The notes under the pieces were generated by a model. The model ran no database searches, was not told where the DNA came from, and was given only the letters and a program-made list of their open reading frames with translations. Source: a virus. From it: DNA of 39,675 bases. Location: positions 1 through 39,675 of IMG/VR virus record IMGVR_UViG_3300021197_001202; one strand, given 5' to 3'. Positions 1 to 39,675 of this stretch are shown piece after piece (the stretch's first letter is position 1; each line of letters opens with the position of its first letter). The translations under genes were made by a program, and so were the position numbers.

Positions 1-374
1 CGCAGGTCATGGGCACGATCAGTGAATTTGGTGAGGCGCTCACCCAATTCGAGATGGATCGAAAAGCCAGCACGTTTAGGCCTTTATCGCAAGGCGACAT
101 GTTGAAGCTATCCCAGCTTCGCAAGCAGCAGGAACGGTACTGGAAATCCATCAATGATTTGCTCGTTGTCCACGATCCGGCTCTTCTTGAAGACTTCAAC
201 AAGATGAAGAAGGAACAGGAGCAAATGCGAAAAGACCACGCGGCACTGTTGGCGAAAAAGAAGAAAGCCAAAGACAAATTGATCAGCCAACTTTTAGTCG
301 GCGGCACAACCTTCGTAGTCGGCGGCCTCATCGCTGCCGGTTTCTTGTACCTAACAATACGAGCATTCACATAG
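1..374 (+). CDS. C-terminal part of a late virion-associated protein that crosses the window ends
   Basis: This frame is open from base 3 and joins in frame to the open frame at 39585-39675, giving one 154-residue protein. A start at the ATG at 9 would give only 121 residues and would lack the conserved-looking alanine/serine-rich N-terminus. The protein is mostly predicted helix, with a highly charged Lys/Glu/Gln stretch (about residues 95-125 of the joined protein) followed by one hydrophobic segment near the C-terminus (LLVGGTTFVVGGLIAAGF). It resembles small proteins near the end of the late operon in marine podoviruses. A membrane-anchored coiled-coil role in virion assembly or DNA ejection is an inference. 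It is followed after 9 bp by another small late gene. Confidence 0.75.
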   Translation, partial: QVMGTISEFGEALTQFEMDRKASTFRPLSQGDMLKLSQLRKQQERYWKSINDLLVVHDPALLEDFNKMKKEQEQMRKDHAALLAKKKKAKDKLISQLLVGGTTFVVGGLIAAGFLYLTIRAFT

Positions 375-383
375 GAATCAAAA

Positions 384-641
384 ATGCCAACGCCACGCAA
401 AGGGAAAGCAAAAGTTAAGGTCACCGCATCTGGAAAAAAGGTCAGCTACGGCCAAGCAGGTAAGGCCAAGGGCGGTGGCGCACGGGTCAAGCCCGGAACC
501 AGCAAAGGCGACAGCTACTGCGCCCGGTCACTTGGAATAAAGAAGCGGTTGCCGAAGAAGAAGGCCAACGATCCCAACACCCCCAACAATTTAAGCAGAA
601 AACGCTGGAAATGCAGCGGCGCAAAATCTAGGAGAAGCTAA
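384..641 (+). CDS. Small basic late protein
   Basis: An 85-residue, strongly basic protein rich in Lys, Gly and Ser. It contains a pattern YCARSLGIKKR followed by a Lys-rich stretch, and near the end SRKRWKCSGAKSRRS. Such a composition suits a nucleic-acid-binding or capsid-associated protein. I recognise it only as a type of small protein found at the end of marine podovirus late operons. The start at ATG 384 lies 9 bp after the previous stop, and its stop overlaps the next start (TAATG at 639-643), so the three terminal genes are probably translationally coupled. Its function is unknown. Confidence 0.65.
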   Translation: MPTPRKGKAKVKVTASGKKVSYGQAGKAKGGGARVKPGTSKGDSYCARSLGIKKRLPKKKANDPNTPNNLSRKRWKCSGAKSRRS

Positions 642-808
642 TGCCCGGAAAAGGACTATACGCAAACATTCACGCCCGTCGAGCCGCTGGCAAAAAACCA
701 CGCAAGCCGGGAAGCGCGAAAGCGCCAAGTAAAGCGGATTTTGAGGCTGCGGCAAAGACCGCAAAGAAGCCAAAGAGTAAGCGCAAAACGACGCCAAGAC
801 GAAGCTAA
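641..808 (+). CDS. Small conserved-type late protein (GKGLYANIHARR family)
   Basis: A 55-residue basic protein that starts MPGKGLYANIHARRAAG and continues with KPRKPGSAKAPS and a Lys-rich tail. This N-terminal pattern is one I know from marine podoviruses such as pelagiphages and cyanophages, where a very similar short protein lies near the structural genes. Its molecular role is not known. The start codon shares a base with the preceding stop (TAATG), and the preceding GGAGAAG at 631-637 is a good ribosome binding site. It is the last gene of the late block before the non-coding attachment region. Confidence 0.7.
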   Translation: MPGKGLYANIHARRAAGKKPRKPGSAKAPSKADFEAAAKTAKKPKSKRKTTPRRS

Positions 809-810
809 CT

Positions 811-829
811 GTACCAAGAGCGTACCACG
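811..829 (+). repeat. Left pair of GTACCAnG repeats (possible integrase arm sites)
   Basis: GTACCAAG at 811-818 and GTACCACG at 822-829 lie 11 bp apart in the same direction. The same motif recurs as a pair at 1063-1082 on the far side of the attachment region. Paired direct repeats bracketing a core are typical of arm-type binding sites of tyrosine integrases; the assignment is inferred. Confidence 0.5.
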
Positions 830-930
830 GGCTTTTTAGGCGTCACTTAGGCACTGGCCCTTTTACCTGTAACCTGTTGATAACCCTAGGTTTATCGCCA
901 TGATCGTGAACCGCATAGTGCAGCAAGCAG

Positions 931-949
931 CGGTTATCCCACATAACCG
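931..949. repeat. Inverted repeat CGGTTAT-N5-ATAACCG (candidate attP core)
   Basis: A perfect 7-bp inverted repeat with a 5-bp centre (CCCAC) lies about midway between the two arm-type repeat pairs. Tyrosine recombinase core sites have this form, inverted binding sites around a short crossover region, so it is the best candidate for the core. Without the host attB or the attL/attR junctions this is unproven. Confidence 0.4.
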
Positions 950-971
950 TGGTAATTTCATTTTCGTTCAT

Positions 972-1016
972 TTTCAATCACTTAGCTAAATTTAAGGTAA
1001 CCGTTTCAATCACTTA
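972..1016 (+). repeat. 13-bp direct repeat, TTTCAATCACTTA
   Basis: Exact copies at 972-984 and 1004-1016, spaced 32 bp (about three helical turns), within the probable attP. Same-face spacing suggests binding sites for integrase, excisionase or a bending protein; which one cannot be told from sequence. Confidence 0.55.
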
Positions 1017-1062
1017 AACCCACGGAAAATAAGGCATCATCAGACAAATAACTTTTGTCACT

Positions 1063-1082
1063 GTACCACGAACTGTACCACG
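1063..1082 (+). repeat. Right pair of GTACCACG repeats (possible integrase arm sites)
   Basis: GTACCACG at 1063-1070 and again at 1075-1082, each preceded by CT (CTGTACCACG). They mirror the pair at 811-829 and lie just upstream of the repressor-type palindrome at 1094-1108 and the integrase gene. Confidence 0.5.
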
Positions 1083-1093
1083 TTTTGATTTCG

Positions 1094-1108
1094 ACAACCC
1101 TAGGTTGT
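1094..1108. promoter_or_regulatory. Repressor-type operator upstream of integrase
   Basis: ACAACCCTAGGTTGT, a perfect ACAAC-N5-GTTGT palindrome; with flanking G and C it extends to a 17-bp 7-3-7 palindrome (1093-1109). It lies 50 bp upstream of the integrase start, as expected for control of integrase transcription by the phage repressor. Confidence 0.65.
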
Positions 1109-1158
1109 CTTTCAAGGCAGATTTGTTGTAACCTCTACGCATCAGATGGAGGTGTATC

Positions 1159-2187
1159 GTGGCAGTCATTCAAAAGAGAAGAGATGCGAAGGGAAACGTC
1201 CGCTACCGGGTGTTGATCCGCAAGGCCGGGAACCCGACGGTTTCCAAAACCTTTTCCAAGTGGCAGAACGCCAAGGACTTTGCCAACAAGACGGAGACGG
1301 ACTTGGAGATGGGCGAGTTCAGGGCTGAAAAGACTGTGCTGTCCGACGTGATTGAGCAGAGCTTCAAGGTGCTAAACATGTCTGCCGACAAGGCCAAGGT
1401 CTACCGCCAGATCGACAAGCACTTCGGGCGCTACGCCCTAAAGGATTTGAGGCGAGAGGTGTACTTCGAGTATGTCGAGAAGCGCAAGCACGAGGTCAAG
1501 GCCAGCTCTATCAACATCACATTCGCCTACATGCGGACGCTGTTAAAATTTGCAGAGACCTACATGCAGCTCAAGCCGGAGATGGCGGAGTTCAATCTTG
1601 CAAAGGATTGGCTCGCAAGTCAGAAGTTCATCTCTAAGTCTGATCGCAGAACTCGCAGGGTCACCGAGGAGGAGCTGCGTGCCATCGAAGAGGAGTGGAT
1701 TCTTGATGACTTCCAAGGGGCGCAGGAAAAGAGCTGGTCTCTTCCAGAGGTCATGCGCTTCGCTGTCCTGACCGCGATGCGTAGGGGCGAGCAGTTCACG
1801 CTGCGCTGGCATGAGCTGGACGCCGAGGAGAGAACGGTTGGCTGCTGGCGCAAGCACCCCAAGGGGAAAGTCTACAGCCGGGTTCCGCTACTGGCAGATG
1901 CGATGGCGATCATCGAGAAGCAAGAGCGCCGAGGGGAGTTCATTTTTAACGTTAGCTCGAACCACGCGGCCAAGATATTCAATCGATACAGAGACAAAGC
2001 AGGCATCAAGGATCTGGTGTGGCACGACCTGCGCCACGAGGGTGTCAGCAGACTGACCGAGATGGGGATCTTCCTGCCATCCGAGGTAGCCATGTTCAGC
2101 GGCCACAGGGACATCCAAATGCTTCAGTCATACACGCACCTCCGGGCAGAGCACATAGTCGGGAATTTGAGAGAAAAGGGACTTTAG
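1159..2187 (+). CDS. int: Tyrosine recombinase, phage integrase
   Basis: A 342-residue protein of normal length for a phage integrase. An N-terminal arm-binding-like domain (about residues 1-50), a SAM-like core-binding helix bundle (about 55-150) and a C-terminal catalytic domain are visible. The catalytic set can be read as the first Arg in LTAMRRGEQ, HDLRHE (His-x-x-Arg), the SGH motif, and the nucleophile Tyr in LQSYTHL. It would integrate and excise the phage at the adjacent repeat-rich region. The start is GTG 1159 with GGAGG at 1148-1152. An operator palindrome 50 bp upstream suggests repressor control. It points toward the leftward repressor/excisionase genes, which end just beyond it. 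Confidence 0.95.
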   Translation: MAVIQKRRDAKGNVRYRVLIRKAGNPTVSKTFSKWQNAKDFANKTETDLEMGEFRAEKTVLSDVIEQSFKVLNMSADKAKVYRQIDKHFGRYALKDLRREVYFEYVEKRKHEVKASSINITFAYMRTLLKFAETYMQLKPEMAEFNLAKDWLASQKFISKSDRRTRRVTEEELRAIEEEWILDDFQGAQEKSWSLPEVMRFAVLTAMRRGEQFTLRWHELDAEERTVGCWRKHPKGKVYSRVPLLADAMAIIEKQERRGEFIFNVSSNHAAKIFNRYRDKAGIKDLVWHDLRHEGVSRLTEMGIFLPSEVAMFSGHRDIQMLQSYTHLRAEHIVGNLREKGL

Positions 2188-2210
2188 GTTGTTTGTCACC
2201 TTTAGGTTGT
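2183..2210 (+). repeat. Direct repeat TTTAGGTTGT across the int stop codon
   Basis: Two exact 10-bp copies at 2183-2192 and 2201-2210, 18 bp apart, lie where the integrase and the leftward PrtN-like gene converge. Each ends in GTTGT, the half-site of the phage operator, but lacks the matching left half. I see no hairpin terminator here. Confidence 0.5.
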
Positions 2211-2405
2211 AATTTGACGCAAACCCTCGTCGCGCTTGGCGGCGAAGTAGGCCTCCACGACTTTGCGATCCGCCACGCGCTGACGCCCCAGCTTGTATGT
2301 GGGGCAGCAGAACCTGTCGCTGGAGATCGCGTTCAACAGACTGCTCTTCTTCATGCCGAAGAGAGCAGACAGCTCTGTCAAATCCAAATAAGGTCGTTCC
2401 ATCAT
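2202..2405 (-). CDS. Small DNA-binding protein, PrtN/excisionase-like
   Basis: A 67-residue protein with a winged-helix-like layout: LTELSALFGMKKSSLLNAI forms the putative helix-turn-helix, followed by PTYKLGRQRVADRKVVEAYF. This resembles the pyocin-activator PrtN family and small phage excisionases. Its start overlaps the repressor stop (ATGA at 2402-2405), so both are made from one transcript. Placed next to int and convergent with it, it may act as excisionase or as a transcription factor. The two roles cannot be separated from sequence. Confidence 0.65.
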   Translation of the reverse strand: MMERPYLDLTELSALFGMKKSSLLNAISSDRFCCPTYKLGRQRVADRKVVEAYFAAKRDEGLRQITT

Positions 2406-3085
2406 GACTCCAAGAACTTTCTAATTTTCGTGCCGCCAACCGAGTAGTTGTTCCCGCGTGCGCTCTTCTCAAACCGCAGGACGCACTCCCTGCCTGAGAT
2501 CTTGCCGTGTTTTTTCCAGATCTCCTCAGTGATCTCCAGCGCGTCCATCATCGCGCTACGCTGCGTCTGATACTCCGCCACCACCACCACTGTTACACCG
2601 GCGTTTTTCTGCGTCTCAGAGAAATTAACCGCGTACACGCCTTCGCTCGGGCGTTCTGCCATCTCGACACTGACCCTGAGCAGCCTGCCCCCATCGATCA
2701 ACGTAATATCATCGATTGCCTCTTCGTCGCTAAATGTTGCGCCGTTTCCAGAACCAACGAGATAAGACATCACGGCATAGACGCACGCCTTGTGGCGTCT
2801 CGCCAGCCTGATGTCTACCTCGATCTCGCCGTGCGCGGTGCCTAGCATCAGCCACGAGTGCTTTACGCCGAGCAGTGCAGCTAACCGTTTTGACAGCGCA
2901 GCCCTTGGCACGGTCTCTCCCGCGAGCCACTTCCTGACGGCCTCTTGGCTGACATTCAACCTAGCCGCTATCTCTGTCTGCTGACCCTTGCCGTAGTCCG
3001 GTATTTCATCGCTTGCGTTACATGCTTCGAGCAAGCGGGTTGCAAAGTTGTCCAAAACAACCCCCTGTTGTAGATGTATGGACAC
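2402..3085 (-). CDS. Phage repressor, XRE-type helix-turn-helix
   Basis: A protein of up to 227 residues with an N-terminal XRE helix-turn-helix (about residues 35-75: QTEIAARLNVSQEAVRKWLA, then LGVKHSWLMLG). The C-terminal 150 residues do not show the Ser-Lys dyad context of LexA/S24 autopeptidase repressors that I would recognise, so induction may not follow the RecA-cleavage route. The ORF can start at GTG 3085 or at TTG 3055. The latter has an AGGGGG motif at good spacing and gives an N-terminus MDNFATRLLEAC, typical of this family. Two ACAAC-N5-GTTGT palindromes flank the start region (3057-3071, 3116-3130), suggesting autoregulation. It most likely holds the whole phage silent through the scattered copies of that palindrome. 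Confidence 0.85.
   Translation of the reverse strand: MSIHLQQGVVLDNFATRLLEACNASDEIPDYGKGQQTEIAARLNVSQEAVRKWLAGETVPRAALSKRLAALLGVKHSWLMLGTAHGEIEVDIRLARRHKACVYAVMSYLVGSGNGATFSDEEAIDDITLIDGGRLLRVSVEMAERPSEGVYAVNFSETQKNAGVTVVVVAEYQTQRSAMMDALEITEEIWKKHGKISGRECVLRFEKSARGNNYSVGGTKIRKFLES
3057..3071. promoter_or_regulatory. Operator palindrome at the repressor start
   Basis: ACAACCCCCTGTTGT, a perfect ACAAC-N5-GTTGT match. On the minus strand it contains the AGGGGG that would serve as ribosome binding site for the TTG start at 3055, so repressor binding here could block its own expression. Confidence 0.65.
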
Positions 3086-3099
3086 TGAGTCTATTCCGA

Positions 3100-4482
3100 C
3101 TAATTTGAATTGTCTACAACTTTTAGTTGACTCGATCCCCGCAAGCTATCAACAAAAGTTAGCAGATTGCTCTGGGCCTCGTCTTTTTCTGAGAGCACGT
3201 CCCTGACCAAAAGGTCGGCTGGGGTATTCGCCAAGATATGTATGACGCGAACCGGGCGCGTTTGACCCTGCCTGTGCAGCCTCGCGTTAAACTGCTGGTA
3301 TAGCTCAAGGCTCCAAGACAAACCAAACCAAACGATAAGGCTTCCGCCTTTTTGAAGATTAAGCCCGTGCCCGGCACTGGCAGGGTGCGCCAGCATCAAC
3401 GGAACGTCACCTTTGTTCCACTTGTCGATCAACTTAGAATCTTTTTTTAAGATTTGAGCGTAGTGGATGGCTTTGCAAATCCGCTCGGCGTCTGCTTGAA
3501 AGTTGTAGGCGATCAGCACCGGCTCGTTAGCTGCCTCGACGATCTCCTTCAGCGCCTCGATCTTGGCGTCGTGCAGAACCTCGTAGCCCTCCTCGGTGTA
3601 GAGCGACCCAGAGGATACTTGCAGGAGCTTGTTGATCTTCACCGCCGCGTTGGCTGCAAGCACCTCGCCCTGCTCCAGCTCGATCAGGAAATCGTCCTGC
3701 ATCTGCTTGTAGGCTTTCTGAGCCTTGGGCGGCAGCGACACCTCCACATCGCTGTCTATCCGCTGCGGCAGTTCTAGGTAATCGTCTGCGTCCATCCGCA
3801 GCACCAGATCGGCCACCCTCTCTTGCAACAGATCAACGCGGTCAGGTCTGACCTCATACTGAGACCATTGAGGGTTGCCGACTTGGCGGCAGTAGGTTTC
3901 GAGGAACTTGCCCCGGGTATCACCTAGCCGCTTACCCCTGTCGAGCAGGTAGATCTGCGGCCACAGCTCCATCAAGCTGTTGGGTGCCGGTGTCCCGGTG
4001 AGCTGCACCATCCGCTTGATGCTCCCCGACTTCACCACCTGACGCAGCGCCTTCCACCTCTGGCTGCTGTGACTTTTGAATGAGCTGCTTTCGTCGATTA
4101 CTACGGCGTCGTAGTGCCAATCGCGCTGCAAAGCGTTTACCAACCAAGGTACATTCTCCCTGTTAATAATGTGAATCGGTGCCGAGGAGTGCATCGCCTC
4201 CTCGCGCTTGGCGGGGCTGAGTCCCGCTATTACAGAGAACCGCAGCGCACGGAGGTGCTGCCAGTTCTTAATCTCGGTGGGCCATGTGTGCTGCGCCACC
4301 CGAAGAGGTGCGATGATCAGCACCTTCTTGATGTCCTTGGTGACCAACAGATCGACCAGTGCCGTCAGCGTGCTGACGGTCTTGCCCAACCCCATGTCCA
4401 CCCACAGCGCCGCGTGGTGATTGTCCTTGATGAATTGCGCCGCCCGAAGCTGGTACTGGTGCAGGTCTGTGTGCTTTAAAAT
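3100..4482 (-). CDS. SNF2-family DNA helicase/translocase
   Basis: A superfamily 2 ATPase with Walker A DMGLGKT, motif II DESS (VVIDESSSFKS), motif III-type LTGTPAPN, and the C-terminal arginine-finger region QFNARLHRQGQTRP. An ATG start at 4401 would sit on Walker A and cut off the Q-motif region that the family needs. In the same frame upstream lies LHQYQLRAAQFI, which is the expected N-terminus. No ATG, GTG or TTG is available there. An ATT at 4482-4480 with AGGGG about 8 bases upstream is the best start, overlapping the end of the VRR-NUC gene by 7 bp. Phages commonly pair this helicase with a VRR-NUC nuclease in a replication/recombination module. Confidence 0.88.
   Translation of the reverse strand: MLKHTDLHQYQLRAAQFIKDNHHAALWVDMGLGKTVSTLTALVDLLVTKDIKKVLIIAPLRVAQHTWPTEIKNWQHLRALRFSVIAGLSPAKREEAMHSSAPIHIINRENVPWLVNALQRDWHYDAVVIDESSSFKSHSSQRWKALRQVVKSGSIKRMVQLTGTPAPNSLMELWPQIYLLDRGKRLGDTRGKFLETYCRQVGNPQWSQYEVRPDRVDLLQERVADLVLRMDADDYLELPQRIDSDVEVSLPPKAQKAYKQMQDDFLIELEQGEVLAANAAVKINKLLQVSSGSLYTEEGYEVLHDAKIEALKEIVEAANEPVLIAYNFQADAERICKAIHYAQILKKDSKLIDKWNKGDVPLMLAHPASAGHGLNLQKGGSLIVWFGLSWSLELYQQFNARLHRQGQTRPVRVIHILANTPADLLVRDVLSEKDEAQSNLLTFVDSLRGSSQLKVVDNSN
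3116..3130. promoter_or_regulatory. Second operator palindrome upstream of the repressor
   Basis: ACAACTTTTAGTTGA matches the operator at 9 of 10 arm bases. It lies inside the last codons of the SNF2 gene and upstream of the repressor start. The minus strand has TTGTAG (3119-3114) followed 18 bases later by AATAGA, a weak sigma-70-like promoter that this site would cover. Confidence 0.5.
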
Positions 4483-4736
4483 AGGAGTTTCCCCTGATCG
4501 ATGTTGTCTACGACGTAGACGTGAAAGCCGTGCTCCTTGAGTCGCCGGTGGATTGCGCTCTGGTAGGCCGTTGCGGACTTACCGGGTGCCTTGAACTCAA
4601 TCATCAGGCACTCACCGTCTTTGAAATAAATCATATCGGGCACCCCGCGCTGCGAGGTTGAGACCCACTTGAAGGCCAGCCAGCCCCGGTCACGGGCGTA
4701 GCGGTTGACGGTTCCCTCGATGTGGGACTCACGCAT
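4476..4736 (-). CDS. VRR-NUC domain nuclease
   Basis: An 86-residue stand-alone VRR-NUC protein of the PD-(D/E)xK superfamily. The nuclease core reads GVPDMIYF followed by CLMIEFKAPG, giving the Asp and the Glu-x-Lys metal-binding residues; an N-terminal Glu (ESHIEGTV) completes the usual set. Small VRR-NUC proteins of this size act as structure-specific nucleases. It overlaps the methyltransferase by 8 bp upstream and the SNF2 gene by 7 bp downstream, so all three are co-translated. Confidence 0.9.
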   Translation of the reverse strand: MRESHIEGTVNRYARDRGWLAFKWVSTSQRGVPDMIYFKDGECLMIEFKAPGKSATAYQSAIHRRLKEHGFHVYVVDNIDQGKLLF

Positions 4737-5775
4737 TGGTTGTCTTATCTATTTTTTGTTGTAATTGATCGCACAAAACAACCCAAGCTATTGCAGCGGT
4801 CTGAGGCACTACTCCGTTCCCCAGCAGCCTAAGTCTGTCCACCCGGAAGACACCCCCATCAGCCACTCGACCCACGTTGGGTTCAGGGAGCCAGACTGGG
4901 GCGGTTTGTTGTCCTCTTGTGTCGCCACCGATGTCAGGCTTGGAGTATTCCGGTTGTACTCCGATGGATACGCGCCCTCTTTGCTGTTGTGAGCCGTGGG
5001 TGTCGGCCATTGTTTCGCTGCCGTGCTTAATCCATCTCCCGACGTTTTGCTCAGACCCTTGCGATTGTGATTGCCGTTTATTGTCGGCGTCGGCCACATA
5101 ACCTGCTCGATCAACCCCCTCTGGCTGGTGGTTCCGTCTTTGTTCTTCGCCCTCACCGTTCCATTCTTTGTTTGATAGAGCTCCCCTCCTCGTATCGGGT
5201 TTCCGTCTGTCGCAGTTGGCGTCACCCAATATGTAGACCCGCTTTCTCTGGTGAGGTGCGCCTGCTTCAGCCGCGCTGAATACTCCCCACGTCGTTGCGT
5301 AACCAAGGCTTTCCAAGTCTCCAATGACCTCTCTGAGTCCGAGACTGATGTGTCCCTCGACGTTCTCAAAGAAGCACCGAACAGGTCTAATTGTGTCGAT
5401 ATGTCGTTTGATGTGAGGCCAAAGGTGTCGGGGATCGTCTGCGCCTCTCCGCTTTCCAGCCGCGCTAAATGGTTGGCAGGGGTAACCGCCAGTGAGGACA
5501 TCAATTCGGTCTCGAAAGCAGTGTACTGGCAGGGTTTTAAGATCCGTCCACACAGGTGCCGGAACCATTTGTCCCTCTTCCATCTTTGCAACCAAGTTCG
5601 CAGCAGCGAAGGCTTCGATCTCCACATGAGCGATGACTCGATGCTCAAACCCGGCAAGCTCAAGTCCTCGCTCGATGCCACCGTAGCCAGTGCAGAGACT
5701 GAGGACGGTAGGTAATTTTTTGGAACTATCCACATTCTTATTTCCTGTATCTTTCTGATTCGTAGCCCTCGACAT
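4729..5775 (-). CDS. dcm: DNA (cytosine-5-) methyltransferase
   Basis: A 348-residue C5 methyltransferase. Motif I (LSLCTGYGGIERGL, SAM binding), motif IV with the catalytic Cys (GGYPCQPFS), motif VI (FENV), motif VIII (QRKRVYILG) and the C-terminal motif X-like VDRLRLLGNGVVPQ are all present. Between motif VIII and the end lies a hydrophilic, low-conservation stretch with repeated VADAD/MADT/GDAN units, taking the place of a target recognition domain. It starts inside the end of the polymerase gene (38-bp overlap). It would methylate phage DNA, probably against host restriction. The same DNA is fully open in a second frame (see 4809-5735). Confidence 0.93.
   Translation of the reverse strand: MSRATNQKDTGNKNVDSSKKLPTVLSLCTGYGGIERGLELAGFEHRVIAHVEIEAFAAANLVAKMEEGQMVPAPVWTDLKTLPVHCFRDRIDVLTGGYPCQPFSAAGKRRGADDPRHLWPHIKRHIDTIRPVRCFFENVEGHISLGLREVIGDLESLGYATTWGVFSAAEAGAPHQRKRVYILGDANCDRRKPDTRRGALSNKEWNGEGEEQRRNHQPEGVDRAGYVADADNKRQSQSQGSEQNVGRWIKHGSETMADTHGSQQQRGRVSIGVQPEYSKPDIGGDTRGQQTAPVWLPEPNVGRVADGGVFRVDRLRLLGNGVVPQTAAIAWVVLCDQLQQKIDKTTNA
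4809..5735 (-). CDS. Long overlapping reading frame inside the methyltransferase gene
   Basis: On the same strand as the methyltransferase but in another frame, 308 codons stay open from ATG 5735 (334 if read from 5813). AGGA lies 7-8 bases before ATG 5735. The product contains three WPTPT-like units (YWVTPTA, MWPTPTI, QWPTPTA), the segment EYSARLKQAHLT, and near the end LNPTWVEWLMG. I recall proteins with these patterns being annotated next to or in place of C5 methyltransferases in phages and metagenomes. They correspond codon by codon to conserved methyltransferase motifs in the other frame. It may be a genuine overlapping gene or a shadow kept open by constraint on the methyltransferase; no function is proposed. 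Confidence 0.3.
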   Translation of the reverse strand: MWIVPKNYLPSSVSALATVASSEDLSLPGLSIESSLMWRSKPSLLRTWLQRWKRDKWFRHLCGRILKPCQYTAFETELMSSLAVTPANHLARLESGEAQTIPDTFGLTSNDISTQLDLFGASLRTSRDTSVSDSERSLETWKALVTQRRGEYSARLKQAHLTRESGSTYWVTPTATDGNPIRGGELYQTKNGTVRAKNKDGTTSQRGLIEQVMWPTPTINGNHNRKGLSKTSGDGLSTAAKQWPTPTAHNSKEGAYPSEYNRNTPSLTSVATQEDNKPPQSGSLNPTWVEWLMGVSSGWTDLGCWGTE

Positions 5776-7264
5776 CCACCGGCAGACCCTTGGCCCACTT
5801 CGGCAGCTCGCACATCAACGTATTGAACTCATCCAGTGACCCGTGACCGACCTTGGTGTCGGCAACAATCTCATCATGAACTGTCATGATCGGGTCGTAG
5901 CCTGCGGCGTCGAGCTTGAGCAGCGCGTGCGCCAGCAGATCCCGGGCAACGGCCTGCGTGATCGACTGCACAAGCGAACCACCATAGCTCTCGATGGTTC
6001 CCCACTTGTGGGTGAAGTTGTTCATCCCTTGGTATGTGATCTTGTTGTTGATCAACGCCGCCTGCGGGAACGAGAGGCACCTGCCAGACGGCAGCTTGAA
6101 CAGCAGGTCGCCCTTGACCATCATGAAGTCACCGGCTCGGGTCTCCTCACGCCTGCCGTTCTGGATGGCGTTGTACGCTGCGCTTTCAACCTCGTGCCAC
6201 AGCTTGACGATAGGCCTGTTGGCGGCTCGCCAATCGTCGCGGATCTTGAGCGCCGTAGCCTCATCAACATCGGTGCCGTAGTTTGCTGCCATCTTCTGGA
6301 ACGCCTTCACACCGCCTTGGTAGCCAAGGGCCAGCGATGCCACCTTGCCGATGAACCTTTGATCCTTATCGACGTTCATGTACGTTATTCCGTACATGTC
6401 AGATGCCGTGACCTTGTACAGATCCAGCCCCTCGCAGAATGACTGCAACACGGCCTCGTGACCGGCAAGCCAAGCCAGCACCCGGGCCTCGATGGCTGAG
6501 TAGTCGGAGACGATAAGACGCCTGCCTTTACTTGCGATCAGCATCCCTCGCAGGCACGAGGCCAGCAGAGCCATCGGCTCTCCCCGGAGCTGATCCGGGC
6601 AGCGGTACCGCAGGGCATCGATGATGGGGTCAACGTCATCGACTATGGGCCGCGGCAGATTCTGGGGCTGGAAGTGTCGCCCAGACCAGCGCCCGGTGGC
6701 TGCACCGTGGTACATGCCTGTGCCGTGCGCCCGGCCATCCCGGCCCAAGCAGGCCAGCATCGCCTGAAACTTCTTGGTGCTGGACTTCGACAGCGCCTGC
6801 CGGATCTGTAGAAAGCGATACACTTTAGGTGGGCACACGCCTTCGAGGGCGCAGGTCACCGCGGCCTTGTCATATGAATCCATCGCCAGCCCCTGACGGT
6901 TGATCCATTCGAGGGACTTGGCCCGAGAGGATGTTGAGGCCAGCTCGCCGTCGGTCAGCTCAAACACTTCTCTGTTCAGCTCTGACTCCACCTTCTTGAT
7001 GATCTCGATGGCGTGCTCGCAGTTTGCAGCGTCCAGCTTCACGCCCCGCAGGTTCATGCGCTGGTCTGCCTCCCAGACCAATCGCTCACCGGGGTGGAGT
7101 GGTCTAAGCTCTTTGCGTATTGCTCTCTCAGCGACCACATCTTGCAGGCAGTAGTTGTACAGCTCGCGCAGCAGCTCCTGATCCTGCACGCGCTTGCCCC
7201 GGTAGGGTTTGCAGAGCCGTTGGATCAAGTATTTGCCGCGTTTGTCTTTAAGGTTATTCATCAT
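5738..7264 (-). CDS. polA: Family A DNA polymerase, polymerase part (split gene)
   Basis: A 508-residue protein from ATG 7264, covering the end of the 3'-5' exonuclease domain (motif Exo III, YNYCLQD, about residues 37-43) and the whole polymerase domain: GAATGRWSGRHFQPQNLPR, motif A (VSDYSAIEARVLAWLAG), the finger helix region around GKVASLALGYQGG, and motif C (TVHDEIV). Phage polymerases of this type normally carry the exonuclease in the same chain. Here Exo I and II are in the preceding frame (7254-7616), which ends 11 bp inside this one. Either two polypeptides are made, or a +1 frameshift joins them, or there is a sequence error. It replicates phage DNA together with the primase-helicase and the single-strand-binding protein. 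Confidence 0.9.
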   Translation of the reverse strand: MMNNLKDKRGKYLIQRLCKPYRGKRVQDQELLRELYNYCLQDVVAERAIRKELRPLHPGERLVWEADQRMNLRGVKLDAANCEHAIEIIKKVESELNREVFELTDGELASTSSRAKSLEWINRQGLAMDSYDKAAVTCALEGVCPPKVYRFLQIRQALSKSSTKKFQAMLACLGRDGRAHGTGMYHGAATGRWSGRHFQPQNLPRPIVDDVDPIIDALRYRCPDQLRGEPMALLASCLRGMLIASKGRRLIVSDYSAIEARVLAWLAGHEAVLQSFCEGLDLYKVTASDMYGITYMNVDKDQRFIGKVASLALGYQGGVKAFQKMAANYGTDVDEATALKIRDDWRAANRPIVKLWHEVESAAYNAIQNGRREETRAGDFMMVKGDLLFKLPSGRCLSFPQAALINNKITYQGMNNFTHKWGTIESYGGSLVQSITQAVARDLLAHALLKLDAAGYDPIMTVHDEIVADTKVGHGSLDEFNTLMCELPKWAKGLPVDVEGYESERYRK

Positions 7265-7616
7265 CCATCCCCATGAACTCGCCACACTTTCCAAGGGCGC
7301 GGGGGTACGCCTGCGCCGCAGCAAGTGCCGCGGTGTCGTTCCACTGTGCTATTGGGATGCTGGGCCACATAAGTACCCTCTGCCAGATAGCTAACTCGAA
7401 GAAGCTGTTCCACGCCCAGACCTCAGCCCCCCGCTCGATCAAGCGGAACAGCTCAGTCGGCGCAGGCATTCCGGGCGTCCACAGCTCAGGCGGCTCATCG
7501 TTCACCGCCCATGCTAGGCACAGCACCTCGGTGCTGGGGTGGTCGGCATACGCCCACGCACCCGCAGCCCGGATGTCGCACTCCGAGTAGGTCTCGAAGT
7601 CGATGCTGACGATCAA
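7254..7616 (-). CDS. 3'-5' exonuclease N-terminal part of the split DNA polymerase
   Basis: A 120-residue frame with Exo I (SIDFETYSE) and an Exo II-like segment (WNSFFELAIW), followed by ARALGKCGEFMGM-like sequence that in related phage polymerases continues directly into KDKRGKYLI, found here in the next frame. It stops with TAA at 7254, while the polymerase frame has ATG ATG at 7264-7259, so stop and start overlap. Without Exo III, which is in the next frame, this part could not be an active exonuclease unless the two parts assemble or are fused by frameshifting. The start is TTG 7616, overlapping the SSB stop (TTGA). Confidence 0.85.
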   Translation of the reverse strand: MIVSIDFETYSECDIRAAGAWAYADHPSTEVLCLAWAVNDEPPELWTPGMPAPTELFRLIERGAEVWAWNSFFELAIWQRVLMWPSIPIAQWNDTAALAAAQAYPRALGKCGEFMGMDDE

Positions 7617-8167
7617 GCCAAGAACTCCTCCGCCTCCTCTACCACGTCGGCTGCGGTCTCGCTGCTGATGTCATCGAAGCCTTCTAGGGCATTGCCGCCG
7701 CCACCGAACCGCTCGCCTTCCCGTGCAAACTGCACGGCTTCGAGGGAGCAGAGAACGCCAGAGAATGCAGCGCCGGATGACCATGCGTAGAAGCGCACCT
7801 TTGCGTTCACATAGTCACCGCCCTGCGGCCTCCCATCTTCCTCTACCAGCGCCGACAGATCCTTGTCGATGATCGGCACCCGCTTGCGGTTGTTGGCCTT
7901 CACGATGTACTTGTTCTCGTACTCGGCGCGGTCGGTCTCGTCGCCATCTTGCAGCGACAGGAACAGTTTCTTTGGCTGCTTCTCTCCCCACTTCTCCATC
8001 GCCAGCTCGCTGACGATCTTTCGCAGGTTCTTAATCTGGTCGGCGTCGGCGTCCTTGTCCAGAATGAACGTGCCGCTGTATTTCAGGTTGTCGGAACCCT
8101 CAAACGCCGTTGGCGTGAAGAGGCTAGGGAAACTCAAACGAGCGTTTTCTATCTTTACCGTAGACAT
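7613..8167 (-). CDS. Single-stranded DNA-binding protein, DUF2815 / Enc34 family
   Basis: A 184-residue protein starting MSTVKIENARLSFPSLFTP, the signature opening of DUF2815, an OB-fold single-strand-binding family related to T7 gp2.5. The C-terminus is acidic (ETAADVVEEAEEFLA), as expected for an SSB tail that recruits polymerase and other replication proteins. It lies directly between the DUF2800 gene pair and the polymerase, the order usual for this replication module. Its stop overlaps the TTG start of the exonuclease frame. Confidence 0.92.
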   Translation of the reverse strand: MSTVKIENARLSFPSLFTPTAFEGSDNLKYSGTFILDKDADADQIKNLRKIVSELAMEKWGEKQPKKLFLSLQDGDETDRAEYENKYIVKANNRKRVPIIDKDLSALVEEDGRPQGGDYVNAKVRFYAWSSGAAFSGVLCSLEAVQFAREGERFGGGGNALEGFDDISSETAADVVEEAEEFLA

Positions 8168-8177
8168 AGTTTTTTCC

Positions 8178-8573
8178 TTAATCGTCTATTGCGTCGAAGC
8201 CATCCGTTGCTGCAAGAGCCGGTCTCCTATCGGATTCCGGCACCAGAGTCGGCCTGCCTTCTGGTTTCACAATCAGCGCGTTAACGCTGTCGCAGTCTTT
8301 CCCCAGCATTGCGACTGCCTTGCTAGGAGAAATTGGTTTCCGGCTCATCACCGGCTCGTTAGTCAGCAGCGTCATGGCCTTTATGGCCTCCTCGTCATCT
8401 GACCATCGTCTGTTTGTGCGGCTGGTCACCAGTTTGTAGCCCTCGATGGGTACGCCAGACTGCGCCAGCTTCTCTGCGTGTCTTGCGACGGAGTCGCACC
8501 AGCTTTTGATAGTGGCGAGGTGTGGCAGCAGTGCTGCGATCTCCTCGTTGCTCAAAACCTCCGGGTCTCTCAC
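8178..8573 (-). CDS. C-terminal half of a DUF2800 protein, separate gene
   Basis: A 131-residue protein matching the C-terminal part of DUF2800 proteins: RDPEVLSNEEIAALLPHL, an EGYKLVTSRTNRRW segment, and the ending KPEGRPTLVPESDRRPAL. In most phages this follows the nuclease domain in one chain. Here it begins at GTG 8573, overlapping the stop of the nuclease half (GTGA), with a strong GGGGAGGAG ribosome binding site 6 bases upstream. This argues for true separate translation and coupling rather than a sequencing error. Confidence 0.85.
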   Translation of the reverse strand: MRDPEVLSNEEIAALLPHLATIKSWCDSVARHAEKLAQSGVPIEGYKLVTSRTNRRWSDDEEAIKAMTLLTNEPVMSRKPISPSKAVAMLGKDCDSVNALIVKPEGRPTLVPESDRRPALAATDGFDAIDD

Positions 8574-9304
8574 TCGAACTCCTCCCCGATCTTGTCGAAA
8601 ACATGTGCCGCTAACGCTCGGCATGTCGGCGCGGCTTTGCAGTATCGGCACTGGGACTCGCCGGGATTGAACGGCGGCTTCTTACCGAGCGCGGCCTCGG
8701 CTGCCGGTGCCAGAACCTCAGCACCCCACTTAAGAAGATCTCTGTGTCGCATGGTGTGGGTATCGATGTGCCCCAGCCGCGGCTGGACAATCGTCATGTG
8801 AACGGTGTCGAGCTGGGCGTCGAAGCCGAACTCGCTAAAGACTCCAAGGGCGTAGCATTTAAGTTGATCGCAGTCGGCATCGACTTGGTTGCGGCCAAAC
8901 TTCGCGTCCACTACCCACGCCTCGCCTTCTTTGATTGCAAGGTAATCAGCGGTGCCAAACCCGCCGTCGGCCCACATGCTGTAATCCAATCGGCGCTCTA
9001 CGTGGGTGTGCGTCTGCGGCAGCGAGCGGCAGTGATCAACGTAAACCTTCGCCAAGTTTGCGTACTCCAGACCAATCTCAAATGCGTTAAACGACTCACC
9101 GATGAGGTCGTGAGGCTCCAGCCCTTTCAGTAGACACGTCTCTGACAATTCATGTAAGGCAGTGCCTTCTTCGGCGGCAAGGCTGCCCTCGTCCACTAAA
9201 CCCTCCTGCGCCTTGACGCTGGCCGGGCAGGCGATCCATCGGTGTGCAGAGCTGGCACTGAGCTTCGCGTGCGCTGGGCCGAGGTCAATTTCAAATTGCT
9301 GCAT
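8570..9304 (-). CDS. DUF2800 Cas4-like nuclease, N-terminal half
   Basis: A 244-residue protein from ATG 9304 with a PD-(D/E)xK fold of the Cas4/RecB type. After ADGGFGTADYLAI come the metal-binding strand WVVDAKFG (Asp-x-Lys) and QLKCYALG (the Gln-x3-Tyr motif). Cysteines in WIACPA and in CRYCKAAPTC fit an iron-sulphur cluster as in Cas4/AddB-type nucleases. DUF2800 proteins always accompany the DUF2815 SSB and family A polymerase in this module; a recombination role is inferred. It is the first gene of the leftward early operon. A longer frame starting at 9373 would run across the operator at 9326-9340, so ATG 9304 is preferred. Confidence 0.88.
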   Translation of the reverse strand: MQQFEIDLGPAHAKLSASSAHRWIACPASVKAQEGLVDEGSLAAEEGTALHELSETCLLKGLEPHDLIGESFNAFEIGLEYANLAKVYVDHCRSLPQTHTHVERRLDYSMWADGGFGTADYLAIKEGEAWVVDAKFGRNQVDADCDQLKCYALGVFSEFGFDAQLDTVHMTIVQPRLGHIDTHTMRHRDLLKWGAEVLAPAAEAALGKKPPFNPGESQCRYCKAAPTCRALAAHVFDKIGEEFE

Positions 9305-9403
9305 GGATACTTTTTTCTTTGACGTACAACATTGAGTTGTATCATGATGTAGACAAGTTACTAACGCAAACAAATTTGTCGATAAATTTTCAGAAGGACG
9401 AAA
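9305..9403. promoter_or_regulatory. Divergent early promoter region
   Basis: This short gap separates the leftward replication operon from the rightward Cro-like gene. Rightward, TTGACG (9319-9324) and TATCAT (9340-9345) lie on either side of the operator palindrome, although the 15-base spacing is short. Leftward, TTGTCT (9357-9352) is a possible -35. A small palindrome ACAAATTTGT (9370-9379) lies nearer the Cro-like gene, and AGAAGGA at 9392-9398 is its ribosome binding site. Confidence 0.6.
9326..9340. promoter_or_regulatory. Operator palindrome between the divergent early operons
   Basis: ACAACATTGAGTTGT, perfect ACAAC-N5-GTTGT. Its reverse complement, ACAACTCAATGTTGT, matches the operator at 14161-14175 in all but one of 15 bases, centre included. 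Positioned to block both early promoters. Confidence 0.75.
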
Positions 9404-9658
9404 ATGAAAAACAAAACCACAAAGTCGGTCAACGACGCACTCGATCAGGTGAAGAAAATCCTTGGCCTTCAGTCGGATCGACAGCTCGCGCTGCTGCTGG
9501 ATCTTGAGAAGCAGAACGTGGCCGCGTGGCGTGCCAAGGGCGAGGTACCCGCGTCTCGCGCAGTCCAGCTTGAGCTTTGCACCGAGCGAAAGATCACTTG
9601 GTTCGACCTATGCCCTAACCTCCTGAAAGATACAACAAAGTTGTTAGGTAAGAAATGA
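9404..9658 (+). CDS. Cro-like helix-turn-helix protein (YdaS-like)
   Basis: An 84-residue protein with a helix-turn-helix: SDRQLALLLDLEKQNVAAWR, then GEVPASRAVQLELCTERKITW, a pattern seen in YdaS/Cro-like regulators. It is the first rightward early gene, divergent from the replication operon across an operator, the classical place for Cro. It probably competes with the repressor or damps early transcription. Strong ribosome binding site AGAAGGA. Its stop overlaps the next start (ATGA). Confidence 0.8.
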   Translation: MKNKTTKSVNDALDQVKKILGLQSDRQLALLLDLEKQNVAAWRAKGEVPASRAVQLELCTERKITWFDLCPNLLKDTTKLLGKK

Positions 9659-9795
9659 GGAGCAAGTTCTTTCTTTTTATCTGGTGGTTTTTCCAAGTCC
9701 TTGGCGAGTTCGTTGACGATCTCAGCTACTGGATTTCCGAAATCTGCCGACGCATTTCAGAGTGGGCCGAGGACATGGCGCACAAATTCGATTGA
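9655..9795 (+). CDS. Small membrane-associated protein, unknown
   Basis: A 46-residue frame, MRSKFFLFIWWFFQVLGEFV, with a hydrophobic aromatic-rich N-terminus and an amphipathic C-terminal half (ISEICRRISEWAEDMAHKFD). It starts at an ATGA overlap with the Cro-like stop and ends 13 bp before the primase, so it is probably co-translated. No family recognised. Short membrane proteins in early operons often act against host functions, but nothing here shows that. Confidence 0.5.
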   Translation: MRSKFFLFIWWFFQVLGEFVDDLSYWISEICRRISEWAEDMAHKFD

Positions 9796-9808
9796 TCAGG
9801 GGATGTAG

Positions 9809-12067
9809 ATGTTAGATCAATTTGGGCACCGGCTTGTTGAGCGGGGCTACAACATAATTCCAATCCTCCCGGGTAAGAAGAGACCGCCCGGTAACGATTG
9901 GCAGAAGATTCAAAGCACACCGGAGTTGGTCACGAGCTGGATCGATGAGATGCCGCAGTTTGGTATCGGCGTTCTGGCCTCCACCACCTGCGCCGTGGAT
10001 ATCGACTGCCGCGACAAGGCCGTCAACAACAAGCTACTGCACTGGCTGAAGAACAACGTAGGTCTCGGTGCCATCCGCATTGGTGAGAACCCCAAGTGCG
10101 TTGTCCCGTTCCAGAACGTCGAGCGGTTTAAGAAGATGAAGTCCTGCGAGTTCAAGACACCAGACGGTGTAACGCAGGCCGTTGAGATTCTGGGCCACGG
10201 GCAGCAGTGGGTCGCCTACGGCATCCACCCAAAGACCATCAAGCCATACGAGTGGGTCTCCGGGCCTACGCTTGCCGATGTCTTTTACGATGACCTGCCA
10301 GAGCTGACGCAAGAGCTGGCGATGGCCTTCATTGCCTACTTTGAAGAGGTCGCCCGGGATCTGGGCTGGGAGGAAGTGCGCCCCGGGAGCCAGCAGAAGG
10401 CCGAGGAGGCCGATGCGCTGATGAACCTCAAGGCCGCGCTGGACATGGACGCCGAGGAGATACACGAGATCTTGCGAGACCTCGACCCCGACGATCACCA
10501 CGACAACTGGGTCAAGGTCGGCATGGCCCTGCATCACCAGTTCGGCGGCGAGCCGGAGGGCTTGCAGCTCTGGGACGATTGGTCTGTCGAGGGATCTAAA
10601 TACAAAGAAGGTGAGTGCGCCAAGCGGTGGCTGTCCTTTGGCGACTACGCAGGGGCGCAGGTCACTATGGCCTCGCTGAAGTTTGAGGCAAAAAAGTCCG
10701 AGAGCGTCGAGCTGGTCGCTGACGAGCTGCCCACCATGCTAGAGCGTTGGGCATTCGTTCAGGTAGAAGGCTCGGCGCGGGTGCTGCGGGAGGAGCTGAA
10801 CTCGGAGCAGATTATTCTTTACAAGATCGAAGACCTGAAGAAAGAGTTCGCCAACAGGAAGGTGCTCGACCCGGGAAGCGACAAGCCACGCATGGTTAAC
10901 CTCGTTGACCTCTGGCTGGAGCACCCTGACCGGCGGACATACGCGGCAGGCATCTGCTTCGCCCCGGACTCCGAGGTGTTGCAGCGTTACAACCTCTGGC
11001 GGGGCTGGAGCTTCAAGGCCGTGCAGGGAGAGGTGCAGCCCTTCACCGACTTCGTGACCAACGTGATCGCCTCCGGGAACGAGGAGCACGCCAGATATAT
11101 TCTTGGCTGGGTGGCGCAGATGATCCAGAAGCCGCAGTCGAAGGTCGGTGTGGGTCTGGTGCTGCGAGGCTCCAAGGGATCGGGCAAGACATTCTTTGGC
11201 GAGCTGGTGGGTGGATTGTGCAAGGCGCACCACCGCATCGTGTCCAAGGCCGAGCACGTCACCGGGAAGTTCAACCGGCACCTAGAAGACACCCTGCTGC
11301 TTCAGTGCGATGAGGCCTATTGGGCGAGGAACAAGGCAGCAGAGGGGGCGCTCAAGGATCTTCTGACTAATGGCCGGATCACCGTCGAGCGCAAGGGCAT
11401 GGACTCCTACTCTTCTGCCAACTACACCCGGCTCCTGTTCAGCTCCAACGAGGAGTGGGTTGTGCCTGCATCGCTGGACGAGCGCCGGTTCGCCATCTTC
11501 GATGTCTCTAATGTGAAGCAGCAGGACGCCAAATACTTTGGGGCGCTGAGGCGCTGGTATGACCGCGGCGGTGCCGAGCATCTTCTGCACTTCTTCAAGC
11601 ACTTTGACCTGAACACCGTCGATGTCCGTCAGGCTCCGAGGACTGCGGCGCTCGACGAGCAGAAGCTGCACTCTCTGGACTCGGTTGACCAGTGGGTCAT
11701 GGACTGCATCGGCTCCGGGGAGTTCAGGGAGCAGAAGTCCAACGGCGAGGTGTTTGAGTTCGCCAAGTTTGAGCCAAAGAATGCGATCTATCAGACATAT
11801 GTTTCAAGCGTGAAGGGCCGCTTCGAGAATGCACGCAAGGAGTCGCAGTTCTGGAAGCACCTGCACGAGATCGATGGCCTCATCGCGGGAGAGAAACGCT
11901 CCCGGGTCGGTCACCGGCAGGTGCGGTTCGTTCAGTTCGTGATCCCTGAGCTGGCGCTCGCGGCGTTCAACGCACACCACAACATCGACAGCAACGTGAT
12001 GGTCGAGGCCGCCGAGGAGTTAGACCCGCTCGACCCGGCAAACTGGGACGATGAGGCACCGTTTTAG
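9809..12067 (+). CDS. Primase-polymerase / superfamily 3-type helicase fusion
   Basis: A 752-residue replication protein. Residues about 1-180: Prim-Pol (bifunctional primase/polymerase) domain with the catalytic pair in AVDIDC and EILGHGQQWVAYG. About 205-300: PriCT_2-like region, WVKVGMALHHQFGG and KRWLSFGDY. About 430-640: DUF5906/D5-like helicase domain with Walker A LRGSKGSGKTFF, Walker B LLQCDEAYW and sensor-like LLFSSNEEWVVPAS. It primes and unwinds phage DNA and would work with the polymerase and SSB coded on the other strand. An ATG at 9809 is preceded by GGGGATGTAG. It is first in the rightward unit after two small genes. Confidence 0.93.
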   Translation: MLDQFGHRLVERGYNIIPILPGKKRPPGNDWQKIQSTPELVTSWIDEMPQFGIGVLASTTCAVDIDCRDKAVNNKLLHWLKNNVGLGAIRIGENPKCVVPFQNVERFKKMKSCEFKTPDGVTQAVEILGHGQQWVAYGIHPKTIKPYEWVSGPTLADVFYDDLPELTQELAMAFIAYFEEVARDLGWEEVRPGSQQKAEEADALMNLKAALDMDAEEIHEILRDLDPDDHHDNWVKVGMALHHQFGGEPEGLQLWDDWSVEGSKYKEGECAKRWLSFGDYAGAQVTMASLKFEAKKSESVELVADELPTMLERWAFVQVEGSARVLREELNSEQIILYKIEDLKKEFANRKVLDPGSDKPRMVNLVDLWLEHPDRRTYAAGICFAPDSEVLQRYNLWRGWSFKAVQGEVQPFTDFVTNVIASGNEEHARYILGWVAQMIQKPQSKVGVGLVLRGSKGSGKTFFGELVGGLCKAHHRIVSKAEHVTGKFNRHLEDTLLLQCDEAYWARNKAAEGALKDLLTNGRITVERKGMDSYSSANYTRLLFSSNEEWVVPASLDERRFAIFDVSNVKQQDAKYFGALRRWYDRGGAEHLLHFFKHFDLNTVDVRQAPRTAALDEQKLHSLDSVDQWVMDCIGSGEFREQKSNGEVFEFAKFEPKNAIYQTYVSSVKGRFENARKESQFWKHLHEIDGLIAGEKRSRVGHRQVRFVQFVIPELALAAFNAHHNIDSNVMVEAAEELDPLDPANWDDEAPF

Positions 12068-12084
12068 GCGTATAGTTGTACCCC

Positions 12085-12558
12085 ATGAAAACAAAAACCT
12101 GCGCCGTATGCGGGGAGGTAAAAGAGACGGCGCGGTTCTACAAGAGACCTGACGGGTCTATCGAAAACACCTGTCGATCTTGTCGGACTCGCGCTGAATT
12201 CAAGACACAACACAACAGCCCACGGGACTACCTGCGGAACACCGTCAGTAAGGCCAAGTACGGTGCCAAGAAGCGTGAGCTTGAGTGGGATCTAAACATC
12301 GATCAGGTCATGCAGATCTGGGACGAGCAGAGGGGGCGATGCGCCCTGAGCGGTGTGCTGATGCAGGCCGCAAAGGACGGCAAGGGCCGAAAGGGCAAGG
12401 ACTTAAACGTCTCGTTAGATCGAATCGATCAGGAAAAGGGCTATCTCTTTAGCCCCCGGAACGTGCAGCTCGTCTGCCTGCGCGTTAATTTGATGAAGCA
12501 CGACATGGAAGAATCCGACATGTACTGGTGGTGCCAGAACATTCTCGATCATAAATAA
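12085..12558 (+). CDS. HNH endonuclease with N-terminal zinc finger
   Basis: A 157-residue protein with a Cys4 zinc ribbon (CAVCGEVK ... CRSCRTRAEF) and a C-terminal HNH-like fold: RGRCALSG, then SLDRIDQEKGYLFSPRNVQLVC and LRVNLMKHD. The His-Asn residues follow the pattern of homing-type phage HNH nucleases (SLDRID...NVQ...N.MK). It may be a free-standing homing nuclease or assist packaging. ATG 12085 is chosen over TTG 12076. It ends 4 bp before the operator at 12563. Confidence 0.85.
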   Translation: MKTKTCAVCGEVKETARFYKRPDGSIENTCRSCRTRAEFKTQHNSPRDYLRNTVSKAKYGAKKRELEWDLNIDQVMQIWDEQRGRCALSGVLMQAAKDGKGRKGKDLNVSLDRIDQEKGYLFSPRNVQLVCLRVNLMKHDMEESDMYWWCQNILDHK

Positions 12559-12562
12559 AATG

Positions 12563-12602
12563 ACAACTTCGTGTTGTCTCGACAAAAACCGTGTGCTAGT
12601 TT
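12563..12602 (+). promoter_or_regulatory. Promoter with operator palindrome for the accessory operon
   Basis: ACAACTTCGTGTTGT (12563-12577) is a perfect ACAAC-N5-GTTGT operator. It overlaps a -35 TTGTCT (12574-12579) followed by a 17-bp spacer and TAGTTT (12597-12602). The unit 12639-14104 begins downstream and ends at the terminator at 14091. Confidence 0.65.
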
Positions 12603-12638
12603 GTCCGCGGTTTTGCAGTTTGAAGTTAAGGAACCAAT

Positions 12639-12884
12639 ATGGCAGAGCAGGAAGTAAGTGGCCGGAAAGAGCCGCAGGCGGACAGCGTCACCGAGGTGAC
12701 TATCCCCGTCTTGGGTGTCGTAATTACCATCAGCGAGGTTTGCAAACTTTGTGGAGAAGCGGACGAGTTTCGACTCAGCGTCTGCGACCTCGACACTGGG
12801 GAGGAGTTCAAGGCGATACACTCAGAGCACCTCCGGGATTTGCTGGATCGCCAGCATCAACTGACGCTCGGCTTTGCCGAGTGA
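12639..12884 (+). CDS. Small protein of unknown function
   Basis: An 81-residue acidic protein, first of the accessory operon, with AAGGA 8 bases before ATG 12639. It has a lone CKLC pair (EVCKLCGEADEF) and mixed beta-like sequence (VTEVTIPVLGVVITI). With only one Cys pair it is not a complete zinc ribbon unless it dimerises. No family recognised. Confidence 0.6.
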   Translation: MAEQEVSGRKEPQADSVTEVTIPVLGVVITISEVCKLCGEADEFRLSVCDLDTGEEFKAIHSEHLRDLLDRQHQLTLGFAE

Positions 12885-12940
12885 ATCTATTCCGAGGCAT
12901 CTCCGGCAGGGGAGCGGCGGCCTCAGTCTGAGCTGGAAAC

Positions 12941-13054
12941 ATGTGTACCAGACGTGAAACAGAATCGATGAGCGTGGGTGGCCTCTCTTGTCACGACACC
13001 CCAATCGATTCAACCGCCGCATTTATTTACAACTATTTGAGGTTCGTACAATAA
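12941..13054 (+). CDS. Possible 37-residue protein
   Basis: A short frame, MCTRRETESMSVGGLSCHDT and a C-terminal FIYNYLRFVQ, that ends exactly where the next gene begins (TAA then ATG with no gap). Adjacent stop and start fit the dense packing of this operon, but the ribosome binding site (GGAA) is weak. It could be leader sequence only. Confidence 0.35.
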   Translation: MCTRRETESMSVGGLSCHDTPIDSTAAFIYNYLRFVQ

Positions 13055-13321
13055 ATGAGTGATAAATTCTTTGAGGCGACGAGGGTCGTCATGGATGGCC
13101 GCCTGAGCCGCATTTTCTCGGGGCCGCGGATTAAGGGCGCATCGACGCGGGCACGCTTCGACCAGAACCCCGTGATCGTCGAGGCCGTGATAGCCGGGAG
13201 CCGCAGGGGCCACAGCCCCAAGCAAATCGCCCGGGGGCTGAACATCTCGGCGTCCTCGGTGCAGAAGGTTAAGAACCTATTCCGCGACAGGTGGGAAGGT
13301 GTGAGCAAGGAGAGCGAATGA
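13055..13321 (+). CDS. Helix-turn-helix DNA-binding protein
   Basis: An 88-residue basic protein with a C-terminal helix-turn-helix: GHSPKQIARGLNISASSVQKVKNLF, of the resolvase/Hin-like or small-terminase-like type (described by its ends PKQIARGLNIS and SVQKVKN). It follows the previous frame without a gap and overlaps the next by ATGA. Possibly a regulator of late genes, an inference from its place before the late region. Confidence 0.6.
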   Translation: MSDKFFEATRVVMDGRLSRIFSGPRIKGASTRARFDQNPVIVEAVIAGSRRGHSPKQIARGLNISASSVQKVKNLFRDRWEGVSKESE

Positions 13322-13494
13322 AAATTTTAACTGGTATCGGGCTGACGGCGCTGGCGCTGACGGCGCTGGGCACGGTGAGCGAGGCAGACTTTGCCGACGC
13401 CAAGGCCTCCGAGGCGGCCTACTGCGAGAGAGTCATCGAGGGCGCTCACAGCGACTACCTGCAACTAGGGGGCGTCTGCGATGACCGTGACTGA
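13318..13494 (+). CDS. Small exported or membrane protein
   Basis: A 58-residue protein starting at the ATGA overlap (13318), with a signal-peptide-like N-terminus (MKILTGIGLTALALTALG) followed by a short hydrophilic part containing two Cys (AAYCERVIEG, GGVCDDRD). I know similar tiny phage proteins with a hydrophobic leader and an EAxYCE-like motif from marine phages; their role is unknown. A longer start at 13291 is possible but overlaps the upstream gene more deeply. The C-terminus overlaps the next gene. Confidence 0.6.
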   Translation: MKILTGIGLTALALTALGTVSEADFADAKASEAAYCERVIEGAHSDYLQLGGVCDDRD

Positions 13495-13660
13495 CTTCCA
13501 ATGCACGCGCTGCGGCAAGCTGTGCGACGTGATCGAGGACGTTGAGATCGACACCGAGCCATACGGTGACCGCATGGTAGAGCGCCGCACATACGCCTAC
13601 TACAGCCTGTGCTGCGGCGTCGATGTCGATTTCCTCGAAGCGCAGGAGACAATCCATTGA
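13481..13660 (+). CDS. Small zinc-ribbon-like protein
   Basis: A 59-residue protein from ATG 13481, overlapping the preceding stop by 14 bp. It carries CTRCGKLCDV near the N-terminus and YSLCCGVDVDF near the C-terminus, so CxxC and CC could bind one zinc ion. It looks like a phage zinc ribbon of unknown partner. The stop overlaps the TTG start of the next gene. Confidence 0.55.
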   Translation: MTVTDFQCTRCGKLCDVIEDVEIDTEPYGDRMVERRTYAYYSLCCGVDVDFLEAQETIH

Positions 13661-13875
13661 GGCCGTCACGGGACGAGGCCAAGGAGGCGCAGAGGCGTGC
13701 AAGCGCCAAGGCGTTGCAGGACTACCTCGATCAAGGCGGCACCATCACACTGGCGGACAGCTCTCAGTACAAGCGCGAGGCCGGTACGCTGTCACGCGAT
13801 CAGGTGGTGAAGACCTTCGCCTATCAATCCAAGATCGGCAAGATTAAAAGGGAGGCCAGCAATGAAGACCGTTGA
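13657..13875 (+). CDS. Small basic protein with a TTG start
   Basis: A 72-residue protein starting at TTG 13657 (TTGA overlap with the previous stop) behind AGGAG at 13645-13649. The longer frame from 13609 lies wholly inside the previous gene and has no such site. Sequence is basic and helical (RRASAKALQDYLDQGGTITL, then RDQVVKTFAYQSKIGKIKRE). The segment DYLDQGGTIT is reminiscent of small DNA-binding transcriptional regulators in phages. No function can be assigned. Confidence 0.55.
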   Translation: MRPSRDEAKEAQRRASAKALQDYLDQGGTITLADSSQYKREAGTLSRDQVVKTFAYQSKIGKIKREASNEDR

Positions 13876-14104
13876 TGACCCAAGCCGCTCGGACGGCTCA
13901 AGCGCCAGCTACTACCAGCTACCGGGTGGTGCCGACGAGCTTCAGCACCTGATCAGCTTCAAGAACATGAATGCCCAGATCGGTGAGATCTTTAGGAGCT
14001 GCTACCGATACGGCGAGTCATCCCACAGCGACCAGCTCAGGGACGCCAAGAAGATAAAGTTCTACATAGACGCCGAGATCGAAAGGCTCCAAGGCCCCTT
14101 CTGA
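13862..14104 (+). CDS. DUF3310-like protein
   Basis: An 80-residue protein with SYYQLPGGADELQHLISFKN in the first half and YRYGESS, then DAKKIKFYIDAEIERL in the second. This follows the plan of DUF3310 (SaV-like) phage proteins, where a Tyr-rich start is followed by a helical stretch ending in a K/R-x-W/FYxD motif. Those accompany nucleotide metabolism or replication genes; the activity is uncertain. Start overlaps the previous gene by 14 bp. The terminator at 14091 begins inside its last codons. Confidence 0.65.
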   Translation: MKTVDDPSRSDGSSASYYQLPGGADELQHLISFKNMNAQIGEIFRSCYRYGESSHSDQLRDAKKIKFYIDAEIERLQGPF

Positions 14105-14117
14105 GGGGCTTTTTTTT
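14091..14117 (+). terminator. Rho-independent terminator
   Basis: AAGGCCCC / GGGGCTTT arms around TTCTGA, followed by eight T. The stem uses the last codons of the preceding gene and closes the transcription unit that starts at 12563. Confidence 0.85.
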
Positions 14118-14140
14118 GCCTGAATTATTTACCCTGAATC

Positions 14141-14180
14141 GACAAGTTTTACTTGTCATTACAACTCAATGCTGTATTAT
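14141..14180 (+). promoter_or_regulatory. Promoter with two stacked palindromes
   Basis: -35 TTGTCA (14153-14158), 16-bp spacer, -10 TATTAT (14175-14180). The spacer holds ACAACTCAATGCTGT (14161-14175), one mismatch from the ACAAC-N5-GTTGT operator. Just upstream and overlapping the -35 is a second, different palindrome, GACAAGTTTTACTTGTC (14141-14157), a perfect 7-3-7. Two regulators, for example the repressor and the Cro-like protein, may act here. Confidence 0.75.
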
Positions 14181-14217
14181 CTCCCTTGTCTTAACAAGAA
14201 ACACAACGGAGATAGAC

Positions 14218-14514
14218 ATGGCTGTTTTTGAGTACAAACTAATTTGCACCGACGGTGAGGCAAAAAACGACGAGATACCTCTATTAAGATCAGAGATGCC
14301 AACGGTTGCGCGCTTTCTTCGCGCCCATCTGAATTGGAGCCTAGCCAGTGCCATGAATGAAATCGACTACACACCGGAGCAGCCTGTCTTTGTCGAATAC
14401 TTTGCGGCGATGGCGGAGATGTTAGACGATCAAATATTCGAGTCCAAATACCAAGCGAGAAGCTGTTGGTCTCTCGTGGAAAGTGATTTTATTGTAAACG
14501 AGAAAGCCGCGTAG
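14218..14514 (+). CDS. Acidic small protein of unknown function
   Basis: A 98-residue acidic protein, first gene behind the promoter at 14153. CGGAG lies 7-8 bases before ATG 14218; the in-frame ATG at 14116 lies upstream of the promoter and is rejected. Predicted mostly helical, with no motif I recognise. Its place directly behind a repressor-controlled promoter fits an early lytic accessory function. Confidence 0.65.
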   Translation: MAVFEYKLICTDGEAKNDEIPLLRSEMPTVARFLRAHLNWSLASAMNEIDYTPEQPVFVEYFAAMAEMLDDQIFESKYQARSCWSLVESDFIVNEKAA

Positions 14515-14534
14515 GCGGCCCAAAGGAGAACGTG

Positions 14535-14975
14535 ATGGAAAAATCAATCGACATAGCAGTAGAACAATTCGTTTCGCTGCACAAAAAGGGCTTCTTGGAT
14601 TTAGACCACATTAAAGACGGCTACGGCTCAGTCGCTGGCTTCCTCAGCGCAGAAGGTCAGCCAACAGGGGATCGAGGCGGAAAGCAAAAAGAGATCAAAT
14701 CTTGGGAACACAAAGACGGTTGGGTAAGTACCGTCGAGTGGTTCGAGGACACATTCCAAATCGGCTACTACCGATTGCCCCGCGAAGAAAGGGTGACTCC
14801 CCAAGACCACACCCCTGAATTGAATTTCGATCCTGATTTCAACTGGTGCTTGGATCGCATCAAAGAGTTGAAAGACGAGGGCTATTACGACATCTCTATG
14901 CATGAGTTGAGCGAGGGCGAGTACGTCAACAAAATCCACATCGGAGAATACATCGATGGTTGGGAGGCCGCGTAA
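14535..14975 (+). CDS. Acidic protein of unknown function
   Basis: A 146-residue acidic protein rich in Trp, Tyr and Asp/Glu (SWEHKDGWVSTVEWFEDTFQ, then FDPDFNWCLDRI). AAGGAGA at 14522-14528 serves ATG 14535 (a GTG at 14532 is also possible). Acidic compact phage proteins sometimes mimic DNA or bind host enzymes, but this is only a possibility. Note that the 3' ends of this gene and the previous one share GAGGCCGCGTAAGCGGCC-like sequence, a GC-rich end followed by the next ribosome binding site. Confidence 0.6.
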   Translation: MEKSIDIAVEQFVSLHKKGFLDLDHIKDGYGSVAGFLSAEGQPTGDRGGKQKEIKSWEHKDGWVSTVEWFEDTFQIGYYRLPREERVTPQDHTPELNFDPDFNWCLDRIKELKDEGYYDISMHELSEGEYVNKIHIGEYIDGWEAA

Positions 14976-14994
14976 GCGGCCCGGGGAGGAAGGT

Positions 14995-15393
14995 ATGAAA
15001 GTTAAAATCCAGTTCACTGTCGATATAGACCGGGAAGGCATCGAGGCCTACATGGATTTCCTTCAGTGCGATGGCGAGACCATCAAGGAATTCCTGACCT
15101 CGCGCTTTGCCAGTGATGCCGTGTTTAACATCGATCAGTCGATCCAGAACGAGGTAGGCTATGACTGCAACACCCGGTGGTGGACACCGGCCCCAGCCGC
15201 CAAGCGGCCAGTGCATATCTTTGACAACGAACTCAGCGCCCTCTCCGGGCGGGCGCAGCGGGCCTGCTTCGACCTCAGCGCACTCAACGCGCAGCAGCTC
15301 GCCACGAAGACCACGCTGGACATCCTGCGCTCCCCTTCCGGCTCGAAGGCCGTGGCGGCTGAGATAGAGGCCTTCCTGCGGGAGAGGCTTTAA
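14995..15393 (+). CDS. Protein of unknown function
   Basis: A 132-residue protein from ATG 14995 with a strong GGGGAGGAAGG site. The N-terminus (MKVKIQFTVDIDREGIEAYM) looks like a beta-alpha unit, and the C-terminal third is helical. No conserved catalytic pattern is visible. It overlaps the next gene by one base (TAATG). Confidence 0.6.
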   Translation: MKVKIQFTVDIDREGIEAYMDFLQCDGETIKEFLTSRFASDAVFNIDQSIQNEVGYDCNTRWWTPAPAAKRPVHIFDNELSALSGRAQRACFDLSALNAQQLATKTTLDILRSPSGSKAVAAEIEAFLRERL

Positions 15394-15665
15394 TGAACAG
15401 AACTCAATGGAAGAAAGCGCACCACTTGGCTCGGCTTGCAACCTGCATCGATCCTGCTGCTAACACCGAGCAGCAGGCTGAAGTCCAAGCATTCCAGCAG
15501 CTACAGCAACTGATCCAGCGGAGGGATATGACTCGCGCTGATTTTCGGGCCGCTGGCAGGTGCGTAGATGCACATCGATACCCGCACGACAAACTAGATC
15601 GCTCTGCTAGTCGCCTCAGACAACTGCGGCACCGTGCAGCTCTCCGTCCTCGCGTTGATCGCTAA
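15393..15665 (+). CDS. Small basic protein of unknown function
   Basis: A 90-residue basic, Gln- and Arg-rich protein (AEVQAFQQLQQLIQRRDMTR, ending LRHRAALRPRVDR). ATG shares a base with the preceding stop, so it is coupled to the upstream gene. Last gene of the unit; a tandem repeat and a terminator follow directly. Confidence 0.55.
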   Translation: MNRTQWKKAHHLARLATCIDPAANTEQQAEVQAFQQLQQLIQRRDMTRADFRAAGRCVDAHRYPHDKLDRSASRLRQLRHRAALRPRVDR

Positions 15666-15670
15666 GGCCG

Positions 15671-15709
15671 TTGAGGCTTTGAGGCTTTGAGGCTTTGAGG
15701 CTTTGAGGC
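15671..15709 (+). repeat. 8-bp tandem repeat, TTGAGGCT x 4.9
   Basis: Four full TTGAGGCT units and a final TTGAGGC in direct succession, lying between the stop codon at 15665 and the terminator at 15713. Such a simple repeat can change length by slippage. No protein is affected. Confidence 0.9.
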
Positions 15710-15712
15710 GTG

Positions 15713-15737
15713 AAGGGGCTACGGCCCCTTTTCTTTT
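15713..15737 (+). terminator. Rho-independent terminator
   Basis: AAGGGGC and GCCCCTT form a 7-bp stem around TACG, followed by TTCTTTT. It ends the transcription unit beginning at 14153. Confidence 0.85.
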
Positions 15738-15777
15738 GCGTGCGGAATAACCCCAGCGACTTATTCCGCGTCATTGT

Positions 15778-15826
15778 TGTGCCGGGTGTGCTAGGGCAAA
15801 CCCAGAGCCTGAGATCACCCGGCACA
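15778..15826. repeat. 11-bp inverted repeat with CCCGGCAC motif
   Basis: TGTGCCGGGTG at 15778-15788 and CACCCGGCACA at 15816-15826, perfect 11-bp arms separated by 27 bp. The CCCGGCAC core recurs at 16014-16021 (one C shorter), 16031-16039 (final base changed) and, inverted, at 16084-16092. Confidence 0.75.
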
Positions 15827-15910
15827 CTTACCCGGAGCACGGAAACCCTTATTCTTATTACCCTTTCTCTTAATTAGAGAGAGAGAGACAAGTGAGTCAA
15901 TGTAAAAGGT

Positions 15911-16003
15911 AATCCATATGAAAATGAAAAAGGCATACCCATAGCTGGAGGCTGACGCTGCCCCCCACTGGTACGCCCATATAAATCCCATCCCATATGG
16001 ATT
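15911..16003. repeat. 10-bp inverted repeat AATCCATATG / CATATGGATT
   Basis: Perfect arms at 15911-15920 and 15994-16003, 73 bp apart. Could form the base of a large cruciform or be paired protein sites in the presumed packaging region. Confidence 0.6.
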
Positions 16004-16037
16004 GAAAAAAAAGACCGGCACAGGCCACTCACCCGGC

Positions 16038-16061
16038 AACTTCAATGAAATCAATGACTTA
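16038..16061 (+). repeat. 24-bp repeat flanking terS, left copy
   Basis: Starts AACTTCAATG and ends CAATGACTTA; matches the copy at 16671-16694 in 23 of 24 bases (centre GAAATC here, GATATC there). The two copies are 633 bp apart and enclose the whole terS gene. Confidence 0.7.
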
Positions 16062-16141
16062 GGTGCTCCGCGGCGTGTCAGCCGTGCCGGGTACCCCGTG
16101 GCACACCGATCTGGACGCGAAAACAATTGCAATTTGTATTC

Positions 16142-16185
16142 ACAACCTGTACTTGTTTGACGCATAATGCGTGGCGTAACTAATT
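16142..16185 (+). promoter_or_regulatory. Terminase operon promoter with operator-like site
   Basis: ACAACCTGTACTTGT (16142-16156) matches the ACAAC-N5-GTTGT operator at 9 of 10 arm bases. Immediately downstream is TTGACG (16157-16162), a good -35, with CTAATT (16180-16185) at a 17-bp spacing as a modest -10. This would place the late operon under direct repressor control. Confidence 0.5.
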
Positions 16186-16203
16186 GAAATGCAAGGCATT
16201 TGT

Positions 16204-16575
16204 ATGGCTTACAACAAAGAGATCGACCTCAAAGAGCTGTATCGCTTGGCAGAGATCGGGCTGACCGAGGCGCAGATCGCAGACATGCTGGGCATTCATC
16301 AGGCAACGATGACGAGACGCAAGAAGGACGATGCTGAATTTGCGGAAGCATTAAAGGCCGGGAAGGCCGCTGGTATCAGCGCCGTCACGAACGCGCTGCA
16401 CAAGGGCGCTGTCGAGGGCGACAAGACCGCTGCTCAAATTTTCTTTTTAAAGAACAGGGGCGGCTGGACAGACCGGCAGGAGGTCGATGTGAGCGGCTCA
16501 GTGGGCGTAGACGTGCAGCTCGATGCGGCCATCGAGGCGCTGAAGGATGCCGGTATCGATCCGTCGAAGCTGTGA
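16204..16575 (+). CDS. terS: Terminase small subunit
   Basis: A 123-residue protein with an N-terminal helix-turn-helix (EIGLTEAQIADMLGIHQATM, then TRRKK), a central helical part (FAEALKAGKAAGISAVTNAL) and FFLKNRGGWTDRQ, all typical of phage small terminase subunits. It recognises the packaging site and presents it to TerL. ATG 16204 is preferred over ATG 16189 because it gives the usual MAYNKEIDL start, although AAGG at 16193-16196 could serve either. Located between two copies of a 24-bp repeat and downstream of the repeat array. Confidence 0.85.
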   Translation: MAYNKEIDLKELYRLAEIGLTEAQIADMLGIHQATMTRRKKDDAEFAEALKAGKAAGISAVTNALHKGAVEGDKTAAQIFFLKNRGGWTDRQEVDVSGSVGVDVQLDAAIEALKDAGIDPSKL

Positions 16576-16631
16576 TGCGGTTATCAGGAATAACCCATCG
16601 CCTAGGTATGACGGGGGTTGACGGGCACCGG

Positions 16632-16651
16632 GGTACAGTTACTACTGTACC
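16632..16651. repeat. Hairpin GGTACAGT-TACT-ACTGTACC
   Basis: Perfect 8-bp arms with a 4-base loop and no following T run, so not a standard terminator. The half CTGTACC also occurs in the integrase arm repeats (1061, 1073), which may be coincidence. Confidence 0.75.
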
Positions 16652-16670
16652 GCGTCATCGGAGCTAGAAA

Positions 16671-16694
16671 AACTTCAATGATATCAATGACTTA
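16671..16694 (+). repeat. 24-bp repeat flanking terS, right copy
   Basis: Partner of 16038-16061 with one mismatch of 24 bases, the mismatch making the centre a GATATC palindrome. Confidence 0.7.
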
Positions 16695-16763
16695 CGATTT
16701 CGAGGTGGGTCGGATTCTGAGGCGTCAAGGCCGGTCAAACCCGCTTCGCAAATCTGGGACTCC

Positions 16764-16782
16764 GGGTATGGGTGGGTACGGG
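16764..16782 (+). other. G-quadruplex-type motif upstream of terL
   Basis: GGGTATGGGTGGGTACGGG has four runs of three G with loops of 3, 1 and 3 bases, meeting the usual G-quadruplex pattern. It lies 32 bp before the terL start codon on the coding strand, with further GGG runs on either side (16756, 16792). Confidence 0.6.
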
Positions 16783-16814
16783 TGGCGTATCGGGTTACAC
16801 ACTGAGGGCGTTTT

Positions 16815-18302
16815 GTGACAGCAAGTACTTCAAAAAAAGCGGTTCGCAAAAAAGGGACTCCTGATCTGACAGAAGAGCAGCAGGAAAAAGCGGCGGAGAT
16901 AGCTAAGGCCATCGCCGTGGTCAAAGAGCACAAGCGAACCCACCGGCTGGATCACTTCAAGCCCTACCCTTGGCAGCGCAAATTCTACAGCGCCGGGAAT
17001 CAAAACAAGCAGCGCCTGTTGATGGCGGCAAACAGAGTCGGCAAGACCGCATCGATGGCGGTAGAGGTCGCCTATCACCTAACCGGCGAATACCCGGAGT
17101 GGTGGAACGGCATCCGCTTCAAAAAACCAACCTCGATCTGGTGCCTAGGGGTGTCAGGAGAGCAGCTCCGCGATGTTGTGGTGAAGGAGCTGTTTGGTGC
17201 CTATCTGGGCGAGGGCAAATTCGACGGCAATGGCCTAATCCGGCAAGACCAGACCTATCAGGTCACACCGGCAATGGGTACGCCTCGCCTCCCGCGGGAT
17301 GTCGCGGTCAGGCACGCCACCGGCAACACGTCACTCGTCAGCTTCAAGTCCTACACGCAGGGCCAGCACGTCCTCATGGGCAGCTCCCAAGATTTTATCT
17401 GGATCGACGAGGAGCCAGTAGACCCGACGATCTACCCACAGTGCCTGACACGAACCGCTACGGGTAACGGCGGCGAGGGCGGGTACGTCACGATGACGTT
17501 CACGCCTGAAAACGGAGTCACCGAGCTGGTGGCGCAGTTTATGGACAACCGGCAGCAGGGGCAGCACCTCGCAAACGCAACTTGGGACGATGCCAAGCAC
17601 CTAAACAAAGAGACCAAAGAACAACTGCTGGCAGCTATTCCTGAGTATCAGCGCGATATGCGCTCCAAGGGCATCCCGGTGCTTGGCGAGGGCATGGTGT
17701 TCGCGCTCTCAGAGGAGGTTGTTAAGTGCGATCCCTTCGAGATACCGGGCCACTACAAGAAGCTGGCGGCCATCGACTTTGGTATCACCCACCCCACCTG
17801 CGTGGTCTGGACGGCCTACAACCCAGACAACGACACCATCTATGTGTACGACATATATAAGAAAGAGGGCGAGATCCCGGCGGTACACGCCTCGGCCATC
17901 AAGTCACGAGGGAAAACCATCCCCATGATTTACCCCCACGACGGCGATTCGACGGAAAAGGGTTCTGGCAAGACGCTGGCGGAGATGTACGTCGAGGCAG
18001 GGGTGCTGATGGTGGGCAGGTTCACCAACCCCGACGGCACCAACTACGTCGAGCCGGGGCTGATGGAGATGCTGGAGCGGTTCCGCACCGGCAGGTTGCA
18101 GGTTTTCAGCAACCTCAGCCCGTGGTTCGAGGAATTTCGGCGCTATCACCGCAAGAAGGGAAAAATTCACAAGGAATTTGACGATTTGATGGACGCAACG
18201 CGCTACGCGGCCATATCGGTGACCCGTTACGGGCAAAACAACGCAGAGCAGCAGCAACTTGGCACAAAAGAAGGATACCTGAGCAATGAATATGACTATT
18301 GA
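16815..18302 (+). CDS. terL: Terminase large subunit
   Basis: A 495-residue packaging motor and nuclease. ATPase: PYPWQRKFY adenine-binding region, Walker A AANRVGKT (about residue 75), Walker B DFIWIDEEP (about 195), coupling motif VTMTFTPENG. Nuclease: AAIDFGITHPT (first metal Asp), HDGDS, and DDLMDATRYA near the end, typical of terminase RNase H-like nucleases. GTG 16815 is the start; the gene overlaps the portal by 17 bp. It cuts and pumps DNA into the procapsid through the portal. Confidence 0.95.
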   Translation: MTASTSKKAVRKKGTPDLTEEQQEKAAEIAKAIAVVKEHKRTHRLDHFKPYPWQRKFYSAGNQNKQRLLMAANRVGKTASMAVEVAYHLTGEYPEWWNGIRFKKPTSIWCLGVSGEQLRDVVVKELFGAYLGEGKFDGNGLIRQDQTYQVTPAMGTPRLPRDVAVRHATGNTSLVSFKSYTQGQHVLMGSSQDFIWIDEEPVDPTIYPQCLTRTATGNGGEGGYVTMTFTPENGVTELVAQFMDNRQQGQHLANATWDDAKHLNKETKEQLLAAIPEYQRDMRSKGIPVLGEGMVFALSEEVVKCDPFEIPGHYKKLAAIDFGITHPTCVVWTAYNPDNDTIYVYDIYKKEGEIPAVHASAIKSRGKTIPMIYPHDGDSTEKGSGKTLAEMYVEAGVLMVGRFTNPDGTNYVEPGLMEMLERFRTGRLQVFSNLSPWFEEFRRYHRKKGKIHKEFDDLMDATRYAAISVTRYGQNNAEQQQLGTKEGYLSNEYDY

Positions 18303-20376
18303 TGAGCAGGAGCTGCTCTCGACACTGGAGCGCAACATCGACGCCGCCGACACCTACGCCAACAGCGAGGTAGGCGACCAGAGAGACAAGGGCCACCGAT
18401 ACTACTACGGCGAACCCATGGGGAATGAGGTGCGTGGACGCAGCCAGCACGTCTCCCGGGACGTGTTCGACGCCGTTGAGGCCGTAAAGGCGATGATGCT
18501 GGAGACTTTCTCCGCCGACAGGAACATCTGCCGCTTCGATCCGCAGTCGCCGGACGATGTCTTTACCGCCCGGATGGCTACCGCGTGGACTAACTACAAC
18601 TTCTACCGCCAGAACAACGGCTACAAGATCCTCGCGGACGTAATCCACGACGCTCTGGTGGCAAAAACCGGGGTGGTGAAGCGGTACTGGAAGAAGGACT
18701 ATCGATACGAGTCAGAGGAGTTCAGCCAGTTCAGCGAGAACGAGTTCGCCATGATGATGTCAGCGCCGGACGTTGAGCTGATGGAGGTGGTTGAGGAGTC
18801 TATTGAGGTTGTGGACGAGCAGACCGGCACCGCCTACTCGCAGGTTGCTTTATCTGGCACCACCCGCCGCCGATTTGATGTCAGCAAGGTCTGCGTCGAG
18901 ACAGTGGAGCCTGAAGACTTTTTAATCAACCCACGCGCCAAGACCGTGCAGGACTCTGACTTCTGCTCCCACCGCATGGCGCGTACCCGGGGCGAGCTGC
19001 TGTCCGAGGGCTTTGACCCCGATGTGGTCGCCAAGCTCGATGAGGAGGACATGCTGAAGGAGGATGGCTCGATTGGTCGAGACTCAGTCGATAGCTTCCG
19101 CCACGACCGCTTCGGCTTGGATGACTCCCGCGACCGGGAGTACGTCACGCTGTACGAGTCCTACATCAAGCGCCACGACCCCGAGATCAACGAGTGCGTG
19201 TACTACAAGTGCACACACAGCCGCCGGGTGATGCTGGACATCGAGCTGGTGTCAGAGATGCCGTTCCGCACCTTCACGCCCTTCCCGCTCCCGCACCGAT
19301 TCTATGGCATGTCGCTGGCCGACCAGCTCTGTGATCTTCAGAAGACTATGTCGAGCCTGAAGCGTGGCGTGGTCGATCACCTGATGCTGACCACCACCAG
19401 CCGCTGGGTTGCGAACCTGTCTCTGGTCAAAAACCCACGCGATCTGCTCGATAACCGGGTAGGTGCCGTGGTGGACGTGATGTCGCCCAACCCGGAGTCT
19501 GTGGTACGTCCCCTGCCCACCCCGCAGCTCAACGGCAACGTCTACACCGCCATTGAGAACTTCGAGCAGGAAAAGGAGCAACGCTCTGGATCGAGCCGGA
19601 TGTCTCGCGGAATGGACTCGACTGCGATCAGCAAGCAGAACTCAAGCGACCTGATCAACACATTCATGAACGCCAGCAACCGGCGGATCATGGTCATGTG
19701 CAGGAACTTTGCTGAGAACTTCCTGAAGCCTCTGATGCACGACCTGTACCGCCTCGGCGTGGAGTACGAGAACGAGACCGTGATGCTACAGCTCGATGGC
19801 TCGTTCCAGCCCGTAACGCCCTCCGCGCTCGGAGACCGCACCGAGATGACCGTGGCCGTTGCCCTGACCCCGGAGGAGCAGCAGGCAGAGGCCCAGAAGC
19901 TGCTGACTCTGGACACCCAGTTCACCTCCAACCCAGCCGACCCAACCGTCGGCGGCCTCTACGGTCAGCAGCAGCGCCACGCCCTGCTCTCCCGGGCCTT
20001 TGAGCTGCTGAACATCAAGGACGGCGCGGCCTTCTTGCAAGATCCAAACGATCCACAGTTCCAGCAGATGATGCAGCAACAGCAAGAGCAGGCGCAGATG
20101 CAGCAAGAGGAGCAGATGCAGATGCAGATGCATCAGGCTGAGTTTCAAGCCGATATGCAGTCTAGACAAGTGTCTGTGCTGGAGGGCCAGCTTGAGCTAG
20201 ACATCCTGAAGGAGCAGAACAGGACGGTTTTTGACCGCCAGAAGCAAGAGCACACCGAAGAAAACGCGGATTCTAAGCTGCTGATGGAGGCAGAGAAGAT
20301 GAAGCATGACATGGCGATACAAGAAGCCGAGTTAGAACTGGAGCGAAAACAAGGGAGGAACGTAAGCATTGGCTGA
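18286..20376 (+). CDS. Portal protein, P22-like
   Basis: A 696-residue protein of the size of podovirus portals. The N-terminus (YYYGEPMGNEVRGRSQHVSR), a mid part QPLP-type PLPHRFYGMSLADQL, and FEQEKEQRSGSSRMSRGMD before the crown agree with P22-type portal proteins. The last ~110 residues are extremely Gln/Met-rich and then helical (QQMMQQQQEQAQMQQEEQM), fitting a barrel or coiled coil. It forms the dodecameric DNA channel and binds TerL. Translationally coupled to terL. Confidence 0.93.
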   Translation: MNMTIDEQELLSTLERNIDAADTYANSEVGDQRDKGHRYYYGEPMGNEVRGRSQHVSRDVFDAVEAVKAMMLETFSADRNICRFDPQSPDDVFTARMATAWTNYNFYRQNNGYKILADVIHDALVAKTGVVKRYWKKDYRYESEEFSQFSENEFAMMMSAPDVELMEVVEESIEVVDEQTGTAYSQVALSGTTRRRFDVSKVCVETVEPEDFLINPRAKTVQDSDFCSHRMARTRGELLSEGFDPDVVAKLDEEDMLKEDGSIGRDSVDSFRHDRFGLDDSRDREYVTLYESYIKRHDPEINECVYYKCTHSRRVMLDIELVSEMPFRTFTPFPLPHRFYGMSLADQLCDLQKTMSSLKRGVVDHLMLTTTSRWVANLSLVKNPRDLLDNRVGAVVDVMSPNPESVVRPLPTPQLNGNVYTAIENFEQEKEQRSGSSRMSRGMDSTAISKQNSSDLINTFMNASNRRIMVMCRNFAENFLKPLMHDLYRLGVEYENETVMLQLDGSFQPVTPSALGDRTEMTVAVALTPEEQQAEAQKLLTLDTQFTSNPADPTVGGLYGQQQRHALLSRAFELLNIKDGAAFLQDPNDPQFQQMMQQQQEQAQMQQEEQMQMQMHQAEFQADMQSRQVSVLEGQLELDILKEQNRTVFDRQKQEHTEENADSKLLMEAEKMKHDMAIQEAELELERKQGRNVSIG

Positions 20377-20581
20377 TCTATCAAGGTTCGATGACCTGCT
20401 TGCCCGGGCGAAGGAGAAAAAGAAACCCAAGCCCGACATCAAGCAGGTCTTTAAGGAATTCGAGGCCTACAGGGCGCAGGCGGCTGCCCCTGTCGCTGAG
20501 AAAAGTGAGGGAAGTGAAAAACCCGAAAAAGTGGGGAAACCCAAAAAACCGAAGCAACCCGAAGAGGACTTTTTGAAATGA
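20369..20581 (+). CDS. Small Lys-rich protein between portal and scaffold
   Basis: A 70-residue protein, MADLSRFDDLLARAKEKKKP, with a Lys/Glu/Pro-rich C-terminal half ending in DFLK. TTG 20369 start with GGGAGG at 20353-20358, overlapping the portal stop. Small charged proteins at this place occur in many podoviruses; role unknown, perhaps in capsid assembly. Confidence 0.65.
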   Translation: MADLSRFDDLLARAKEKKKPKPDIKQVFKEFEAYRAQAAAPVAEKSEGSEKPEKVGKPKKPKQPEEDFLK

Positions 20582-20841
20582 GCGAGCTAGAGACGATGGA
20601 GCTGCACGAGTTGCAGGCCAAGGCCGACGCGGCCAGTGCGATGCTGAACAGCGAGGTATTCAACCAAGCCTTCAGCTCAATGAATCAGGGGATTGTTGAC
20701 CAGATATTACAGACACCGCCCGAGGCCAATGAAGAGCGCGAAAGGCTCTACTCCATGTTCAAGGCAGGCCAAATGTTCGTGCAGCAATTTGCTACATTAA
20801 TCAACAACTTAGAGTTGCGTAATCAACAGGATGGTGAGTAA
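20578..20841 (+). CDS. Small helical protein before the scaffold gene
   Basis: An 87-residue acidic helical protein (MELHELQAKADAASAMLNSE, later MFKAGQMFVQQFATLINNLE). Start overlaps the previous stop by ATGA. No family recognised. Its DNA carries an operator-like sequence ACAACTTAGAGTTGC at 20804-20818. Confidence 0.65.
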   Translation: MSELETMELHELQAKADAASAMLNSEVFNQAFSSMNQGIVDQILQTPPEANEERERLYSMFKAGQMFVQQFATLINNLELRNQQDGE

Positions 20842-20842
20842 A

Positions 20843-21805
20843 ATGGCGGAAGCAAACATTGATCCGGCAGAGCAACCCTCCCAAGACTCTTCGGAACAAG
20901 ACACGATTGATAGATTGACCACGCTGTTGGAGTCCGATCTGGACGAACCAGAGGTCGAGGAGCAATCCGATCAAGAGGCCGATGAGGCCGACATAGTGGA
21001 AGCAGAGTTCGAGGAAGCACCCGAAGAGGACACCGCCGAGGCAGAGGAGGTCGATGAAGACCCAACCGATGAAGCCGAGGAGGAGGAATCAGAAGAGCTT
21101 AGATTTGAGGTCGATGGCGAGAGCCTAAGTGCCGAAGAGCTAAAGCTAGGGTACCTCAGACAACGTGATTACACACAGAAGACGCAGCATGTAGCCCAGC
21201 AGAGGAAGGCACTAGAGGCCCAAACCGAAGAAGCTCAAGCGACCATGAATGCGTTGATGTCTGCCGCTGGCGCTGACATTTCGCGTTTTCAGAGCGTGAA
21301 CTGGGAACAGGCAGCGATAGACAATCCTGATCAGTATAAGCAGGCCAAGGCGGCCTATGAGCAGGCACAGTCCACCTACAACTTAATTAAGGCGCAGGCG
21401 GATCAGTTTCAGACTCAGCAACAGCAACAGACCGAGGCGGCCTCAAAAGAGGCAGCAAAAGAAAGTCTGACTGTCCTGAAGACAAACATACCCAACTGGA
21501 ACAACGATCTTTATTACAAGATTGGTGAGTACGCTCAAGGTTTAGGTGTCAGCGGCGAGGAGTTCAATAAGGTCTCCGATCACCGATTGATCACCGCGCT
21601 GTGGAAGGCCATGCAATTTGATCAGGCAAAACAGGTAGCGGCTAAAAAGAAAGTGAAGCCGTCTGCCACAAAAACTTTGTCTGGCTCCAAAGCAGACTCG
21701 ACAAAGGCCGTTGAATCAGAGAGCGCCCGTAAAACACGGGAGCGATTGAGGAAGACGGGCACTGTTGATGACGCAGCGGCAGCCCTCTTGAATAGGATGA
21801 AATGA
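20843..21805 (+). CDS. Capsid scaffolding protein
   Basis: A 320-residue protein directly before the capsid gene. The first ~100 residues are very acidic (EEAPEEDTAEAEEVDEDPTD), the middle is Gln-rich coiled coil (AYEQAQSTYNLIKAQADQF), and the end is basic with TRERLRKTGTVDDAAAALL. This acidic-helical-basic plan, with ELKLGYLRQRDYTQKTQ, is typical of podovirus scaffolds. It shapes the procapsid and leaves before DNA fills it. ATG 20843 with GGTGAG upstream is chosen; ATG 20831 also fits. Confidence 0.85.
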   Translation: MAEANIDPAEQPSQDSSEQDTIDRLTTLLESDLDEPEVEEQSDQEADEADIVEAEFEEAPEEDTAEAEEVDEDPTDEAEEEESEELRFEVDGESLSAEELKLGYLRQRDYTQKTQHVAQQRKALEAQTEEAQATMNALMSAAGADISRFQSVNWEQAAIDNPDQYKQAKAAYEQAQSTYNLIKAQADQFQTQQQQQTEAASKEAAKESLTVLKTNIPNWNNDLYYKIGEYAQGLGVSGEEFNKVSDHRLITALWKAMQFDQAKQVAAKKKVKPSATKTLSGSKADSTKAVESESARKTRERLRKTGTVDDAAAALLNRMK

Positions 21806-21806
21806 A

Positions 21807-22706
21807 ATGCCAACAGTAAGCGGCACACTTAAAACTTTTGATCAGGTAGGTAAGCGTGAAGATGTCGAGGACATCATCTACGATATCAGCCCAACCGATA
21901 CCCCCATGCTCACCAGCATCGGCACCTCAACGGCTGGCGCAACGCTGCACCAGTGGCTGCAAGACTCTCTTGCCCCTGTAGCGACCAACGCCAACGTGGA
22001 AGGCGCGGACGCGGGCACCGCCTCTACCGTCACACAGACCACAAAGACTGCCAACACGCAGATCTTTGACAAGGTCGTGCAGGTATCAGGCACCGCCGAA
22101 GCGGTAGGCACCTATGGCCGTACAAGCGATCTGGCTTATGCTATTGCTAAGGCTGGCAAGGAAATCAAGCGCGACATAGAGCATTCGTTTGTTGGCGCTG
22201 GACAGGCAGGAACCGCTGGAAACAGCTCAACTGCACGTCAATTGACCTCCGCTGCCAACCAGATCAGCTCGGCCACCACCAACACCGCTGGCTCGAATCG
22301 AGCACTAACGGAGGCACTCGTCCTCGACGTGGCACAAAAAGTGTACGAAAAAGGCGGCGACGCTACGCAGATGCAGGTAACACCCTCGCACTCTGTAACG
22401 GTTGCAGGCTTCGCCACGGCCTCTGGTCGCCAGCGAGACTTCGGCAGCAGCACTACGGTAGTGAACTCTGTGGATATCTTGGTTACTCCATTTTCCACAA
22501 TATCTGTTGTTCCTAATCGGTTCCTGAACGCCAACACGGTGTTGATGCTGGATACCGAGTATTGGTCACGCGCAGTCCTGCGTCCTATGCAAACTGTTGT
22601 ACTGGCTAAGACCGGCGACAGCGACAAGCGTCAGATGCTGACAGAGCTTACCTTGGTGTGCGAGCACGACGAGGCGAGCGGCAAGATCGACGCGCTGACC
22701 GCGTAA
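21807..22706 (+). CDS. Major capsid protein, SU10/DUF5309 family
   Basis: A 299-residue HK97-fold capsid protein of the DUF5309 (SU10_MCP) family. The N-terminus (GTLKTFDQVGKREDVEDIIY, then ISPTDTPMLTSIG) and TYGRTSDLAYAIAKAGKEIKRD are diagnostic. It lies between scaffold and head-completion genes and is followed by a strong terminator, which would favour high expression of this gene. Confidence 0.95.
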   Translation: MPTVSGTLKTFDQVGKREDVEDIIYDISPTDTPMLTSIGTSTAGATLHQWLQDSLAPVATNANVEGADAGTASTVTQTTKTANTQIFDKVVQVSGTAEAVGTYGRTSDLAYAIAKAGKEIKRDIEHSFVGAGQAGTAGNSSTARQLTSAANQISSATTNTAGSNRALTEALVLDVAQKVYEKGGDATQMQVTPSHSVTVAGFATASGRQRDFGSSTTVVNSVDILVTPFSTISVVPNRFLNANTVLMLDTEYWSRAVLRPMQTVVLAKTGDSDKRQMLTELTLVCEHDEASGKIDALTA

Positions 22707-22732
22707 AGTTTGCTCATCCCTCCCCTGAGCAA

Positions 22733-22767
22733 GTCTCCCCCTTCGGGGGGAGACACCTTTTTCTTTT
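22733..22767 (+). terminator. Rho-independent terminator after the capsid gene
   Basis: GTCTCCCCC and GGGGGAGAC form a perfect 9-bp stem around TTCG, followed by ACC and a T-rich tail (TTTTTCTTTT). Partial read-through is needed for the downstream tail genes, for which I see no new promoter until about 27296. Confidence 0.9.
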
Positions 22768-22778
22768 GAGGTGGAAGA

Positions 22779-23078
22779 ATGTCTGAATTGAAGTCCCACA
22801 TTGTTCACGACGAGATTGAGGACAAGCTGCATGTGGCCCACACGCAGGATATTGCCCCGATCATCGCGGACAACATCGCCCGATCTAATGAGATCGACAA
22901 GCACGCAAAGTACGGCGAAACAGAGCGCGTGGCATCCATACCGATGGTGGTTGTGGTGCAGTGGATGCAGGAGGGTATTAACGTCATGAACCCCACCTAC
23001 GAGGATCAGAAGAAGATCAAGCAGCGCCTGAACAGCCCCGAGTACGCATACCTGAGAACCCGAGGCGGAAGAATATGA
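22779..23078 (+). CDS. Small conserved-type head or connector protein
   Basis: A 99-residue protein, KSHIVHDEIEDKLHVAHTQD, with ARSNEIDKHAKYGETERVAS and NPTYEDQKKIKQRLNSPEYA. Proteins with this plan sit between capsid and adaptor genes in marine podoviruses. The exact role is unknown; a virion minor protein is likely. Stop overlaps the adaptor start (ATGA). Confidence 0.7.
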   Translation: MSELKSHIVHDEIEDKLHVAHTQDIAPIIADNIARSNEIDKHAKYGETERVASIPMVVVVQWMQEGINVMNPTYEDQKKIKQRLNSPEYAYLRTRGGRI

Positions 23079-23989
23079 GTTTAGGGAACTACAGCGATCT
23101 AAAGACCTCAGTTTCAACATGGTTAAACCGCGACGATTTAGCCGCACAGGTTCCCGACTTTATTGCACTGGCCGAGACCCGGCTCAAGAAGAGATTCAAG
23201 GGCGTAACAACACTCTCCGACTCCAACTCCACATCGTCTTTCCTGACAAGTTACCCGGATGTGTACCTTTATGGCGCACTTATAGAGGCCGAGCCGTTTT
23301 TACAAAACGATCAACGACTTCAAACGTGGCTGGGTTTATATGATCGAGCCACGTCAGAAATCAGAATAGTTGACACGGCGTCTACGCTCACCAGCTACGA
23401 CGGCCTCAAGGCCACAATAGCCAACTGGCTGGATCGCGCCGACATTGATGACGCCATACCGAGCTTCATCGAGCTGGCAGAGAACCGCATCTTCCATGAG
23501 CTTCGCGCCCCAGTGAACGAGAAGACGATCCTTCTCACTCTGAGCAGCGACGGCTATGCGACTTTGCCGTCTGATTTCTTGGAGGCGAAGGATGTGTTTT
23601 GGAACTACAACCCGCTGTCTCGCGTTTCCCTGACTCAAATGCACAGCTACACCGAGCGCACAGGTGTCTCGCCAGAGATGTTCGCTAGAGAGACATTTAG
23701 GTTGCGCTTTCATCCCGTTCCAACTGCCGGTGGCAGTGACGAGCTACGGATGATCTATTACTTCGTACCGGATAGGTTGACCAGCAGCTCGCCGTCGAAC
23801 ACCAATGTTGTTTTTGCTGCCGCTCCGGAGCTTTATCTGCACGCCGCTCTATCCGAGTCGGCTAACTACCTTGGCATAGACGGGTCGCAGTACGAGTCAG
23901 CGTATCAGTCTGCTATGGGTCGCCTCATGCAGCACGCCGCTGAAGCGGAAAACGCAGGGTCAACCGCAACCGTTCAGATGGGATATTGA
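23075..23989 (+). CDS. Head-tail adaptor protein with a partial tandem duplication
   Basis: A 304-residue protein whose family normally has one domain of about 200 residues. Residues 107-286 form a full copy, starting SYDGLKATIANWLDRADI and ending near AAPELYLHAALSE. Residues 5-96 repeat only its beginning (NYSDLKTSVSTWLNRDDL) and its end (SYPDVYLYGALIEAEPFL), without the roughly 100-residue middle. The parent family lies at the head-tail joint of podoviruses and forms the ring below the portal. The extra half-domain is unusual (see findings). Confidence 0.8.
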   Translation: MSLGNYSDLKTSVSTWLNRDDLAAQVPDFIALAETRLKKRFKGVTTLSDSNSTSSFLTSYPDVYLYGALIEAEPFLQNDQRLQTWLGLYDRATSEIRIVDTASTLTSYDGLKATIANWLDRADIDDAIPSFIELAENRIFHELRAPVNEKTILLTLSSDGYATLPSDFLEAKDVFWNYNPLSRVSLTQMHSYTERTGVSPEMFARETFRLRFHPVPTAGGSDELRMIYYFVPDRLTSSSPSNTNVVFAAAPELYLHAALSESANYLGIDGSQYESAYQSAMGRLMQHAAEAENAGSTATVQMGY

Positions 23990-23990
23990 A

Positions 23991-26660
23991 ATGGCTGGAT
24001 TTTTTAAAGACAACCCCGCTGTTACCGCCGATGCATATACGCAGGACGCGCTCACAAGCAAGAACGCCGCCGAGGCCGCGAAGGTAGCGGCAGAGGCAGC
24101 CAAGGTAGCAGCCGAGGCAGCGAAGGCGGCGGCAGAGACCGCCGAGGCAAACACAGAAACAGCAGCCAACGGAATCACGGCGGACGCCGCTACGGCGACC
24201 ACCAAGGCCGGAGAGTCGGCGGCATCCGCGACACAGGCCGCCACCAGCGCAGGGCAAGCTGCCTCATCAAATTCAGCAGCAACAGCCAGCCAGACCGCAG
24301 CCGCGTCTTCCGCCACATCGGCCTCTAGCAGCGCCAGCACAGCGACCACCAAGGCCGGTGAGGCGTCAACCGCCGCATCAAATGCTGCCACCAGCGAAAC
24401 CAACGCCGCTGCAAGCGCCACTACCAGCGCAACCGAGGCCACAAACAGCGCGGCCAGCGCCGCCTCATCTTTGACCGCAAAAAATGCCGCCGAAACTGCG
24501 GAGACTAATGCGGAGACAGCAGAAACAAACGCAGCGGCTAGTCAAAGCGCAGCAGCGACATCTGCCACAAACGCCGCTGGATCTGCCACCACTGCCAGCA
24601 CCAAGGCCGGAGAGGCCGCAACATCAGCCACCAACGCCGCTGGCTCTGCTACATCCGCAGCAACCAGCGCATCTACCAGCACAACCCAAGCTGGCAACGC
24701 ATCGACATCCGCCACGTCTGCAAGTAGCTCTGCCTCTTCTGCCGCTTCGGCTCAATCAGCCGCAGAGACGGCCAAGACCGCAGCAGAGACAGCCAAGACC
24801 GCAGCAGAGACTGCGGAGACTAATGCCGAGACCGCAGAGACCAACGCCGCAGCAAGTCGAAGCGCAGCCGCCTCTTCTGCCACATCTGCCTCGAACAGCG
24901 CCACCACGGCGACCACGCAGGCTGGCACTAGCACGACTCAGGCCGGTAACAGCGCCACATCTGCAACGGCAGCGAGCAACTCAGCCTCCTCCGCCGCGTC
25001 GGCTCAGACAGCCGCCGAGGCCGCTAGGGACTCCGCACTTGCTGCTTTGGATAGTTTCGATGATCGCTATTTGGGATCTAAGTCCAGCGCACCGTCTCAA
25101 GATAACGACGGCAACGCTCTGGTATCCGGCGCACTGTACTTCGACAGTACAAGCAGCGCGATGAAGGTTTACGACGGGTCTAACTGGCTTAACGCCTACG
25201 CCTCGTTGTCTGTTGGAGACGGAGGGCTGACGCAGAATAACTTTACGACTGCCCTGAAGAACAAGCTGGACGGTATCGAGTCCAGCGCCGATGTCACCGA
25301 TACAGCGAATGTCGTGGGCGCTTTGACCGCCGGAACTAATGTAACTATTGCGTCAGATGGAACTATTTCGTCTGCTGGTGGTGACCCAACAGGTTTTTCA
25401 AGCTCCGGCGACGATGTGACTATATCCGCCGACGCAGATAACAACGCCGGTAATTCAGCAATTAAATTTGAAATAGATGGATCTGAGTTTGCGAGGTTCA
25501 GCACACAGTGGGATGACGGGTTAATTTTTGGATCAACCTCGATACCTACGAATGGCAGTATCGGCGGCAGTGAACTTACTTTGCTTCGGAAGGGAGCCTA
25601 TGGGGTCGCCAGTATTTCAAACGCCGCACCAAACGCAGTCTTTGGCAAGCCCAGCGCTCAAAATGACGTAATTCATATTAAATCCGGCACTACAGACGTT
25701 GGTGCAATTGGCATCATTCAAGACAACACACTTACAAATAGGGGGATGTATCTCCGAGGCGGGGTTAGTACCGAAACTGTTATACGACTGGAGGCTTCGA
25801 CACAAGCTTTAACACCGGCAACACAATCGGGTGGCGACTATGCTGCAAGGTCAAGTAACTCGACAGACTTAGGTTTAAGCGATGCTCGCTGGAAAGATTT
25901 TTACCTTGGCAACGACATATCGCACCGCGACAGCAGCGGCACTGCTAGAACTCTTTATGACAGAAGCGCTGATACGTTAGGTAACTCCTCAACGAATGTC
26001 ACTGCCGCGACAGTAGACGGCACGAATTTCAAGGTTAATGGCGGCCAAGGCACCGATGGGCAGGTATTAACGTCAACCGGATCTGGTGTCGCTTGGGAGG
26101 CACCCGCTGGTGGCGGCGGCAGTGTTTGGAATGTGATTTCAAGCCAAACAATCTCATCATCAGTGTCGAGCGTAACCTTTACTGGTGTCACAGGTTACAA
26201 GGTCTATAAATTGATTATGACTGACATAAACCAATCATCGAATGTCACAGCGGATCAAATCCAACTGTCATCAGATAACGGCTCCAACTTCGCAACTTTT
26301 AACATTTCATCTATCGCGCTGAGATACAACTCAGGATCTACATCTCAAACATTTAACAACGACTTTTACCAAGGCAACAAGCTGCCTTTGATGTACAGCT
26401 TTAACGAATACAACAATAACGAAAAGCATCACGTCGAAGTAACTATATTTGGGTTGAACGATTCGTCTTTTACCTACACCCACAGCCGTCTTCTGTCGAG
26501 CTGGGGCTGGAATGTAAACGACATTAACGTTAACGAAACTTATGCGAGGACGCATGGCAGTGGCGGTTTAGCGTCTTTTAACGCATTCAAAGTTGAAACT
26601 ATGGCGGGAGGCACATACGACGGCGGCACTTTCACTCTTTACGGCTTATCAAATTCTTAG
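23991..26660 (+). CDS. Tail fibre with long alanine-rich repeat shaft
   Basis: An 889-residue fibre. Residues about 15-345 are almost wholly Ala, Ser, Thr and Glu in repeated units such as TTKAGEA, TSATNAAGS and AAETAETN, which should form a long trimeric coiled coil. Then comes SFDDRYLGSKSSAP and ALYFDSTSSAMKVYDGSNW, a fold common in marine phage fibres; then GGLTQNNFT/KLDGIESSADVTDT, a module also found in the gene at 28377. A glycine-rich joint (APAGGGGSVWNV) leads to a beta-rich C-terminal domain, probably the receptor-binding tip. Start ATG 23991, one base after the adaptor stop. Confidence 0.88.
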   Translation: MAGFFKDNPAVTADAYTQDALTSKNAAEAAKVAAEAAKVAAEAAKAAAETAEANTETAANGITADAATATTKAGESAASATQAATSAGQAASSNSAATASQTAAASSATSASSSASTATTKAGEASTAASNAATSETNAAASATTSATEATNSAASAASSLTAKNAAETAETNAETAETNAAASQSAAATSATNAAGSATTASTKAGEAATSATNAAGSATSAATSASTSTTQAGNASTSATSASSSASSAASAQSAAETAKTAAETAKTAAETAETNAETAETNAAASRSAAASSATSASNSATTATTQAGTSTTQAGNSATSATAASNSASSAASAQTAAEAARDSALAALDSFDDRYLGSKSSAPSQDNDGNALVSGALYFDSTSSAMKVYDGSNWLNAYASLSVGDGGLTQNNFTTALKNKLDGIESSADVTDTANVVGALTAGTNVTIASDGTISSAGGDPTGFSSSGDDVTISADADNNAGNSAIKFEIDGSEFARFSTQWDDGLIFGSTSIPTNGSIGGSELTLLRKGAYGVASISNAAPNAVFGKPSAQNDVIHIKSGTTDVGAIGIIQDNTLTNRGMYLRGGVSTETVIRLEASTQALTPATQSGGDYAARSSNSTDLGLSDARWKDFYLGNDISHRDSSGTARTLYDRSADTLGNSSTNVTAATVDGTNFKVNGGQGTDGQVLTSTGSGVAWEAPAGGGGSVWNVISSQTISSSVSSVTFTGVTGYKVYKLIMTDINQSSNVTADQIQLSSDNGSNFATFNISSIALRYNSGSTSQTFNNDFYQGNKLPLMYSFNEYNNNEKHHVEVTIFGLNDSSFTYTHSRLLSSWGWNVNDINVNETYARTHGSGGLASFNAFKVETMAGGTYDGGTFTLYGLSNS

Positions 26661-26669
26661 GACAAAAAT

Positions 26670-26912
26670 ATGAGCACAGGCGTATTCAAATTGGTCGATG
26701 GCGCAAGTATCGAACTGACAGAAGAAGAAAACAACCAACTAATTGCTGACCAAGAAGCTGCACAAGCAGCACGAGAGGCAACAGCGTGGATTGACAGTCG
26801 GTTGGAAGCCTATGGCGGCTGGACTGACCAGCTCGATGAGATGTTCCACGACTTTGACGCGTGGAAGGCTCGCATTCAAGCAGTTAAAGACGCAAATCCA
26901 AAGCCGCAATAG
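26670..26912 (+). CDS. Small protein after the fibre, possible fibre chaperone
   Basis: An 80-residue helical acidic protein, VFKLVDGASIELTEEENNQL, with EAAQAAREATAWIDSRLEAY. Small proteins of this type often follow tail fibre genes and help fibre assembly, which is the only basis for the suggestion. Confidence 0.6.
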   Translation: MSTGVFKLVDGASIELTEEENNQLIADQEAAQAAREATAWIDSRLEAYGGWTDQLDEMFHDFDAWKARIQAVKDANPKPQ

Positions 26913-26926
26913 TTGAGGATTAAACA

Positions 26927-27253
26927 ATGACAACGTGGAAAATCGAAAGTCTTGATCGACAGTTAACTGGCGACGGCGTCGGAGGTGTGACTGTTGCACA
27001 CTGGCGGGCGGTCAAAGAGGAAACGGTCGGGACAGGTGAAGACGCTGTAAACTACAGCGTAAACGCCTATGGGGCTGTGGATTTCACACCAGACCCCGCC
27101 TCTGAGGGTTTCATTCAGTACGCTGACCTAACGGAGGCTGACGTTATCGGTTGGGTCAAAAGTCAGATAGATGCTGCCGCAGTTGAGTCACGGCTGACGT
27201 CTGCTATGGAAGAGAAAAAGCAGCCAAGCACGGCGACAGGTGTGCCTTGGTGA
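26927..27253 (+). CDS. Virion-associated protein of a cyanophage/marine phage family
   Basis: A 108-residue protein with KIESLDRQLTGDGVGGVTVA, HWRAV, SVNAYGAVDF and YADLTEADVIGWVKSQID. I know this pattern from small proteins near fibre genes in cyanophages and other marine phages; no biochemical role is established. It is the last gene before the promoter of the lysis block. Confidence 0.7.
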   Translation: MTTWKIESLDRQLTGDGVGGVTVAHWRAVKEETVGTGEDAVNYSVNAYGAVDFTPDPASEGFIQYADLTEADVIGWVKSQIDAAAVESRLTSAMEEKKQPSTATGVPW

Positions 27254-27295
27254 GCAACAACTTTGCAAAGACAACAACTCAACGCCTCTAAGCCT

Positions 27296-27323
27296 TTGAT
27301 TTAGATACAACTTTCAGTAGAAT
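27296..27323 (+). promoter_or_regulatory. Promoter before the lysis genes with degenerate operator
   Basis: TTGATT (27296-27301), a 16-bp spacer and TAGAAT (27318-27323). The spacer holds ACAACTTTCAGTAGA (27307-27321), which matches the operator at 8 of 10 arm bases in the same position as the site in the 14153 promoter. Confidence 0.5.
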
Positions 27324-27383
27324 CGACAACATCTACCCGCTACACCGCCGTCCGGCGACAGCACACAACCCCCTTGGAGCTTT

Positions 27384-27734
27384 ATGGACTTTCGATACTT
27401 CAACATCGAAGACTTTGCGTGCATCGAGACCGGCGAGAACGAGATCCAGTGGGACTTCGTGTCTGCTCTCGATGACCTGCGCGGCGTGTGCGGATTCCCG
27501 TTCATTATCACATCGGGATACCGCTCGCCGTCTCACAGCGCTGAGGTCAAGAAGGCCCGACCCGGTCAGCACACGCAGGGCATCGCGGCGGACATCAAGG
27601 TCACAGGCGGGGCGCAGCGATACGCGATTGTCAGCAACGCCATCAAGCTGGGCTTCAAGGGCATAGGTGTGGCGAAGACGTTTGTTCACGTCGATAGACG
27701 CGAAACAGACCCGATGACATGGCAATACAGCTAG
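27384..27734 (+). CDS. Endolysin, peptidase M15-type (D-Ala-D-Ala carboxypeptidase fold)
   Basis: A 116-residue zinc peptidase of the M15 class. Visible are ITSGYRSPSHS, the zinc motif QHTQGIAADI (His and Asp), and the C-terminal HVDRR with the third ligand and nearby catalytic residues. Such small M15 proteins cut peptidoglycan cross-links or stem peptides and act as phage endolysins. No signal peptide, so release would need the holin-type proteins downstream. GGAG at 27377-27380 lies close to ATG 27384. Overlaps the next gene by 16 bp. Confidence 0.9.
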   Translation: MDFRYFNIEDFACIETGENEIQWDFVSALDDLRGVCGFPFIITSGYRSPSHSAEVKKARPGQHTQGIAADIKVTGGAQRYAIVSNAIKLGFKGIGVAKTFVHVDRRETDPMTWQYS

Positions 27735-28006
27735 TGGATGTCGAGCAGCGCCTGACGCGCTTCGAGGAAAAGCTCGACGGCATCAACGAGGCATTGGTGT
27801 CGCTGGCCCGTATAGAGGAGCGAGTCACGACGATCCTGAAACACAACGACAGGATTCATGAGCAGGTGCAGCAGCTAGACAACCGGATTGATGAGCTTGA
27901 GTCACAGAACGCGGTGCAGGAGTTCACGCTCGGCAAGGGCGAGCGGATGTTCTGGTTGGGCATGACGGTGTTTGTGGGCCTCTTAGTTAGCGGGCTAGCG
28001 AATTGA
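27719..28006 (+). CDS. Coiled-coil protein with C-terminal membrane anchor, XhlA-like
   Basis: A 95-residue protein: a long helical N-terminal part (VEQRLTRFEEKLDGINEALV, then HNDRIHEQVQQLDNRIDELE) and one C-terminal membrane segment (MFWLGMTVFVGLLVSGLA). This plan matches XhlA-like and related lysis-cassette proteins. It lies between endolysin and holin-like gene, with overlaps on both sides. Confidence 0.7.
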   Translation: MAIQLVDVEQRLTRFEEKLDGINEALVSLARIEERVTTILKHNDRIHEQVQQLDNRIDELESQNAVQEFTLGKGERMFWLGMTVFVGLLVSGLAN

Positions 28007-28377
28007 GTTTGTTGGGATCAATCATTGGCCCGGTTGCCGACCTCGGTCGGACATGGCTTGAGGGCAAGGTCGCCAAGAGCAAGGCCAAGGCAGAGGCGGA
28101 GGCGTCAGTCATGAAGACGCAGGCGAAGTCTGCGGCTGATTGGGAGACCGCGATGGCTCGCGCCAGCAACCAAAGCTGGAAAGACGAGTGGTTGACGATT
28201 TTATTCAGCATTCCACTGGTTTTGGCGTTTGTGCCTTCTGCGGTGCCGTATGTCCGCCAAGGTTTTGAGGTCTTATCGACAATGCCCGAGTGGTACCAAT
28301 ACGGGCTGTCCGTGATTATCGCCGCCAGCTTCGGCGTCCGAGGAGTGATCGGTATTATGAACAAGGTGAAAAAGTAA
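28003..28377 (+). CDS. Holin-like membrane protein (GTA-holin/3TM type)
   Basis: A 124-residue protein: amphipathic N-terminus (LLGSIIGPVADLGRTWLEGK), a charged helix (KAKAEAEASVMKTQAKSAAD), then hydrophobic segments WLTILFSIPLVLAFVPSAV and YGLSVIIAASFGVRGVIGIM. This order, including the W-x-DEW junction (SWKDEWLT), is that of the 3TM holin family found in gene transfer agents and marine phages. It would form the membrane lesion that frees the endolysin. TTG 28003 start in a TTGA overlap. Confidence 0.8.
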   Translation: MSLLGSIIGPVADLGRTWLEGKVAKSKAKAEAEASVMKTQAKSAADWETAMARASNQSWKDEWLTILFSIPLVLAFVPSAVPYVRQGFEVLSTMPEWYQYGLSVIIAASFGVRGVIGIMNKVKK

Positions 28378-29717
28378 TGGCACTGGAATCAGCGACTTAC
28401 ATTAACGGCTTGGTGGCGTCAAACCCCACCTCTTCCGACAACATCAGCGACGGCGACAACCACATCCGCTTGATCAAGAGCGCGATCAAGGCCACATTCC
28501 CTAACGTCACCGGCGCGGTCAGCGGCACCCACACGGCTATCAACAGCGCGGTGACTACCGCAAACACAGCTACTACCGCGAACTCCGCAAATTCTGTTGT
28601 TTTGAGAGACGCATCTGGCAATTTTTCTGCGGGCACTGTGACCGCCGCGTTGGCAGGAAACGCAACAACGGCCACAACTCTTCAAACAGCAAGAACCATC
28701 AGCTTGTCTGGTGACGTTAGCGGTTCTGTTAGCTTTAACGGATCGCAAAACGTAGACATCACTGCCGTCGTGGCTGACGATTCACACAGCCACATTGTTG
28801 GAAACATCGACAACTTTACAGAAATTGTCCAAGACATTGCAGGCGCGATGTTTAGCGGCAACTCTGAGACCGGACTCTCGGCCACATATCAAGACAGCGA
28901 CGGCACGATTGATCTCGAATTGACGTTAGACCCCACTATCGAGCTGACCGGCGATGTGACGGGATCTGGCACGATGACCAACCTTGGCAGTGTCAGCTTC
29001 GTAACGACAATTGCAGACGATTCGCACAACCACATCATCGCAAACATTGATGGCTTATCCGCTGCTCTCGACAGCAAGGTTGATGACTCTCAAGTGGCAA
29101 CAAACGTGCCATCCAACGCAGTCTTCACCGACACCACCTACAGTGCAGGATCTGGACTCTCGCTAAGTGGAACTCAATTCAGCAACAGCGCACCGGATCA
29201 GGTTGTGTCGCTCACTGGCGCAGGTGCCACAAGCGTCACTGGCAGTTACCCAACCTTCACCATCACCAGCACGGACACAAACACGACGTATTCCGTTGGC
29301 GATGGTGGCCTGACGCAGAAAAACTTTACAACCACGTTGAAGAGCAAGCTGGATGGGATCGAAGCCAGTGCCGACGTGACCGACACCACAAATGTTGTTG
29401 GAGCACTCACGGCAGGGTCAAACATCTCGATAGCCTCAAACGGAACCATTAGCAGCACCGATACCAACACAACGTATTCCGTTGGCAACGGTGGACTCAC
29501 TCAAAACAATTTCACCGACACGCTAAAAAGCAAGCTGGATGCAATCGAGAGCAACGCGACTGCGGATCAGACTGCAACAGAAATTCGGACTGCACTTCTG
29601 ACTGTCGATGGCTCGGGTTCAGGTATCGACGCCGATCAAATCGACGGCAAACACATCGCGGTGGTGTCATCGATGCCCGGCTCTCCAGACGCCAACACTA
29701 TCTACTTTGTGACCTAG
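28377..29717 (+). CDS. Second tail fibre-type protein
   Basis: A 446-residue beta-rich protein from ATG 28377, one base overlapping the holin stop; an ATG at 28290 lies inside the holin gene and is rejected. The N-terminus (ATYINGLVASNPTSSDNISD, then GDNHIRLIKSAIKATFPN) is the typical opening of phage tail fibre or appendage proteins. Later parts repeat VADDSHSHI/IADDSHNHI and twice VGDGGLTQ-NFT-KLD modules shared with the fibre at 23991. The end (KHIAVVSSMPGSPDANTIYFVT) is typical of trimeric appendages. Confidence 0.85.
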   Translation: MALESATYINGLVASNPTSSDNISDGDNHIRLIKSAIKATFPNVTGAVSGTHTAINSAVTTANTATTANSANSVVLRDASGNFSAGTVTAALAGNATTATTLQTARTISLSGDVSGSVSFNGSQNVDITAVVADDSHSHIVGNIDNFTEIVQDIAGAMFSGNSETGLSATYQDSDGTIDLELTLDPTIELTGDVTGSGTMTNLGSVSFVTTIADDSHNHIIANIDGLSAALDSKVDDSQVATNVPSNAVFTDTTYSAGSGLSLSGTQFSNSAPDQVVSLTGAGATSVTGSYPTFTITSTDTNTTYSVGDGGLTQKNFTTTLKSKLDGIEASADVTDTTNVVGALTAGSNISIASNGTISSTDTNTTYSVGNGGLTQNNFTDTLKSKLDAIESNATADQTATEIRTALLTVDGSGSGIDADQIDGKHIAVVSSMPGSPDANTIYFVT

Positions 29718-29720
29718 CCC

Positions 29721-30140
29721 ATGCCCGATTTACGAGTAGGCAACACACAGGTTAGCAACGTGAAAGTCGGCTCGACTCAGGTCGAAGCGGTATACGTCGG
29801 CTCGACTCAGGTTTGGACAAACATCGTTTTGAGCACCAGCCCGGCAAACGGGGCGCACCAAGTCCTTGTTTTTAACACAGGAACGGCGACAGCGACGGTA
29901 AACGTGTCCGCAAACCGCAACGTAACTTGGAGCTTCAACTTAGTGTCGGGCAGCAACACGTTTACCACAGGCGGGACAAGCGGCACCGGCACATACGTCC
30001 GGTTGGCGAACAGCAACACACCGTATTCGAGTTTGACGAGCATCGTGGATGTGACCGCAACAAACGGAGGCGCAAGTGTGACCACCCGTGTGACTGTCAC
30101 AGCGATCAAGGACTTCGACGTGAACGAGGGAGGCCCGTAA
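29721..30140 (+). CDS. Small beta-rich tail protein with VGSTQV repeats
   Basis: A 139-residue protein with three N-terminal repeats (VGNTQVSNVK, VGSTQVEAVY, VGSTQVWTNI) followed by an Ig-like beta-rich domain rich in Thr, Ser and Asn. Probably a virion surface or fibre-associated protein. TAATG overlap with the next gene. Confidence 0.7.
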   Translation: MPDLRVGNTQVSNVKVGSTQVEAVYVGSTQVWTNIVLSTSPANGAHQVLVFNTGTATATVNVSANRNVTWSFNLVSGSNTFTTGGTSGTGTYVRLANSNTPYSSLTSIVDVTATNGGASVTTRVTVTAIKDFDVNEGGP

Positions 30141-31696
30141 TGCCTTACATACCTCTCAGAAAAATCGGCGCAGGCGGCATCGTCACGGATCAAGATCCCT
30201 ACGATCTTGAGCTGACCCAGTTTCCTAACGGAAACAATGTGGCTTTCCACAGCGGACGAATCGGCAAGGCTCTGGGGCACAGCGTGCGCGAGTCTTTAAG
30301 TTTTTCTCCAACCGCAGTAGAGGGCTGGCTCTACGGCGGAAATAACACGTTGGTCATTGGGAGCCTCAACAAGCTGTATCGGTTTGACGGGACTACCGTG
30401 ACCAATGTGACCAAGACATCTGACGGCACGAATTACAGCAACTCGCCGCGCTGGCAGGGAGCGCAGCTAGGCACCGCAATGTTAATGAACAACGGCGCTC
30501 AGGCACCCCAGTACATGTTGCCGTCAGGTTCACGTTTCGCAGACTTGCCTTCATGGCCTGCAAACTTGGTCACACAATGCGTTAAGCCGTTCAACAGCTT
30601 CTTAGTCATGACCGGATACGAGATCGGGAGCAGCAAGCGCCCTTTCACCGTCCGCTGGTCGGACGAGTATGACCCCTCTGGCATCCCGAGCAGCTACGAC
30701 ATCACAAGCACAACCAACCTGTCAGGTGAGACAACGCTGGGCGGCTCAAACGGCGAGCTGGTTGATCAACTGACGCTGAACAATTCCAACATAATCTATG
30801 CCGAGCGCGGCGTATACGCGATGGACTTCATCGGCTTCCCGCTGGTCTTCAGCTTCCGCGAAGTCTTTAGCGATGACGGCATCCTAAACCGAGGCGCTGT
30901 GGCTTCAATCCCCAACGGCCACGTTGTCGTAGGCCAGAACGACATATACCTGCACGACGGATCACAAAAACGGAGCATCGTAGATAACAAGGTACGGCGT
31001 ACCTTCTTCAACAATCTGATTGATACCCGAGCTGTTTTTTGTCAGACGATTCCAGACACCACTGAGGTTTGGATTTGTTACTCGGACGCAGATGCGGAAG
31101 ATTCGCAGTCGGCTAACAAGGCACTGGTCTACAACTGGACATCTGACGCATTCACCTTTATCGACCTACCAAACGTCAGGGGTTTGACTATCGCAGATCG
31201 CATGGACACCAGCGGGAACTACGCAAACTCCACGGCGACGTGGAATGCCTCCACCGACTATTGGTCGAACATTTCACTCGGCACGCAGGCTAATAACATC
31301 AAAGTTTTCGCTGCCGACTCCTATGACAACAAAATCAGAATGATGAACGACACCAACGGGTTATCTGGCAGCGTCATGCCTGCATACCTAGAGGCCACCA
31401 AGATCGACTTGGATCAGGTGCTGGGTCAGTCAACTCGCAACATCAAGCAGCTCAAGGGCATCATGCCCCAGATGGAAGGTACCGGAACCGTCCGCGTTGA
31501 AGTCGGAATTTCTGACGGCCCTCAAGATGGTGTTCGTTGGCAGGTCGATAAGACATTCAGTGTCGAGTCCGATCACAAGATCGACCTCCGCACATCTGGC
31601 AGGTACTTCGCCCTACGCATCTCTTCGGAGTCAGCCTCCGACTTCTGGCGTTTGACGGGCCTCGACATTGATGTTCAGGAGGTCGCAGGCCGATGA
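30140..31696 (+). CDS. Tail hub / stabilisation-type protein
   Basis: A 518-residue beta-rich protein from ATG 30140 (the same frame is open upstream to 29927 but overlaps another gene). It begins MPYIPLRKIGAGGIVTDQDP and has several YxFDGTTV- and LVYNWTSDAF-like blades, as in beta-propeller tail proteins of podoviruses. It may correspond to the tail stabilisation proteins of P22 gp10 type or the nozzle of T7-like phages; which one is unclear. Confidence 0.75.
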   Translation: MPYIPLRKIGAGGIVTDQDPYDLELTQFPNGNNVAFHSGRIGKALGHSVRESLSFSPTAVEGWLYGGNNTLVIGSLNKLYRFDGTTVTNVTKTSDGTNYSNSPRWQGAQLGTAMLMNNGAQAPQYMLPSGSRFADLPSWPANLVTQCVKPFNSFLVMTGYEIGSSKRPFTVRWSDEYDPSGIPSSYDITSTTNLSGETTLGGSNGELVDQLTLNNSNIIYAERGVYAMDFIGFPLVFSFREVFSDDGILNRGAVASIPNGHVVVGQNDIYLHDGSQKRSIVDNKVRRTFFNNLIDTRAVFCQTIPDTTEVWICYSDADAEDSQSANKALVYNWTSDAFTFIDLPNVRGLTIADRMDTSGNYANSTATWNASTDYWSNISLGTQANNIKVFAADSYDNKIRMMNDTNGLSGSVMPAYLEATKIDLDQVLGQSTRNIKQLKGIMPQMEGTGTVRVEVGISDGPQDGVRWQVDKTFSVESDHKIDLRTSGRYFALRISSESASDFWRLTGLDIDVQEVAGR

Positions 31697-31944
31697 GCTA
31701 CATACCTTCGAGCACAGCAGCCGACACGGCAGTGGGCCTGCGGAGCTGGTTGGTTCAGGAGCTTAACAGAATAGCTAACGGCTTTACTGTGTCGGCTCAA
31801 ACAACAACGCTGCCGGTACTTACCGTGGAGCCGTCGAAGCCAGAGACCGGGCAGGTGGTGTTCGCAGACGGTTCGGCTTGGAACCCCGGCTCTGGCCGAG
31901 GACTTTATTACTACGACACGAATGCTTGGACTCACATAGCATAG
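31693..31944 (+). CDS. Small tail-associated protein
   Basis: An 83-residue protein, TAVGLRSWLVQELNRIANGF, then PETGQVVFADGSAWNPGSGR and GLYYYDTNAWTHIA. The C-terminal part is a typical short virion beta motif with an aromatic end. Start in an ATGA overlap. Likely structural. Confidence 0.7.
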   Translation: MSYIPSSTAADTAVGLRSWLVQELNRIANGFTVSAQTTTLPVLTVEPSKPETGQVVFADGSAWNPGSGRGLYYYDTNAWTHIA

Positions 31945-31953
31945 GAAAAGAAA

Positions 31954-34164
31954 ATGATATTTAGTTTTGGCGGCAGCAAATCAAAATCAAGTTCAAACAG
32001 CGCATCGAACACATTCGTTGATCCGACGCAGGCCCCGTTCCGTCGTGATTTGATGAGGCAAGGCCGGCAGCTAAACAATCAAGGTATGCCCGTTGAGGGC
32101 GTTGCAGGTATCAACCCGAACCTCGCTGGCGCTTTGCAGAACCAGTTTATGGGCGGAAACATGCAGGCTGGCGCAGGTGCCGGTCTCATGGGGTCAGGTT
32201 CAGCACTGGCTGGCGGCTCAAGTTCCGCGTTGAATTTTGCGAACCAAGCTATGCAGGGTCAAGTTGGCAGGTACAGTACGCGAGGGCCAATGAACCTGCG
32301 CAACGCCGGTTATGGCCCAGCTTCTGCGACGGGCGGCTTCGGCCACCACGGGATGATGGGTGGTGGGATCGGAGAAAACGATGTCCCGCAAGGCCTTAAA
32401 GGCCTTATCGGCACAGCGTTTGGCGCAGGCAACCAATACGCTGGAGGAGCTGCTCAAGGCGGTATCGCGCAGGGATCTGGTGTCGATAGCGATCTTGCAA
32501 ACGAGATGGCAGGCAACGCCGTAAACGCTAACGCCGCCTTTAACGCTGGCGCAGATGTCGGCGCTGCTAATCGCTACGGCAATCAGGCTATGATGGGCAC
32601 CGCCGCACAAGGTCAAGGGCCAAACCTTGGCTTTGCCTCGCAGATTGGCGGCATGTCAAACCAAGCTAACGCGGCAAACGTCAACGGCATCAACGCTGGG
32701 CTTGCAAACCAAATCGGCGGCATGGCAAACATGTCTAACTCAGCAAACCTCAGCGGTATCGACACTGCTCTCGCTAACCAAATTGGAGGCATGAGCCGTG
32801 ACGCGCAGTCTGCAAACGTCAGCGGCTTCAGCTCTGGTGTCGCAAATCAAGCCGGTAATCTGGCAGCTCAATCTGCTGGCACACAGAACCTTGGATTCAA
32901 TCAAGCCAACTTGTCGAACTACATCAACAACGATGTTTTACAGGGTCAGATTAACGCAGCCACTCGGGACATCACTCGAAACCTTAACGAGAATCAACTG
33001 ACAGCGAATGCTGCCAATGCCGCTGCATCTGGCAACAGCGGATCAAGCCGTCGAGCGGTTACGGACGCCATCGCAGCTCGCGGCGCGGCAGATCGATCAG
33101 CCGATGTTGCGGCCTCGATGCGCGGCAATGCCTACGGTCAGGCGTTGGGTATTGAGGCAAATCGAGCGCAACAGAACGCGCAGATGGGCCAACAGAACCA
33201 GCAGTTTAATGCCGGTGCTAGAAACAACCTTACAAGCCAAGGGCTTGGCATCGCGGGAAATCAGGCAAGCCAGAACGCAGGCTTCAACCAGCAGGCCAAC
33301 ATCCGCAACGCCGATGCCTCAAATGCAATGCAAGCGCGGGGTATCGACTTGGCTGGATCGCAGGCTGGCATGAACGCTGGGTTTAACCAGCAGACAGCTC
33401 TAGCAAACCAAAACGCCGCAAACGCTATGCAGGGCCGAGGCGTTGATGTGGCAGCAAACCAAGCTGGCATGAACGCCGGATTCGATCAGCAAACTAATCT
33501 GGCAAACATGGGCGCGGCAAACGACATGCTCCGCACCGGCATCAACACCGCCACGGGCGTGGACGCCATGAACACCGGCTACCGCCAGCAACAGGGCATG
33601 GCGAATCAAAACGCCTTCAATCAGATGACCGGGCAAGGCATTGGCATTGACGCGGCAACGGCTAGTCAAAACGCAGGCTTCGGCCAGCAGGCAAACATGT
33701 ACAACGCGCAGGCCGGTAATGCCTTGCTGGGTCAAGGCTACGGCATCGGTGCCTCGCAGCTAGAGGCTAACCTTGGGCGACAGCAGCAAGGTAATCAGTT
33801 TAACGCGGGGCAGTTTAACCAAGCCCGACAGTTTGGCGCAGGGATCGGTCAGAACGCATTCAACACCAACCAGCAAAACCAACAGTTTGGTGCCAGCTTG
33901 GCCGCACGCCTTGGGGCGCAGGGCACAAGCGACATGCAAGCCGGTGCCAACATGTACAACACGGGCGTGGGTCAACAACTAGCCAGTGGTCAATATGGCC
34001 GGGACTTTGAGCAGCAACTGCTAAACCAGCAGTTCCGCCAAGGCATGTCGCCGTTTAACGCTCTGAACTTCTACAACCAGATTGTTGGTGCGCCGAACAA
34101 TCTTTCATCAGCTACCAGTAGCAGCAAAGGCAAGGGTAGCAGCGCGAGCTTTGGTTTCGGTTAA
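31954..34164 (+). CDS. Large repeat-rich internal virion protein
   Basis: A 736-residue protein made largely of Gly, Asn, Ala and Gln. Around residues 215-310 there are repeats built on LANQIGGM(A/S) about every 26 residues. Around 410-620 there are longer repeats with QAGMNAGFNQQTxLANQNAANAM-type units (described by their parts QAGMNAGF and NQQ). The N-terminus (FSFGGSKSKSSSNSASNTF) and the capsid-side gene order fit an internal or ejected virion protein. The exact role is unknown. Confidence 0.75.
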   Translation: MIFSFGGSKSKSSSNSASNTFVDPTQAPFRRDLMRQGRQLNNQGMPVEGVAGINPNLAGALQNQFMGGNMQAGAGAGLMGSGSALAGGSSSALNFANQAMQGQVGRYSTRGPMNLRNAGYGPASATGGFGHHGMMGGGIGENDVPQGLKGLIGTAFGAGNQYAGGAAQGGIAQGSGVDSDLANEMAGNAVNANAAFNAGADVGAANRYGNQAMMGTAAQGQGPNLGFASQIGGMSNQANAANVNGINAGLANQIGGMANMSNSANLSGIDTALANQIGGMSRDAQSANVSGFSSGVANQAGNLAAQSAGTQNLGFNQANLSNYINNDVLQGQINAATRDITRNLNENQLTANAANAAASGNSGSSRRAVTDAIAARGAADRSADVAASMRGNAYGQALGIEANRAQQNAQMGQQNQQFNAGARNNLTSQGLGIAGNQASQNAGFNQQANIRNADASNAMQARGIDLAGSQAGMNAGFNQQTALANQNAANAMQGRGVDVAANQAGMNAGFDQQTNLANMGAANDMLRTGINTATGVDAMNTGYRQQQGMANQNAFNQMTGQGIGIDAATASQNAGFGQQANMYNAQAGNALLGQGYGIGASQLEANLGRQQQGNQFNAGQFNQARQFGAGIGQNAFNTNQQNQQFGASLAARLGAQGTSDMQAGANMYNTGVGQQLASGQYGRDFEQQLLNQQFRQGMSPFNALNFYNQIVGAPNNLSSATSSSKGKGSSASFGFG

Positions 34165-34178
34165 GGAGTAACCAGTAG

Positions 34179-35639
34179 ATGGGAATTATGGATTTTTTGA
34201 GAAGAAGCCGAGGCGCTTTAGATGACGATGGCCGAGCTGATGATTACTTCAGCCCGGAAAACGTCGAGGCTCGTAACCAAGCGTCTGGGCTGACGAACAC
34301 CGCGCCGTTTGTCCCTACCAACCCGGTAGAGGCTAGGCTCGCGCAGCGCACTATGAATGAGATCGTACCCGCTCGGCCAGCCGGTATGCAGCCTCCAGAG
34401 ATGGGTATCGGTGCGCCTGTTGCAACACCTGCCGAATATGGTCAGTACGTCAGCCCACGGCAAGCGTACCGTAATCAGGTTCAAGAAGCCTTGGCTGAAC
34501 GTATGCAGTACCAGCAGGCAGAGCTTGACCGCAAAATGAACAACCCGTTCTTTAAGGTTACAGACCTTATCGCTGACGTTGGGCGTAACACTATCGGCTT
34601 GCCCTTCAATATGGTTACAGGCGGTCAAGCGTTTACATATGACCCAGACAACGACGCCCGGACGGCTACTCGCCGCAGGCTGACCACGCTGGAAGACCTC
34701 CAGTTCGCCAACAACAACATGTACATGGACAGCTTGGAAGCGCGTGGCGTGGCTATGGAGGACGCTACCAATGCGCGGCGTCAGACAGACATCAACGCCA
34801 TAACAGCATCTACTAACGCTCGCTTGTTCAACAACATAGACACCGGCAAGTTCACACCTGAGTCTTTGCAAGCTGTCCAAGATAATTATTTAAGAAATGG
34901 GCAGATAGACTATTCGCAGCTTAAACCCAACCAAAACTTGGAGTTTATGCGTAACCCAGAAACCAACGTGGTCGAGGTCTACCAAAGGAACCCTGATGGA
35001 TCTAAATATCGCTTGGGTGATGCCAGCACCATAGGTGTGGAAATTGACGGAGCATCGAGAGCAAGAGCTGCGAATTCATGGGACACCGCTGCCGATTCTT
35101 GGATGACCTCAAGCGAAAAATCAATGCAAGCAGCAACGTCTAGAGGAACAAGACAGCAAACACTAAACGACCAGATAGCCATTATCAGGAATTTGGCTTC
35201 AAAAGCCTCTGGTATGGGTGTTTTGTTGGGCGGACTCCCCGGATCAGATTACAGGGCGCTACAACAGGCGCTTCTAACTGTGAAAGGCATCATAGGTTTT
35301 AACGAGCTAAGAGCCTTAAAAGACTCCGGGGCCACGTTAGGTCAAGTTGCCGTGGCTGAATTGGATGCCCTGCAAGCTATACAAGGCTCCTTAGACCAAG
35401 GGCTGCCAGAAGAGATGATTCTTGAAACTGTTGATCGAATTGAAGCAACAGCAAGCAGGATGGAACAGGCAATTGTTGATCACAACGCTGATCAGATAGC
35501 TAGATACGGCACCAGAGGCAATCGCGCTGCTAACCCATACGGCTCTGGATACAAGGGGCCGGGGCAGACCACGCAGCTAAACACACCTGCACCTTCTTCA
35601 ACGACAAACACAGCCGCTGGCGGTTCAGTAACCTACTAA
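34179..35639 (+). CDS. Virion-associated protein of unknown function
   Basis: A 486-residue, mainly helical protein. The N-terminal part is polar (GIMDFLRRSRGALDDDGRAD); the mid part has KVTDLIADVGRNTIGLPFNM, a possible amphipathic membrane-active helix; the end is Ser/Thr/Asn-rich. Located among probable ejection proteins. GGAGTAACC at 34164-34172 is its ribosome binding site. Confidence 0.7.
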   Translation: MGIMDFLRRSRGALDDDGRADDYFSPENVEARNQASGLTNTAPFVPTNPVEARLAQRTMNEIVPARPAGMQPPEMGIGAPVATPAEYGQYVSPRQAYRNQVQEALAERMQYQQAELDRKMNNPFFKVTDLIADVGRNTIGLPFNMVTGGQAFTYDPDNDARTATRRRLTTLEDLQFANNNMYMDSLEARGVAMEDATNARRQTDINAITASTNARLFNNIDTGKFTPESLQAVQDNYLRNGQIDYSQLKPNQNLEFMRNPETNVVEVYQRNPDGSKYRLGDASTIGVEIDGASRARAANSWDTAADSWMTSSEKSMQAATSRGTRQQTLNDQIAIIRNLASKASGMGVLLGGLPGSDYRALQQALLTVKGIIGFNELRALKDSGATLGQVAVAELDALQAIQGSLDQGLPEEMILETVDRIEATASRMEQAIVDHNADQIARYGTRGNRAANPYGSGYKGPGQTTQLNTPAPSSTTNTAAGGSVTY

Positions 35640-35649
35640 GGACAAACAG

Positions 35650-37632
35650 ATGGGTGTTTACACAGCACGAAACGGCGAGGAATTTGAGTTTGACTCAGGA
35701 TTTATGTTGTCTCTGCCAGAAGCGCGTCGGGAAGAGATGTTTGCGATGTACGAGGCAAGATCTAGAGGCGAAGACACTTCCATAGACGTTGAGGCTGAAC
35801 GCCAAAAAGCGTTGCAAGAAAGCGGATTCGCTCGACCATCCTTCGGCCCCGTACTCGGAACGGCAGACGCATTTGCACAGGGTCTAACAGCAGGAACCGC
35901 CGACGAGATTATGGCGGGAAGCGCCGCGCTGTTTGGCCCGGAAACATACGACTACTACCACAACGAGCTAGGTCGTATGCGTGGGGATTTTGCTAACGAT
36001 AACGAAGGTTTGGCTCTAGGCGGTGAGGTAGTTGGCGGTATGTTGGGTCTCGGAAGACTCACGGGTGGCGCGTTGGCAAAGACTGCGGGTCAGTCGCTTG
36101 CTAAACGCGGCGGCGCAGCAGCAGGTGTAGGCGCTGGCGAGGGTGCGCTATACGGTTTTGCCACGGGCGATGGTCTAGAAAACAGATTAGAGCAAGCAGG
36201 GCAAGACGCGGTGATAGGTGCCTTTGCTGGATCTATTGGCGGCAAGATCATCGAGGCCGGTGTCGGTGTTGCTGGCGCTGTAGCTAAAGGCATTCTGAGG
36301 AAGGTAAACGACACGCCAGCAAAAGAAGTCGAGCGGCTAGTTATCCGGGCCGCAGAGGCTGAGGGCATCGACGCCAACGAGGCCATCAAGATTCTAAAAG
36401 AGCTTGGCCCGGAAGCAACCTTCATGGATCTAGGCGCTAATTTCCGCATGCTTGCCAGAGACGTTAAGTCCAAGGTAGGCACCGGCAAGACTTTACTGCC
36501 CGAGTTCCTAGACACCCGACAGCGTGGTGTATTGGAAGAAGGCGCTACCAAGGCCACCAACAGTCAGCAGTCTCGACTCTTGGACGCGGCGGTAGAGAGC
36601 GCAGGTGAGGACGGACAGAACCTCAGAAGATCAATGGAAGAGGTGCAGGCCGAGATGAAGGCCGTGGCAGACCCCATCTACGATGCCGCCTACCGCACCC
36701 CGTTCGAGATGAACCCAGAGATCAAGCGATTACTGGACAAGCCTGCCGCCAGAACTGCTTATGAGGCCGCTAAGACACGGATTGACAACAAGCCGGAGAA
36801 CATAAGCCTATCACCTGTTCGACGTTTAGATGAAACGATAAGAGCCTTGCAAGATCAAGCGGATGAATTGTTTAGTAAAAACAGAGGCGGCGAGGCAGGC
36901 GATATCAAGGATCTGATGATAGCCCTACGGGCGCAGCTCGATGAGGGTGTGCCGGACTTGCAGACTGCGAGACAAATTTGGCGCGATGGGTCGGCTGTCC
37001 AGCGGGCCGGAGAAAAAGGTCGGGGTTTGCTGCAACAGGGCGTTGATCCAGAAGACCTAGCCGATGACGTTGCGGACATGAGCGCAGCGGAGCTGGATAT
37101 GTTTCGCCGTGGCGGCATGAAGGCCGTCGAGCGCAGGCTGGCAGACACCGCAGACAATCGAGACGCAGGCGCTTTGCTGTCAAACAAAGAAACGATGCGC
37201 GAGAAGCTAGGCATGTTGTTTGATGATCCAGAACCTTTCCAGCGCCAACTAGACGCCGAGCGAGCCTTCACAGAGACCAAGCGCGTTGTAAGTGGCGGCA
37301 GTATCACCAACGAGGCAGGACAGGTTCAGCAAGATTTTGGTGTGGAGGGTGTCTTGAACGCCGCTTCAGCTATGCGCGGAACAAAACCAGATATGGCTAT
37401 CAGGGTCATAGAGTATTTGATCGGTGAAGGCCGCATGTCAGATCAGGCTGCTACAGAAATAGCGCAGCTAATGGTCAAGCGAGGCATGAGCGATCAAGAG
37501 GTACGAGAGCTGCTAAACGACGCAGCGTTTAAGAGAGCAGCCGGTGACCTATACCCGCAGTTTTCTAAGGCAATGAAAGACGCATTCAAGGGCACAGCTA
37601 CCGCTGGCGCATTGGCAATATCAGGAGACTAA
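35650..37632 (+). CDS. Large ejection-type protein with glycine-zipper segments
   Basis: A 660-residue protein. Residues about 110-220 contain several small-residue-rich hydrophobic stretches (LALGGEVVGGMLGLGRLTGG, GGAAAGVGAGEGALYGFATG, IGAFAGSIGGKIIEAGVGVA) able to insert into membranes. The rest is charged and helical. This plan is that of podovirus internal proteins that form a trans-envelope channel during infection. Two bases separate it from the next gene. Confidence 0.8.
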   Translation: MGVYTARNGEEFEFDSGFMLSLPEARREEMFAMYEARSRGEDTSIDVEAERQKALQESGFARPSFGPVLGTADAFAQGLTAGTADEIMAGSAALFGPETYDYYHNELGRMRGDFANDNEGLALGGEVVGGMLGLGRLTGGALAKTAGQSLAKRGGAAAGVGAGEGALYGFATGDGLENRLEQAGQDAVIGAFAGSIGGKIIEAGVGVAGAVAKGILRKVNDTPAKEVERLVIRAAEAEGIDANEAIKILKELGPEATFMDLGANFRMLARDVKSKVGTGKTLLPEFLDTRQRGVLEEGATKATNSQQSRLLDAAVESAGEDGQNLRRSMEEVQAEMKAVADPIYDAAYRTPFEMNPEIKRLLDKPAARTAYEAAKTRIDNKPENISLSPVRRLDETIRALQDQADELFSKNRGGEAGDIKDLMIALRAQLDEGVPDLQTARQIWRDGSAVQRAGEKGRGLLQQGVDPEDLADDVADMSAAELDMFRRGGMKAVERRLADTADNRDAGALLSNKETMREKLGMLFDDPEPFQRQLDAERAFTETKRVVSGGSITNEAGQVQQDFGVEGVLNAASAMRGTKPDMAIRVIEYLIGEGRMSDQAATEIAQLMVKRGMSDQEVRELLNDAAFKRAAGDLYPQFSKAMKDAFKGTATAGALAISGD

Positions 37633-37633
37633 G

Positions 37634-38092
37634 ATGCCCGGACTGTTAGATAGCATAAAAAACTTTGCCCAACGCAGCGGCATCGGTCTGACCAGTGGCG
37701 CAGACACGGCGCAGATGTTGAACGATCTAGACAATAAGTACGGTACTGATGTGTTGGGCTTTATGCAGAAGGCCGGTGCGCCACCACCTTTAGTGTCAAC
37801 GGGCATGGTAGACAGCTCTCAGCTCCTGCGTCAGACAAATGCAGCCGCGGGTTTTAACGATGCCTCTCAGGGTCTGAGCGGCTCTCTTCCTTCACTGGCG
37901 ACACCGATGGTAGAGAACCAGCTCGGCATGTTAGACCCAAGAAGCGGTACGGGTGAGGGCGTTTTAGACGAAGAAGAGCAGTTTAAGCTAGAACAACTGC
38001 GTAGGATGCAAGAGGGCTACAACCAACTGCCTGTGCAGCCGGGGCAGCCTACATCGCCGTTTGGTTTTGGATTCGGTCAAGGGCAGAACTGA
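37634..38092 (+). CDS. Virion-associated protein of unknown function
   Basis: A 152-residue protein with LLDSIKNFAQRSGIGLTSGA at the N-terminus, a middle with LLRQTNAAAGFNDASQGLSG and a Gly/Gln/Pro-rich C-terminus (GQPTSPFGFGFGQGQN). Placed between two large late proteins of the presumed ejection set. No family recognised. Confidence 0.65.
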   Translation: MPGLLDSIKNFAQRSGIGLTSGADTAQMLNDLDNKYGTDVLGFMQKAGAPPPLVSTGMVDSSQLLRQTNAAAGFNDASQGLSGSLPSLATPMVENQLGMLDPRSGTGEGVLDEEEQFKLEQLRRMQEGYNQLPVQPGQPTSPFGFGFGQGQN

Positions 38093-38095
38093 GCT

Positions 38096-39559
38096 ATGGC
38101 GCAACGCAGACCCAGCCTACTCAACTCAGTAAGTAAAACACTAGCAGGTGTTTCTGACTTTGCTGATGATCTTGGCCGCATGTATGACGAGCGGTTTGAT
38201 AAGCGAAAAAGAGAGGTCGAGAGGCTAAACAGTTTCGAGGTAGAGGTATTGCGAAACCAAGGGTACGCGCCTCCTCCAACCGCTAAGTTGTCCGATTTTG
38301 AGGGCATGCCTTTCGTTACTTCTATGTCAGACCGCACCGACGCTAGAGGAGAAATAATCGGTATCGATGGCGTAAGGTTTAATGAGCCAGTAATGCTTCG
38401 AGGCGGTCAGGGTTACATGTTTGATGATGAGCTTAACCCCGGTCAGGTGTGGGCCTCGGCCAGAAATCCTGTGAATCAAATAATGAAAGCCGCTGGAGAG
38501 CTAAAAGAGACCTACGGCAAAGACCCTCTTTACATCCCTTGGCGCATGGCCCCAACTGGTGGTGATTTCGCAACCATGACCGGCGAAACAATGATGGCTT
38601 ACGCATCTGCGGCCATGTCACCGTCTCAGAAAAAGGCACTCGATAAGGCCATACGAGAATACGAGACCGTTGGTTCGATAGATCAAAATACTAAAAAAAG
38701 GGTGAACGCCGGGTTGCAGATCAAAGGGTGGAAAGGTGTAGACGATCCCCGCTCTGTAGAAGTCTGGCGCAACACGCCTGACGCGGTTCGCAAAGAGCTA
38801 AAAGATAGAGTCTTTGATAAGCAATTTCGCAACGACGGCAGTCTAAGCATCGGGCAAGCTCGTCTTGCTGTAGCTGATCCCGCACAGGTCAATGCCAGAG
38901 ACGCTGGTATACAAAACGTCGGAAGAATCTACACAGGCAAAGACCCGATGCAGTCTACGCACCCAGCATACCCTTATGGCGTACCGGGTGAAGGCATCGC
39001 GCAGCTCTCTGGTATCGATGATGTTTCAATATTTGAGCTTTTGCCGGGTTTGCTTTTGGGTAAAAAACAACTTCCAGTAGTTGATCCAATAAATCCTACT
39101 GATCGCAATATTCGCGGAATGCAGATGGCCGCTAAGTCTGGCGTCATCACCGAGGACGTTCTGCGCAAACTTTCAGACCGTGGCGTCAATGTGGCTGTTA
39201 CTGGCCTACCAACCGGGCTACTGGCTGGTGCTACAGGTGAAGACCTGATGGTGCGTAATGAAGACGGCACCTCGCGCCCAATGAACAACATGGAGCTGGC
39301 GATGTACGAGGATAGCCAGCGCAGCATAGCGCCAGCTCTGGAGGCATTAGCGCCTGACGAGGGCTACGCCTACGGTGACGTGCTGCCGATCAAGCGCATG
39401 ACCGACGAGGAAGCAAGGGAAGAGGATATGTTTGGCGGGTTCAGACCAGCGTTCCCCAACATGGTGCGCGACACGGCTGCCGATCTTGTCAGAGCTAGTC
39501 AGGCTTTGAAGACAGGCATGCTCGATGAGCAAGCCTATATGAACCTCATTGCACCTTAA
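38096..39559 (+). CDS. Virion-associated protein of unknown function
   Basis: A 487-residue charged protein without a membrane segment. N-terminus: RPSLLNSVSKTLAGVSDFAD; further on YPYGVPGEGIAQLSGIDDVS and PLPxxPTDRNIRG-like sequence. Probably the last large internal virion protein. An operator-like sequence, ACAACTTCCAGTAGT at 39067-39081, lies in its coding DNA, perhaps by chance. The next gene starts 25 bp downstream. Confidence 0.7.
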   Translation: MAQRRPSLLNSVSKTLAGVSDFADDLGRMYDERFDKRKREVERLNSFEVEVLRNQGYAPPPTAKLSDFEGMPFVTSMSDRTDARGEIIGIDGVRFNEPVMLRGGQGYMFDDELNPGQVWASARNPVNQIMKAAGELKETYGKDPLYIPWRMAPTGGDFATMTGETMMAYASAAMSPSQKKALDKAIREYETVGSIDQNTKKRVNAGLQIKGWKGVDDPRSVEVWRNTPDAVRKELKDRVFDKQFRNDGSLSIGQARLAVADPAQVNARDAGIQNVGRIYTGKDPMQSTHPAYPYGVPGEGIAQLSGIDDVSIFELLPGLLLGKKQLPVVDPINPTDRNIRGMQMAAKSGVITEDVLRKLSDRGVNVAVTGLPTGLLAGATGEDLMVRNEDGTSRPMNNMELAMYEDSQRSIAPALEALAPDEGYAYGDVLPIKRMTDEEAREEDMFGGFRPAFPNMVRDTAADLVRASQALKTGMLDEQAYMNLIAP

Positions 39560-39584
39560 CAGTATTGTTAGGTACTGAAACACA

Positions 39585-39675
39585 ATGATAATCGAATCGG
39601 TAGCAGCCGCCAGCGCCATCCTGAGTTCCATCAGTTCACTGATAAAGCAGGCCAACGAAACGGGCGCTGGGCTGT
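39585..39675 (+). CDS. N-terminal part of the virion protein continuing at base 1
   Basis: Starts MIIESVAAASAILSSISSLI and runs off the right edge after Leu-30 plus one base; the missing two bases of the Ser codon are bases 1-2 of the window, and the frame goes on to the stop at 374. The joined 154-residue protein is continuous and sensible, so the ends of the window are adjacent in the genome. See the entry at 1-374 for its features. Confidence 0.8.
   Translation, partial: MIIESVAAASAILSSISSLIKQANETGAGL

Follow-up and report, generated by a model that had tools for sequence, protein, structure and literature searches.

The 39,675-nt viral DNA analysed here (the window) carries a real, genome-wide set of ACAAC-N5-GTTGT operators that is more extensive than first described. 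From the sequence evidence, one helix-turn-helix (HTH) repressor related to that of phage 434 would quite probably silence nearly every operon directly, the terminase operon included, through the element WCAAC-N5-GTTGW. In the usual lambda scheme for temperate phages the repressor silences early promoters only, whereas the comparative data point here to a single repressor that acts directly on almost every operon, in a phage group that is large and little studied.

Inventory and conservation of the operator dyads

The motif is among the top over-represented gapped palindromes of the window. Four perfect copies are present, about 0.03 being expected by base odds, and matches with at most two mismatches amount to 28 against 13.7 in shuffled sequences, a number reached by none of 100 shuffles. 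In a motif-free search over all gapped palindromes, ACAA-N7-TTGT ranked at the top for half-sites of four bases (8 against 0.39 expected), and ACAAC-N5-GTTGT and GACAA-N7-TTGTC shared the first place for half-sites of five (4 against 0.03 expected each). The enrichment over shuffles and base odds, together with the matrix scan, leads us to reject chance as the origin of the motif.

The initial annotation located correctly the perfect 10/10 matches at 1094, 3057, 9326 and 12563, the 9/10 matches at 3116, 14161, 16142, 20804 and 39067, and an 8/10 match at 27307. Absent from its list were the sites at 1044, 14142 and 16123, all perfect for ACAA-N7-TTGT, and that at 20823, the likely partner of 20804 at 19 bp. 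About ten confident and three probable sites are thus scattered over the 39.7 kb, more sparsely than in L5, and they are palindromic (dyads), not asymmetric. From the two late-gene sites about which doubt had been expressed, 20804 looks real, and 39067 was rejected: its sequence is identical in the close relative L005, was not found in L001 and has no 19-bp partner. A further pair, at 4729/4748, was left out; similar pairs occur in only five relatives, chiefly as left halves, and are probably coding.

In the relatives, too, sites are present at the promoters of the repressor, int, the divergent early region, the accessory operons and terminase, with the arms kept and the N5 centre variable, and most relatives carry sites at the repressor's own promoter. 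The comparison with related phages hence finds the operators conserved upstream of the same genes. No near DNA relative was found among named phages, a search of bacterial genomes for a host and a prophage context retrieved only 3 partial relatives, and no tRNA was found in the window.

Promoter overlap and the 19-bp pitch

An operator-blind scan of two stretches predicted 13 sigma-70-like promoters, 5 of them overlapping sites; the sites, in turn, mostly overlap promoter elements (−35 or spacer). The view that one operator family occupies almost all promoter regions, those of late genes among them, was borne out. Two dyads precede int. The upstream one, ACAAATAACTTTTGT (1044..1058; GACAA-N7-TTGTC), is assigned from its ACAA-N7-TTGT match and its conservation, the 50-bp spacing to the second int site being kept in L001, L002 and L004. 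The second, ACAACCCTAGGTTGT (1094..1108), is a perfect match recovered by the matrix scan, and the dyad lies 57-58 bp before int in L001, L002, L004 and L005.

The repressor gene (2402..3055, minus strand) probably starts at a TTG at 3055, where the relatives have ATG, which gives a protein of 217 aa. Its ribosome-binding site is covered by the perfect dyad ACAACCCCCTGTTGT (3057..3071), whose arms are kept in the relatives around a centre that is purine-rich on the coding strand. The −35 element of the repressor promoter predicted by the scan, TAGACA-17-TAGACT (3088..3116, minus strand), is abutted by the 9/10 dyad ACAACTTTTAGTTGA (3116..3130), which is centred near −42 and outscores all other sites of the window in the matrix scan. 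In lambda, CI activates transcription of its own gene from a site near −42. The presence of one site near −42 and another over the ribosome-binding site suggests that repressor expression is self-limited. In the divergent early region the perfect dyad ACAACATTGAGTTGT (9326..9340) lies in the spacer of a predicted early rightward promoter, TTGACG-18-CATGAT (9319..9348, plus strand), and beside it a Cro-like protein with a Phage_CI_repr HTH is encoded (9404..9658, plus strand), a possible second operator ligand.

The first accessory operon is preceded by the dyad ACAACTTCGTGTTGT (12563..12577), a perfect match found also in relatives, at 65-69 bp from the gene at 12639 in L001, L002, L003 and L058. 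Before the second accessory operon there is a tandem pair, ACAAGTTTTACTTGT (14142..14156) and, 19 bp further, ACAACTCAATGCTGT (14161..14175), the latter in the spacer of the predicted promoter TTGTCA-16-TATTAT (14153..14180, plus strand; promoter scan). The terminase operon shows the same arrangement: ACAATTGCAATTTGT (16123..16137) is followed by ACAACCTGTACTTGT (16142..16156), placed 40 bp before terS and in the spacer of the scan-predicted promoter TTCACA-18-CATAAT (16139..16168, plus strand).

At the lysis and scaffold loci the sites are weaker but probably real. The predicted lysis promoter TTGATT-16-TAGAAT (27296..27323, plus strand) contains the probable weak dyad ACAACTTTCAGTAGA (27307..27321); its left half is invariant in relatives, and its right half is compromised and overlaps the −10 box. 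A possible weak 19-bp partner, ACAACATCTACCCGC (27326..27340), is conserved in its left half only. A structured RNA leader at this promoter was rejected, as folding is no better than in shuffles. The probable dyad ACAACTTAGAGTTGC (20804..20818) lies inside the gene preceding the scaffold gene, and its probable 19-bp partner TCAACAGGATGGTGA (20823..20837) directly ahead of the ATG at 20843, the likely scaffold start. The promoter scan found no recognisable promoter at this pair, the only one without it. The pair is conserved in relatives, which may partly reflect protein constraint given its intragenic position, and a comparable pair occurs within the portal gene of other relatives.

Degenerate sites form tandem pairs with an exact pitch of 19 bp, 152 distinct pairs being counted against about 17 at other distances in related contigs that are not independent of each other. 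Around 148 diverse perfect sites the 19-bp partner signal reaches z = 10.5. Pairing is not universal, since strong single sites of the window have no partner.

The sequence itself shows where the sites lie, the pitch at which they pair, how they overlap predicted promoters, that they are conserved and that they correlate with the recognition helix; from this we infer binding, dimerisation, cooperativity, repression and autoregulation, and propose the following model. A temperate phage would shut off all of its prophage with a single, directly acting repressor. This HTH protein, encoded at 2402-3055 (minus strand), would bind, in all likelihood as a dimer, the element WCAAC-N5-GTTGW (where W is A or T). 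Strong perfect dyads would work singly at int, the repressor, the divergent early region and the first accessory operon, whereas weaker dyads, separated by a 4-bp gap in tandem pairs (19-bp pitch), would be filled cooperatively by two dimers at the second accessory operon, the terminase operon and probably the scaffold and lysis loci. Since most sites overlap a sigma-70 promoter at its −35 or its spacer, promoter occlusion would be the main mechanism.

Blocking of elongating RNA polymerase, and not of initiation, at the late-gene sites, as by the stoperators of L5, would be favoured by the scaffold pair, conserved, intragenic and without a recognisable promoter, and by the similar pair in the portal gene of other relatives. 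We consider it unlikely, as most sites overlap promoter elements and coding constraint may account for part of the intragenic conservation. Moreover, L5 and cluster A phages have more than 20 repressor sites genome-wide, late regions included, that act on elongation too; these are asymmetric 13-mers, monomer-bound and direction-dependent, and many lie in short gaps between genes (PMC9283540), whereas the sites here are palindromic, mostly on promoters and fewer than twenty. The likeness is limited to the genome-wide distribution with late regions included, and the closeness to the L5 design suggested initially was not sustained, the sites being dyads mostly on promoters and the HTH being nearest to 434. 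In place of the promoterless intergenic sites of L5 there is only the 20804/20823 pair, which is intragenic and alone could be roadblock-like.

The repressor and its recognition helix

The N-terminal HTH (HTH_3) of the repressor is closest in sequence, among phage repressors of known structure, to the 434 repressor; PDB sequence matches include 434 CI/Cro and P22 C2, with weak E-values of 0.01-0.3. The domain search gave no S24 match, in agreement with the early remark that the repressor is not of the standard S24 type, and the C-terminal model matches PD-(D/E)XK folds instead, with I-Ssp6803I as best structural match (E 7e-4, TM 0.58) followed by Hjc resolvases. By eye, the catalytic D...(D/E)xK is not preserved, D116 being invariant and the Lys position variable. 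The modelled domain resembles a dead PD-(D/E)XK nuclease. Since the repressor has no S24 protease, induction probably works by a route other than S24 self-cleavage.

A single-query search through the C-terminal domain for repressors with a swapped HTH retrieved only known SQEAVRKW-type relatives, and the named Casjensviridae were compared in its place. Phages with the helix xEAVR[KR][WY] are enriched in the motif (58 sites against 11 for reversed-pattern controls), the two lineages with a changed helix (Rhodobacter, Ruegeria) are not (5 sites against 7 controls), and AH2 is intermediate. The motif appears to track the recognition helix among these phages, a correlation with only two negative lineages. 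For the repressor of Achromobacter phage AchV4 the predicted operator is TCAAC-N5-GTTGA, whereas that of Rhodobacter phage RcSalem would be expected to recognise another sequence.

This correlation bears on which protein uses the sites. The Cro-like protein could be the main ligand, instead of or beside the repressor, the sites then setting the timing programme of the lytic cycle: it has an HTH of the CI/Cro kind, is encoded beside the 9326 site, and the Cro and CI proteins of lambda and of 434 bind common operators. However, among the named relatives the Cro-like proteins are highly divergent in sequence, yet the motif is unchanged and follows the repressor recognition helix, which makes the proposal very improbable; the two proteins might nevertheless bind the same sites. 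The use of the sites by a host regulator or for another DNA function (replication, packaging, a nucleoid protein) is hardly credible. The same motif in phages of different hosts would in principle fit a common host factor, but the hosts span Achromobacter, Klebsiella, Pseudomonas, Marinobacter and Sinorhizobium, no enrichment is seen in the members of this family that infect Rhodobacter and Ruegeria, and the sites are at promoters, usually the repressor's own included. The preferred ligand is the repressor. Both the 19-bp pairing rule and the association of operator with recognition helix can be tested directly, and an operator rule so simple and readable might allow immunity groups and lysogenic promoters to be predicted without data other than sequence.

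Relation to known regulatory systems

The 434 operators also have ACAA/TTGT ends, and the HTH nearest to 434 CI/Cro and the site near −42, as in lambda, complete the likeness to these phages. The differences are the missing S24 C-terminal domain, the 15-bp dyads at a 19-bp pitch and the presence of sites at the promoters of int, the accessory operons and terminase, the operators of lambda and 434 being confined to early control regions.

The nearest designs are SPbeta MrpR/SPBRE and P1 C1. In SPbeta, a Bacillus subtilis prophage, one repressor, MrpR, built on the dead enzyme fold of a tyrosine recombinase, acts on a 15-bp element in about ten promoter regions (PMC10516654). Both systems would rely on a single repressor with a dead enzyme fold and on a short element that recurs in promoter regions throughout the prophage. 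The folds, HTH plus nuclease-like here, are unrelated as far as described, and WCAAC-N5-GTTGW dyads, their pairing at 19 bp and the presence of a site at the terminase-operon promoter distinguish the present system from SPBRE; the repressor would work like MrpR by function but is not MrpR. P1 C1 has 22 operators dispersed over the genome, asymmetric 17-mers (ATTGCTCTAATAAATTT), and autoregulation (PMC8546580); many dispersed operators and, presumably, autoregulation are shared, whereas the dyads here are symmetric.

The Casjensviridae AchV4, PS6, SS2019XI, KPN_BP, X2_30 and AH2 are siphoviruses with other head and tail genes; they have a homologous repressor, annotated merely as transcriptional regulator or repressor, and those with the xEAVR[KR][WY] helix show the same CAAC-N5-GTTG enrichment. 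The AH2 and AchV4 papers make no mention of operators, and the literature on operators scattered over phage genomes or in Casjensviridae yielded nothing on this repressor/operator family. We advance tentatively, at slightly less than even confidence, that an undescribed repressor family (434-like HTH with a dead nuclease-fold domain), common to environmental podovirus-like phages and Casjensviridae siphoviruses, would silence the prophage in its entirety, including terminase and lysis, by a two-tier code of strong single dyads and weak dyads paired cooperatively at exactly 19 bp, some inside late genes as roadblocks. The window and these Casjensviridae phages share a syntenic early module in the order repressor, SNF2 helicase, VRR nuclease, PolA, SSB and exonuclease, followed by divergent cro and prim-pol.

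Operator-like palindromes and their promoters

The window, a 39.7-kb virus record, encodes an integrase, a leftward early operon (DUF2800/PD-(D/E)XK, SSB, PolA, C5 methylase, VRR nuclease, SNF2 helicase and, last, the repressor) and a rightward operon (cro-like gene, prim-pol and endonuclease); two further operons carry accessory genes, and the late region comprises genes for terminase, portal, capsid, tail and lysis. None of the named phages compared is closely related to it at the DNA level; the top identity of its TerL is 52.6%, to Pseudomonas phage PfAn1, and its early module is syntenic with Casjensviridae, e.g. Burkholderia phage AH2. The comparison with relatives drew on 56 repressor loci and 80 TerL loci.

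A motif-blind search for gapped palindromes ranked ACAA-N7-TTGT first at a half-site length of 4 (8 versus 0.39 expected), and at length 5 ACAAC-N5-GTTGT and GACAA-N7-TTGTC tied for first place, each with 4 versus 0.03 expected. The eight perfect ACAA-N7-TTGT sites of the window (1044, 1094, 3057, 9326, 12563, 14142, 16123 and 16142) are all located in control regions 5' of genes. A weight matrix trained on 93 sites from relatives gave the best scores in the window to 3116, 12563, 9326, 1094 and 3057, with 14161, 27307, 16142 and 20804 also in the top ten. The initial annotation had proposed a genome-wide operator set of this kind; all its coordinates were correct when the window was re-scanned, and the set is confirmed and extended here. 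That the palindrome family constitutes operators is strongly supported by comparison with relatives. Sixth in the weight-matrix ranking is the candidate TCACCTTTAGGTTGT, at 2196-2210, directly 3' of int.

In relatives, the repressor, int, divergent-early and accessory sites were found again at similar distances. Most relatives having upstream DNA carry a site before terS, often as a 19-bp pair (two dyads whose starts are 19 bp apart); it stands ~40 bp from the start, or at 84-126 bp where the alignment annotates the start differently, and its flanks and centre have diverged. The terminase operon is likely to be repressed directly. At 15671-15709, upstream of its promoter, TTGAGGCT is repeated in 4.9 perfect copies; similar GAGGCxTxGAG-like repeats precede terS in relatives, and the array is possibly a terminase recognition (pac) region. 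The window also has exactly two copies of another long palindrome, GGTTAT-N5-ATAACC (0.02 expected in shuffles), one at 932-948 before int and one at 16579-16595 between terS and terL.

A sigma-70 scan of 1-17000 and 20000-39675, blind to operators, returned six and seven promoter-like sites, respectively, a count not above that of shuffles. Five of the 13 coincide with operators (14153-14180, 16139-16168, 9319-9348, 3116-3088 on the minus strand and 27296-27323), the dyad lying in or spanning the -35/-10 spacer in four of them. At the repressor promoter one dyad adjoins the -35 element, its centre near -42 of an estimated start site; the other overlaps the ribosome-binding site, and the Shine-Dalgarno sequence includes the N5 centre of this dyad. 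This centre reads AGGGG, GGGGG, TGGGG, CAGAG, CGGAG or TAGGA in relatives, variable yet purine-rich, with the arms kept.

Tandem pairs at 19 bp

Degenerate sites of the window are paired at exactly 19 bp (14142/14161, 16123/16142 and 20804/20823). In the window and related loci L001-L136, strict scoring gave 29 non-redundant 19-bp pairs against a null of ~0.04 per distance, and relaxed scoring 152 distinct pairs versus a mean of ~17 at other distances (range 12 to 59); the counts come from related contigs and are non-independent, the contrast with neighbouring distances being drawn within one data set. When partners were scored around 148 diverse perfect sites, the score peaked strongly at one distance only, 19 bp (z = 10.5). 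No 19-bp partner was found for the perfect dyads of the window, which gives a picture of strong singles and weak pairs. A weak 19-bp pair is present at 4729-4762, where the methylase and VRR-nuclease genes meet, with similar weak pairs in loci L022, L035, L040, L043 and L047. The portal gene of L085, L087, L095 and L098 contains an internal 19-bp pair, ACAACAAGYCGTTGG / CCAACYTWTCGTTGG-like, that may be an intragenic operator or a coding constraint.

Judged by their conservation, the lysis and scaffold pairs are probable operators. At the lysis promoter, the ACAAC half-sites 27307 and 27326 are conserved in relatives L156-L165 with variable adjacent spacer bases, and the right half of 27307 is invariant GTAGA because it is part of the -10 box; no corresponding promoter was found in the lysis region of distant relatives L166-L171. 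The scaffold pair, 20804/20823, lies in coding sequence. The Leu codon at 20815 that gives the TTG keeps this form in 27 of 29 non-redundant sequences, a synonymous bias stronger than any other in that gene; the pair scores 20/20 in L134 and is missing from L117 and L131. The leader from the lysis promoter to the endolysin gene (27324-27384) is conserved in relatives (CTGCTACACCGCCGTCCGGCGACAGCA), its predicted folding being not better than that of shuffles. Bacterial contig L144 (Nitrosomonas marina Nm22), which encodes a repressor relative, has two close CAAC-N5-GTTG pairs within 449-3170, 449/473 and 3132/3156, at a pitch of 24 bp, not 19.

The repressor and the motif

Whole-record counts of CAAC-N5-GTTG, with the reversed pattern as control, summed to 200 versus 23 in 33 IMG/VR relatives. 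Named Casjensviridae with a homologous repressor (2402-3055, minus strand, in the window) served as a natural experiment relating recognition helix to motif count. The motif is enriched over the control with helices SHEAVRKW (AchV4, 14:2; KPN_BP, 6:2), SPEAVRKW (X2_30, 13:1), SQEAVRRY (PS6, 13:4) and TQEAVRKW (SS2019XI, 12:2), intermediate with SQEGVRKW (AH2, 4:0), and not enriched with TAETVRKW (RcCWillis, 2:3), TSETVRKW (RcSalem, 2:3) and SRNAMSKW (V18, 1:1), these last three phages representing only two lineages. By-eye comparison with the annotation places 10 of the 14 AchV4 sites in intergenic DNA or at gene starts, among them sites preceding a major tail gene and the holin, and PS6 sites upstream of terS and of a head gene. 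The Cro-like proteins (9404-9658, plus strand, in the window) differ greatly among these phages and hence explain a constant motif less well.

The repressor N-terminal domain is HTH_3, the nearest PDB phage repressors by sequence being 434 CI and Cro (E about 0.01-0.02). Its C-terminal domain (2405-2809) had no match in a Pfam search; an AlphaFold2 model (pLDDT 89.6) best matched homing endonuclease I-Ssp6803I (E 7e-4, TM 0.58) and also archaeal Hjc resolvases, both of PD-(D/E)XK fold. The catalytic Lys position is not conserved, so that the domain is probably a dead nuclease fold, which would serve oligomerisation. The PD-(D/E)XK-like assignment, of moderate strength, would imply absence of S24 self-cleavage, and such a fold, lacking the catalytic Lys and in place of an S24 domain, would be an architecture uncommon among phage repressors.

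No operators are described in the passages of the AH2 and AchV4 papers retrieved by term, nor was an operator description for this repressor family found in the published literature covered, mostly outside subscription journals. The design had been considered close to that of mycobacteriophage L5; the analogy is partial, holding for the genome-wide distribution of sites and for nothing else (PMC9283540). P1 C1 has 22 dispersed, asymmetric operators (PMC8546580). The nearest system in logic is SPbeta MrpR, itself a dead enzyme fold, whose 15-bp binding element is found at about ten promoters (PMC10516654).
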